Origin: Crossaster papposus
Lineage: Eukaryota; Echinodermata; Asteroidea; Velatida; Solasteridae
Assembly (NCBI GenBank): GCA_037893245.1
Contig: JBAIAA010000262.1
Coordinates: 1,364,001-1,428,000 of the forward strand
Length of the DNA: 64,000 nt
Direction of reading: 5' to 3'
The notes under the pieces were generated by a model. The model was not told the origin of the DNA. It worked only from the letters and a program-made list of their open reading frames with translations, and did no database searches. A program made the translations under genes and the position numbers. The stretch's first letter is position 1. The number at the start of each line of letters is the position of its first letter. This document shows, one piece after another, positions 1 through 64,000 of this stretch.

Positions 1-340
1 ACGCTCCCACTGCTCCACTCTACTTCATGTAAATTTAGAAACAGCAAACAAAATGAAAGCAGACATTCTAAAAACCTTCTAAAATATTTATTAAATTTGA
101 ATAACATTTAAGCAAAAATCCCTCTTTAGCAGAGCGAGGTTTTGGTCTTCGGACCTCTGGGTTATGGGCCCAGCACGCTCCCACTGCAACACTCTGCGTA
201 ATTATTTTTAATGAAAATGAAATCACTATCAAGGAAATAATTATCCTGAGCAGACCGAGGTTGTGGTCATCCGAACTCTCGGTTACTGACCAAGAAAGTG
301 TCTACTTCGTCACTCTGAGTCGAGTACCTCAAGCCATACC

Positions 341-345
341 AAAAA
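341..345 (-). terminator. Pol III T5 terminator of module A (representative)
   Basis: AAAAA on the plus strand reads TTTTT on the minus strand, five bases after the tRNA discriminator base at 351. This is the normal pol III stop. The same run sits at the same distance (10 to 6 bases left of the tRNA start) in most A modules of blocks I and IV. Confidence 0.8.
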
Positions 346-350
346 CTTGT

Positions 351-422
351 TAGCAGAGCGAGGTTTCGATCCTCGGACCTCTGGGTTATGGGCCCAGCAC
401 GCTTCCACTGCGCCACTCTGCT
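351..422 (-). tRNA. tRNA-iMet(CAT): Initiator tRNA-Met (CAT), reference copy
   Basis: Cytosolic initiator tRNA that pairs with AUG in the 43S pre-initiation complex. Reading the minus strand: acceptor AGCAGAG/CTCTGCT (all seven pairs), D-stem GCGC/GCGT, anticodon stem CTGGG/CCCAG, loop CCCATAA (anticodon CAT), variable AGGTC, T-stem CGAGG/CCTCG, T-loop ATCGAAA, discriminator A. Initiator hallmarks present: A1:U72, three closing G:C pairs (29-31:39-41), C33, and A54 in place of T54. Internal pol III promoter: A-box TGGCGCAGTGG and B-box GGATCGAAACC. No intron; CCA is not encoded, as expected. A T5 terminator follows at 341-345. Other copies are compared with this one. Intact as a gene, but activity is unknown. 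Confidence 0.93.
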
Positions 423-1309
423 TCATGTGAATTTAGAAACAGCAAACAAAATGAAAGCAGACATTCTCAAAACATTCAAAAATATGTATTACATTTGAAT
501 AACAGTGAAGCAAAAATACCTCTTTGGCAGAGAGAGGTTTTGGTCTTCGGACCTCTGGGTTATGGGCCCAGCACGTTCCCACTGCAACACTCTGCGTAAC
601 TATTTTTAATGAAAATAAAATCACTATCAAGGAAATAATTATTCTGAGCAGACCGAGCTTGTGGTCATCCGAACTCTCGGTTACTGACCAAGAAAGTGTC
701 TACTTCGTCACTCTGAGTCGAGTACCTCAAGTCATACCAAAAACTTGTTAGCAGAGCGAAATGAAAATGAAAATGAAATCACTATCAAGGACATAATTAT
801 CCTGAGCAGACCGAGGTTGTGATCATCCGAAATATTGGTTACTGGCCAAGAAAGTGTCTACTTCGTCACTCTGAGTCGAGTACCTCAAGTCATACCAAGA
901 ACGTGTTAGCAGAGCGAGGTTTCGATCTTCGGACCTTGGGTTAAGGGCCCAACACGCTTCCACTGCGCCACTCTACTTCATGTAAAGTTAGAAACAGCAA
1001 ACAAAATGAAAGCAGACATTCTAAAAACATTATAAAATATTTATTAAATTTGAATAACAGTTAAGCAAAAAAACCTCTTTAGCAGAGCGAGGTTTTGGTC
1101 TTCGGACCTCTGGGTTATGGGCCCAGCACGCTCCCATTGCAACACTCTGCGTAACTATTTTTAATGAAAATGAAAATGAAATCATTATCAAGGAAATAAT
1201 TATCCTGAGCAGACCGAGGTTGTGGTCATCCGAACTCTCGGTTAGTGACCAAGAAAGTATCTACTTCGTCACTCTGAGTCGAGTACCTCAAGTCATACCA
1301 AAAACTTGT

Positions 1310-1381
1310 TAGCAGAGCGAGGTTTCGATCCTCGGACCTCTGGGTTATGGGCCCAGCACGCTTCCACTGCGCCACTCTGCT
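1310..1381 (-). tRNA. tRNA-iMet(CAT): Initiator tRNA-Met (CAT), perfect copy
   Basis: Identical over 72 nt to 351-422. T5 at 1300-1304. Upstream spacer has the gtgaattt form. Confidence 0.92.
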
Positions 1382-3462
1382 TCATGTGAATTTAGAAACA
1401 GCAAACAAAATGAAAGCAGACATTCTAAAAACATTCTAAAATATGTATTACATTTGAATAACAGTGAAGCAAAAATACCTCTTTAGCAGAGCGAGGTTTT
1501 GGTCTTCGGACCTCTGGGTTAAGCGCCCAGCACGCTCCCACTGCACCACTCTGCGTAACTATTTTTAATGAAAATGAAATCACTATCAAGGACATAATTA
1601 TCCTAAGCAGACCGAGGTTGTGGTCATCCGAACTCTCGGTTACTGACCAAGAAAGTGTCTACTTCGTCACTCTGAGTCGAGTACCTCAAGTCATACCAAA
1701 AACTTGTTAGCAGAGACAGGTTTCGATCCTCGGACCTCTGTGTTAAGGGCCCAGCACGTTTCCACTGCGCCACTCTACTTCATGTAAAGTTAGAAACAGC
1801 AAACAAAATGAAAGCAGACATTCTAAAAACATTCTAAAATATTTATTAAATTTGAATAACAGTTAAGCAAAAATCCCTCTTTAGCAGAGCGAGGTTTTTC
1901 GTCTTCGGACCTCTGGGTTATGGGCCCAGCACGCTCCCACTGCAACACTCTGCGTAACTATTTTTAATGAAAATGAAATCACTATCAAGGAAATAATTAT
2001 TCTGAGCAGACCGAGGTTGTGGTCATCCGAACTCTCGGTTACTGACCAAAAAAGTGTCTACTTCGTCACTCTGAGTCGAGTACCTCAAGTCATACCAAAA
2101 ACTTGTTAGCAGAGCGAAGTGAAAATGAAAATGAAATCACTATCAAGGAAATAATTATCCTGAGCAGACCGAGGTTGTGGTCATCCGAACTCTCGATTAC
2201 TGACAAAGAAAGTGTCTACTACGTCACTCTGAGTCGAGTACCTCAAGTCATACCAAAAACTTGTTAGCAGAGCAAGGTTTCGATCTTCGGACCTCTGGGT
2301 TATGGGCCCAGCACGCTTCCACTGCGCCACTCTGCTTCATGTGAATTTAGAAACAGCAAACAAAATGAAAGCAGACATTCTAAAAACATTCTAAAATATT
2401 TATTACATTTGAACAACAGTGAAGCAAAAATACCTCTTTAGCAGAGCGAGGTTGTGGTCTTCGGACCTCTAGGTTATGGGCCCAGCACGCTCCCACTGCA
2501 CCACTCTGCGTAACTATTTTGTAAATGAAAATGAAATCACTATCAAGGACATAATTATCCTGAGCAGACCGAGGTTGTGGTCATCCGAAATATCGGTTAC
2601 TGGCCAAGAAAGTGTCTACTTCGTCACTCTGAGTCGAGTACCTCAAGTCATACCAAAAACGTGTTAGCAGAGCGAGGTTTCGATCTTCGGACCTCTGGGT
2701 TATGGGCCCAGCACGCTTCCACTGCGCCACTCTGCTTCATGTGAATTTAGAAACAGAAAACAAAATGAAAGCAGACATTCTAAAAACATTCTAAAATATT
2801 TATTACATTTGAACAACAGTGAAGCAAAAATACCTCTTTAGCAGAGCGATGTTGTGGTCTTCGGACCTCTGTGTTATGGGCCCAGCACGCTCCCACTGCA
2901 CCACTCTGCGTAACTATTTTTAATGAAAATGAAATCACTATCAAGGAAATAATTATCCTGAGCAGACCGAGGTTGTGGTCATCCGAACTCTCGGTTACTG
3001 ACCAAGAAAGTGTCTACTTCGTCACTCTGAGTCGAGTACCTCAAGTCATACCAAAAACTTGTTAGCAGAGCGAGGTTTCGATCTTCGGACCTCTGGGTTA
3101 TGGGCCCAGCACGCTTCCACTGCGCCACTCTGCTTCATGTGAATTTAGATACAGCAAACAAAATGAAAGCAGACATTCTAAAAACATTCTAAAATATTTA
3201 TTACATTTGAACAACAGTGAAGCAAAAATACCTCTTTAGCAGAGCGAGGTTGTGGTCTTCGGACCTCTGGGTTATGGGCCCAGCACGCTCCCACTGTACC
3301 ACTCTGCGTAACTATTTGTTTAATGAAAATGAAATCACTATCAAGGACATAATTATCCTGAGCAGACCGAGGTTGTGGTCATCCGAAATATCGGTTACTG
3401 GCCAAGAAAGTGTCTACTTCGTCACTCTGAGTCGAGTACCTCAAGTCATACCAAAAACGTGT

Positions 3463-3534
3463 TAGCAGAGCGAGGTTTCGATCTTCGGACCTCTGGGTTA
3501 AGGGCTCAGCACGCTTCCACTGCGCCACTCTACT
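3463..3534 (-). pseudogene. Initiator-body tRNA with CTT anticodon
   Basis: Loop CCCTTAA gives anticodon CTT (AAG, lysine codon) in an initiator body. The anticodon stem has an A30:C40 mismatch (CTGAG/CCCAG) and the T-stem has one A:C mismatch. Acceptor AGTAGAG pairs with CTCTGCT through one U:G. T5 at 3453-3457. Probably a pseudogene. Confidence 0.7.
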
Positions 3535-3876
3535 TCATGTAAAGTTCGAAACAGCAAACAAAATGAAAGCAGACATTCTAAAAACATTATAAAATATTTA
3601 TTAAATTTGAATAAGAGTTAAACAAAAATACCTCTTTAGCAGAGCGAAGTTTTGGTCTTCGGACCTCTGGGTTATGGACCCAGCACGCTCCCACTGCAAC
3701 ACTCTGCGTAACTATTTTTAATGAGAATGAAATCACTATCAAGGAAATAATTATTCTGAGCAGACCGAGGTTGTGGTCATCCGAACTCTCGGTTACTGAC
3801 CAAGAAAGTGTGTACTTCGTCACTCTGAGTCGAGTACCTCAAGTCATACCAAAAAATTGTTAGCAGAGCGAGGTTT

Positions 3877-3899
3877 CGATCCTCGGACCTCTGGGCCCA
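3877..3899 (-). pseudogene. Module A lacking its anticodon loop
   Basis: Around 3890 the plus strand reads cctctgggcccagc where intact copies have cctctgggttatgggcccagc. Seven bases are missing, and the two anticodon-stem strands now abut as the palindrome CTGGGCCCAG with no loop. The same lesion recurs near 6605 (2,716 bp away, same higher-order repeat) and in a B module near 19280. Cannot be a tRNA. Confidence 0.8.
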
Positions 3900-5780
3900 G
3901 CACGCTTCCACTGCGCCACTCTGCTTCATGTGAATTTAGAAACAGAAAACAAAATTAAAGCAGACATTCTAAAAACATTCTAAAATATGTATTACATTGG
4001 AATAACAGTGAAGCAAAAAACCTCTTTAGCAGAGCGAGGTTTTGGTCCTCGGACATCTGGGTTATGGGCCCAGCACGCTCACACTGCTCCACTCTACTTC
4101 ATGTACATTTAGAAACAGCAAACAAAATGAAAGCAGACATTCTAAAAACATTCTAAAATATTTATTAAATTTGAATAACAGTGAAGCAAAAATACCTCTT
4201 TAGCAGAGCGAGGTTTTGGTCTTCGGACCTCTGGGTTATGGGCCCAGCACGCTCCCACTGCAACAATCTGCGTAACTATTTTTAATGAAAATGAAATCAC
4301 TATCAAGGAAATAATTATTCTGAGCAGACCGAGGTTGTGGTCATCCGAACTCTCGGTTACTGACCAAAAAAGTGTCTACTTCGTCACTCTGAGTCGAGTA
4401 CCTCAAGTCATACCAAAAACTTGTTAGCAGAGCGAAGTGAAAATGAAAATGAAATCACTATCAAGGAAATAATTATCCTGAGCAGACCGAGGTTGTGGTC
4501 ATCCGAACTCTCGATTACTGACAAAGAAAGTGTCTACTACGTCACTCTGAGTCGAGTACCTCAAGTCATACCAAAAACTTGTTAGCAGAGCAAGGTTTCG
4601 ATCTTCGGACCTCTGGGTTATGGGCCCAGCACGCTTCCACTGCGCCACTCTGCTTCATGTGAATTTAGAAACAGCAAACAAAATGAAAGCAGACATTCTA
4701 AAAACATTCTAAAATATTTATTACATTTGAACAACAGTGAAGCAAAAATACCTCTTTAGCAGAGCGAGGTTGTGGTCTTCGGACCTCTAGGTTATGGGCC
4801 CAGCACGCTCCCACTGCACCACTCTGCGTAACTATTTTGTAAATGAAAATGAAATCACTATCAAGGACATAATTATCCTGAGCAGACCGAGGTTGTGGTC
4901 ATCCGAAATATCGGTTACTGGCCAAGAAAGTGTCTACTTCGTCACTCTGAGTCGAGTACCTCAAGTCATACCAAAAACGTGTTAGCAGAGCGAGGTTTCG
5001 ATCTTCGGACCTCTGGGTTATGGGCCCAGCACGCTTCCACTGCGCCACTCTGCTTCATGTGAATTTAGAAACAGAAAACAAAATGAAAGCAGACATTCTA
5101 AAAACATTCTAAAATATTTATTACATTTGAACAACAGTGAAGCAAAAATACCTCTTTAGCAGAGCGATGTTGTGGTCTTCGGACCTCTGTGTTATGGGCC
5201 CAGCACGCTCCCACTGCACCACTCTGCGTAACTATTTTTAATGAAAATGAAATCACTATCAAGGAAATAATTATCCTGAGCAGACCGAGGTTGTGGTCAT
5301 CCGAACTCTCGGTTACTGACCAAGAAAGTGTCTACTTCGTCACTCTGAGTCGAGTACCTCAAGTCATACCAAAAACTTGTTAGCAGAGCAAGGTTTCGAT
5401 CTTCGGACCTCTGGGTTATGGGCCCAGCACGCTTCCACTGCGCCACTCTGCTTCATGTGAATTTAGAAACAGCAAACAAAATGAAAGCAAACATTCTAAA
5501 GACATTCTAAAATATTTATTACATTTGAACAACAGTGAAGCAAAAATACCTCTTTAGCAGAGCGAGGTTGTGGTCTTCGGACCTCTGGGTTATGGGCCCA
5601 GCACGCTCCCACTGCACCACTCTGCGTAACTATTTTTTTAATGAAAATGAAATCACTATCAAGGACATTATTATCCTGAGCAGACCGAGGTTGTGGTCAT
5701 CCGAAATATCGGTTACTGGCCAAGAAAGTGTCTACTTCGTCACTCTGAGTCGAGTACCTCAAGTCATACCAAAAACGTGT

Positions 5781-5852
5781 TAGCAGAGCGAGGTTTCGAT
5801 CTTCGGACCTCTGGGTTAAGGGCTCAGCACGCTTCCACTGCGCCACTCTACT
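5781..5852 (-). pseudogene. Initiator-body tRNA with CTT anticodon
   Basis: Same variant as 3463-3534, exactly 2,318 bp further on; same mismatches. Confidence 0.7.
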
Positions 5853-6178
5853 TCATGTAAAGTTAGAAACAGCAAACAAAATGAATGCAGACATTCTAAA
5901 AACATTATAAAATATTTATTAAATTTGAATAAGAGTTAAACAAAAATACCTCTTTAGCAGAGCGAAGTTTTGGTCTTCGGACCTCTGGGTTATGGGCCCA
6001 GCACGCTCCCACTGCAACACTCTGCGTAACTATTTTTAATGAAAATGAAATCACTATCAAGGAAATAATTATCCTGAGCAGACCGAGGTTGTGGTCATCC
6101 GAAATATCGGTTACTGGCCAAGAAAGTGTCTACTTCGTCACTCTGAGTCGAGTACCTCAAGTCATACCAAAAACGTGT

Positions 6179-6250
6179 TAGCAGAGCGAGGTTTCGATCT
6201 TCGGACCTCTGGGTTAAGGGCTCAGCACGCTTCCACTGCGCCACTCTACT
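6179..6250 (-). pseudogene. Initiator-body tRNA with CTT anticodon
   Basis: Same variant, one monomer (398 bp) after 5781-5852. Confidence 0.7.
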
Positions 6251-7140
6251 TCATGTAAAGTTAGAAACAGCAAACAAAATGAATGCAGACATTCTAAAAA
6301 CATTATAAAATATTTATTAAATTTGAATAAGAGTTAAACAAAAATACCTCTTTAGCAGAGCGAAGTTTTGGTCTTCGGACCTCTGGGTTATGGGCCCAGC
6401 ACGCTCCCACTGCAACACTCTGCGTAACTATTTTTAATGAAAATGAAATCACTATCAAGGAAATAATTATCCTGAGCAGACCGAGGTTGTGGTCATCCGA
6501 ACTCTCGGTTACTGACCAAGAAAGTGTCTACTTCGTCACTCTGAGTCGAGTACCTCAAGTCATACCAAAAAATTGTTAGCAGAGCGAGGTTTCGATCCTC
6601 GGACCTCTGGGCCCAGCACGCTTCCACTGCGCCACTCTGCTTCATGTGAATTTAGAAACAGAAAACAAAATTAAAGCAGACATTCTAAAAACATTCTAAA
6701 ATATGTATTACATTGGAATAACAGTGAAGCAAAAAACCTCTTTAGCAGAGCGAGGTTTTGGTCCTCGGACATCTGGGTTATGGGCCCAGCACGCTCACAC
6801 TGCTCCATTCTACTTCATGTACATTTAGAAACAGCAAACAAAATGAAAGCAGACATTCTAAAAACATTCTAAAATATTTATTAAATTTGAATAACAGTGA
6901 AGCAAAAATACCTCTTTAGCAGAGCGAGGTTTTGGTCTTCGGACCTCTGGGTTATGGGCCCAGCACGCTCCCACTGCAACAATCTGCGTAACTATTTTTA
7001 ATGAAAATGAAATCACTATCAAGGAAATAATTATTCTGAGCAGACCGAGGTTGTGGTCATCCGAAATATCGGTTACTGGCCAAGAAAGTGTCTACTTCGT
7101 CACTCTGAGTCGAGTACCTCAAGTCATACCAAAAACGTGT

Positions 7141-7212
7141 TAGCAGAGCGAGGTTTCGATCTTCGGACCTCTGGGTTAAGGGCTCAGCACGCTTCCACTG
7201 CGCCACTCTACT
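7141..7212 (-). pseudogene. Initiator-body tRNA with CTT anticodon
   Basis: Same variant with the A30:C40 anticodon-stem mismatch; T5 at 7131-7135. Confidence 0.7.
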
Positions 7213-8894
7213 TCATGTAAAGTTAGAAACAGCAAACAAAATGAATGCAGACATTCTAAAAACATTATAAAATATTTATTAAATTTGAATAAGAGTTAAA
7301 CAAAAATACCTCTTTAGCAGAGCGAAGTTTTGGTCTTCGGACCTCTGGGTTATGGGCCCAGCACGCTCCCACTGCAACACTCTGCGTAACTATTTTTAAT
7401 GAAAATGAAATCACTATCAAGGAAATAATTATCCTGAGCAGACCGAGGTTGTGGTCATCCGAACTCTCGGTTACTGACCAAAAAAGTGTCTACTTCGTCA
7501 CTCTGAGTCGAGTACCTCAAGTCATACCAAAAACTTGTTAGCAGAGCGAAGTGAAAATGAAAATGAAATCACTATCAAGGAAATAATTATCCTGAGCAGA
7601 CCGAGGTTGTGGTCATCCGAACTCTCGATTACTGACAAAGAAAGTGTCTACTACGTCACTCTGAGTCGAGTACCTCAAGTCATACCAAAAACTTGTTAGC
7701 AGAGCAAGGTTTCGATCTTCGGACCTCTGGGTTATGGGCCCAGCACGCTTCCACTGCGCCACTCTGCTTCATGTGAATTTAGAAACAGCAAACAAAATGA
7801 AAGCAGACATTCTAAAAACATTCTAAAATATTTATTACATTTGAACAACAGTGAAGCAAAAATACCTCTTTAGCAGAGCGAGGTTGTGGTCTTCGGACCT
7901 CTAGGTTATGGGCCCAGCACGCTCCCACTGCACCACTCTGCGTAACTATTTTGTAAATGAAAATGAAATCACTATCAAGGACATAATTATCCTGAGCAGA
8001 CCGAGGTTGTGGTCATCCGAAATATCGGTTACTGGCCAAGAAAGTGTCTACTTCGTCACTCTGAGTCGAGTACCTCAAGTCATACCAAAAACGTGTTAGC
8101 AGAGCGAGGTTTCGATCTTCGGACCTCTGGGTTATGGGCCCAGCAAGCTTCCACTGCGCCACTCTGCTTCATGTGAATTTAGAAACAGAAAACAAAATGA
8201 AAGCAGACATTCTAAAAACATTCTAAAATATATATTACATTTGAACAACAGTGAAGCAAAAATACCTCTTTAGCAGAGCGATGTTGTGGTCTTCGGACCT
8301 CTGTGTTATGGGCCCAGCACGCTCCCACTGCACCACTCTGCGTAACTATTTTTAATGAAAATGAAATCACTATCAAGGAAATAATTATCCTGAGCAGACC
8401 GAGGTTGTGGTCATCCGAACTCTCGGTTACTGACCAAGAAAGTGTCTACTTCGTCACTCTGAGTCGAGTACCTCAAGTCATACCAAAAACTTGTTAGCAG
8501 AGCAAGGTTTCGATCTTCGGACCTCTGGGTTATGGGCCCAGCACGCTTCCACTGCGCCACTCTGCTTCATGTGAATTTAGAAACAGCAAACAAAATGAAA
8601 GCAAACATTCTAAAGACATTCTAAAATATTTATTACATTTGAACAACAGTGAAGCAAAAATACCTCTTTAGCAGAGCGAGGTTGTGGTCTTCGGACCTCT
8701 GGGTTATGGGCCCAGCACGCTCCCACTGCACCACTCTGCGTAACTATTTTTGTAATGAAAATGAAATCACTATCAAGGACATTATTATCCTGAGCAGACC
8801 GAGGTTGTGGTCATCCGAAATATCGGTTACTGGCCAAGAAAGTGTCTACTTCGTCACTCTGAGTCGAGTACCTCAAGTCATACCAAAAACGTGT

Positions 8895-8966
8895 TAGCAG
8901 AGCGAGGTTTCGATCTTCGGACCTCTGGGTTAAGGGCTCAGCACGCTTCCACTGCGCCACTCTACT
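8895..8966 (-). pseudogene. Initiator-body tRNA with CTT anticodon
   Basis: First of four CTT copies spaced exactly 798 bp. Confidence 0.7.
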
Positions 8967-9692
8967 TCATGTAAAGTTAGAAACAGAAAACAAAATGAAT
9001 GCAGACATTCTAAAAACATTATAAAATATTTATTAAATTTGAATAAGAGTTAAACAAAAATACCTCTTTAGCAGAGCGAAGTTTTGGTCTTCGGACCTCT
9101 GGGTTTTTGGCCCAGCACGCTCCCACTGCAACACTCTGCGTAACTATTTTTAATGAAAATGAAATCACTATCAAGGAAATAATTATCCTGAGCAGACCGA
9201 GGTTGTGGTCATCCGAACTCTCGGTTACTGACCAAGAAAGTGTCTACTTCGTCACTCTGAGTCGAGTACCTCAAGTCATACCAAAAACTTGTTAGCAGAG
9301 CAAGGTTTCGATCTTCGGACCTCTGGGTTATGGGCCCAGCACGCTTCCACTGCGCCACTCTGCTTCATGTGAATTTAGAAACAGCAAACAAAATGAAAGC
9401 AGACATTCTAAAAACATTCTAAAATATTTATTACATTTGAACAACAGTGAAGCAAAAATACCTCTTTAGCAGAGCGAGGTTGTGGTCTTCGGACCTCTGG
9501 GTTATGGGCCCAGCACGCTCCCACTGCACCACTCTGCGTAACTATTTTTTTAATGAAAATGAAATCACTATCAAGGACATAATTATCCTGAGCAGACCGA
9601 GGTTGTGGTCATCCGAAATATCGGTTACTGGCCAAGAAAGTGTCTACTTCGTCACTCTGAGTCGAGTACCTCAAGTCATACCAAAAACGTGT

Positions 9693-9764
9693 TAGCAGAG
9701 CGAGGTTTCGATCTTCGGACCTCTGGGTTAAGGGCTCAGCACGCTTCCACTGCGCCACTCTACT
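9693..9764 (-). pseudogene. Initiator-body tRNA with CTT anticodon
   Basis: Second of the 798-bp series. Confidence 0.7.
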
Positions 9765-10490
9765 TCATGTAAAGTTAGAAACAGCAAACAAAATGAATGC
9801 AGACATTCTAAAAACATTATAAAATATTTATTAAATTTGAATAAGAGTTAAACAAAAATACCTCTTTAGCAGAGCGAAGTTTTGGTCTTCGGACCTCTGG
9901 GTTATGGGCCCAGCACGCTCCCACTGCAACACTCTGCGTAACTATTTTTAATGAAAATGAAATCACTATCAAGGAAATAATTATCCTGAGCAGACCGAGG
10001 TTGTGGTCATCCGAACTCTCGGTTACTGACCAAGAAAGTGTCTACTTCGTCACTCTGAGTCGAGTACCTCAAGTCATACCAAAAACTTGTTAGCAGAGCA
10101 AGGTTTCGATCTTCGGACCTCTGGGTTATGGGCCCAGCACGCTTCCACTGCGCCACTCTGCTTCATGTGAATTTAGAAACAGCAAACAAAATGAAAGCAG
10201 ACATTCTAAAAACATTCTAAAATATTTATTACATTTGAACAACAGTGAAGCAAAAATACCTCTTTAGCAGAGCGAGGTTGTGGTCTTCGGACCTCTGGGT
10301 TATGGGCCCAGCACGCTCCCACTGCACCACTCTTCGTAACTATTTTTTTAATGAAAATGAAATCACTATCAAGGACATAATTATCCTGAGCAGACCGAGG
10401 TTGTGGTCATCCGAAATATCGGTTACTGGCCAAGAAAGTGTCTACTTCGTCACTCTGAGTCGAGTACCTCAAGTCATACCAAAAACGTGT

Positions 10491-10562
10491 TAGCAGAGCG
10501 AGGTTTCGATCTTCGGACCTCTGGGTTAAGGGCTCAGCACGCTTCCACTGCGCCACTCTACT
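10491..10562 (-). pseudogene. Initiator-body tRNA with CTT anticodon
   Basis: Third of the 798-bp series. Confidence 0.7.
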
Positions 10563-11288
10563 TCATGTAAAGTTAGAAACAGCAAACAAAATGAAAGCAG
10601 ACATTCTAAAAACATTATAAAATATTTATTAAATTTGAATAAGAGTTAAACAAAAATACCTCTTTAGCAGAGCGAAGTTTTGGTCTTCGGACCTCTGGGT
10701 TATGGGCCCAGCACGCTCCCACTGCAACACTCTGCGTAACTATTTTTAATGAAAATGAAATCACTATCAAGGAAATAATTATCCTGATCAGACCGAGGTT
10801 GTGGTCATCCGAACTCTCGGTTACTGACCAAGAAAGTGTCTACTTCGTCACTCTGAGTCGAGTACCTCAAGTCATACCAAAAACTTGTTAGCAGAGCAAG
10901 GTTTCGATCTTCGGACCTCTGGGTTATGGGCCCAGCACGCTTCCACTGCGCCACTCTGCTTAATGTGAATTTAGAAACAGCAAACAAAATGAAAGCAGAC
11001 ATTCTAAAAACATTCTAAAATATTTATTACATTTGAACAACAGTGAAGCAAAAATACCTCTTTAGCAGAGCGAGGTTGTGGTCTTCGGACCTCTGGGTTA
11101 TGGGCCCAGCACGCTCCCACTGCACCACTCTGCGTAACTATTTTTTTAATGAAAATGAAATCACTATCAAGGACATAATTATCCTGAGCAGACCGAGGTT
11201 GTGGTCATCCGAAATATCGGTTACTGGCCAAGAAAGTGTCTACTTCGTCACTCTGAGTCGAGTACCTCAAGTCATACCAAAAACGTGT

Positions 11289-11360
11289 TAGCAGAGCGAG
11301 GTTTCGATCTTCGGACCTCTGGGTTAAGGGCTCAGCACGCTTCCACTGCGCCACTCTACT
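11289..11360 (-). pseudogene. Initiator-body tRNA with CTT anticodon
   Basis: Fourth of the 798-bp series. Confidence 0.7.
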
Positions 11361-11686
11361 TCATGTAAAGTTAGAAACAGCAAACAAAATGAAAGCAGAC
11401 ATTCTAAAAACATTATAAAATATTTATTAAATTTGAATAAGAGTTAAACAAAAATACCTCTTTAGCAGAGCGAAGTTTTGGTCTTCGGACCTCTGGGTTA
11501 TGGACCCAGCACGCTCCCACTGCAACACTCTGCGTAACTATTTTTAATGAAAATGAAATCACTATCAAGGAAATAATTATTCTGAGCAGACCGAGATTGT
11601 GGTCATCCGAACTCTCGGTTACTGACCAAGAAAGTGTCTACTTCGTCACTCTGAGTCGAGTACCTCAAGTCATACAAAAAAATTGT

Positions 11687-11758
11687 TAGCAGAGCGAGGT
11701 TTCGATCCTCGGACCTCTGGGTTATGGGCCCAGCACGCTTCCACTGCGCCACTCTGCT
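11687..11758 (-). tRNA. tRNA-iMet(CAT): Initiator tRNA-Met (CAT), perfect copy
   Basis: Identical to 351-422. The downstream run is seven T (11676-11682), the longest terminator I noticed behind a perfect copy. Confidence 0.92.
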
Positions 11759-12869
11759 TCATGTGAATTTAGAAACAGAAAACAAAATTAAAGCAGACAT
11801 TCTAAAAACATTCTAAAATATGTATTACATTGGAATAACAGTGAAGCAAAAAAACCTCTTTAGCAGAGCGAGGTTTTGGTCCTCGGACATCTGGGTTATG
11901 GGCCCAGCACGCTCACACTGCTCCACTCTACTTCATGTACATTTAGAAACAGCAAACAAAATGAAAGCAGACATTCTAAAAACATTCTAAAATATTTATT
12001 AAATTTGAATAACAGTGAAGCAAAAATACCTCTTTAGCAGAGCGAGGTTTTGGTCTTCGGACCTCTGGGTTATGGGCCCAGCACGCTCCCACTGCAACAC
12101 TCTGCCTAACTATTTTTAATGAAAATGAAATCACTATCAAGGAAATAATTATTCTGAGCAGACCGAGGTTGTGGTCATCCGAACTCTCGGTTACTGACCA
12201 AAAAAGTGTCTACTTCGTCACTCTGAGTCGAGTACCTCAAGTCATACCAAAAACTTGTTAGCAGAGCGAAATGAAAATGAAAATGAAATCACTATCAGGA
12301 AAATAATTATCCTGAGCAGACCGAGGTTGTGGTCATCCGAACTCTAGATTACTGACAAAGAAAGTGTCTACTTCGTCACTCAAGTCGAGTACCTCAAGTC
12401 ATACCAAAAACTTGTTAGCAGAGCGAGGTTTCGATCTTTGGACATCTGGGTTAAGGGCCCAGCACGCTTCCACTGCGCCACTCTACTTCATGTAAAGTTA
12501 GAAACAGCAAACAAAATGAAAGCAGACATTCTAAAAACATTCTAAAATATTTATTAAATTTGAATAACAGTTAAGCAAAAATCCCTCTGTAGCAGAGCGA
12601 GGTTTTGGTCCTCGGACATCTGGGTTATGGGCCCAGCACGCTCACACTGCTCCACTCTACTTCATGTACATTTAGAAACAGCAAACAAAATGAAAGCAGA
12701 CATTCTAAAAACATTCTAAAATATTTATTAAATTTGAATAACAGTGAAGCAAAAATACCTCTTTAGCAGAGCGAGGTTTTGGTCTTCGGACCTCTGGGTT
12801 ATGGGCCCAGCACGCTCCCACTGCAACACTCTGCGTAACTATTTTTAATGAAAATGAAATCACTATCAA

Positions 12870-13802
12870 GGACCATTACTGTTCACCATATATGCTTCTG
12901 AATTATTTGATATTATTGAAAAACATTTACCTAGTGTCCATTGTTATGCTGACGATACTCAATTGTATATGTCATTCAAACCAGGTAACATTACTGAGCA
13001 GCAAGCTGTTAGTAGTATGGAGAGTTGTATACACGCCATTCGCCAATGGATGTCACAGAACAGGCTAATTATAAATGATTCGAAAACTGAATTTATTATT
13101 ATTGGGACTAGGCAACAACTATCCAAAGTGAATATTTCTAATGTCAAAGTGGGCGATGTCAACATCTCACCAGTACTAACAGCTCGCAATCTTGGTCTTT
13201 GGTTTGATTCAAAGTTTAGTATGGCTAAACAAATCAGCAGTGTTTGTTCAATAAGCTTTTTTCATATTCACAATATTAGACATATCCGTAAATTTTTATC
13301 TAGAGACACCCTTAACATTTTGGTCCATGCTTTAATAACTTCCCGACTTGATTACTGCAACAGTCTTTATTTTGGCTTACCAAAATCATACTTGGATAAA
13401 CTACAACGTGTTCAAAATACAGCGGCAAGACTTGTATATGGTGCTTCTAGATACGCTCACGTTACCCCCCTGTTACAGACACTACACTGGCTTCCCATTC
13501 CAGCTCGTATTCAATTTAAAGTATTGTTACTGACATTTAAAGCATTTCATAACCAGGCTCCCAAATATCTTTGTGATTTATTAACAAAAAGGGCGAATTC
13601 CCGTTATTCCTTACGATCTCAAACTTCTAATCTGCTCAGTCTACCCATTGGAAAGATGTCAAAAACACTCGGTGACAGAGCATTTGTTGTAGCTGCACCC
13701 ACTTTATGGAACCGACTGCCCCAAAATGTCCGCTCAGCTCCGACCCTTGTAGATTTTAAGCGTAAGTTAAAAACACACTTGTTCCTTAGTGTATATGTAT
13801 AA
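12870..13802 (+). pseudogene. Partial non-LTR reverse transcriptase (C-terminal part)
   Basis: Open from the insertion edge to the TAA at 13800-13802, about 310 codons, with no stop or frameshift and no start of its own. It begins inside the RT palm with GPLLFTIYA, continues to the catalytic CYADDTQLYMSF (YADD encoded at 12945-12956), then the thumb and C-terminal region typical of CR1/L2 elements: KTEFIIIGTRQQL, ITSRLDYCNSL, QRVQNTAARL, LHWLPI and LGDRAFVVAAPTLWNRLP. The fingers, the first catalytic Asp and the endonuclease are absent, so it cannot be active. Any ATG- or TTG-initiated reading (for example from 12963) is arbitrary. Confidence 0.9.
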
Positions 13803-13996
13803 ATTATTGATTTACAGGGTATTCGATCGATCTATGTTATCGTACTTTTTATGTGTTAATTAATAATTTGTATCTTTTTATTGTTTAACCAATTCTTTAG
13901 CTGTAATGTAAGTACACTGCATTGTTATGCGCATTTGAACATAATTTCTTTTATGGAATTTGCGCAATATAAATTATTATTATTATTATTATTATT
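12871..13996 (+). mobile_element. 5'-truncated CR1/L2-type LINE fragment
   Basis: Interrupts the spacer between modules B and C. The satellite reads ...cactatcaag up to 12870 and resumes as aaataattgtcctgag after an (ATT)n run ending at about 13996; intact monomers read caaggaaataattatcctgag there. Only 0-2 bases are ambiguous at each edge, so there is no clear target-site duplication. Contents: the 3' third of a reverse transcriptase ORF (12870-13802), then about 190 bp of 3' UTR with TGCGCAATATAAA and the (ATT)n tail. 5' truncation is typical of target-primed reverse transcription. The other LINE in this window ends in a similar TGCGC...(TTA)n tail but has a clearly different protein sequence. 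Confidence 0.88.
13973..13996 (+). repeat. (ATT)n tail of the LINE fragment
   Basis: ATT microsatellite of about eight units directly after TGCGCAATATAAA. It marks the 3' end used for priming. Confidence 0.85.
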
Positions 13997-14112
13997 AAAT
14001 AATTGTCCTGAGCAAACCGAGGTTGTGGTCATCAGAACTCTCGGTTAATGACCAAGAAAGTGTCTACTTCGTCACTCTGAGTCGAGTACCTCAAGTGATA
14101 CCAAAAACTTGT

Positions 14113-14184
14113 TAGCAGAGCGATGTTTCGATCCTCGGACCTCTGGGTTATGAGCCCAGCACGCTTCCACTGCGCCACTCTGCT
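14113..14184 (-). pseudogene. Initiator tRNA-like copy with U33 restored
   Basis: Anticodon loop CTCATAA: C33 has become T33, the base found in elongator tRNAs; anticodon CAT kept. The T-stem has one mismatch (CGAGG/CATCG). Likely a decayed copy. Confidence 0.6.
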
Positions 14185-16242
14185 TCATATGAATTTAGAA
14201 ACAGCAAACAAAATGAAAGCAGACATTCTAAAAACATTTTAAAATATTTATTACATTTGAATAACAGTGAAGCAAAAATACCTCTTTAGAAGAGCGAGGT
14301 TTTGGTCCTCGGACCTCTGGGTTATGGGCCCAGCACGATTCCACTGCGCCACTCTACTTCATGTAAATTTAGAAACAGCAAACAAAATGAAAGCAGACAT
14401 TCTAAAAACATTCTAAAATATTTAATAAATTTGAATAACAGTGAAGCAAAAATACCTCTTTAGAAGAGCGAGGTTTTGGTCCTCGGACCTCTGGGTTATG
14501 GGCCCAGCATGCTCCCACTGCAACACTCTGCGTATAATGAAAATGAAATCACTCTCGGTTACTGACCAAGAAAGTGTCTACTTCGTCACTCTGAGTCGAA
14601 TACCTCAAGTCATACCAAAAACTTGTTAGCAGAGCGATGTTTCGATCCTCGGACCTCTGGATTATGGGCCCAGCCCGCTTCCACTGCGCCACTCTGCTTC
14701 ATATGAATTTAGAAACAGAAAACAAATGAAAGCAGACATTCTAAAAACATTCTAAAATATTTATTACATTTGAATAACAGTGAAGCAAACATTCCTCTTT
14801 AGCAGAGCGAGGTTTTGGTCCTCGGACCTCTGGGTTATGTGCCCAGCACGCTCCCACTGCTCCACTCTACTTCATGTAAATTTAGAAACAGCAAACAAAA
14901 TGAAAGCAGACATTGTAAAAACATTCTAAAATATTTATTAAATTTGAATAACAGTGAAGCAAAAATACCTCTTTAGCAGAGCGAGGTTTTGGTCTTCGGA
15001 CCTCTGGGTTATGGGCCCTGCACGCTCCCACTGCAACACACTGCGTAACTATTTTTAATGAAAATGAAATCACTATCAAGGAAATAATTACCCTGAGCAG
15101 ACCGAGGTTGTGGTCATCCGAACTCTCGGTTACTGACCAAGAAAGTGTCTACTTCTTCACTCTGAGTCGAGTACCTCAAGTCATACCAAAAACTTGTTAG
15201 CAGAGCGAGGTTCCGATCCTCGGACCTCTGGGTTATGTGCCCAGCACGCTCCCACTGCTCCACTCTACTTCATGTAAATTTAGAAACAGCAAACAAAATG
15301 AAAGCAGACATTCTAAAAACATTCTAAAATATTTATTAAATTTGAATAACAGTGAAGCAAAAATACCTCTTGAGAAGAGCGAGGTTTTGGTCCTCGGACC
15401 TCTGGGTTATGGGCCCAGCACGCTCCCACTGCAACACTCTGCGTATAATGAAAATGAAATCACTATTAAGGAAATAATTATCCTGAGCAAACCGAGGTTG
15501 TGGTCATCCGAACTCTCGGTTACTGACCAATAAAGTGTCTACTTCGTCACTCTGAGTCGAATACCTCAAGTCATACCAAAAACTTAATAGCAGAGCGATG
15601 TTTCGATCCTCGGACCTCTGGATTATGGGCCCAGCCCGCTTCCACTGCGCCACTCTGCTTCATATGAATTTAGAAACAGAAAAAAAAATGAAAGCAGACA
15701 TTCTAAAAACATTCTAAAATATTTATTACATTTGAATAACAGTGAAGCAAACATTCCTCTTTAGCAGAGCGAGGTTTTGGTCTCGGACCTCTGGGTTATG
15801 GGCCCAGCAGGCTCCCACGGCAACACACTGCGTAACTATTTTTAATGAAAATGAAATCACTATCAAGGAAATAATTATCCTGAGCAGACCGAGGTTGTGG
15901 TCATCCGAACTCTCGGTTACTGACCAAGAAAGTGTCTACTTCTTCACTCTGAGTCGAGTACCTCAAGTCATACCAAAAACTTGTTAGCAGAGCGAGGTTC
16001 CGATCCTCGGACCTCTGGGTTATGGGCCCAGCACGCTTCCACTGCGCCACTCTGCTTCATATGAATTTAGAAATAGAAAACAAAATGAAAGCAGACATTC
16101 TAAAAACATTCTAAAATATTTATTACATTTGAATAACAGTGAAGCAAACATTCCTCTTTAGCAGAGCGAGGTTTTGGTCCTCGGACTTCTGGGTTATGTG
16201 CCCAGCACGCTCCCACTGCTCCACTCTGCGTAACTATATTTA

Positions 16243-16270
16243 ATGAAAATGAAAATGAAAATGAAAATGA
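16243..16270 (+). repeat. (GAAAAT)n expansion in B-C spacer
   Basis: The spacer motif aatgaaaatgaaatc of ordinary monomers is extended to four or more GAAAAT hexamers. Further expanded copies lie near 16662, 17702 and 18342. On the tRNA strand the motif reads ATTTTC, giving short T4 runs. Confidence 0.75.
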
Positions 16271-17860
16271 AATCACTATCAAGGAAATAATTATTCTGAG
16301 CAGACAGAGGTTGTGGTCATCCGAACTCTCGGTTACTGACCATGAAAGTGTCTACTTCGTCACTCTGAGTGAAGTACCTCAAGTCATACCAAAAACTTGT
16401 TAGCAGAGCGAGGTTTCGTTCCTCGTACATCTGGGTTATGGGCCCAGCACGCTTCCCCTGCGCTACTCTGCTTCATGTAAATTTAGAAACAGCAAACAAA
16501 ATGAAAGCAGACATTCTAAAAACATTCTAAAATATTTATTATATTTAAATAACAGTGAAGCAAACATACCTCTTTAGAAGAGCGAGGTTTTGGTCTTCGG
16601 ACCTCTGGGTTATGGGCCCAGCACGCTCCCACTGCACCACTCTGCGTAACTATATTTAATGAAAATGAAAATGAAAATGAAAATGAAATCACTATCAAGG
16701 AAATAATTATTCTGAGCAGACAGAGGTTGTGGTCATCCGAACTCTCGGTTACTGAACATGAAAGTGTCTACTTCGTCACTCTGAGTGAAGTACCTCAAGT
16801 CATACCAAAAACTTGTTAGCAGAGCGAGGTTTCGTTCCTCGTACATCTGGGTTATGGGCCCAGCACGCTTCCACTGCGCTACTCTGCTTCATGTAAATTT
16901 AGAAACAGCAAACAAAATGAAAGCAGACATTCTAAAAACATTCTAAAATATTTATTAAATTTGAATAACAGTGAAGCAAAAATACCTCTTTAGCAGAGCG
17001 ATGTTTTGGTTTTCGGATCTCTGGGTTATGGGCCCAGCACGCTCCCACTGCAACACTCTGCGTAACTATTTATAATGAAAATGAATATGAAATCACTATC
17101 AAGCAAATAATTATTCTGAGCAGACCGAGGTTGTGGTCATCCCAACTCTCACTTACTTACAAAGAAAGTGTCCACTTCGTCACTCTGAGTCGAGTACCTC
17201 AAGTAATACCAACAACTTGTTAGCAGAGCGAGGTTTCGATCCTCGGACCTATGGGTTATAGGCCCAGCACGCTTCCACTGCACCACTCTTCTTGATGTAA
17301 ATTTAGAAACAGTAAACAAAATGAAAGCAGACATTCTAAAAACATTCTAAAATATGTATTAAATTTGAATAACAGTGAAGCAAATATACCTCTTTAGCAT
17401 AGCGAGGTTTTGGTCTTCGGACCTCTGGGTTAAGGGCCCAGCACGCTTCCACTGCGCCACTCTGCGTAACTATTTTTAAAGAAAATGAAATTACTATCAA
17501 GGAAATAATTATCCTGAGCAGACCGAGGTTGTGGTCATCCGAACTCTCGGTTACTGACCAAGAAAGTGTCCACTTCGTCACTCTGAGTCGAGCAACTCAA
17601 GTCATACCAAAAACTTGTTAGCAGAGCGAGGTTTCGATCATCGGACCTCTGGGTTATGGCCCCAGCACGCTTCCACTGCGCCACTCTGCGTAACTATTTG
17701 TAATGAAAATGAAAATGAAAATGAAAATGAAATCACTATCAAAGAAATAATTATCCTGAGCAGACCGAGGTTGTGGTCATCCCAACTCTCGGTTACTGAC
17801 AAAGAAAGTGTCCACTTCGTCACTCTGAGTCGAGCAACTCAAGTCATACCAAAAACTTGT

Positions 17861-17932
17861 TAGCAGAGCGAGGTTTCGATCCTCGGACCTCTGGGTTATA
17901 GGCCCAGCACGCTTTCACTGCGCCACTCTGCT
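17861..17932 (-). tRNA. Initiator-body tRNA with TAT anticodon
   Basis: All four stems are the canonical ones (acceptor, GCGC/GCGT, CTGGG/CCCAG, CGAGG/CCTCG). The loop is CCTATAA, anticodon TAT (AUA, isoleucine), with C33. The D-loop is AGTGAAA rather than AGTGGAA, losing one of the conserved G pair. T5 at 17851-17855. A weaker relative with the same anticodon lies at 17221-17292, with acceptor damage. A decayed initiator is more likely than a working tRNA-Ile. Confidence 0.55.
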
Positions 17933-20035
17933 TCATGTAAATTTAGAAACAGTAAACGAAATGAAAGCAGACATTCTAAAAACATTCTAAAATATTTATT
18001 AAATTTGAATAACAGTAAATCAAAAATACCTCTTTAGCAGAGCGAGGTTTTGGTTCTCGGACCACTGGGTTATGGGCCCCGCACCCTCCCACTGCACCAC
18101 TCTGCGTAACTATTGTTAATGAAAATGAAATCACTATCAAGCAAATAATTATCCTGAGCAGACCGAGGTTGTGGTCATCCGCACTCTCGGTTACTGACCA
18201 AAAAAGTGTCTACTTCGTCACTCTGAGTGAAGTACCTCAAGTCATACCAACAACTTGTTAGCAGAGCGAGGTTGCGATACTCGTACCTCTGGGTTATGGG
18301 CCCAGCACGCTTCCACTGCGCCACTCTGCGTAACTATTTTTAATGAAAATGAAAATGAAAATAAAAATGAAATCACTATCAAGGAAATAATTATCCTGAG
18401 CAGACCGAGGTTGTGGTCATCCGAACTCTCGGTTACTGAACAAAAAAGTGTCTACTTCGTCACTCTGAGTCGAGTACCTCAAATAATACCAAAAACTTGT
18501 TAGCAGAGCGATGTTTCGATGCTCGGACCTCTGGGTTATGGGCCCAGCACGCTTCCACTGCGCTACCCTGCTTCATGTAAATTTAGAAACAGCAAACAAA
18601 ATGAAAGCAGACATTCTAAAAACATTCTAAAATATTAATAACATTTGAATAACAGTGAAGCAAAAATACCTCTTTAGCAGAGCGAGGTTTTTGTCCTCGG
18701 ACCTCTGGGTTATGGGCCCAGCAAGCTTCCACTGCGCTACTCTGCTTCATGTAAATTTAGAAACAGCAAACGAAATTAAAGCAGACATTCTAAAAACATT
18801 CTAAAATATTTATTAAATTTGAATAACAGTGAAGCAAAAATACCTCTTTAGCAGAGCGAGGTTTTGGTCTTCGGACCTTCTGGTTATGGGCCCAGCACGC
18901 TCCCACTGCAACACTCTGCGTAACTATTTTTAATGAAAATGAAATCACTATCAAGGAAATAATTATCCTGAGCAGACCGACGTTGTGGTCATCCGACCTC
19001 TCCGTTACTGACCAAGAAAGTGTCTACTTCGTCACTCTGAGTCGAGTACCTCAAGTAATACCAAACACCTGTTAGCAGAGCGAGGTTTCGATCCTCGGAC
19101 CTCTGTGTTATGGGCCTAGCACGCTTCCACTGCGCCACTCTGCTTCATGTGTATTTAGAAACAACAAACAAAATTAAAGCACACGTTCTAAAAACATTCT
19201 AAAATATTTATTACATTTCAATAACAGTGAAGCAAAAATACCTCTTTAGCAGAGCGAGGTTTTGGTCCTCGGACCTCTGGGCCCAGCACGCTCCCACTGC
19301 AACACTCTGCGTAACTATTTGTAATGAAAATGAAATCACTATCAAGGAAATAATTATCCTGAGCAGACCGAGGTTGTGGTCATCCGAACTCTCGGTTACT
19401 GACCAAGAAAGTGTCTACTTCGTCACTCTGAGTCGAGTACCTCAAGTCATACCGAAAACTTGTTAGCAGAGCGAGGTTTCGATCTTCGGACCTCTGGGTT
19501 ATGGGCCCAGCACGCTTCCACTGCGCCACTCTGCTTCATGTGAATTTAGAAACAGCAAACAAAATTAAAGCAGACATTCTAAAAACATTCTAAAATATGC
19601 ATTACATTTGAATAACAGTGAAGCAAAAATACCTCTTTAGCCGAGCGAGGTTTTGGTCCTCGGACATCTGGGTTATGGGCCCAGCACGCTCCCACTGCTC
19701 CACTTTACTTCATGTAAATTGAGAAACAGCAAACAAAATGAAAGCAGACATTCTAAAAACATTATAAAATATTTATTAAATTGGAATAACAGTGAAGCAA
19801 AAATACCTCTTTAGCAGAGCGAGGTTTTGGTCTTCGGACCTTCTGGTTATGGGCCCAGCACGCTCCAACTGCAACACTCTGCGTAACTATTTTTAATGAA
19901 AATGAAATCACTAACAAGGAAATAATTATCCTGAGCAGACCGACGTTGTGGTCATCCGACCTCTCCGTTACTGAACAAGAAAGTGTCTACTTCGTCACTC
20001 TGAGTCAAGTACCTCAAGTAATACCAAACACCTGT

Positions 20036-20107
20036 TAGCAGAGCGAGGTTTCGATCCTCGGACCTCTGGGTTATGGGCCCAGCACGCTTCCACTGCGCCA
20101 CTCTGCT
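20036..20107 (-). tRNA. tRNA-iMet(CAT): Initiator tRNA-Met (CAT), perfect body, no proximal terminator
   Basis: Identical to 351-422. The downstream sequence on the tRNA strand is ACAGGTGTTTGG: the usual T5 is reduced to TTT. The next T4 is in the ATTTTC motif beyond the following C module, roughly 140 nt on. Confidence 0.87.
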
Positions 20108-21005
20108 TCATGTGTATTTAGAAACAACAAACAAAATTAAAGCACACGTTCTAAAAACATTCTAAAATATTTATTACATTTCAATAACAGTCAAGCAAAA
20201 ATACCTCTTTAGCAGAGCGAGGTTTTGGTCCTCGGACCTCTTAGTTATGGACCCAGCACGGTCCCACTGCTCCACTATGCGTAACTATTTTTAATGAAAA
20301 TGAAATCACTATTAAGTAAATAATTATCCTGAGCAGACCGACGTTGTGGTCATCCGACCTCTCCGTTACTGACCAAGAAAGTGTCTACTTCGTCACTCTG
20401 AGTCGAGTACCTCAAGTAATACCAACAACTTGTTAGCAGAGCGAGGTTTTGGTCCTCGGACCTCTGGGTTATGGGTCCAGCACGCTCCCATTGCGCCACT
20501 CTGCTTCATGTGAATTTAGAAACAGCAAAGAAAATTAAAGCAGACATTCTAAAAACATTCTAAAATATGCATTACATTTGAATAACAGTGAAGCAAAAAT
20601 ACCTCTTTAGCCGAGCGAGGTTTTGGTCCTCGGACATCTGGGTTATGGGCCCAGCACGCTCCCACTGCTCCACTTTACTTCATGTAAATTGAGAAACAAC
20701 AAACAAAATGAAAGCAGACATTCTAAAAACATTATAACATATTTATTAAATTGGAATAACTGTGAAGCAAAAATACCTCTTTAGCAGAGCGAGGTTTTGG
20801 TCTTCGGACCTTCTGGTTATGAGCCCAGCACGCTCCAACTGCAACACTCTGCGTAACTATTTTTAATGAAAATGAAATCACTAACAAGGAAATAATTATC
20901 CTGAGCAGACCGACGTTGTGGTCATCCGCCGTCTCCGTTACTGATCAAGAAAGTGTCTACTTCGTCACTCTGAGTCAAGTACCTCAAGTAATACCAAACA
21001 CCTGT

Positions 21006-21077
21006 TAGCAGAGCGAGGTTTCGATCCTCGGACCTCTGGGTTATGGGCCCAGCACGCTTCCACTGCGCCACTCTGCT
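21006..21077 (-). tRNA. tRNA-iMet(CAT): Initiator tRNA-Met (CAT), perfect body, no proximal terminator
   Basis: Identical body 970 bp after 20036; downstream TTT only. Its own 5' spacer is interrupted by the 588-bp insertion starting at 21138. Confidence 0.87.
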
Positions 21078-21138
21078 TCATGTGTATTTAGAAACAACAA
21101 ACAAAATTAAAGCACACGTTCTAAAAACATTCTAAAAT

Positions 21139-21168
21139 CATCATCATACTTCATCATCATCATACTAT
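21139..21168 (+). repeat. CAT trinucleotide microsatellite
   Basis: Two CATCAT runs at the 5' end of the inserted element, separated by acttcat. Confidence 0.8.
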
Positions 21169-21293
21169 AATTCGAGCAACGTTTGTCTGTTTGTTTCGCT
21201 ACTCCTCCCAAGTCCTTGGTCCGATCTCGCCCAAACTTGGTGGGTGGATGTAAGTTCACCCCAGAATTGCCCTTGAGGGGTTCATTTTTGGAA

Positions 21294-21328
21294 AGGTCAA
21301 GGTCACTGGGGTCAAAGGTCAAAGGTCA
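21294..21328 (+). promoter_or_regulatory. Cluster of AGGTCA half-sites (DR0/DR1)
   Basis: Half-sites at 21294-21299, 21300-21305, GGGTCA at 21309-21314, and AGGTCA at 21316-21321 and 21323-21328. The last three form two overlapping direct repeats with one-base spacing (DR1), the layout bound by RXR- and HNF4-type nuclear receptors. Similar half-sites recur before each 132-bp repeat. Binding is inferred from the motif only. Confidence 0.5.
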
Positions 21329-21340
21329 AATGTTCGTTTT

Positions 21341-21700
21341 TCGCTACTCCTCCCAAGTCCTTGGTCCGATCTCGCCCAAACTTACGGGTACGGGTACGTC
21401 ACCCCATCCCCAACTTCCCTTCTTCCGGTCATATGTCAAGGTCACTGGGGTCAAAGGTCAAATGTTCGTTTTTCGCTACTCCTCCCAAGTCCTTGGTCCG
21501 ATCTCGCCCAAACTTACGGGTACGGGTACGTCACCCCATCCCCAACTTCCCTTCTTCCGGTCATATGTCAAGGTCACTGGGGTCAAAGGTCAAATGTTCG
21601 TTTTTCGCTACTCCTCCCAAGTCCTTGGTCCGATCTCGCCCAAACTTACGGGTACGGGTACGTCACCCCATCCCCAACTTCCCTTCTTCCGGTCATATAT
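21341..21700 (+). repeat. Tandem 132-bp repeat inside the inserted element
   Basis: Copies start with tcgctactcctcccaagtcc at 21341, 21473 and 21605, exactly 132 bp apart. The third is cut short after ggtcatat (about 21697). A diverged earlier copy starts at 21196, 145 bp before the first. The copies are nearly identical to one another, so this amplification is recent. Confidence 0.9.
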
Positions 21701-22563
21701 TACACCCACGGGTACTTTTGACTAGTATTTATTACATTTCAATAACAGTGAAGCAAAAATACCTCTTTAGCAGAGCGAGGTTTTGGTCCTCGGACCTCTT
21801 GGTTATGGACCCAGCACGGTCCCACTGCTCCACTATGCCTAACTATTTTTAATGAAAATGAAATCACTATTAAGTAAATAATTATCCTGAGCAGACCGAC
21901 GTTGTGGTCATCCGACCTTTCCGTTACTGACCAAGAAAGTGTCTACTTCGTCACTCTGAGTCGAGTACCTCAAGTAATACCAACAACTTGTTAGCAGAGC
22001 GAGGTTTTGGTCCTCGGACCTCTGGGTTATGGGTCCAGCACGCTCCCATTGCGCCACTCTGCTTCATGTGGATTTAGAAACAGAAAACAAAATTAAAGCA
22101 GACATTCTAAAAACATTCTAAAATATGCATTACATTTGAATAACAGTGAAGCAAAAATACCTCTTTAGCCGAGCGAGGTTTTGGTCCTCGGACATCTGGG
22201 TTATGGGCCCAGCACGCTCCCACTGCTCCACTTTACTTCATGTAAATTGAGAAACAGCAAACAAAATGAAAGCAGACATTCTAAAAACATTATAAAATAT
22301 GTATTACATTGGAATAACGGTGAAGCAAAAATACCTCTTTAGCAGAGCGAGGTTTTGGTCTTCGGACCTTCTGGTTATGGGCCCAGCACGCTCCCACTGC
22401 AACACTCTGCGTAACTATTTTTAATGAAAATGAAATCACTATCAAGGAAATAATTATCCTGAGCAGACCGACGTTGTGGTCATCCGACCTCTCCGTTACT
22501 GACCAAGAAAGTGTCTACTTCGTCACTCTGAGTCGAGTACCTCAAGTAATACCAAACACCTGT

Positions 22564-22635
22564 TAGCAGAGCGAGGTTTCGATCCTCGGACATCTGGGTT
22601 ATGGGCCCAGCACGCTTCCACTGCGCCACTCTGCT
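22564..22635 (-). tRNA. tRNA-iMet(CAT): Initiator tRNA-Met (CAT), variable-loop variant
   Basis: Differs from 351-422 by one base: variable loop ATGTC instead of AGGTC. All stems intact. Downstream TTT only. Confidence 0.8.
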
Positions 22636-23533
22636 TCATGTGTATTTAGAAACAACAAACAAAATTAAAGCACACGTTCTAAAAACATTCTAAAATATTT
22701 ATTACATTTCAATAACAGTCAAGCAAAAATACCTCTTTAGCAGAGCGAGGTTTTGGTCCTCGGACCTCTTGGTTATGGACCCAGCACGGTCCCACTGCTC
22801 CACTATGCCTAACTATTTTTAATGAAAATGAAATCACTATTAAGTAAATAATTATCCTGAGCAGACCGACGTTGTGGTCATCCGACCTTTCCGTTACTGA
22901 CCAAGAAAGTGTCTACTTCGTCACTCTGAGTCGAGTACCTCAAGTAATACCAACAACTTGTTAGCAGAGCGAGGTTTTGGTCCTCGGACCTCTGGGTTAT
23001 GGGTCCAGCACGCTCCCATTGCGCCACTCTGCTTCATGTGAATTTAGAAACAGAAAACAAAATTAAAGCAGACATTCTAAAAACATTCTAAAATATGCAT
23101 TACATTTGAATAACAGTGAAGCAAAAATACCTCTTTAGCCGAGCGAGGTTTTGGTCCTCGGACATCTGGGTTATGGGCCCAGCACGCTCCCACTGCTCCA
23201 CTTTACTTCACGTAAATTGAGAAACAGCAAACAAAATGAAAGCAGACATTCTAAAAACATTATAAAATATGTATTACATTGGAATAACGGTGAAGCAAAA
23301 ATACCTCTTTAGCAGAGCGAGGTTTTGGTCTTCGGACCTTCTGGTTATGGGCCCAGCACGCTCCCACTGCAACACTCTGCGTAACTATTTTTAATGAAAA
23401 TGAAATCACTATCAAGGAAATAATTATCCTGAGCAGACCGACGTTGTGGTCATCCGACCTCTCCGTTACTGACCAAGAAAGTGTCTACTTCGTCACTCTG
23501 AGTCGAGTACCTCAAGTAATACCAAACACCTGT

Positions 23534-23605
23534 TAGCAGAGCGAGGTTTCGATCCTCGGACCTCTGGGTTATGGGCCCAGCACGCTTCCACTGCGCCACT
23601 CTGCT
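23534..23605 (-). tRNA. tRNA-iMet(CAT): Initiator tRNA-Met (CAT), perfect body, no proximal terminator
   Basis: Identical body. Partner in the segmental duplication is 34561-34632 (offset 11,027). Confidence 0.87.
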
Positions 23606-24470
23606 TCATGTGTATTTAGAAACAACAAACAAAATTATAGCACACGTTCTAAAAACATTCTAAAATATTTATTACATTTCAATAACAGTGAAGCAAAAAT
23701 ACCTCTTTAGCAGAGCGAGGTTTTGGTCCTCGGACCTCTGGGTTATGGGCCCAGCACGCTCCCACTGCAACACTCTGCGTAACTATTTGTAATGAAAATG
23801 AAATCACTATCAAGGAAATAATTATCCTGAGCAGACCGAGGTTGTGGTCATCCGAACTCTCGGTTACTGACCAAGAAAGTGTCCACTTCGTCACTCTGAG
23901 TCGAGTACCTCAAGTCATACCGAAAACTTGTTAGCAGAGCGAGGTTTCGATCTTCGGACCTCTGGGTTATGGGCCCAGCACGCTGCCACTGCGCCACTCT
24001 GCTTCATGTGAATTTAGAAACAGCAAACAAAATTAAAGCAGACATTCTAAAAACATTCTAAAATATGCATTACATTTGAATAACAGTGAAGCAAAAATAC
24101 CTGCTTCATGTGTATTTAGAAACAACAAACAAAATTAAAGCACACGTTCTAAAAACATTCTAAAATATTTATTACATTTCAATAACAGTCAAGCAAAAAT
24201 ACCTCTTTAGCAGAGCGAGGTTTTGGTCCTCGGACCTCTTGGTTATGGACCCAGCACGGTCCCACTGCTCCACTATGCCTAACTATTTTTAATGAAAATG
24301 AAATCACTATTAAGTAAATAATTATCCTGAGCAGACCGACGTTGTGGTCATCCGACCTTTCCGTTACTGACCAAGAAAGTGTCTACTTCGTCACTCTGAG
24401 TCGAGTACCTCAAGTAATACCAACAACTTGTTAGCAGAGCGAGGTTTTGGTCCTCGGACCTCTGGGTTAT

Positions 24471-25940
24471 GGGTCCAGCACGCTCCCATTGCGCCACTCT
24501 GCTTCATGTGAATTTAGAAACAGAAAACAAAATTAAAGCAGACATTCTAAAAACATTCTAAAATATGCATTACATTTGAATAACAGTGAAGCAAAAATAC
24601 CTCTTTAGCCGAGCGAGGTTTTGGTCCTCGGACATCTGGGTTATGGGCCCAGCACGCTCCCACTGCTCCACTTTACTTCACGTAAATTGAGAAACAGCAA
24701 ACAAAATGAAAGCAGACATTCTAAAAACATTATAAAATATGTATTACATTGGAATAACGGTGAAGCAAAAATACCTCTTTAGCAGAGCGAGGTTTTGGTC
24801 TTCGGACCTTCTGGTTATGGGCCCAGCACGCTCCCACTGCAACACTCTGCGTAACTATTTTTAATGAAAATGAAATCACTATCAAGGAAATAATTATCCT
24901 GAGCAGACCGACGTTGTGGTCATCCGACCTCTCCGTTACTGACCAAGAAAGTGTCTACTTCGTCACTCTGAGTCGAGTACCTCAAGTAATACCAAACACC
25001 TGTTAGCAGAGCGAGGTTTCGATCCTCGGACCTCTGGGTTATGGGCCCAGCACGCTTCCACTGCGCCACTCTGCTTCATGTGTATTTAGAAACAACAAAC
25101 AAAATTATAGCACACGTTCTAAAAACATTCTAAAATATTTATTACATTTCAATAACAGTGAAGCAAAAATACCTCTTTAGCAGAGCGAGGTTTTGGTCCT
25201 CGGACCTCTGGGTTATGGGCCCAGCACGCTCCCACTGCAACACTCTGCGTAACTATTTGTAATGAAAATGAAATCACTATCAAGGAAATAATTATCCTGA
25301 GCAGACCGAGGTTGTGGTCATCCGAACTCTCGGTTACTGACCAAGAAAGTGTCTACTTCGTCACTCTGAGTCGAGTACCTCAAGTCATACCGAAAACTTG
25401 TTAGCAGAGCGAGGTTTCGATCTTCGGACCTCTGGGTTATGGGCCCAGCACGCTGCCACTGCGCCACTCTGCTTCATGTGAATTTAGAAACAGCAAACAA
25501 AATTAAAGCAGACATTCTAAAAACATTCTAAAATATGCATTACATTTGAATAACAGTGAAGCAAAAATACCTGCTTCATGTGTATTTAGAAACAACAAAC
25601 AAAATTAAAGCACACGTTCTAAAAACATTCTAAAATATTTATTACATTTCAATAACAGTCAAACAAAAATACCTCTTTAGCAGAGCGAGGTTTTGGTCCT
25701 CGGACCTCTTGGTTATGGACCCAGCACGGTCCCACTGCTCCACTATGCCTAACTATTTTTAATGAAAATGAAATCACTATTAAGTAAATAATTATCCTGA
25801 GCAGACCGACGTTGTGGTCATCCGACCTTTCCGTTACTGACCAAGAAAGTGTCTACTTCGTCACTCTGAGTCGAGTACCTCAAGTAATACCAACAACTTG
25901 TTAGCAGAGCGAGGTTTTGGTCCTCGGACCTCTGGGTTAT
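24471..25940. repeat. 1,470-bp higher-order unit (representative)
   Basis: Between identical landmarks at 24471 and 25941. Contains a spacer-spacer fusion, aaaatacctgcttcatg near 25570, where a B module is missing. The same fusion is at about 24100, 35126 and 36598. Confidence 0.88.
25004..25075 (-). tRNA. tRNA-iMet(CAT): Initiator tRNA-Met (CAT), perfect body, no proximal terminator
   Basis: Identical body, 1,470 bp after 23534. Duplication partner 36031-36102. Confidence 0.87.
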
Positions 25941-26473
25941 GGGTCCAGCACGCTCCCATTGCGCCACTCTGCTTCATGTGGATTTAGAAACAGAAAACAA
26001 AATTAAAGCAGACATTCTAAAAACATTCTAAAATATGCATTACATTTGAATAACAGTGAAGCAAAAATACCTCTTTAGCCGAGCGAGGTTTTGGTCCTCG
26101 GACATCTGGGTTATGGGCCCAGCACGCTCCCACTGCTCCACTTTACTTCATGTAAATTGAGAAACAGCAAACAAAATGAAAGCAGACATTCTAAAAACAT
26201 TATAAAATATGTATTACATTGGAATAACGGTGAAGCAAAAATACCTCTTTAGCAGAGCGAGGTTTTGGTCTTCGGACCTTCTGGTTATGGGCCCAGCACG
26301 CTCCCACTGCAACACTCTGCGTAACTATTTTTAATGAAAATGAAATCACTATCAAGGAAATAATTATCCTGAGCAGACCGACGTTGTGGTCATCCGACCT
26401 CTCCGTTACTGACCAAGAAAGTGTCTACTTCGTCACTCTGAGTCGAGTACCTCAAGTAATACCAAACACCTGT

Positions 26474-26545
26474 TAGCAGAGCGAGGTTTCGATCCTCGGA
26501 CATCTGGGTTATGGGCCCAGCACGCTTCCACTGCGCCACTCTGCT
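26474..26545 (-). tRNA. tRNA-iMet(CAT): Initiator tRNA-Met (CAT), variable-loop variant
   Basis: Same ATGTC variable-loop variant as 22564. Duplication partner 37501-37572. Confidence 0.8.
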
Positions 26546-26910
26546 TCATGTGTATTTAGAAACAACAAACAAAATTAAAGCACACGTTCTAAAAACATTC
26601 TAAAATATTTATTACATTTCAATAACAGTCAAGCAAAAATACCTCTTTAGCAGAGCGAGGTTTTGGTCCTCGGACCTCTTAGTTATGGACCCAGCACGGT
26701 CCCACTGCTCCACTATGCGTAACTATTTTTAATGAAAATGAAATCACTATTAAGTAAATAATTATCCTGAGCAGACCGACGTTGTGGTCATCCGACCTCT
26801 CCGTTACTGACCAAGAAAGTGTCTACTTCGTCACTCTGAGTCGAGTACCTCAAGTAATACCAACAACTTGTTAGCAGAGCGAGGTTTTGGTCCTCGGACC
26901 TCTGGGTTAT

Positions 26911-27880
26911 GGGTCCAGCACGCTCCCATTGCGCCACTCTGCTTCATGTGAATTTAGAAACAGCAAAGAAAATTAAAGCAGACATTCTAAAAACATTCTA
27001 AAATATGCATTACATTTGAATAACAGTGAAGCAAAAATACCTCTTTAGCCGAGCGAGGTTTTGGTCCTCGGACATCTGGGTTATGGGCCCAGCACGCTCC
27101 CACTGCTCCACTTTACTTCATGTAAATTGAGAAACAACAAACAAAATGAAAGCAGACATTCTAAAAACATTATAACATATTTATTAAATTGGAATAACTG
27201 TGAAGCAAAAATACCTCTTTAGCAGAGCGAGGTTTTGGTCTTCGGACCTTCTGGTTATGGGCCCAGCACGCTCCAACTGCAACACTCTGCGTAACTATTT
27301 TTAATGAAAATGAAATCACTAACAAGGAAATAATTATCCTGAGCAGACCGACGTTGTGGTCATCCGCCGTCTCCGTTACTGATCAAGAAAGTGTCTACTT
27401 CGTCACTCTGAGTCAAGTACCTCAAGTAATACCAAACACCTGTTAGCAGAGCGAGGTTTCGATCCTCGGACCTCTGGGTTATGGGCCCAGCACGCTTCCA
27501 CTGCGCCACTCTGCTTCATGTGTATTTAGAAACAACAAACAAAATTAAAGCACACGTTCTAAAAACATTCTAAAATATTTATTACATTTCAATAACAGTG
27601 AAGCAAAAATACCTCTTTAGCAGAGCGAGGTTTTGGTCCTCGGACCTCTTGGTTATTGACCCAGCACGGTCCCACTGCTCCACTATGCCTAACTATTTTT
27701 AATGAAAATGAAATCACTATTAAGTAAATAATTATCCTGAGCAGACCGACGTTGTGGTCATCCGACCTTTCCGTTACTGACCAAGAAAGTGTCTACTTCG
27801 TCACTCTGAGTCGAGTACCTCAAGTAATACCAACAACTTGTTAGCAGAGCGAGGTTTTGGTCCTCGGACCTCTGGGTTAT
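26911..27880. repeat. 970-bp higher-order unit (representative)
   Basis: Between identical landmarks at 26911 and 27881, seven tRNA-like modules. Other 970-bp steps: 22031-23001, 25941-26911, 29423-30393, 36968-37938 and 37938-38908; 38908-40848 is two steps with an altered landmark. Confidence 0.9.
27444..27515 (-). tRNA. tRNA-iMet(CAT): Initiator tRNA-Met (CAT), perfect body, no proximal terminator
   Basis: Identical body. Duplication partner 38471-38542. I compared its flanks with those of 45802: about nine differences in roughly 120 flanking bases but none in the tRNA. Confidence 0.87.
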
Positions 27881-28985
27881 GGGTCCAGCACGCTCCCATT
27901 GCGCCACTCTGCTTCATGTGAATTTAGAAACAGAAAACAAAATTAAAGCAGACATTCTAAAAACATTCTAAAATATGCATTACATTTGAATAACAGTGAA
28001 GCAAAAATACCTCTTTAGCCGAGCGAGGTTTTGGTCCTCGGACATCTGGGTTATGGGCCCAGCACGCTCCCACTGCTCCACTTTACTTCACGTAAATTGA
28101 GAAACAACAAACAAAATTAAAGCACACGTTCTAAAAACATTCTAAAATATTTATTACATTTCAATAACAGTGAAGCAAAAATACCTCTTTAGCAGAGCGA
28201 GGTTTTGGTCCTCGGACCTCTGGGTTATGGGCCCAGCACGCTCCTACTGCAACACTCTGCGTAACTATTTGTAATGAAAATGAAATCACTATCAAGGAAA
28301 TAATTATCCTGAGCAGACCGAGGTTGTGGTCATCCGAACTCTCGGTTACTGACCAAGAAAGTGTCTACTTCGTCACTCTGAGTCGAGTACCTCAAGTCAT
28401 ACCGAAAACTTGTTAGCAGAGCGAGGTTTCGATCTTCGGACCTCTGGGTTATGGGCCCAGCACGCTGCCACTGCGCCACTCTGCTTCATGTGAATTTAGA
28501 AACAGCAAACAAAATTAAAGCAGACATTCTAAAAACATTCTAAAATATGCATTACATTTGAATAACAGTGAAGCAAAAATACCTCTTTAGCCGAGCGAGG
28601 TTTTGGTCCTCGGACATTTGGGTTATGGGCCCAGCACGCTCCCACTGCTCCACTTTACTTCATGTAAATTGAGAAACAGCAAACAAAATGAAAGCAGACA
28701 TTCTAAAAACATTATAAAATATTTATTAAATTGGAATAACAGTGAAGCAAAAATACCTCTTTAGCAGAGCGAGGTTTTGGTCTTCGGACCTTCTGGTTAT
28801 GGGCCCAGCACGCTCCAACTGCAACACTCTGCGTAACTATTTTTAATGAAAATGAAATCACTAACAAGGAAATAATTATCCTGAGCAGACCGACGTTGTG
28901 GTCATCCGACCTCTCCGTTACTGAACAAGAAAGTGTCTACTTTGTCACTCTGAGTCAAGTACCTCAAGTAATACCAAACACCTGT

Positions 28986-29057
28986 TAGCAGAGCGAGGTT
29001 TCGATCCTCGGACCTCTGGGTTATGGGCCCAGCACGCTTCCACTGCGCCACTCTGCT
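28986..29057 (-). tRNA. tRNA-iMet(CAT): Initiator tRNA-Met (CAT), perfect body, no proximal terminator
   Basis: Identical body; lies in the 970-bp unit that is missing from the right duplication copy. Confidence 0.87.
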
Positions 29058-29955
29058 TCATGTGTATTTAGAAACAACAAACAAAATTAAAGCACACGTT
29101 CTAAAAACATTCTAAAATATTTATTACATTTCAATAACAGTCAAGCAAAAATACCTCTTTAGCAGAGCGAGGTTTTGGTCCTCGGACCTCTTAGTTATGG
29201 ACCCAGCACGGTCCCACTGCTCCACTATGCGTAACTATTTTTAATGAAAATGAAATCACTATTAAGTAAATAATTATTCTGAGCAGACCGACGTTGTGGT
29301 CATCCGACCTCTCCGTTACTGACCAAGAAAGTGTCTACTTCGTCACTCTGAGTCGAGTACCTCAAGTAATACCAACAACTTGTTAGCAGAGCGAGGTTTT
29401 GGTCCTCGGACCTCTGGGTTATGGGTCCAGCACGCTCCCATTGCGCCACTCTGCTTCATGTGAATTTAGAAACAGCAAAGAAAATTAAAGCAGACATTCT
29501 AAAAACATTCTAAAATATGCATTACATTTGAATAACAGTGAAGCAAAAATACCTCTTTAGCCGAGCGAGGTTTTGGTCCTCGGACATCTGGGTTATGGGC
29601 CCAGCACGCTCCCACTGCTCCACTTTACTTCATGTAAATTGAGAAACAACAAACAAAATGAAAGCAGACATTCTAAAAACATTATAACATATTTATTAAA
29701 TTGGAATAACTGTGAAGCAAAAATACCTCTTTAGCAGAGCGAGGTTTTGGTCTTCGGACCTTCTGGTTATGGGCCCAGCACGCTCCAACTGCAACACTCT
29801 GCGTAACTATTTTTAATGAAAATGAAATCACTAACAAGGAAATAATTATCCTGAGCAGACCGACGTTGTGGTCATCCGCCGTCTCCGTTACTGATTAAGA
29901 AAGTGTCTACTTCGTCACTCTGAGTCAAGTACCTCAAGTAATACCAAACACCTGT

Positions 29956-30027
29956 TAGCAGAGCGAGGTTTCGATCCTCGGACCTCTGGGTTATGGGCCC
30001 AGCACGCTTCCACTGCGCCACTCTGCT
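29956..30027 (-). tRNA. tRNA-iMet(CAT): Initiator tRNA-Met (CAT), perfect body, no proximal terminator
   Basis: Identical body; partner 40411-40482 (offset 10,455). Confidence 0.87.
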
Positions 30028-30925
30028 TCATGTGTATTTAGAAACAACAAACAAAATTAAAGCACACGTTCTAAAAACATTCTAAAATATTTATTACATT
30101 TCAATAACAGTGAAGCAAAAATACCTCTTTAGCAGAGCGAGGTTTTGGTCCTCGGACCTCTTGGTTATGGACCCAGCACGGTCCCACTGCTCCACTATGC
30201 CTAACTATTTTTAATGAAAATGAAATCACTATTAAGTAAATAATTATCCTGAGCAGACCGACGTTGTGGTCATCCGACCTTTCCGTTACTGACCAAGAAA
30301 GTGTCTACTTCGTCACTCTGAGTCGAGTACCTCAAGTAATACCAACAACTTGTTAGCAGAGCGAGGTTTTGGTCCTCGGACCTCTGGGTTATGGGTCCAG
30401 CACGCTCCCATTGCGCCACTCTGCTTCATGTGAATTTAGAAACAGAAAACAAAATTAAAGCAGACATTCTAAAAACATTCTAAAATATGCATTACATTTG
30501 AATAACAGTGAAGCAAAAATACCTCTTTAGCCGAGCGAGGTTTTGGTCCTCGGACATCTGGGTTATGGGCCCAGCACGCTCCCACTGCTCCACTTTACTT
30601 CATGTAAATTGAGAAACAGCAAACAAAATGAAAGCAGACATTCTAAAAACATTATAAAATATGTATTACATTGGAATAACGGTGAAGCAAAAATACCTCT
30701 TTAGCAGAGCGAGGTTTTGGTCTTCGGACCTTCTTGTTATGGGCCCAGCACGCTCCCACTGCAACACTCTGCGTAACTATTTTTAATGAAAATGAAATCA
30801 CTATCAAGGAAATAATTATCCTGAGCAGACCGACGTTGTGGTCATCCGACCTCTCCGTTACTGACCAAGAAAGTGTCTACTTCGTCACTCTGAGTCGAGT
30901 ACCTCAAGTAATACCAAACACCTGT

Positions 30926-30997
30926 TAGCAGAGCGAGGTTTCGATCCTCGGACCTCTGGGTTATGGGCCCAGCACGCTTCCACTGCGCCACTCTGCT
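30926..30997 (-). tRNA. tRNA-iMet(CAT): Initiator tRNA-Met (CAT), perfect body, no proximal terminator
   Basis: Identical body, just beyond the right end of the duplicated segment; no partner in the right copy. Confidence 0.87.
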
Positions 30998-31784
30998 TCA
31001 TGTGTATTTAGAAACAACAAACAAAATTAAAGCACACGTTCTAAAAACATTCTAAAATATTTATTACATTTCAATAACAGTGAAGCAAAAATACCTCTTT
31101 AGCAGAGCGAGGTTTTGGTCCTCGGGCCTCTGGGTTATGGGCCCAGCACGCTCCCACTGCAACACTCTGCGTAACTATTTGTAATGAAAATGAAATCACT
31201 ATCAAGGAAATAATTATCCTGAGCAGACCGAGGTTGTGGTCATCCGAACTCTCGGTTACTGACCAAGAAAGTGTCTACTTCGTCACTCTGAGTCGAGTAC
31301 CTCAAGTCATACCGAAAACTTGTTAGCAGAGCGAGGTTTCGATCTTCGGACCTCTGGGTTATGGGCCCAGCACGCTTCCACTGCGCCACTCTGCTTCATG
31401 TGAATTTAGAAACAACAAACACAATTAAAGCAGACATTCTAAAAACATTCTAAAAGATTTATTACATTTCAATAACTGTGAAGCAAAAATACCTCTTTAG
31501 CAGAGCGAGGTTTTGGTCCTCGGACCTCTTGGTTATGGACCCAGCACGCTCCCACTGCAACACTCTCCGTAACTATTTTTAATGAAAATGAAAATGAAAT
31601 CACTATCAAGGAAATAATTATCCTGACCAGACCGAGTTTGTGGTCATCCGAACTCTCGGTTACTGACCAAGAAAGTGTCTACTTTGTCACTCTGAGTCGA
31701 GTACCTCAAGTCATACCAAAAACGTGTTAGCAGAGCGAGGTTTCGATCTTCGGACCTCGGGGTTAAGGGCCCAGCACGCTTCCA

Positions 31785-32870
31785 CTGCAACACTCTGCGT
31801 AACTATTTTTAATGAAAATAAAAGTAATCACTATTAAGTAAATAATTATCATGAGCAGACCGACGTTGTGGTCATCCGACCTCTCCGTTACTGGCCAAGA
31901 AAATGTCTACTTCATCACTCCCAGTCGAGTACCTCAAGTAATACCAAAAACTTCTTAGCAGAGCGAGGTTTTGGTTTTGGAAATAATTATCCTGAGCAGA
32001 CCGACGTTGTGGTCATCCGACCTTTCCGTTACTGACCAAGAAAGTGTCTACTTCGTCACTCTGAGTCGAGTACCTCAAGTAATACCAAAAACATGTTAGC
32101 AGAGCGAGGTTTCGACCTTCGGACCTCTGGGTTATGGGCCCAGCACGCTTCCGCTGCGCCACTCTGCTTCATGTGAATTTAGAAACAGCAAACAAAATTA
32201 AAGCAGACATTCTAAAAACATTCTAAAATATGCATTACATTTGAATAACAGTGAAGCAAAAATACCTCTTTAGCCGAGCGAGGTTTTGGTCCTCGGACAT
32301 CTGGGTTATGGGCCCAGCACGCTCCCACTGCAACACTCTGCGTAACTATTTTTAATGAAAATAAAAGTAATCACTATTAAGTAAATAATTATCATGAGCA
32401 GACCGACGTTGTGGTCATCCGACCTCTCCGTTACTGGCCAAGAAAATGTCTACTTCATCACTCCCAGTCGAGTACCTCAAGAAATACCAACAACTTGTTA
32501 GCAGAGCGAGGTTTTGGTTTTGGAAATAATTATCCTGAGCAGACCGACGTTGTGGTCATCCGACCTTTCCGTTACTGACCAGGAAAGTGTCTACTTCGTC
32601 ACTCTGAGTCGAGTACCTCAAGTAATACCAAAAACATGTTAGCAGAGCGAGGTTTCGATCTTCGGACCTCTGGGTTATGGGCCCAGCACGCTTCCGCTGC
32701 GCCACTCTGCTTCATGTGAATTTAGAAACAGCAAACAAAATTAAAGCAGACATTCTAAAAACATTCTAAAATATGCATTACATTTGAATAACAGTGAAGC
32801 AAAAATACCTCTTTAGCCGAGCGAGGTTTTGGTCCTCGGACATCTGGGTTATGGGCCCAGCACGCTCCAA
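31785..32870. repeat. 543-bp tandem duplication
   Basis: The unusual junction ggttttggttttggaaataa occurs at about 31967 and again 543 bp later. Each is preceded by a C module with the private variants ccaagaaaatgtc and cttcatcactccc. In both, a D-type tRNA module is cut after ggttttggttttgg and joined directly to a C-module spacer. Confidence 0.82.
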
Positions 32871-33590
32871 CTGCTCCACTTTACTTCATGTAAATTGAGA
32901 AACAGCAAACAAAATGAAAGCAGACATTCTAAAAACATTATAAAATATTTATTAAATTGGAATAACAGTGAAGCAAAAATACCTCTTTAGCAGAGCGAGG
33001 TTTTGGTCTTCGGACCTTCTGGTTATGGGCCCAGCACGCTCCCACTGCAACACTCTGCGTAACTATTTGTAATGAAAATGAAATCACTATCAAGGAAATA
33101 ATTATCCTGAGCAGACCGAGGTTGTGGTCATCCGAACTCTCTGTTACTGACTAAGAAAGTGTCTACTTCGTCACTCTGAGTCGAGTACCTCAAGTCATAC
33201 CAAAAACGTGTTAGCAGAGCGAGGTTTCGATCTTGGGACCTCTGGTTTAAGGGCCCAGCACGCTTCCACTGCGGCGCCACTCTACTTCATGTAAAGTTAG
33301 AAACAGCAAACAAAATGAAAGCAGACTTATTAAATTGGAATAACAGTGAAGCAAACAATACCTCTTTAGCAGAGCGAGGTTTTGGTCCTCGGACCTCTGG
33401 GTTATGGGCCCAGCACGCTCCAACTGCAACACTCTGCGTAACTATTTTTAATGAAAATGAAATCACTAACAAGGAAATAATTATCCTGAGCAGACCGACG
33501 TTGTGGTCATCCGCCGTCTCCGTTACTGATCAAGAAAGTGTCTACTTCGTCACTCTGAGTCAAGTACCTCAAGTAATACCAAACACCTGT

Positions 33591-33662
33591 TAGCAGAGCG
33601 AGGTTTCGATCCTCGGACCTCTGGGTTATGGGCCTAGCACGCTTCCACTGCGCCACTCTGCT
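33591..33662 (-). pseudogene. Initiator tRNA copy with broken anticodon stem
   Basis: gggcctagc replaces gggcccagc, giving stem CTAGG/CCCAG with an A:C mismatch; otherwise like the perfect copies. The same change is at 19075-19146. Confidence 0.7.
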
Positions 33663-34560
33663 TCATGTGTATTTAGAAACAACAAACAAAATTAAAGCAC
33701 ACGTTCTAAAAACATTCTAAAATATTTATTACATTTCAATAACAGTGAAGCAAAAATACCTCTTTAGCAGAGCGAGGTTTTGGTCCTCGGACCTCTTGGT
33801 TATGGACCCAGCACGGTCCCACTGCTCCACTATGCCTAACTATTTTTAATGAAAATGAAATCACTATTAAGTAAATAATTATCCTGAGCAGACCGACGTT
33901 GTGGTCATCCGACCTTTCCGTTACTGACCAAGAAAGTGTCTACTTCGTCACTCTGAGTCGAGTATCTCAAGTAATACCAACAACTTGTTAGCAGAGCGAG
34001 GTTTTGGTCCTCGGACCTCTGGGTTATGGGTCCAGCACGCTCCCATTGCGCCACTCTGCTTCATGTGAATTTAGAAACAGAAAACAAAATTAAAGCAGAC
34101 ATTCTAAAAACATTCTAAAATATGCATTACATTTGAATAACAGTGAAGCAAAAATACCTCTTTAGCCGAGCGAGGTTTTGGTCCTCGGACATCTGGGTTA
34201 TGGGCCCAGCACGCTCCCACTGCTCCACTTTACTTCACGTAAATTGAGAAACAGCAAACAAAATGAAAGCAGACATTCTAAAAACATTATAAAATATGTA
34301 TTACATTGGAATAACGGTGAAGCAAAAATACCTCTTTAGCAGAGCGAGGTTTTGGTCTTCGGACCTTCTGGTTATGGGCCCAGCACGCTCCCACTGCAAC
34401 ACTCTGCGTAACTATTTTTAATGAAAATGAAATCACTATCAAGGAAATAATTATCCTGAGCAGACCGACGTTGTGGTCATCCGACCTCTCCGTTACTGAC
34501 CAAGAAAGTGTCTACTTCGTCACTCTGAGTCGAGTACCTCAAGTAATACCAAACACCTGT

Positions 34561-34632
34561 TAGCAGAGCGAGGTTTCGATCCTCGGACCTCTGGGTTATG
34601 GGCCCAGCACGCTTCCACTGCGCCACTCTGCT
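34561..34632 (-). tRNA. tRNA-iMet(CAT): Initiator tRNA-Met (CAT), perfect body, no proximal terminator
   Basis: Identical body; partner of 23534. Confidence 0.87.
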
Positions 34633-36030
34633 TCATGTGTATTTAGAAACAACAAACAAAATTAAAGCACACGTTCTAAAAACATTCTAAAATATTTATT
34701 ACATTTCAATAACAGTGAAGCAAAAATACCTCTTTAGCAGAGCGAGGTTTTGGTCCTCGGACCTCTGGGTTATGGGCCCAGCACGCTCCCACTGCAACAC
34801 TCTGCGTAACTATTTGTAATGAAAATGAAATCACTATCAAGGAAATAATTATCCTGAGCAGACCGAGGTTGTGGTCATCCGAACTCTCGGTTACTGACCA
34901 AGAAAGTGTCTACTTCGTCACTCTGAGTCGAGTACCTCAAGTCATACCGAAAACTTGTTAGCAGAGCGAGGTTTCGATCTTCGGACCTCTGGGTTATGGG
35001 CCCAGCACGCTGCCACTGCGCCACTCTGCTTCATGTGAATTTAGAAACAGCAAACAAAATTAAAGCAGACATTCTAAAAACATTCTAAAATATGCATTAC
35101 ATTTGAATAACAGTGAAGCAAAAATACCTGCTTCATGTGTATTTAGAAACAACAAACAAAATTAAAGCACACGTTCTAAAAACATTCTAAAATATTTATT
35201 ACATTTCAATAACAGTCAAGCAAAAATACCTCTTTAGCAGAGCGAGGTTTTGGTCCTCGGACCTCTTGGTTATGGACCCAGCACGGTCCCACTGCTCCAC
35301 TATGCCTAACTATTTTTAATGAAAATGAAATCACTATTAAGTAAATAATTATCCTGAGCAGACCGACGTTGTGGTCATCCGACCTTTCCGTTACTGACCA
35401 AGAAAGTGTCTACTTCGTCACTCTGAGTCGAGTACCTCAAGTAATACCAACAACTTGTTAGCAGAGCGAGGTTTTGGTCCTCGGACCTCTGGGTTATGGG
35501 TCCAGCACGCTCCCATTGCGCCACTCTGCTTCATGTGGATTTAGAAACAGAAAACAAAATTAAAGCAGACATTCTAAAAACATTCTAAAATATGCATTAC
35601 ATTTGAATAACAGTGAAGCAAAAATACCTCTTTAGCCGAGCGAGGTTTTGGTCCTCGGACATCTGGGTTATGGGCCCAGCACGCTCCCACTGCTCCACTT
35701 TACTTCATTTAAATTGAGAAACAGAAAACAAAATGAAAGCAGACATTCTAAAAACATTATAAAATATGTATTACATTGGAATAACGGTGAAGCAAAAATA
35801 CCTCTTTAGCAGAGCGAGGTTTTGGTCTTCGGACCTTCTGGTTATGGGCCCAGCACGCTCCCACTGCAACACTCTGCGTAACTATTTTTAATGAAAATGA
35901 AATCACTATCAAGGAAATAATTATCCTGAGCAGACCGACGTTGTGGTCATCCGACCTCTCCGTTACTGACCAAGAAAGTGTCTACTTCGTCACTCTGAGT
36001 CGAGTACCTCAAGTAATACCAAACACCTGT

Positions 36031-36102
36031 TAGCAGAGCGAGGTTTCGATCCTCGGACCTCTGGGTTATGGGCCCAGCACGCTTCCACTGCGCCACTCTG
36101 CT
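36031..36102 (-). tRNA. tRNA-iMet(CAT): Initiator tRNA-Met (CAT), perfect body, no proximal terminator
   Basis: Identical body; partner of 25004. Confidence 0.87.
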
Positions 36103-37500
36103 TCATGTGTATTTAGAAACAACAAACAAAATTAAAGCACACGTTCTAAAAACATTCTAAAATATTTATTACATTTCAATAACAGTGAAGCAAAAATACC
36201 TCTTTAGCAGAGCGAGGTTTTGGTCCTCGGACCTCTGGGTTATGGGCCCAGCACGCTCCCACTGCAACACTCTGCGTAACTATTTGTAATGAAAATGAAA
36301 TCACTATCAAGGAAATAATTATCCTGAGCAGACCGAGGTTGTGGTCATCCGAACTCTCGGTTACTGACCAAGAAAGTGTCTACTTCGTCACTCTGAGTCG
36401 AGTACCTCAAGTCATACCGAAAACTTGTTAGCAGAGCGAGGTTTCGATCTTCGGACCTCTGGGTTATGGGCCCAGCACGCTGCCACTGCGCCACTCTGCT
36501 TCATGTGAATTTAGAAACAGCAAACAAAATTAAAGCAGACATTCTAAAAACATTCTAAAATATGCATTACATTTGAATAACAGTGAAGCAAAAATACCTG
36601 CTTCATGTGTATTTAGAAACAACAAACAAAATTAAAGCACACGTTCTAAAAACATTCTAAAATATTTATTACATTTCAATAACAGTCAAGCAAAAATACC
36701 TCTTTAGCAGAGCGAGGTTTTGGTCCTCGGACCTCTTGGTTATGGACCCAGCACGGTCCCACTGCTCCACTATGCCTAACTATTTTTAATGAAAATGAAA
36801 TCACTATTAAGTAAATAATTATCCTGAGCAGACCGACGTTGTGGTCATCCGACCTTTCCGTTACTGACCAAGAAAGTGTCTACTTCGTCACTCTGAGTCG
36901 AGTACCTCAAGTAATACCAACAACTTGTTAGCAGAGCGAGGTTTTGGTCCTCGGACCTCTGGGTTATGGGTCCAGCACGCTCCCATTGCGCCACTCTGCT
37001 TCATGTGGATTTAGAAACAGAAAACAAAATTAAAGCAGACATTCTAAAAACATTCTAAAATATGCATTACATTTGAATAACAGTGAAGCAAAAATACCTC
37101 TTTAGCCGAGCGAGGTTTTGGTCCTCGGACATCTGGGTTATGGGCCCAGCACGCTCCCACTGCTCCACTTTACTTCATGTAAATTGAGAAACAGCAAACA
37201 AAATGAAAGCAGACATTCTAAAAACATTATAAAATATGTATTACATTGGAATAACGGTGAAGCAAAAATACCTCTTTAGCAGAGCGAGGTTTTGGTCTTC
37301 GGACCTTCTGGTTATGGGCCCAGCACGCTCCCACTGCAACACTCTGCGTAACTATTTTTAATGAAAATGAAATCACTATCAAGGAAATAATTATCCTGAG
37401 CAGACCGACGTTGTGGTCATCCGACCTCTCCGTTACTGACCAAGAAAGTGTCTACTTCGTCACTCTGAGTCGAGTACCTCAAGTAATACCAAACACCTGT

Positions 37501-37572
37501 TAGCAGAGCGAGGTTTCGATCCTCGGACATCTGGGTTATGGGCCCAGCACGCTTCCACTGCGCCACTCTGCT
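37501..37572 (-). tRNA. tRNA-iMet(CAT): Initiator tRNA-Met (CAT), variable-loop variant
   Basis: ATGTC variable loop; partner of 26474, the variant being preserved across the duplication. Confidence 0.8.
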
Positions 37573-38470
37573 TCATGTGTATTTAGAAACAACAAACAAA
37601 ATTAAAGCACACGTTCTAAAAACATTCTAAAATATTTATTACATTTCAATAACAGTCAAGCAAAAATACCTCTTTAGCAGAGCGAGGTTTTGGTCCTCGG
37701 ACCTCTTAGTTATGGACCCAGCACGGTCCCACTGCTCCACTATGCGTAACTATTTTTAATGAAAATGAAATCACTATTAAGTAAATAATTATCCTGAGCA
37801 GACCGACGTTGTGGTCATCCGACCTCTCCGTTACTGACCAAGAAAGTGTCTACTTCGTCACTCTGAGTCGAGTACCTCAAGTAATACCAACAACTTGTTA
37901 GCAGAGCGAGGTTTTGGTCCTCGGACCTCTGGGTTATGGGTCCAGCACGCTCCCATTGCGCCACTCTGCTTCATGTGAATTTAGAAACAGCAAAGAAAAT
38001 TAAAGCAGACATTCTAAAAACATTCTAAAATATGCATTACATTTGAATAACAGTGAAGCAAAAATACCTCTTTAGCCGAGCGAGGTTTTGGTCCTCGGAC
38101 ATCTGGGTTATGGGCCCAGCACGCTCCCACTGCTCCACTTTACTTCATGTAAATTGAGAAACAACAAACAAAATGAAAGCAGACATTCTAAAAACATTAT
38201 AACATATTTATTAAATTGGAATAACTGTGAAGCAAAAATACCTCTTTAGCAGAGCGAGGTTTTGGTCTTCGGACCTTCTGGTTATGGGCCCAGCACGCTC
38301 CAACTGCAACACTCTGCGTAACTATTTTTAATGAAAATGAAATCACTAACAAGGAAATAATTATCCTGAGCAGACCGACGTTGTGGTCATCCGCCGTCTC
38401 CGTTACTGATCAAGAAAGTGTCTACTTCGTCACTCTGAGTCAAGTACCTCAAGTAATACCAAACACCTGT

Positions 38471-38542
38471 TAGCAGAGCGAGGTTTCGATCCTCGGACCT
38501 CTGGGTTATGGGCCCAGCACGCTTCCACTGCGCCACTCTGCT
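38471..38542 (-). tRNA. tRNA-iMet(CAT): Initiator tRNA-Met (CAT), perfect body, no proximal terminator
   Basis: Identical body; partner of 27444. Confidence 0.87.
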
Positions 38543-39440
38543 TCATGTGTATTTAGAAACAACAAACAAAATTAAAGCACACGTTCTAAAAACATTCTAA
38601 AATATTTATTACATTTCAATAACAGTGAAGCAAAAATACCTCTTTAGCAGAGCGAGGTTTTGGTCCTCGGACCTCTTGGTTATGGACCCAGCACGGTCCC
38701 ACTGCTCCACTATGCCTAACTATTTTTAATGAAAATGAAATCACTATTAAGTAAATAATTATCCTGAGCAGACCGACGTTGTGGTCATCCGACCTTTCCG
38801 TTACTGACCAAGAAAGTGTCTACTTCGTCACTCTGAGTCGAGTACCTCAAGTAATACCAACAACTTGTTAGCAGAGCGAGGTTTTGGTCCTCGGACCTCT
38901 GGGTTATGGGTCCAGCACGCTCCCATTGCGCCACTCTGCTTCATGTGAATTTAGAAACAGAAAACAAAATTAAAGCAGACATTCTAAAAACATTCTAAAA
39001 TATGCATTACATTTGAATAACAGTGAAGCAAAAATACCTCTTTAGCCGAGCGAGGTTTTGGTCCTCGGACATCTGGGTTATGGGCCCAGCACGCTCCCAC
39101 TGCTCCACTTTACTTCACGTAAATTGAGAAACAGCAAACAAAATGAAAGCAGACATTCTAAAAACATTATAAAATATGTATTACATTGGAATAACGGTGA
39201 AGCAAAAATACCTCTTTAGCAGAGCGAGGTTTTGGTCTTCGGACCTTCTGGTTATGGGCCCAGCACGCTCCCACTGCAACACTCTGCGTAACTATTTTTA
39301 ATGAAAATGAAATCACTATCAAGGAAATAATTATCCTGAGCAGACCGACGTTGTGGTCATCCGACCTCTCCGTTACTGACCAAGAAAGTGTCTACTTCGT
39401 CACTCTGAGTCGAGTACCTCAAGTAATACCAAACACCTGT

Positions 39441-39512
39441 TAGCAGAGCGAGGTTTCGATCCTCGGACCTCTGGGTTATGGGCCCAGCACGCTTCCACTG
39501 CGCCACTCTGCT
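39441..39512 (-). tRNA. tRNA-iMet(CAT): Initiator tRNA-Met (CAT), perfect body, no proximal terminator
   Basis: Identical body; lies in the 398-bp stretch missing from the left duplication copy. Confidence 0.87.
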
Positions 39513-40410
39513 TCATGTGTATTTAGAAACAACAAACAAAATTAAAGCACACGTTCTAAAAACATTCTAAAATATTTATTACATTTCAATAACAGTGAAG
39601 CAAAAATACCTCTTTAGCAGAGCGAGGTTTTGGTCCTCGGACCTCTGGGTTATGGGCCCAGCACGCTCCCACTGCAACACTCTGCGTAACTATTTGTAAT
39701 GAAAATGAAATCACTATCAAGGAAATAATTATCCTGAGCAGACCGAGGTTGTGGTCATCCGAACTCTCGGTTACTGACCAAGAAAGTGTCTACTTCGTCA
39801 CTCTGAGTCGAGTACCTCAAGTCATACCGAAAACTTGTTAGCAGAGCGAGGTTTCGATCTTCGGACCTCTGGGTTATGGGCCCAGCACGCTGCCACTGCG
39901 CCACTCTGCTTCATGTGAATTTAGAAACAGCAAACAAAATTAAAGCAGACATTCTAAAAACATTCTAAAATATGCATTACATTTGAATAACAGTGAAGCA
40001 AAAATACCTCTTTAGCCGAGCGAGGTTTTGGTCCTCGGACATTTGGGTTATGGGCCCAGCACGCTCCCACTGCTCCACTTTACTTCATGTAAATTGAGAA
40101 ACAGCAAACAAAATGAAAGCAGACATTCTAAAAACATTATAAAATATTTATTAAATTGGAATAACAGTGAAGCAAAAATACCTCTTTAGCAGAGCGAGGT
40201 TTTGGTCTTCGGACCTTCTGGTTATGGGCCCAGCACGCTCCAACTGCAACACTCTGCGTAACTATTTTTAATGAAAATGAAATCACTAACAAGGAAATAA
40301 TTATCCTGAGCAGACCGACGTTGTGGTCATCCGCCGTCTCCGTTACTGATTAAGAAAGTGTCTACTTCGTCACTCTGAGTCAAGTACCTCAAGTAATACC
40401 AAACACCTGT

Positions 40411-40482
40411 TAGCAGAGCGAGGTTTCGATCCTCGGACCTCTGGGTTATGGGCCCAGCACGCTTCCACTGCGCCACTCTGCT
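40411..40482 (-). tRNA. tRNA-iMet(CAT): Initiator tRNA-Met (CAT), perfect body, no proximal terminator
   Basis: Identical body; partner of 29956. Confidence 0.87.
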
Positions 40483-41554
40483 TCATGTGTATTTAGAAAC
40501 AACAAACAAAATTAAAGCACACGTTCTAAAAACATTCTAAAATATTTATTACATTTCAATAACAGTGAAGCAAAAATACCTCTTTAGCAGAGCGAGGTTT
40601 TGGTCCTCGGACCTCTTGGTTATGGACCCAGCACGGTCCCACTGCTCCACTATGCCTAACTATTTTTAATGAAAATGAAATCACTATTAAGTAAATAATT
40701 ATCCTGAGCAGACCGACGTTGTGGTCATCCGACCTTTCCGTTACTGACCAAGAAAGTGTCTACTTCGTCACTCTGAGTCGAGTACCTCAAGTAATACCAA
40801 CAACTTGTTAGCAGAGCGAGGTTTTGGTCCTCGGACCTCTGGGTTATGGGTCCAGCACGCTCCCATTGCGCCACTCTGCTTCATGTGAATTTAGAAACAG
40901 AAAACAAAATTAAAGCAGACATTCTAAAAACATTCTAAAATATGCATTACATTTGAATAACAGTGAAGCAAAAATACCTCTTTAGCCGAGCGAGGTTTTG
41001 GTCCTCGGACATCTGGGTTATGGGCCCAGCACGCTCCCACTGCTCCACTTTACTTCATGTAAATTGAGAAACAGCAAACAAAATGAAAGCAGACATTCTA
41101 AAAACATTACAAAATATGTATTACATTGGAATAACGGTGAAGCAAAAATACCTCTTTAGCAGAGCGAGGTTTTGGTCTTCGGACCTTCTTGTTATGGGCC
41201 CAGCACGCTCCCACTGCAACACTCTACTTCATGTAAATTTAGAAACAGCAAACAAAATTAAAACAGACATTCTAAAAACATTCTAAAATATTTATTAAAT
41301 TTGAATAACAGTGAAGCAAAAATACCTCTTTAGCAGAGCGAGGTTTTGGTCTTCGGACCTCAGGGTTATGGGCCCAGCACGCTCCCACTGCAACACTCTG
41401 CGTAACTATTTTTAATGAAAATGAAATCACTATCAAGGAAATAATTATCCTGAGCAGACCGAGGTTGTGGTCATCCGAACTCTCGGTCACTGACCAAGAA
41501 AGTGTCTACTTCGTCACTCTGAGTCGAGTACCTCAAGTCATACCAACAACTTGT

Positions 41555-41574
41555 TAGCAGAGCGAGGTTTCGAT
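41555..41574 (-). pseudogene. 3' end of a tRNA-iMet split by a LINE
   Basis: Acceptor 3' strand, T-stem 3' strand and part of the T-loop, ending at cgat; the LINE tail follows at 41575. The remaining part is at 45429-45475. Confidence 0.85.
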
Positions 41575-41593
41575 AATAATAATAATAATAATA
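41575..41593 (-). repeat. (TTA)n tail of the LINE
   Basis: AAT microsatellite on the plus strand, directly adjoining the tRNA target sequence; marks the 3' end of the minus-strand element. Confidence 0.88.
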
Positions 41594-41711
41594 AGATTTG
41601 TAATGCGCACATATCCACCCTGCTGGGTGTTCAAGGCGCAGAGACCCTAAAAAACAAACAAAGTAATATTTAACTTGAAAGAAACAATAACAAATGAGAG
41701 GAACAAATAAA

Positions 41712-44700
41712 TTAGTTCTTGAAAACCTGAGACATGAGATAAGTTTTGAGAAGTGATTTGAATTTTGTTGTACACAGACAAGATCTAAGATTAAGCGGTA
41801 AAGAGTTCCAGATGTGTGGTGCAGCTGCAGAAAAACGTCTGTCGCCCCACGAGTGTCGTGACTTGGATTCCTTGAGGAGAAGCATGTTGCTGGATCGTAG
41901 GTTCCTTGATGGAGTGTAAACTTGAAGAAGTTCTGAGATGTAATGGGGAGCCTTGCCATTGAGTGCTTTGTGGACAATTAGCATAAGCTTGAAGATTATT
42001 CGTTGAGAGACAGGGAGCCAATGAAGTTGTTCCAGGATGGGGGTGATGGAACAGGATTTTTTAGAGAGTGTAACCATGCGGGCTGCGGTGTTTTGGAGGC
42101 GTTGGAGACGAGCAATCTGGTTATGCGGAAGACCATAGAAAAGGGCATTGCCGTTGTCAAGGCGAGAAGTGACAAATACATGAATTACTTTTTCTGTAGC
42201 GCTCTTGTCCAAAAACTTGCGTATTTTACCGATGTTCCTGATGTGAAATGTTGAGAGACGAATGACGTTGTTGATGTGTGGTTGAAGTGTCATTGACGAA
42301 TCAAAAATAACACCCAAGTTTCGAGCCTGCAACGAGGGAGCTATCTGAGCATCACCGATGGAAATGTATGGCACTGAAACTTTTGATAATTGTTGACGTG
42401 ATCCAAATAAAAGGAACTCTGTCTTGTCGTCATTTAACTTCAGGAAGTTCTGTTGCGTCCAGTGGCGAATCTCTTGGATACATTTCTCAAGTCTTTCAAT
42501 GGAGGCATTGGCATGTTCTCGAGAAGATTTAAACGTGATGTATAGCTGAGTGTCGTCCGCATAGACATGGTAATTCAGGTTAAATTTTAAAATGATGTCA
42601 CGAATTGGCAAAGTGTACAGCGTAAACCACTGTGGGCCCAGTACTGACCCCTGTGGCACAGAGTAGTTCAAGACAACCGGGTCTGATATTGCAGTGCCGA
42701 TACACACGTGCTGAGTTCGATTGGAGAGATAAGAATTGCACCATGCTAGGGCTGTGTCCTGTATGCCGAGGTAATTCTGAAGCCGGGAGAGGAGGATGTT
42801 GTGGTCAACAGTGTCAAAAGCGGCACTCAAGTCTAATAGGACTAGTGCTGTAAGGTTTCCATTGTCCATGGCTGAAAGAATATCGTTGTTCACACGGACT
42901 AGTGCAACTTCCGTCCCATGGAAAGGCTTGTATGCCGACTGGAACGTGTCGGACAGGTTGAAAGCATCAATATGATCGCGAATGCGTGATGAAACTACTC
43001 GTTCAATGACTTTTCCGAGATACTTTAAGTTCGCAACTGGTCTGTAGTTTTTGAATACCTCCTTGTCCAGGTTGGGTTTCTTGATGAGCGGCCCGATGTA
43101 GGAAATCTTGAGGCTATCGGGGAAGTGACCGGAGCTGAGAGATTTGTTTACAAGTGCAGTGATGTACGGAACAAATGTATCAATGTTCTGCTTTATCATG
43201 GATGTTGATACTGGGTCCAGTTCACAGGATTTTGTAGGAGATTTCATGATAATTCTTTGAATCTCAGCAGCAGTGGTAGGCTCAAACACATAGAGTCTAC
43301 AGTCTTGGTGAAGATGTGGCGATGTCTGGCGCATGTCACAAGGGGCCGATGAGAATGATGAGCGGATGTCTGAAATCTTGGTGACAAAGAACTTGGAGAA
43401 TTCATTTGCCAGATCCTGATCATTGTAGTTGGATGGAAGGACAGGGGTTCTGGGTTTCAGCAACAGTTTATCAATTATCTTGAAGAGCTTCTTTTGATCT
43501 CCTGAGGATTCATGAACTTGGGATGTGAAGTGGATAATCTTCACCTGGTTGATCAATTTCCTAACCACATTACATTGGTTGCGATATTCTCGTCGGTGTG
43601 ATTCAAGTTTTCCGTTTTCCCGCCATTTTCGCTCAAGTTGACGACGAATCTTTCTTGCAGCTCTAATGTCATCATTGAACCAAGGAAATTCAGTTCGGAC
43701 CTTGACAGATCTTGTTTTCAAAGGTGCGTGTAAATCCAAGATGTCACGGACAGTACTTTCGTATTGGCTGACATATACATTCAAGTCGTCATGATCGAGG
43801 TTTAATTTTTCCAAATGAGTTCCTATATCCCGGAACACTTCAGGAAGATCTACGTTTTTCCACTGTCGGGTCTTTACAGTGATGGTTGGGATGTTGGGCT
43901 TGCACAGGCTCATATTACACATAACTGCATAATGGTCTGATAATCCAGGTAGAATCGTAATGTTAGAGACAGCAGGTGGGGTGATATCACGAGTTATTAC
44001 AAGGTCCAGACAATGACCGAGACGATGAGTCGGCTCCGTGACATGCTGGATAAGGCCATAAGCCGATAGCAAATGCTTGAATTGGTTTGCATTGGTGTTA
44101 TGGATGTCATCAACATGAATGTTGAAGTCACCGGTGATGATGATGTCAGATGGGTGTAGGAGATATTCCAAAATCAAATTCTCAAATTCTTGAAGAAAAC
44201 TTGAAAAAGTCACATGATGGCCGTTGGCATCTCTTTCGGGTCTGTATAAAACGACGAGGCGAACAGATTTTGAGTTTCCTGTTATTTCAGCATGAAGAGA
44301 TTCGAAGGTTGTGTAATGGATGTTATTATCTTTCACAGAGACACATAAACTGGATCTGTAAAGTATTGCAACTCCCCCTCCAGTCTTGTGAGGTCTAGGA
44401 ATTTGATGAAAATAGTAGCCAGCAGGGGTACACTGACGACATGTTAGGTCATCACCTGGTCTCAGCCATGTTTCAGACACAGCAACAAGGTCTAGATTTT
44501 TCTGCAGAACAAAATCCACGAAGTCTTCAGACTTGTTACAGATGGACTGTGTATTTAAAACACAAAAGCTGAGTTGGGATTTGGCGTGAGTCACTGGTGC
44601 TGGAACAGATGGGTGTGTGGGTTCAGGCTGTAGTGATTGGTGAACTGTTCTACGGCGACCCGCTTTTTTACCACGATGTGTAGGTTGGTAAATACAGTTG

Positions 44701-45104
44701 GGATTTACAAAAAGTCCGAGATTCTGTAACTCAATAGGGCATGAAGGTAAAGTTGTAGCACGTGTAGATGGGGCATAACGCAGACTAAGAAGCTTGTTAC
44801 GGGAGTAGGAAATTGAAGATTTCAGACTGGTTTCCGAGTTCGAATTATTTTCAGCATCAGGACCGGGATTTAGAGCAATGTCACCAAAGATCACAATTTC
44901 CAAGTGAAAACTAGCTGGTGAGTTGTCATAGTAAGGAACAGGGCATTTAAGGTATCTTCGATGTTGGATGGATTTTAATGTCTTTGGCATAGTGCATGCA
45001 CTGTACACAGTTGATGTTGATTGCTGAAAGCTGACCACAGATGAGTCATTGGAGCACAGTGGTCCAGCAAGCAGGGAGAGAATAAACAGGAAGCTGACCT
45101 CCAT
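41712..45104 (-). CDS. LINE polyprotein: endonuclease and reverse transcriptase
   Basis: 1,130 codons, uninterrupted. The frame is open from about 45350, but the first in-frame ATG is at 45104, so I start there. Residues 1-18 are hydrophobic, like a signal peptide. Residues 75-82 read DIALNPGP, a 2A-like motif with Ala where the consensus has Glu. Residues 178-395 are an EEP/APE-type endonuclease: N184 in LNTQS, E211 in SETWL, GDFN 325-328, SDH 389-391. From about 685 comes the reverse transcriptase: NYRPVANL, LLDLSAAFD 756-764, VPQGSVLGP, catalytic YADD 848-851 (42552-42563). The C-terminal CR1/L2 region has TSRLDNGNALFYGLP, QRLQNTAARM, LHWLPV and WGDRRFSAAAPHIWN. It nicks DNA and copies its RNA at the nick. 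One oddity is GPQWF where GPLLF is usual. All catalytic residues I can recognise are present, so it may be, or recently was, active. Confidence 0.93.
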   Translation of the reverse strand: MEVSFLFILSLLAGPLCSNDSSVVSFQQSTSTVYSACTMPKTLKSIQHRRYLKCPVPYYDNSPASFHLEIVIFGDIALNPGPDAENNSNSETSLKSSISYSRNKLLSLRYAPSTRATTLPSCPIELQNLGLFVNPNCIYQPTHRGKKAGRRRTVHQSLQPEPTHPSVPAPVTHAKSQLSFCVLNTQSICNKSEDFVDFVLQKNLDLVAVSETWLRPGDDLTCRQCTPAGYYFHQIPRPHKTGGGVAILYRSSLCVSVKDNNIHYTTFESLHAEITGNSKSVRLVVLYRPERDANGHHVTFSSFLQEFENLILEYLLHPSDIIITGDFNIHVDDIHNTNANQFKHLLSAYGLIQHVTEPTHRLGHCLDLVITRDITPPAVSNITILPGLSDHYAVMCNMSLCKPNIPTITVKTRQWKNVDLPEVFRDIGTHLEKLNLDHDDLNVYVSQYESTVRDILDLHAPLKTRSVKVRTEFPWFNDDIRAARKIRRQLERKWRENGKLESHRREYRNQCNVVRKLINQVKIIHFTSQVHESSGDQKKLFKIIDKLLLKPRTPVLPSNYNDQDLANEFSKFFVTKISDIRSSFSSAPCDMRQTSPHLHQDCRLYVFEPTTAAEIQRIIMKSPTKSCELDPVSTSMIKQNIDTFVPYITALVNKSLSSGHFPDSLKISYIGPLIKKPNLDKEVFKNYRPVANLKYLGKVIERVVSSRIRDHIDAFNLSDTFQSAYKPFHGTEVALVRVNNDILSAMDNGNLTALVLLDLSAAFDTVDHNILLSRLQNYLGIQDTALAWCNSYLSNRTQHVCIGTAISDPVVLNYSVPQGSVLGPQWFTLYTLPIRDIILKFNLNYHVYADDTQLYITFKSSREHANASIERLEKCIQEIRHWTQQNFLKLNDDKTEFLLFGSRQQLSKVSVPYISIGDAQIAPSLQARNLGVIFDSSMTLQPHINNVIRLSTFHIRNIGKIRKFLDKSATEKVIHVFVTSRLDNGNALFYGLPHNQIARLQRLQNTAARMVTLSKKSCSITPILEQLHWLPVSQRIIFKLMLIVHKALNGKAPHYISELLQVYTPSRNLRSSNMLLLKESKSRHSWGDRRFSAAAPHIWNSLPLNLRSCLCTTKFKSLLKTYLMSQVFKN
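44859..44882 (-). other. 2A-like NPGP motif in the LINE ORF
   Basis: Encodes DIALNPGP. The 2A consensus is D(V/I)ExNPGP, where the ribosome fails to join G and P. The E-to-A change may weaken it. It lies after a hydrophobic N-terminus and before the endonuclease, the arrangement reported for some sea-urchin and other invertebrate LINEs. Confidence 0.6.
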
Positions 45105-45428
45105 TGTCCACAGCTGGGCATAATAAACAGTGTTATGTAATGGAGGTGATGGCTGACCGCACAGCAATGCAACCACCAATGTGTGTGTTAGCTCTGTACA
45201 GCAAATTTCTCGATGTGACACAGCAAAAATCCAACAGAAAATCACCAATTTCACATCATAGATGACTCCAAGATGCACAGAAAAAGTCCAGCAGATTCCT
45301 GGTGTTGTAACAAATCCAGTGGTATAAGAGTGAGAACACAAATGAAGCAAAACACAAAGAAATTGGCAAAAATTTGCAGAGCTGATTTGAGTGGCAGCTT
45401 GTTAGGCGCTCACCTCAATGGAAATTTT

Positions 45429-45475
45429 GGACCTCTGGGTTATGGGCCCAACACGTTCCACTGCGCCACTCTGCT
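45429..45475 (-). pseudogene. 5' part of the tRNA-iMet split by a LINE
   Basis: Acceptor 5' strand, D-arm, anticodon arm and variable loop of the interrupted module A. It also carries a one-base D-arm deletion (cacgttcc for cacgcttcc) and ccaacacg, so it was already imperfect. Confidence 0.82.
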
Positions 45476-45577
45476 TCATGTGAATTTAGAAACAGCAAAC
45501 AAAATGAAAGCAGACATTCTAAAAACATTCTAAAATATTTATTACATTTGAATAACAGTGAAGCAAAAATACCTCTT

Positions 45578-45649
45578 TAGCAGAGCGAGGTTTTGGTCCT
45601 CGGACCTCTGGGTTATGTGCCCAGCACGCTCCCACTGCAACACTCTGCG
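45578..45649 (-). pseudogene. Module B: degraded initiator tRNA (representative)
   Basis: Keeps the initiator anticodon arm, here with A33 (CACATAA, anticodon CAT). Lost features: acceptor pair 1:72 (C1), D-stem TTGC/GCGT, and T-loop ACCAAAA instead of ATCGAAA, which changes T55 and G57 and damages the pol III B-box. A T5 run lies downstream. This is the form with caacactctgcgtaac; another form of B has ctccactctacttc and a better acceptor stem but the same damaged T-loop. Confidence 0.85.
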
Positions 45650-45698
45650 TAACTATTTTTAATGAAAATGAAATCACTATCAAGGAAATAATTATCCT

Positions 45699-45770
45699 GA
45701 GCAGACCGAGGTTGTGGTCATCCGAACTCTCGGTTACTGACCAAGAAAGTGTCTACTTCGTCACTCTGAG
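45699..45770 (-). pseudogene. Module C: highly diverged initiator tRNA relic (representative)
   Basis: Aligns to module A over the whole 72 nt without gaps, 50 identities. The anticodon stem still pairs (CTTGG/CCGAG). The loop is TCAGTAA (anticodon AGT, C33). The acceptor and T-stems each have several mismatches and the B-box is gone. Present in nearly every monomer at the same place, between B and the next A. Confidence 0.8.
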
Positions 45771-45801
45771 TCGAGTACCTCAAGTCATACCAAAAACTTG
45801 T

Positions 45802-45873
45802 TAGCAGAGCGAGGTTTCGATCCTCGGACCTCTGGGTTATGGGCCCAGCACGCTTCCACTGCGCCACTCTGCT
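45802..45873 (-). tRNA. tRNA-iMet(CAT): Initiator tRNA-Met (CAT), perfect copy
   Basis: T5 at 45792-45796. Reference copy for block IV flanks. Confidence 0.92.
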
Positions 45874-45975
45874 TCATGTGAATTTAGAAACAGCAAACAA
45901 AATTAAAGCAGACATTCTAAAAACATTCTAAAATATGTATTACATTTGAATAACAGTGAAGCAAAAATACCTCTT

Positions 45976-46047
45976 TAGCAGAGCGAGGTTTCGATCCTCG
46001 GACCTCTGGGTTATGGGCCCAGCACGCTTCCACTGCGCCACTCTGCT
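45976..46047 (-). tRNA. tRNA-iMet(CAT): Initiator tRNA-Met (CAT), perfect copy
   Basis: A module sitting where B normally does: its 3' flank is the B type (AAGAGGTA then T5 at 45963-45967). Confidence 0.92.
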
Positions 46048-46373
46048 TCATGTGAATTTAGAAACAGCAAACAAAATTAAAGCAGACATTCTAAAAACAT
46101 TCTAAAATATGTATTACATTTGAATAACAGTGAAGCAAAAATACCTCTTTAGCAGAGCGAGGTTTTGGTCCTCGGACCTCTCGGTTATGGGCCCAGCACG
46201 CTCCCACTGCAACACTCTGCGTAACTATTTTTAATGAAAATGAAATCACTATCAAGGAAATAATTATCCTGAGCAGACCGAGGTTGTGGTCATCGGAACT
46301 CTCGGTTACTGACCAAGAAAGTGTCCACTTCGTCACTCTGAGTCGAGTACCTCAAGTCATACCAAAAACGTGT

Positions 46374-46445
46374 TAGCAGAGCGAGGTTTCGATCTTCGGA
46401 CCTCTGGGTTAAGGGCCCAGCACGCTTCCACTGCGTCACTCTACT
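46374..46445 (-). tRNA. Initiator-body tRNA with CTT anticodon, well paired
   Basis: Anticodon stem CTGGG/CCCAG intact, loop CCCTTAA (anticodon CTT, C33). D-stem ACGC/GCGT is fully Watson-Crick paired. Acceptor AGTAGAG/CTCTGCT has one U:G pair. One A:C mismatch in the T-stem. A-box altered to TGACGCAGTGG; B-box loop ATCGAAA kept. T5 at 46364-46368. Five identical copies occur in block IV. It could be a tolerated pseudogene or a tRNA with changed decoding; sequence cannot decide. Confidence 0.6.
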
Positions 46446-47119
46446 TCATGTAAAGTTAGAAACAGAAAACAAAATTAAAGCAGAGATTCTAAAAACATTC
46501 TAAAATATTTATTAAATTTGAATAACAGTGAAGCAAAAATACCTCTTCAGCAGAGCGAGGTTTTGGTCTTCGGACCTCTGGGTTATGGGCCCAGCACGCT
46601 CCCACTGCAACACTCTGCGTAACTATTTGTAATGGAAATGAAATCACTATCAAGGAAATCATTATCCTGAGCAGACCGAGGTTGTGGTCATCCGAACTCT
46701 CGGTTACTGACCAAGAAAGTGTCTACTTCGTCACTCTGAGTCGAGTACCTCAAGTCATACCAAAAACTTGTTAGCAGAGCGAGGTTTTGGTCATCGGACC
46801 TCTGGGTTATGGGCCCAGCACGCTCCCACTGCTCCACTCTACTTCATGTAAATTTAGAAACAGCAAACAAAATTAAAACAGACATTCTAAAAACATTCTA
46901 AAATATTTATTAAATTTGAATAACAGCGAAGCAAAAATACCTCTTTAGCAGAGCGAGGTTTTGGTCTTCGGACCTCTGGGTTATGGGCCCAGCACGCTCC
47001 CACTGCTCCACTCTACTTCATGTAAATTGAGAAACAGCAAACAAAATTAAAGCAGACATTCTAAAAACATTCTAAAATATTTATTAAATTTGAATAACAT
47101 TGAAGCAAAAATACCTCTT

Positions 47120-47191
47120 TAGCAGAGCGAGGTTTCGATCCTCGGACCTCTGGGTTATGGGCCCAGCACGCTTCCACTGCGCCACTCTGCT
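47120..47191 (-). tRNA. tRNA-iMet(CAT): Initiator tRNA-Met (CAT), perfect copy
   Basis: B-type 3' flank; T5 at 47107-47111. Confidence 0.92.
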
Positions 47192-47517
47192 TCATTTGAA
47201 TTTAGAAACAGCAAACAAAATTAAAGCAGACATTCTAAAAACATTCTGAAATATGTATTACATTTGAATAACAGTGAAGCAAAAATACCTCTTTAGCAGA
47301 GCGAGGTTTTGGTCTTCGGACCTCTGGGTTATGGGCCCAGCACGCTCCCACTGCAACACTCTGCGTAACTATTATTAATGAAAATGAAATCACTATCAAG
47401 GAAATAATTATCCTGAGCAGACCGAGGTTGTGGTCATCCGAACTCTCGGTTACTGACCAAGAAAGTGTCTACTTCGTCACTCTGAGTCGAGTACCTCAAG
47501 TCATACCAAAAACTTGT

Positions 47518-47589
47518 TAGCAGAGCAAGGTTTCGATCCTCGGACCTCTGGGTTATGGGCCCAGCACGCTTCCACTGCGCCACTCTGCT
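47518..47589 (-). tRNA. tRNA-iMet(CAT): Initiator tRNA-Met (CAT), T-stem G:U variant
   Basis: T-stem CGAGG/CCTTG: one C-to-T change that leaves a G:U pair, otherwise identical to 351-422. T5 at 47508-47512. Confidence 0.9.
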
Positions 47590-48486
47590 TCATGTGAATT
47601 TAGAAACAGCAAACAAAATTAAAGCAGACATTCTAAAAACATTCTAAAATATGTATTACATTTGAATAACAGTGAAGCAAAAATACCTCTTTAGCAGAGC
47701 GAGGTTTCGATCCTCGGACGTCTGGGTTATGGGCCCAGCACGCTTCCACTGCGCCAGTCTACTTCATTTGAATTTAGAAACAGCAAACAAAATTAAAGCA
47801 GACATTCTAAAAACATTCTAAAATATTTATTAAATTTGAATAACAGTGAAGCAAAAATACCTCTTTAGCAGAGCGAGGTTTTGGTCTTCGGACCTCTGGG
47901 TTATGGGCCCAGCACGCTCCCACTGCAACAATCTGCGTAACTATTTTTAATGAAAATGAAATCACTATCAAGGAAATAATTATCCTGAGCAGACCGAGGT
48001 TGTGGTCATCCGAACTCTCGGTTACTGACCAAGAAAGTGTCTACTTCGTCCTTCTGAGTCGAGTACCTCAAGTCATACCAACAACTTGTTAGCAGAGCGA
48101 GGTTTCGATACTCGGACCTCTGGGTTATGGGCCCAGCACGTTCCACTGCGCCACTCTGTTTCATGTGAATTTAGAAACAGCAAACAAAATGAAAGCAGAC
48201 ATTCTAAAAACATTCTAAAATATTTATTACATTTGAATAACAGTGAAGCAAAAATACCTCTTTAGCAGAGCGAGGTTTTGGTCCTCGGACCGCTGGGTTA
48301 TGTGCCCAGCACGCTCCCACTGCAACACTCTGCGTAACTATTTTTAATGAAAATGAAATCACTATCAAGGAAATAATTATCCTGAGCAGACCGAGGTTGT
48401 GGTCATCCGAACTCTCGGTTACTGACCAAGAAAGTGTCTACTTCGTCACTCTGAGTCGAGTACCTCAAGTCATACCAAAAACTTGT

Positions 48487-48558
48487 TAGCAGAGCAAGGT
48501 TTCGATCCTCGGACCTCTGGGTTATGGGCCCAGCACGCTTCCACTGCGCCACTCTGCT
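48487..48558 (-). tRNA. tRNA-iMet(CAT): Initiator tRNA-Met (CAT), T-stem G:U variant
   Basis: As 47518. T5 at 48477-48481. Confidence 0.9.
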
Positions 48559-48660
48559 TCATGTGAGTTTAGAAACAGCAAACAAAATTAAAGCAGACAT
48601 TCTAAAAACATTCTAAAATATGTATTACATTTGAATAACAGTGAAGCAAAAATACCTCTT

Positions 48661-48732
48661 TAGCAGAGCGAGGTTTCGATCCTCGGACCTCTGGGTTATG
48701 GGCCCAGCACGCTTCCACTGCGCCACTCTGCT
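48661..48732 (-). tRNA. tRNA-iMet(CAT): Initiator tRNA-Met (CAT), perfect copy
   Basis: 174 bp after the previous A. T5 at 48648-48652. Confidence 0.92.
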
Positions 48733-49232
48733 TCATGTGAATTTAGAAACAGAAAACAAAATTAAAGCAGACATTCTAAAAACATTCTAAAATATGTATT
48801 ACATTTGAATAACAGTGAAGCAAAAATACCTCTTTGGCAGAGCGAGGTTTTGGTCCTCGGACCTCTGGGTTATGGGCCCAGCACGCTCCCACTGCTCCAC
48901 TCTACTTCATGTACATTTTGAAACAGCAAACAAAATTAAAGCAGACATTCGAAAAACATTCTAAAATATTTATTAAATTTGAATAACAGTGAAGCAAAAA
49001 TACCTCTGTAGCAGAGCGAGGTTTTGGTCTTCGGACCTCTGGGTTATGGGCCCAGCACGCTCCCACTGCAACACTCTGCGTAACTATTTTTAATGAAAAT
49101 GAAATCACTATCAAGGAAATAATTATCCTGAGCAGACCGAGGTTGTGGTCATCCGAACTCTCGGTTACTGACCAAGAAAGTGTCTACTTCGTTACTCTGA
49201 GTCGAGTACCTCAAGTCATACCAAAAACTTGT

Positions 49233-49304
49233 TAGCAGAGCGAGGTTTCGATCCTCGGACCTCTGGGTTATGGGCCCAGCACGCTTCCACTGCGCCACTC
49301 TGCT
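49233..49304 (-). tRNA. tRNA-iMet(CAT): Initiator tRNA-Met (CAT), perfect copy
   Basis: T5 at 49223-49227. Confidence 0.92.
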
Positions 49305-49406
49305 TCATGTGAATTTAGAAACAGCAAACAAAATTAAAGCAGACATTCTAAAAACATTCTAAAATATGTATTACATTTGAATAACAGTGAAGCAAAAATA
49401 CCTCTT

Positions 49407-49478
49407 TAGCAGAGCGAGGTTTTGATCCTCGGACCTCTGGGTTAGGGGCCCAGCACGCTTCCACTGCGCCACTCTGCT
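49407..49478 (-). pseudogene. Initiator-like tRNA with CCT anticodon
   Basis: Loop CCCCTAA gives anticodon CCT (AGG, arginine). Stems intact, but the T-loop is ATCAAAA, losing G57 of the B-box. Confidence 0.55.
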
Positions 49479-49804
49479 TCATGTGAATTTAGAAACAGCA
49501 AACAAAATTAAAGCAGACATTCTAAAAACATTCTAAAATATGTATTACATTTGAATAACAGTGAAGCAAAAATACCCCTTTAGCAGAGCGAGGTTTTGGT
49601 CCTCGGACCTCTCGGTTATGGGCCCAGCACGCTCCCACTGCAACACTCTGCGTAACTATTTTTAATGAAAATGAAATCACTATCAAGGAAATAATTATCC
49701 TGAGCAGACCGAGGTTGTGGTCATCGGAACTCTCGGTTACTGACCAAGAAAGTGTCTACTTCGTCACTCTGAGTCGAGTACCTCAAGTCATACCAAAAAC
49801 GTGT

Positions 49805-49876
49805 TAGCAGAGCGAGGTTTCGATCTTCGGACCTCTGGGTTAAGGGCCCAGCACGCTTCCACTGCGTCACTCTACT
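49805..49876 (-). tRNA. Initiator-body tRNA with CTT anticodon, well paired
   Basis: Identical to 46374-46445. T5 at 49795-49799. Confidence 0.6.
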
Positions 49877-50599
49877 TCATGTAAAGTTAGAAACAGAAAA
49901 CAAAATTAAAGCAGAGATTCTAAAAACATTCTAAAATATTTATTAAATTTGAATAACAGTGAAGCAAAAATACCTCTTCAGCAGAGCGAGGTTTTGGTCT
50001 TCGGACCTCTGGGTTATGGGCCCAGCACGCTCCCACTGCAACACTCTGCGTAACTATTTGTAATGTAAATGAAATCACTATCAAGGAAATCATTATCCTG
50101 AGCAGACCGAGGTTGTGGTCATCCGAACTCTCGGTTACTGACCAAGAAAGTGTCTACTTCGTCACTCTGAGTCGAGTACCTCATGTCATACCAACAACTT
50201 GTTAGCAGAGCGAGGTTTCGATCCTCGGACCTCTGGGTTATGGGCCCAACACGTTCCACTGCGCCACTCTGCTTCATGTGAATTTAGAAACAGCAAACAA
50301 AATGAAAGCAGACATTCTAAAAACATTCTAAAATATTTATTACATTTGAATAACAGTGAAGCAAAAATACCTCTTCAGCAGAGCGAGGTTTTGGTCTTCG
50401 GACCTCTGGGTTATGGGCCCAGCACGCTCCCACTGCAACACTCTGCGTAACTATTATTAATGAAAATGAAATCACTATCAAGGAAATAATTATCCTGAGC
50501 AGACCGAGGTTGTGGTCATCCGAACTCTCGGTTACTGACCAAGAAAGTGTCTACTTCGTCACTCTGAGTCGAGTACCTCAAGTCATACCAAAAACTTGT

Positions 50600-50671
50600 T
50601 AGCAGAGCAAGGTTTCGATCCTCGGACCTCTGGGTTATGGGCCCAGCACGCTTCCACTGCGCCACTCTGCT
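50600..50671 (-). tRNA. tRNA-iMet(CAT): Initiator tRNA-Met (CAT), T-stem G:U variant
   Basis: As 47518. T5 at 50590-50594. Confidence 0.9.
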
Positions 50672-51568
50672 TCATGTGAATTTAGAAACAGCAAACAAAA
50701 TTAAAGCAGACATTCTAAAAACATTCTAAAATATGTATTACATTTGAATAACAGTGAAGCAAAAATACCTCTTTAGCAGAGCGAGGTTTCGATCCTCGGA
50801 CGTCTGGGTTATGGGCCCAGCACGCTTCCACTGCGCCAGTCTACTTCATTTGAATTTAGAAACAGCAAACAAAATTAAAGCAGACATTCTAAAAACATTC
50901 TAAAATATTTATTAAATTTGAATAACAGTGAAGCAAAAATACCTCTTTAGCAGAGCGAGGTTTTGGTCTTCGGACCTCTGGGTTATGGGCCCAGCACGCT
51001 CCCACTGCAACAATCTGCGTAACTATTTTTAATGAAAATGAAATCACTATCAAGGAAATAATTATCCTGAGCAGACCGAGGTTGTGGTCATCCGAACTCT
51101 CGGTTACTGACCAAGAAAGTGTCTACTTCGTCACTCTGAGTCGAGTACCTCAAGTCATACCAACAACTTGTTAGCAGAGCGAGGTTTCGATCCTCGGACC
51201 TCTGGGTTATGGGCCCAGCACGTTCCACTGCGCCACTCTGCTTCATGTGAATTTAGAAACAGCAAACAAAATGAAAGCAGACATTCTAAAAACATTCTAA
51301 AATATTTATTACATTTGAATAACAGTGAAGCAAAAATACCTCTTTAGCAGAGCGAGGTTTTGGTCCTCGGACCTCTGGGTTATGTGCCCAGCACGCTCCC
51401 ACTGCAACACTCTGCGTAACTATTTTTAATGAAAATGAAATCACTATCAAGGAAATAATTATCCTGAGCAGACCGAGGTTGTGGTCATCCGAACTCTCGG
51501 TTACTGACCAAGAAAGTGTCTACTTCGTCACTCTGAGTCGAGTACCTCAAGTCATACCAAAAACTTGT

Positions 51569-51640
51569 TAGCAGAGCAAGGTTTCGATCCTCGGACCTCT
51601 GGGTTATGGGCCCAGCACGCTTCCACTGCGCCACTCTGCT
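51569..51640 (-). tRNA. tRNA-iMet(CAT): Initiator tRNA-Met (CAT), T-stem G:U variant
   Basis: As 47518. T5 at 51559-51563. Confidence 0.9.
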
Positions 51641-51742
51641 TCATGTGAATTTAGAAACAGCAAACAAAATTAAAGCAGACATTCTAAAAACATTCTAAAA
51701 TATGTATTACATTTGAATAACAGTGAAGCAAAAATACCTCTT

Positions 51743-51814
51743 TAGCAGAGCGAGGTTTCGATCCTCGGACCTCTGGGTTATGGGCCCAGCACGCTTCCAC
51801 TGCGCCACTCTGCT
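51743..51814 (-). tRNA. tRNA-iMet(CAT): Initiator tRNA-Met (CAT), perfect copy
   Basis: T5 at 51730-51734. Confidence 0.92.
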
Positions 51815-52314
51815 TCATGTGAATTTAGAAACAGAAAACAAAATTAAAGCAGACATTCTAAAAACATTCTAAAATATGTATTACATTTGAATAACAGTGA
51901 AGCAAAAATACCTCTTTGGCAGAGCGAGGTTTTGGTCCTCGGACCTCTGGGTTATGGGCCCAGCACGCTCCCACTGCTCCACTCTACTTCATGTACATTT
52001 TGAAACAGCAAACAAAATTAAAGCAGACATTCTAAAAACATTCTAAAATATTTATTAAATTTGAATAACAGTGAAGCAAAAATACCTCTGTAGCAGAGCG
52101 AGGTTTTGGTCTTCGGACCTCTGGGTTATGGGCCCAGCACGCTCCCACTGCAACACTCTGCGTAACTATTTTTAATGAAAATGAAATCACTATCAAGGAA
52201 ATAATTATCCTGAGCAGACCGAGGTTGTGGTCATCCGAACTCTCGGTTACTGACCAAGAAAGTGTCTACTTCGTTACTCTGAGTCGAGTACCTCAAGTCA
52301 TACCAAAAACTTGT

Positions 52315-52386
52315 TAGCAGAGCGAGGTTTCGATCCTCGGACCTCTGGGTTATGGGCCCAGCACGCTTCCACTGCGCCACTCTGCT
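52315..52386 (-). tRNA. tRNA-iMet(CAT): Initiator tRNA-Met (CAT), perfect copy
   Basis: T5 at 52305-52309. Confidence 0.92.
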
Positions 52387-52488
52387 TCATGTGAATTTAG
52401 AAACAGCAAACAAAATTAAAGCAGACATTCTAAAAACATTCTAAAATATGTATTACATTTGAATAACAGTGAAGCAAAAATACCTCTT

Positions 52489-52560
52489 TAGCAGAGCGAG
52501 GTTTCGATCCTCGGACCTCTGGGTTATGGGCCCAGCACGCTTCCACTGCGCCACTCTGCT
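52489..52560 (-). tRNA. tRNA-iMet(CAT): Initiator tRNA-Met (CAT), perfect copy
   Basis: T5 at 52476-52480. Confidence 0.92.
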
Positions 52561-52886
52561 TCATGTGAATTTAGAAACAGCAAACAAAATTAAAGCAGAC
52601 ATTCTAAAAACATTCTAAAATATGTATTACATTTGAATAACAGTGAAGCAAAAATACCTCTTTAGCAGAGCGAGGTTTTGGTCCTCGGACCTCTGGGTTA
52701 TGTGCCCAGCACGCTCCCACTGCAACACTCTGCGTAACTATTTTTAATGAAAATGAAATCACTATCAAGGAAATAATTATCCTGAGCAGACCGAGGTTGT
52801 GGTCATCCGAACTCTCGGTTACTGACCAAGAAAGTGTCTACTTCGTCACTCTGAGTCGAGTACCTCAAGTCATACCAAAAACTTGT

Positions 52887-52958
52887 TAGCAGAGCAAGGT
52901 TTCGATCCTCGGACCTCTGGGTTATGGGCCCAGCACGCTTCCACTGCGCCACTCTGCT
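52887..52958 (-). tRNA. tRNA-iMet(CAT): Initiator tRNA-Met (CAT), T-stem G:U variant
   Basis: As 47518. T5 at 52877-52881. Confidence 0.9.
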
Positions 52959-53060
52959 TCATGTGAATTTAGAAACAGCAAACAAAATTAAAGCAGACAT
53001 TCTAAAAACATTCTAAAATATGTATTACATTTGAATAACAGTGAAGCAAAAATACCTCTT

Positions 53061-53132
53061 TAGCAGAGCGAGGTTTCGATCCTCGGACCTCTGGGTTATG
53101 GGCCCAGCACGCTTCCACTGCGCCACTCTGCT
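53061..53132 (-). tRNA. tRNA-iMet(CAT): Initiator tRNA-Met (CAT), perfect copy
   Basis: T5 at 53048-53052. Confidence 0.92.
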
Positions 53133-53632
53133 TCATGTGAATTTAGAAACAGAAAACAAAATTAAAGCAGACATTCTAAAAACATTCTAAAATATGTATT
53201 ACATTTGAATAACAGTGAAGCAAAAATACCTCTTTGGCAGAGCGAGGTTTTGGTCCTCGGACCTCTGGGTTATGGGCCCAGCACGCTCCCACTGCTCCAC
53301 TCTACTTCATGTACATTTTGAAACAGCAAACAAAATTAAAGCAGACATTCTAAAAACATTCTAAAATATTTATTAAATTTGAATAACAGTGAAGCAAAAA
53401 TACCTCTGTAGCAGAGCGAGGTTTTGGTCTTCGGACCTCTGGGTTATGGGCCCAGCACGCTCCCACTGCAACACTCTGCGTAACTATTTTTAATGAAAAT
53501 GAAATCACTATCAAGGAAATAATTATCCTGAGCAGACCGAGGTTGTGGTCATCCGAACTCTCGGTTACTGACCAAGAAAGTGTCTACTTCGTTACTCTGA
53601 GTCGAGTACCTCAAGTCATACCAAAAACTTGT

Positions 53633-53704
53633 TAGCAGAGCGAGGTTTCGATCCTCGGACCTCTGGGTTATGGGCCCAGCACGCTTCCACTGCGCCACTC
53701 TGCT
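53633..53704 (-). tRNA. tRNA-iMet(CAT): Initiator tRNA-Met (CAT), perfect copy
   Basis: T5 at 53623-53627. 2,684 bp before the copy at 56317. Confidence 0.92.
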
Positions 53705-53806
53705 TCATGTGAATTTAGAAACAGCAAACAAAATTAAAGCAGACATTCTAAAAACATTCTAAAATATGTATTACATTTGAATAACAGTGAAGCAAAAATA
53801 CCTCTT

Positions 53807-53878
53807 TAGCAGAGCGAGGTTTCGATCCTCGGACCTCTGGGTTATGGGCCCAGCACGCTTCCACTGCGCCACTCTGCT
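53807..53878 (-). tRNA. tRNA-iMet(CAT): Initiator tRNA-Met (CAT), perfect copy
   Basis: T5 at 53794-53798. 2,684 bp before 56491. Confidence 0.92.
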
Positions 53879-54204
53879 TCATGTGAATTTAGAAACAGCA
53901 AACAAAATTAAAGCAGACATTCTAAAAACATTCTAAAATATGTATTACATTTGAATAACAGTGAAGCAAAAATACCTCTTTAGCAGAGCGAGGTTTTGGT
54001 CCTCGGACCTCTCGGTTATGGGCCCAGCACGCTCCCACTGCAACACTCTGCGTAACTATTTTTAATGAAAATGAAATCACTATCAAGGAAATAATTATCC
54101 TGAGCAGACCGAGGTTGTGGTAATCGGAACTCTCGGTTACTGACCAAGAAAGTGTCTACTTCGTCACTCTGAGTCGAGTACCTCAAGTCATACCAAAAAC
54201 GTGT

Positions 54205-54276
54205 TAGCAGAGCGAGGTTTCGATCTTCGGACCTCTGGGTTAAGGGCCCAGCACGCTTCCACTGCGTCACTCTACT
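54205..54276 (-). tRNA. Initiator-body tRNA with CTT anticodon, well paired
   Basis: Identical to 46374-46445. T5 at 54195-54199. Confidence 0.6.
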
Positions 54277-54999
54277 TCATGTAAAGTTAGAAACAGAAAA
54301 CAAAATTAAAGCAGAGATTCTAAAAACATTCTAAAATATTTATTAAATTTGAATAACAGTGAAGCAAAAATACCTCTTCAGCAGAGCGAGGTTTTGGTCT
54401 TCGGACCTCTGGGTTATGGGCCCAGCACGCTCCCACTGCAACACTCTGCGTAACTATTTGTAATGGAAATGAAATCACTATCAAGGAAATCATTATCCTG
54501 AGCAGACCGAGGTTGTGGTCATCCGAACTCTCGGTTACTGACCAAGAAAGTGTCTACTTCGTCACTCTGAGTCGAGTACCTCATGTCATACCAACAACTT
54601 GTTAGCAGAGCGAGGTTTCGATCCTCGGACCTCTGGGTTATGGGCCCAACACGTTCCACTGCGCCACTCTGCTTCATGTGAATTTAGAAACAGCAAACAA
54701 AATGAAAGCAGACATTCTAAAAACATTCTAAAATATTTATTACATTTGAATAACAGTGAAGCAAAAATATCTCTTCAGCAGAGCGAGGTTTTGGTCTTCG
54801 GACCTCTGGGTTATGGGCCCAGCACGCTCCCACTGCAACACTCTGCGTAACTATTTGTTATGGAAATGAAATCACTATCAAGGAAATCATTATCCTGAGC
54901 AGACCGAGGTTGTGGTCATCCGAACTCTCGGTTACTGACCAAGAAAGTGTCTACTTCGTCACTCTGAGTCGAGTACCTCAAGTCATACCAAAAACTTGT

Positions 55000-55071
55000 T
55001 AGCAGAGCGAGGTTTCGATCCTCGGACCTCTGGGTTATGGGCCCAGCACGCTTCCACTGCGCCACTCTGCT
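55000..55071 (-). tRNA. tRNA-iMet(CAT): Initiator tRNA-Met (CAT), perfect copy
   Basis: T5 at 54990-54994. The corresponding copy 2,684 bp later (57684-57755) has a damaged D-arm (ctgcaacac). Confidence 0.92.
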
Positions 55072-55744
55072 TCATGTGAATTTAGAAACAGCAAACAAAA
55101 TTAAAGCAGACATTCTAAAAACATTCTAAAATATTTATTATATTTGAATAACAGTGAAGCAAAAATACCTCTTTAGCAGAGCGAGGTTTCGATCCTCGGA
55201 CGTCTGGGTTATGGGCCCAGCACGCTTCCACTGCGCCAGTCTACTTCATTTGAATTTAGAAACAGCAAACAAAATTAAAGCAGACATTCTAAAAACATTC
55301 TAAAATATTTATTAAATTTGAATAACAGTGAAGCAAAAATACCTCTTTAGCAGAGCGAGGTTTTGGTCTTCGGACCTCTGGGTTATGGGCCCAGCACGCT
55401 CCCACTGCAACAATCTGCGTAACTATTTTTAATGAAAATGAAATCACTATCAAGGAAATAATTATCCTGAGCAGACCGAGGTTGTGGTCATCCGAACTCT
55501 CGGTTACTGACCAAGAAAGTGTCTACTTCGTCACTCTGAGTCGAGTACCTCAAGTCATACCAACAACTTGTTAGCAGAGCGAGGTTTCGATCCTCGGACC
55601 TCTGGGTTATGGGCCCAGCACGTTCCACTGCGCCACTCTGCTTCATGTGAATTTAGAAACAGCAAACAAAATGAAAGCAGACATTCTAAAAACATTCTAA
55701 AATATTTATTACATTTGAATAACAGTGAAGCAAAAATACCTCTT

Positions 55745-55816
55745 TAGCAGAGCGAGGTTTCGATCCTCGGACCTCTGGGTTATGGGCCCAGCACGCTTCC
55801 ACTGCGCCACTCTGCT
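55745..55816 (-). tRNA. tRNA-iMet(CAT): Initiator tRNA-Met (CAT), perfect copy
   Basis: T5 at 55732-55736. Confidence 0.92.
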
Positions 55817-56316
55817 TCATGTGAATTTAGAAACAGAAAACAAAATTAAAGCAGACATTCTAAAAACATTCTAAAATATGTATTACATTTGAATAACAGT
55901 GAAGCAAAAATACCTCTTTGGCAGAGCGAGGTTTTGGTCCTCGGACCTCTGGGTTATGGGCCCAGCACGCTCCCACTGCTCCACTCTACTTCATGTACAT
56001 TTTGAAACAGCAAACAAAATTAAAGCAGACATTCTAAAAACATTCTAAAATATTTATTAAATTTGAATAACAGTGAAGCAAAAATACCTCTGTAGCAGAG
56101 CGAGGTTTTGGTCTTCGGACCTCTGGGTTATGGGCCCAGCACGCTCCCACTGCAACACTCTGCGTAACTATTTTTAATGAAAATGAAATCACTATCAAGG
56201 AAATAATTATCCTGAGCAGACCGAGGTTGTGGTCATCCGAACTCTCGGTTACTGACCAAGAAAGTGTCTACTTCGTTACTCTGAGTCGAGTACCTCAAGT
56301 CATACCAAAAACTTGT

Positions 56317-56388
56317 TAGCAGAGCGAGGTTTCGATCCTCGGACCTCTGGGTTATGGGCCCAGCACGCTTCCACTGCGCCACTCTGCT
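56317..56388 (-). tRNA. tRNA-iMet(CAT): Initiator tRNA-Met (CAT), perfect copy
   Basis: T5 at 56307-56311. Confidence 0.92.
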
Positions 56389-56490
56389 TCATGTGAATTT
56401 AGAAACAGCAAAAAAAATTAAAGCAGACATTCTAAAAACATTCTAAAATATGTATTACATTTGAATAACAGTGAAGCAAAAATACCTCTT

Positions 56491-56562
56491 TAGCAGAGCG
56501 AGGTTTCGATCCTCGGACCTCTGGGTTATGGGCCCAGCACGCTTCCACTGCGCCACTCTGCT
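56491..56562 (-). tRNA. tRNA-iMet(CAT): Initiator tRNA-Met (CAT), perfect copy
   Basis: T5 at 56478-56482. Confidence 0.92.
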
Positions 56563-56888
56563 TCATGTGAATTTAGAAACAGCAAACAAAATTAAAGCAG
56601 ACATTCTAAAAACATTCTAAAATATGTATTACATTTGAATAACAGTGAAGCAAAAATACCTCTTTAGCAGAGCGAGGTTTTGGTCCTCGGACCTCTCGGT
56701 TATGGGCCCAGCACGCTCCCACTGCAACACTCTGCGTAACTATTTTTAATGAAAATGAAATCACTATCAAGGAAATAATTATCCTGAGCAGACCGAGGTT
56801 GTGGTAATCGGAACTCTCGGTTACTGACCAAGAAAGTGTCTACTTCGTCACTCTGAGTCGAGTACCTCAAGTCATACCAAAAACGTGT

Positions 56889-56960
56889 TAGCAGAGCGAG
56901 GTTTCGATCTTCGGACCTCTGGGTTAAGGGCCCAGCACGCTTCCACTGCGTCACTCTACT
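56889..56960 (-). tRNA. Initiator-body tRNA with CTT anticodon, well paired
   Basis: Identical to 46374-46445. T5 at 56879-56883. Confidence 0.6.
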
Positions 56961-58826
56961 TCATGTAAAGTTAGAAACAGAAAACAAAATTAAAGCAGAG
57001 ATTCTAAAAACATTCTAAAATATTTATTAAATTTGAATAACAGTGAAGCAAAAATACCTCTTCAGCAGAGCGAGGTTTTGGTCTTCGGACCTCTGGGTTA
57101 TGGGCCCAGCACGCTCCCACTGCAACACTCTGCGTAACTATTTGTAATGGAAATGAAATCACTATCAAGGAAATCATTATCCTGAGCAGACCGAGGTTGT
57201 GGTCATCCGAACTCTCGGTTACTGACCAAGAAAGTGTCTACTTCGTCACTCTGAGTCGAGTACCTCATGTCACACCAACAACTTGTTAGCAGAGCGAGGT
57301 TTCGATCCTCGGACCTCTGGGTTATGGGCCCAACACGTTCCACTGCGCCACTCTGCTTCATGTGAATTTAGAAACAGCAAACAAAATGAAAGCAGACATT
57401 CTAAAAACATTCTAAAATATTTATTACATTTGAATAACAGTGAAGCAAAAATATCTCTTCAGCAGAGCGAGGTTTTGGTCTTCGGACCTCTGGGTTATGG
57501 GCCCAGCACGCTCCCACTGCAACACTCTGCGTAACTATTTGTTATGGAAATGAAATCACTATCAAGGAAATCATTATCCTGAGCAGACCGAGGTTGTGGT
57601 CATCCGAACTCTCGGTTACTGACCAAGAAAGTGTCTACTTCGTCACTCTGAGTCGAGTACCTCAAGTCATACCAAAAACTTGTTAGCAGAGCGAGGTTTC
57701 GATCCTCGGACCTCTGGGTTATGGGCCCAGCACGCTTCCACTGCAACACTCTGCTTCATGTGAATTTAGAAACAGCAAACAAAATTAAAGCAGACATTCT
57801 AAAAACATTCTAAAATATTTATTATATTTGAATAACAGTGAAGCAAAAATACCTCTTTAGCAGAGCGAGGTTTCGATCCTCGGACGTCTGGGTTATGGGC
57901 CCAGCACGCTTCCACTGCGCCACTCTACTTCATTTGAATTTAGAAACAGCAAACAAAATTAAAGCAGACATTCTAAAAACATTCTAAAATATGTATTACA
58001 TTTGAATAACAGTGAAGCAAAAATACCTCTTTAGCAGAGCGAGGTTTTGGTCCTCGGACCTCTAGGTTATGGGCCCAGCACGCTCCCACTGCTCCACTCT
58101 ACTTCATGTAAATTTAGAAACAGCAAACAAAATTAAAACAGACATTCTAAAAACATTCTAAAATATTTATTAAATTTGAATAACAGTGAAGCAAAAATAC
58201 CTCTTTAGCAGAGCGAGGTTTTGGTCTTCGGACCTCAGGGTTATGGGCCCAGCACGCTCCCACTGCAACACTCTGCGTAACTATTTTTAATGAAAATGAA
58301 ATCACTATCAAGGAAATAATTATCCTGAGCAGACCGAGGTTGTGGTCATCCGAACTCTCGGTTACTGACCAAGAAAGTGTCTACTTCGTCACTCTGAGTC
58401 GAGTACCTCAAGTCATACCAACAACTTGTTAGCAGAGCGAGGTTTCGATCCTCGGACCTCTTGGTTATGGGCCCAACACGTTCCACTGCGCCACTCTGCT
58501 TCATGTGAATTTAGAAACAGCAAACAAAATGAAAGCAGACATTCTAAAAACATTCTAAAATATTTATTACATTTGAATAACAGTGAAGCAAAAATACCTC
58601 TTTAGCAGAGCGAGGTTTTGGTCCTCGGACCTCTGGGTTATGTGCCCAGCACGCTCCCACTGCAACACTCTGCGTAACTATTTTTAATGAAAATGAAATC
58701 ACTATCAAGGAAATAATTATCCTGAGCAGACCGAGGTTGTGGTCATCCGAACTCTCGGTTACTGACCAAGAAAGTGTCTACTTCGTCACTCTGAGTCGAG
58801 TACCTCAAGTCATACCAAAAACTTGT

Positions 58827-58898
58827 TAGCAGAGCGAGGTTTCGATCCTCGGACCTCTGGGTTATGGGCCCAGCACGCTTCCACTGCGCCACTCTGCT
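58827..58898 (-). tRNA. tRNA-iMet(CAT): Initiator tRNA-Met (CAT), perfect copy
   Basis: T5 at 58817-58821. First of three A modules in a row at 174-bp spacing. Confidence 0.92.
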
Positions 58899-59000
58899 TC
58901 ATGTGAATTTAGAAACAGCAAACAAAATTAAAGCAGACATTCTAAAAACATTCTAAAATATGTATTACATTTGAATAACAGTGACGCAAAAATACCTCTT

Positions 59001-59072
59001 TAGCAGAGCGAGGTTTCGATCCTCGGACCTCTGGGTTATGGGCCCAGCACGCTTCCACTGCGCCACTCTGCT
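59001..59072 (-). tRNA. tRNA-iMet(CAT): Initiator tRNA-Met (CAT), perfect copy
   Basis: T5 at 58988-58992. Second of the triple. Confidence 0.92.
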
Positions 59073-59174
59073 TCATGTGAATTTAGAAACAGCAAACAAA
59101 ATTAAAGCAGACATTCTAAAAACATTCTAAAATATGTATTACATTTGAATAACAGTGAAGCAAAAATACCTCTT

Positions 59175-59246
59175 TAGCAGAGCGAGGTTTCGATCCTCGG
59201 ACCTCTGGGTTATGGGCCCAGCACGCTTCCACTGCGCCACTCTGCT
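59175..59246 (-). tRNA. tRNA-iMet(CAT): Initiator tRNA-Met (CAT), perfect copy
   Basis: T5 at 59162-59166. Third of the triple; its upstream spacer has gaattgag. Confidence 0.92.
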
Positions 59247-59746
59247 TCATGTGAATTGAGAAACAGAAAACAAAATTAAAGCAGACATTCTAAAAACATT
59301 CTAAAATATGTATTACATTTGAATAACAGTGAAGCAAAAATACCTCTTTGGCAGAGCGAGGTTTTGGTCCTCAGACCTCTGGGTTATGGGCCCAGCACGC
59401 TCCCACTGCTCCACTCTACTTCATGTACATTTTGAAACAGCAAACAAAATTAAAGCAGACATTCTAAAAACATTCTAAAATATTTATTACATTTGAATAA
59501 CAGTGAAGCAAAAATACCTCTGTAGCAGAGCGAGGTTTTGGTCTTCGGACCTCTGGGTTATGGGCCCAGCACGCTCCCACTGCAACACTCTGCGTAACTA
59601 TTTTTAATGAAAATGAAATCACTATCAAGGAAATAATTATCCTGAGCAGACCGAGGTTGTGGTCATCCGAACTCTCGGTTACTGACCAAGAAAGTGTCTA
59701 CTTCGTCACTCTGAGTCGAGTACCTCAAGTCATACCAAAAACTTGT

Positions 59747-59818
59747 TAGCAGAGCGAGGTTTCGATCCTCGGACCTCTGGGTTATGGGCCCAGCACGCTT
59801 CCACTGCGCCACTCTGCT
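59747..59818 (-). tRNA. tRNA-iMet(CAT): Initiator tRNA-Met (CAT), perfect copy
   Basis: T5 at 59737-59741. Confidence 0.92.
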
Positions 59819-60144
59819 TCATGTGAATTTAGAAACAGCAAACAAAATTAAAGCAGACATTCTAAAAACATTCTAAAATATGTATTACATTTGAATAACA
59901 GTGAAGCAAAAATACCTCTTTAGCAGAGCGAGGTTTTGGTCTTCGGACCTCTGGGTTATGTGCCCAGCACGCTCCCACTGCAACACTCTGCGTAACTATT
60001 TTTAATGAAAATGAAATCACTATCAAGGAAATAATTATCCTGAGCAGACCGAGGTTGTGGTCATCCGAACTCTCGGTTACTGACCAAGAAAGTGTCTACT
60101 TCGTCACTCTGAGTCGAGTACCTCAAGTCATACCAAAAACTTGT

Positions 60145-60216
60145 TAGCAGAGCGAGGTTTCGATCCTCGGACCTCTGGGTTATGGGCCCAGCACGCTTCC
60201 ACTGCGCCACTCTGCT
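60145..60216 (-). tRNA. tRNA-iMet(CAT): Initiator tRNA-Met (CAT), perfect copy
   Basis: T5 at 60135-60139. Confidence 0.92.
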
Positions 60217-60318
60217 TCATGTGAATTTAGAAACAGCAAACAAAATGAAAGCAGACATTCTAAAAACATTCTAAAATATGTATTACATTTGAATAACAGT
60301 GAAGCAAAAATACCTCTT

Positions 60319-60390
60319 TAGCAGAGCGAGGTTTCGATCCTCGGACCTCTGGGTTATGGGCCCAGCACGCTTCCACTGCGCCACTCTACT
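60319..60390 (-). tRNA. tRNA-iMet(CAT): Initiator tRNA-Met (CAT), acceptor G:U variant
   Basis: Acceptor 5' strand AGTAGAG instead of AGCAGAG, keeping a U3:G70 pair; otherwise identical. T5 at 60306-60310. Confidence 0.8.
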
Positions 60391-60492
60391 TCATGTGAAT
60401 TTAGAAACAGCAAACAAAATTAAAGCAGACATTCTAAAAACATTCTAAAATATGTATTACATTTGAATAACAGTGAAGCAAAAATACCTCTT

Positions 60493-60564
60493 TAGCAGAG
60501 CGAGGTTTCGATCCTCGGACCTCTGGGTTATGGGCCCAGCACGCTTCCACTGCGCCACTCTGCT
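60493..60564 (-). tRNA. tRNA-iMet(CAT): Initiator tRNA-Met (CAT), perfect copy
   Basis: T5 at 60480-60484. Confidence 0.92.
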
Positions 60565-61064
60565 TCATGTGAATTGAGAAACAGAAAACAAAATTAAAGC
60601 AGACATTCTAAAAACATTCTAAAATATGTATTACATTTGAATAACAGTGAAGCAAAAATACCTCTTTGGCAGAGCGAGGTTTTGGTCCTCGGACCTCTGG
60701 GTTATGGGCCCAGCACGCTCCCACTGCTCCACTCTACTTCATGTACATTTTGAAACAGCAAACAAAATTAAAGCAGACATTCTAAAAACATTCTAAAATA
60801 TTTATTACATTTGAATAACAGTGAAGCAAAAATACCTCTGTAGCAGAGCGAGGTTTTGGTCTTCGGACCTCTGGGTTATGGGCCCAGCACGCTCCCACTG
60901 CAACACTCTGCGTAACTATTTTTAATGAAAATGAAATCACTATCAAGGAAATAATTATCCTGAGCAGACCGAGGTTGTGGTCATCCGAACTCTCGGTTAC
61001 TGACCAAGAAAGTGTCTACTTCGTCACTCTGAGTCGAGTACCTCAAGTCATACCAAAAACTTGT

Positions 61065-61136
61065 TAGCAGAGCGAGGTTTCGATCCTCGGACCTCTGGGT
61101 TATGGGCCCAGCACGCTTCCACTGCGCCACTCTGCT
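61065..61136 (-). tRNA. tRNA-iMet(CAT): Initiator tRNA-Met (CAT), perfect copy
   Basis: T5 at 61055-61059. Confidence 0.92.
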
Positions 61137-61462
61137 TCATGTGAATTTAGAAACAGCAAACAAAATTAAAGCAGACATTCTAAAAACATTCTAAAATATG
61201 TATTACATTTGAATAACAGTGAAGCAAAAATACCTCTTTAGCAGAGCGAGGTTTTGGTCTTCGGACCTCTCGGTTATGGGCCCAGCACGCTCCCACTGCA
61301 ACACTCTGCGTAACTATTTTTAATGAAAATGAAATCACTATCAAGGAAATAATTATCCTGAGCAGACCGAGGTTGTGGTCATCGGAACTCTCGGTTACTG
61401 ACCAAGAAAGTGTCTACTTCGTCACTCTGAGTCGAGTACCTCAAGTCATACCAAAAACGTGT

Positions 61463-61534
61463 TAGCAGAGCGAGGTTTCGATCTTCGGACCTCTGGGTTA
61501 AGGGCCCAGCACGCTTCCACTGCGTCACTCTACT
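61463..61534 (-). tRNA. Initiator-body tRNA with CTT anticodon, well paired
   Basis: Identical to 46374-46445; the fifth such copy in block IV. T5 at 61453-61457. Confidence 0.6.
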
Positions 61535-62382
61535 TCATGTAAAGTTAGAAACAGAAAACAAAATTAAAGCAGAGATTCTAAAAACATTCTAAAATATTTA
61601 TTAAATTTGAATAACAGTGAAGCAAAAATACCTCTTCAGCAGAGCGAGGTTTTGGTCTTCGGACCTCTGGGTTATGGGCCCAGCACGCTCCCACTGCAAC
61701 ACTCTGCGTAACTATTTGTAATGTAAATGAAATCACTATCAAGGAAATCATTATCCTGAGCAGACCGAGGTTGTGGTCATCCGAACTCTCGGTTACTGAC
61801 CAAGAAAGTGTCTACTTCGTCACTCTGAGTCGCGTACCTCAAGTCATACCAAAAACTTGTTAGCAGAGCGAGGTTTCGATCCTCGGACCTCTGGGTTATG
61901 GGACCAGCACGCTTCCACTGCGCCACTCTGCTTCATGTGAATTTAGAAACAGCAAACAAAATTAAAGCAGACATTCTAAAAACATTCTAAAATATGTATT
62001 ATATTTGAATAACAGTGAAGCAAAAATACCTCTTTAGCAGAGCGAGGTTTTGGTCATCGGACCTCTGGGTTATGGGCCCAGCACGCTCCCACTGCTCCAC
62101 TCTACTTCATGTAAATTTAGAAACAGCAAACAAAATTAAAACAGACATTCTAAAAACATTCTAAAATATTTATTAAATTTGAATAACAGCGAAGCAAAAA
62201 TACCTCTTTAGCAGAGCGAGGTTTTGGTCTTCGGACCTCTGGGTTATGGGCCCAGCACGCTCCCACTGCTCCACTCTACTTCATGTAAATTTAGAAACAG
62301 CAAACAAAATTAAAGCAGACATTCTAAAAACATTCTAAAATATTTATTAAATTTGAATAACATTGAAGCAAAAATACCTCTT

Positions 62383-62454
62383 TAGCAGAGCGAGGTTTCG
62401 ATCCTCGGACCTCTGGGTTATGGGCCCAGCACGCTTCCACTGCGCCACTCTGCT
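62383..62454 (-). tRNA. tRNA-iMet(CAT): Initiator tRNA-Met (CAT), perfect copy
   Basis: T5 at 62370-62374. Confidence 0.92.
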
Positions 62455-63757
62455 TCATTTGAATTTAGAAACAGCAAACAAAATTAAAGCAGACATTCTA
62501 AAAACATTCTAAAATATGTATTACATTTGAATAACAGTGAAGCAAAAATACCTCTTTAGCAGAGCGAGGTTTTGGTCTTCAGACCTCTGGGTTATGGGCC
62601 CAGCACGCTCCCACTGCAACACTCTGCGTAACTATTATTAATGAAAATGAAATCACTATCATCACTATCAAGGAAATAATTATCCTGAGCAGACCGAGGT
62701 TGTGGTCATCCGAACTCTCGGTTACTGACCAAGAAAGTGTCTACTTCGTCACTCTGAGTCGAGTACCTCAAGTCATACCAACAACTTGTTAGCAGAGCGA
62801 GGTTTCGATCCTCGGACCTCTGGGTTATGGGCCCAGCACGTTCCACTGCGCCACTCTGCTTCATTTGAATTTAGAAACAGCAAACAAAATTAAAGCAGAC
62901 ATTCTAAAAACATTCTAAAATATGTATTACATTTGAATAACAGTGAAGCAAAAATACCTCTTTAGCAGAGCGAGGTTTTGGTCTTCAGACCTCTGGGTTA
63001 TTGTCCCAGCACGCTCCCACTGCAACACTCTGCGTAACTATTATTAATGAAAATGAAATCACTATCAAGGAAATAATTATCCTGAGCAGACCGAGGTTGT
63101 GGTCATCCGAACTCTCGGTTACTGACCAAGAAAGTGTCTACTTCGTCACTCTGAGTCGAGTACCTCAAGTCATACCAACAACTTGTTAGCAGAGCGAGGG
63201 TTCGATCCTCGGACCTCTGGGTTATGGGCCCAGCACGTTCCACTGCGCCACTCTGCTTCATGTGAATTTAGAAACAGCAAACAAAATGAAAGCAGACATT
63301 CTAAAAACATTCTAAAATATTTATTACATTTGAATAACAGTGAAGCAAAAATACCTCTTTAGCAGAGCGAGGTTTTGGTCCTCGGACCTCTGGGTTATGT
63401 GCCCAGCACGCTCCCACTGCAACACTCTGCGTAACTATTTTTAATGAAAATGAAATCACTATCAAGGAAATAATTATCCTGAGCAGACCGAGGTTGTGGT
63501 CATCCGAACTCTCGGTTACTGACCAAGAAAGTGTCTACTTCGTCACTCTGAGTCGAGTACCTCAAGTCATACCAAAAACTTGTTAGCAGAGCAAGGTTTC
63601 GATCCTCGGACCTCTGGGTTATGGGCCCAGCAAGCTTCCACTGCGCCACTCTGCTTCATGTGAATTTAGAAACAGCAAACAAAATTAAAGCAGACATTCT
63701 AAAAACATTCTAAAATATGTATTACATTTGAATAACAGTGAAGCAAAAATACCTCTT

Positions 63758-63829
63758 TAGCAGAGCGAGGTTTCGATCCTCGGACCTCTGGGTTATGGGC
63801 CCAGCACGCTTCCACTGCGCCACTCTGCT
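63758..63829 (-). tRNA. tRNA-iMet(CAT): Initiator tRNA-Met (CAT), perfect copy
   Basis: T5 at 63745-63749. Last complete A copy before the window edge. Confidence 0.92.
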
Positions 63830-64000
63830 TCATGTGAATTTAGAAACAGCAAACAAAATTAAAGCAGACATTCTAAAAACATTCTAAAATATGTATTACA
63901 TTTGAATAACAGTGAAGCAAAAATACCTCTTTAGCAGAGCGAGGTTTTGGTCCTCGGACCTCTGGGTTATGGGCCCAGCACGCTCCCACTGCAACACTCT

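Follow-up and report, generated by a model that had tools for sequence, protein, structure and literature searches.

Does a stretch of DNA that reads as one initiator-tRNA body after another represent a true satellite, and if so, are its tRNA bodies maintained as genes, used as chromatin elements, or simply carried along as repeat units? We addressed this for a 64,000-nucleotide stretch (hereafter the window; C262:1364001–1428000), located in one contig (C262) of a 1,023,315,904 bp (∼1.02 Gb) assembly comprising 1,841 contigs. The window had been described, in an initial annotation made from its sequence, as a satellite DNA made of initiator tRNA (iMet) genes.

The array and its monomer

Monomer sequence accounts for 58,417 of the 64,000 bases in the window, with every match on the minus strand, and the array runs past both window ends. 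The array, an example of each of its three modules (named A, B and C) and the insertions that interrupt it are as follows:

1–64000, minus strand: portion of the iMet-derived satellite array, with a ∼398 bp monomer and higher-order repeats (from monomer coverage)
127–198, minus strand: example of module B, a decayed iMet body (the B consensus has 3 non-standard stem pairs)
247–320, minus strand: example of module C, 74 nt, deeply decayed and iMet-derived (from alignment to A; its start lies 102 nt downstream of that of A)
351–422, minus strand: example of module A, an exact initiator-tRNA body, one of 40 (exact match; Rfam 58.7 bits; ARAGORN Met(cat))
12873–13996, plus strand: 5'-truncated non-LTR retrotransposon with a reverse transcriptase (RT) fragment and an ATT tail (Pfam RVT_1, 1.7e-08)
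21139–21725, no strand assigned: insertion with 2.9 copies of an identical 132-bp tandem unit (from repeat analysis)
41575–45425, minus strand: non-LTR retrotransposon with endonuclease and RT (RVT_1, 4.7e-29; Exo_endo_phos, 4.8e-19)

An exact-match count returned precisely 40 copies of the perfect 72-nt initiator-tRNA body on the minus strand of the window and none on the plus strand; in mononucleotide shuffles of the window (n = 20), the closest approach to this body was 37 mismatches. Genes for tRNA were called with ARAGORN, which reported 113 in the window (all on the minus strand), and with the Rfam tRNA model, which gave 192 matches at or above its gathering threshold. Among the 150 Rfam matches listed, all lie on the minus strand and 40 have the top score of 58.7 bits. 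Initiator tRNAs are characterized by a CAT anticodon, an A1–U72 pair, three G–C pairs in the anticodon stem, and A54 and A60. These features are all present in the exact body (as seen in its sequence and in the Rfam alignment), which is also identical to five genes on a different contig, C885, described below.

The monomer repeats with a period of 398 bp and consists, read along the minus strand, of module A (72 nt), a 30-nt spacer, module C (74 nt), a spacer of 48–49 nt, module B (72 nt) and a long spacer of 101–102 nt. The A consensus does not differ from the C885 iMet genes, and the B consensus differs from them at 7 positions. Module C is homologous to A (alignment score of 78, versus a best score of 39 in 2,000 shuffles); it folds differently from A and, in ungapped comparison, commonly differs from it at 22 of 72 sites. 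Extra 174-bp units, each a body with a long spacer, sit between monomers. Higher-order periods of 970 and 1470 bp were found, together with an 801-bp period in one sampled subarray (L012).

Runs of at least four T residues within 25 nt of the 3' end, the terminator feature of a functional tRNA gene array, follow most bodies: 300 of 380 for A, 359 of 375 for B and 134 of 138 for the extra units (M), in the window and 14 sampled ten-kb stretches. The same holds for 62 of the 81 sampled exact bodies with enough flanking sequence. By eye, the B box of module B is altered, module C contains no good B box, and no 3' tail is visible in the monomer.

Most of the initial description of the window therefore stands: it had claimed at least 40 perfect bodies, their identity as initiator tRNAs (recognized here by both Rfam and ARAGORN), and a ∼398-bp monomer with three tRNA-derived modules on one strand (borne out by spacing and module homology). 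A claimed ∼58 kb of uninterrupted array is right as to the amount of monomer sequence, but the array is broken by the three insertions; likewise, the claimed fixed order of modules holds for the A–C–B monomer but not for the entire window, in which the 286 A/B-type bodies comprise 113 A, 110 B, 58 in extra units and 5 that are unclassified.

The element at 41575–45425 contains a 1,229-codon frame that is open from stop to stop, and its junction with the array has one match genome-wide. It lies within a tRNA body, in the T arm; as one isolated instance, this gives no sign of targeting. The array junction of the element at 12873–13996 has 42 genome matches within 3 mismatches, of which the sole exact one is the window's own; the other 41 are element copies with 2–3 mismatches, on contigs other than C146 (the second contig with a long array).

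Extent, neighbours and copy number

We mapped C262 and C146 from 80 sampled places and found that the array occupies about 2.5 Mb of the former and 1.4 Mb of the latter. On C262 it starts between 60 and 100 kb, its end falls at 2.62–2.64 Mb, and both inserts and switches of orientation occur along it; it is followed by a 67-bp satellite and then by an 86-bp satellite at 3.0–3.15 Mb, close to the contig end at 3.155 Mb. The order on C146 begins with a 217-bp satellite and a short array block in both orientations (4.307–4.44 Mb). More of the 217-bp satellite, interrupted by inserts, continues to 5.436 Mb; array then extends to 6.713 Mb or beyond, and the same 67- and 86-bp satellites follow, with the latter at 6.92 Mb and the contig end at 6.926 Mb. 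The neighbouring satellites, which were mapped on these two contigs only, lie within 4.20–5.44 and 6.80–6.93 Mb of C146 and 2.64–3.155 Mb of C262. Stretches with the 217-, 67-, 86- and 178-bp satellites gave no Rfam match at gathering threshold. Between blocks of the 217-bp satellite, one stretch (L024; C146:5400001–5410000) reads by eye like a parvovirus-type replication gene.

The common block order on C146 and C262 could reflect either two haplotypes or two loci. We considered whether C146 is a haplotig of C262; two insertion junctions taken from the window both lack a match on C146, which speaks against allelism of the two contigs at those points only.

The family is present on at least nine contigs. 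Outside C146 and C262, one search pattern located it at 28 places on C13, C163, C255, C271, C723, C783 and C833; all 11 of the places that were read are flanked on both sides by array sequence, with bodies carrying 3 to 6 mismatches. Long head-to-tail arrays, higher-order repeats with local homogenization, and several sites shared with other satellites are among the features that identify a satellite, and the existence of one with initiator-tRNA bodies is confirmed.

Genome-wide there are 1,281 exact copies of the 72-nt body, including the five C885 genes. Counted over an equal length (the first 56 nt, rather than the full 72 nt to which that number refers), one decayed version, which carries three changes, has 5,928 copies and the intact version has 1,669. 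A 58-nt piece of module C occurs 2,591 times. Of the 921 A/B-type bodies sampled from the window and 14 ten-kb stretches, 82 are exact. From 50 sampled places (window included), we estimate that C146 and C262 together contain roughly 16,000 bodies within 12 mismatches, a figure that is rough because exact bodies estimated in this way number 1,604, versus the 1,281 counted genome-wide. To speak of ‘satellite DNA made of initiator tRNA genes’ therefore gets the kind right, and the scale extends far beyond the window, but ‘made of genes’ needs qualifying, since so few sampled bodies are exact and a decayed version is commoner than the intact one.

Two further observations concern the remainder of the assembly. 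The mitochondrial contig has the gene order ND1 (minus), tRNAs, COX1, ND4L, COX2, with AAA in COX1 at an expected asparagine; this order and code presumably fit an echinoderm, most likely a sea star. Contig C8, at least 5.2 Mb long, contains bacterial-looking terminal-oxidase genes in one region (2872001–5210009; L093), including one for a 675-aa subunit I whose neighbours resemble subunits II and III, and C8 looks like a bacterial genome in the assembly, from either a symbiont or a contaminant.

Tests for selection on the array bodies and on a conventional gene cluster

Constraint on the A bodies was sought in tree-based rates, stem-breaking changes, promoter boxes and cluster distances, and none was detected overall. 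The window and 14 ten-kb stretches yielded 319 complete monomers, and rates were obtained by Fitch parsimony from the 258 unique ones, giving 3.96 changes per site for the A body, 2.92 for the B body, 1.93 for module C, and 3.13, 2.51 and 3.35 for the 30-nt, 48-nt and long spacers, respectively. Neither the A body nor the B body changes more slowly than the two longer spacers (one-sided permutation p of 0.95 and 0.39). Module C does change more slowly than the spacers (1.93 versus about 3.1 per site; p = 0.005), and the most decayed module is thus the slowest-changing one. An ungapped comparison in which bodies appeared more conserved than their flanks, for A and B alike, ignored indels and was superseded by this aligned test.

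Of the 118 distinct mutations seen in A and M bodies that have no more than 6 mismatches, 51 disrupt a stem pair, versus 54.5 ± 4.5 expected by chance. The promoter boxes are not spared either (A box 3.27, B box 4.82, rest of the body 3.92, spacers 3.08 changes per site). The T5 run in the long spacer, at 0–4 changes per site, is steadier than the spacer mean of 3.35, and the one in the 30-nt spacer, at 0–19, changes more than the mean of 3.13. In the largest cluster with exact bodies (0.05 cut-off; 116 monomers, 34 of them perfect), the distance is 0.045 for the body and 0.056, 0.041 and 0.038 for the spacers. Small clusters rich in perfect bodies point in part the other way: a cluster of 13 monomers (9 perfect) gives 0.021 for the A body, 0.040 for the long spacer and 0.011 for the 48-nt spacer, and a cluster of 6 (all perfect) gives 0 for the A body and 0.018 for the long spacer. 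Rates, stems and the largest cluster thus show no purifying selection on the array bodies, with a mixed result from the small clusters; weak selection could be masked by exchange between A and B bodies, which would inflate their apparent rate. Of the subarrays sampled, L012 is the most uniform: it is built of the 801-bp repeat, is ∼99% self-identical, and has no exact body among 50.

The genes on C885 (563–574 kb) present a different picture. Five bodies there are identical over all 72 nt and are accompanied by one decayed copy; T runs lie close behind each gene, and the flanks are unlike those of the array. In the four genes that were aligned, all six pairs have 0 of 72 body differences, with 4–17 differences in 58–59 upstream sites and 12–42 in 82–86 downstream sites (one of the four is responsible for the largest flank differences). 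Judged by sequence, this is the pattern that selection on iMet genes leaves in this genome; the array, taken as a whole, lacks it. The C885 cluster is predicted to contain the cell's conserved iMet genes. It was located with searches that excluded the flanking bases of the array, in which any further conventional gene preceded by GA (as array bodies are) would be missed.

Origin of the satellite and comparison with known systems

We believe that the array is very probably a gene-derived satellite, spread by unequal exchange, in which the copies drift without detectable selection. The founder would have been a ∼400-bp unit, a small cluster of iMet gene copies in which A was intact and B and C were already decaying. 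The consensus differences (0, 7 and 22 of 72 for A, B and C) suggest that A remained the same as the real iMet gene until the founding and, with the A consensus matching the C885 genes while B and C had decayed, was probably still under selection in the founder cluster. Unequal exchange could then have produced the megabase arrays and their several forms of higher-order repeat, with selection presumably lost once the unit had turned into a satellite. Drift would have followed; in the samples examined, subarrays without any exact body are no less homogenized than the others. Transcription of some of the 1,281 exact bodies may persist, but none of our findings requires it. Pol III transcription of an intact subset in a particular tissue or stage, which would provide a huge reserve of iMet genes or fragments that the genome must silence elsewhere if an excess of initiator is to be avoided, seems unlikely.

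Among the roles offered in the initial annotation, selfish or neutral tandem amplification fits best; its interpretation is upheld in part, for the kind of satellite and not for a role in iMet supply. A dosage array, in which exact bodies are kept for iMet supply (for example in eggs or embryos), could draw on the number of exact bodies and on the T runs behind most of those sampled; it is nonetheless very unlikely and is left unsupported by the lack of detected constraint on A bodies, by homogenized subarrays free of exact bodies, and by the conserved conventional cluster on C885. It is distinctly unlikely that the array acts as a chromatin element, in which TFIIIC bound at the repeated A and B boxes would organize a boundary or a (peri)centromere with no tRNA being made. 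The dense B-box-like sites, the position among other satellites, the slow change of module C and the frequent T runs would all suit such a role, but the rate of change in the A and B boxes matches that of the remaining body, and the B boxes of modules B and C are altered or poor. Furthermore, no CENP-B-like box was found: the best match in the iMet satellite has 3 of 9 mismatches, and the best in three other satellites scanned have 2–3 of 9. The suggested TFIIIC or boundary role consequently gains little beyond the presence of terminator-like T runs.

Two other explanations were considered. Long arrays are hard to assemble, and C146 and C262 may be two haplotypes, in which case the copy number is inflated up to twofold; an assembly artefact is nevertheless highly improbable given unique retrotransposon junctions without a match on C146, orientation switches, graded divergence, transitions into other satellites, and the absence of N in 20 ten-kb stretches read. 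The least credible explanation is a retroposed (SINE-type) family that became tandem only later. Its promoter unit would indeed be tRNA-derived, but every place read outside C146 and C262 is embedded in array sequence and the monomer has no visible tail; the dispersed copies with a 3' tail and unrelated flanks that mark a tRNA-derived SINE were not seen, the copies on C885 being plain genes and one decayed copy.

The gene-derived satellite thus favoured has its nearest counterparts in satellites that arose from 5S rDNA. One of these is reportedly 5SHindIII of Hoplias malabaricus. Another is PcP190 of frogs, which is reported to be transcribed (PMC11675491); in both, as here, the satellite monomer contains the sequence of a Pol III gene. 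The present family differs from them in having the initiator tRNA as its source, three paralogous modules in each monomer, and more than 1,200 bodies that are still exact.

The tRNA arrays of Entamoeba carry several different tRNAs and are the organism's own genes. Here, in contrast, a single isoacceptor is involved, most bodies are decayed, and conserved genes lie elsewhere. The likeness to the arrays of Entamoeba histolytica lies in tandem repeats with tRNA genes, which up to 2010 had been reported from Entamoeba only (PMC2888827). According to the same paper, zebrafish and Nematostella have large numbers or clusters of tDNAs, and clustered tDNAs in Xenopus and zebrafish are nearly all parallel (PMC2888827). 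The likeness to these three is again one of very many clustered tDNAs; neighbours in their clusters are mostly different isoacceptors (PMC2888827), whereas the present array is a single-isoacceptor satellite with higher-order repeats and other satellites around it. For Asterias amurensis, 6,779 predicted tRNAs are reported in 483 Mb (PMC11090083), a count that might or might not share this cause.

An essential gene has here become a megabase satellite, with more than 1,200 copies that are still textbook-intact. The family serves as a natural experiment on the handling of repeat-bound Pol III genes by a genome and on the way in which genes give rise to satellites, and it carries a practical warning, in that tRNA counts from gene finders in such a genome would be mostly satellite. 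Among the titles and abstract openings listed from the open-licence PMC literature, we found no satellite derived from an initiator tRNA, and the word ‘tRNA’ is absent from the main text of one satellite review (PMC12692304). Since 5S-derived satellites are known and no initiator-tRNA satellite was found, we place this family among the gene-derived satellites, with the initiator tRNA as a new source.
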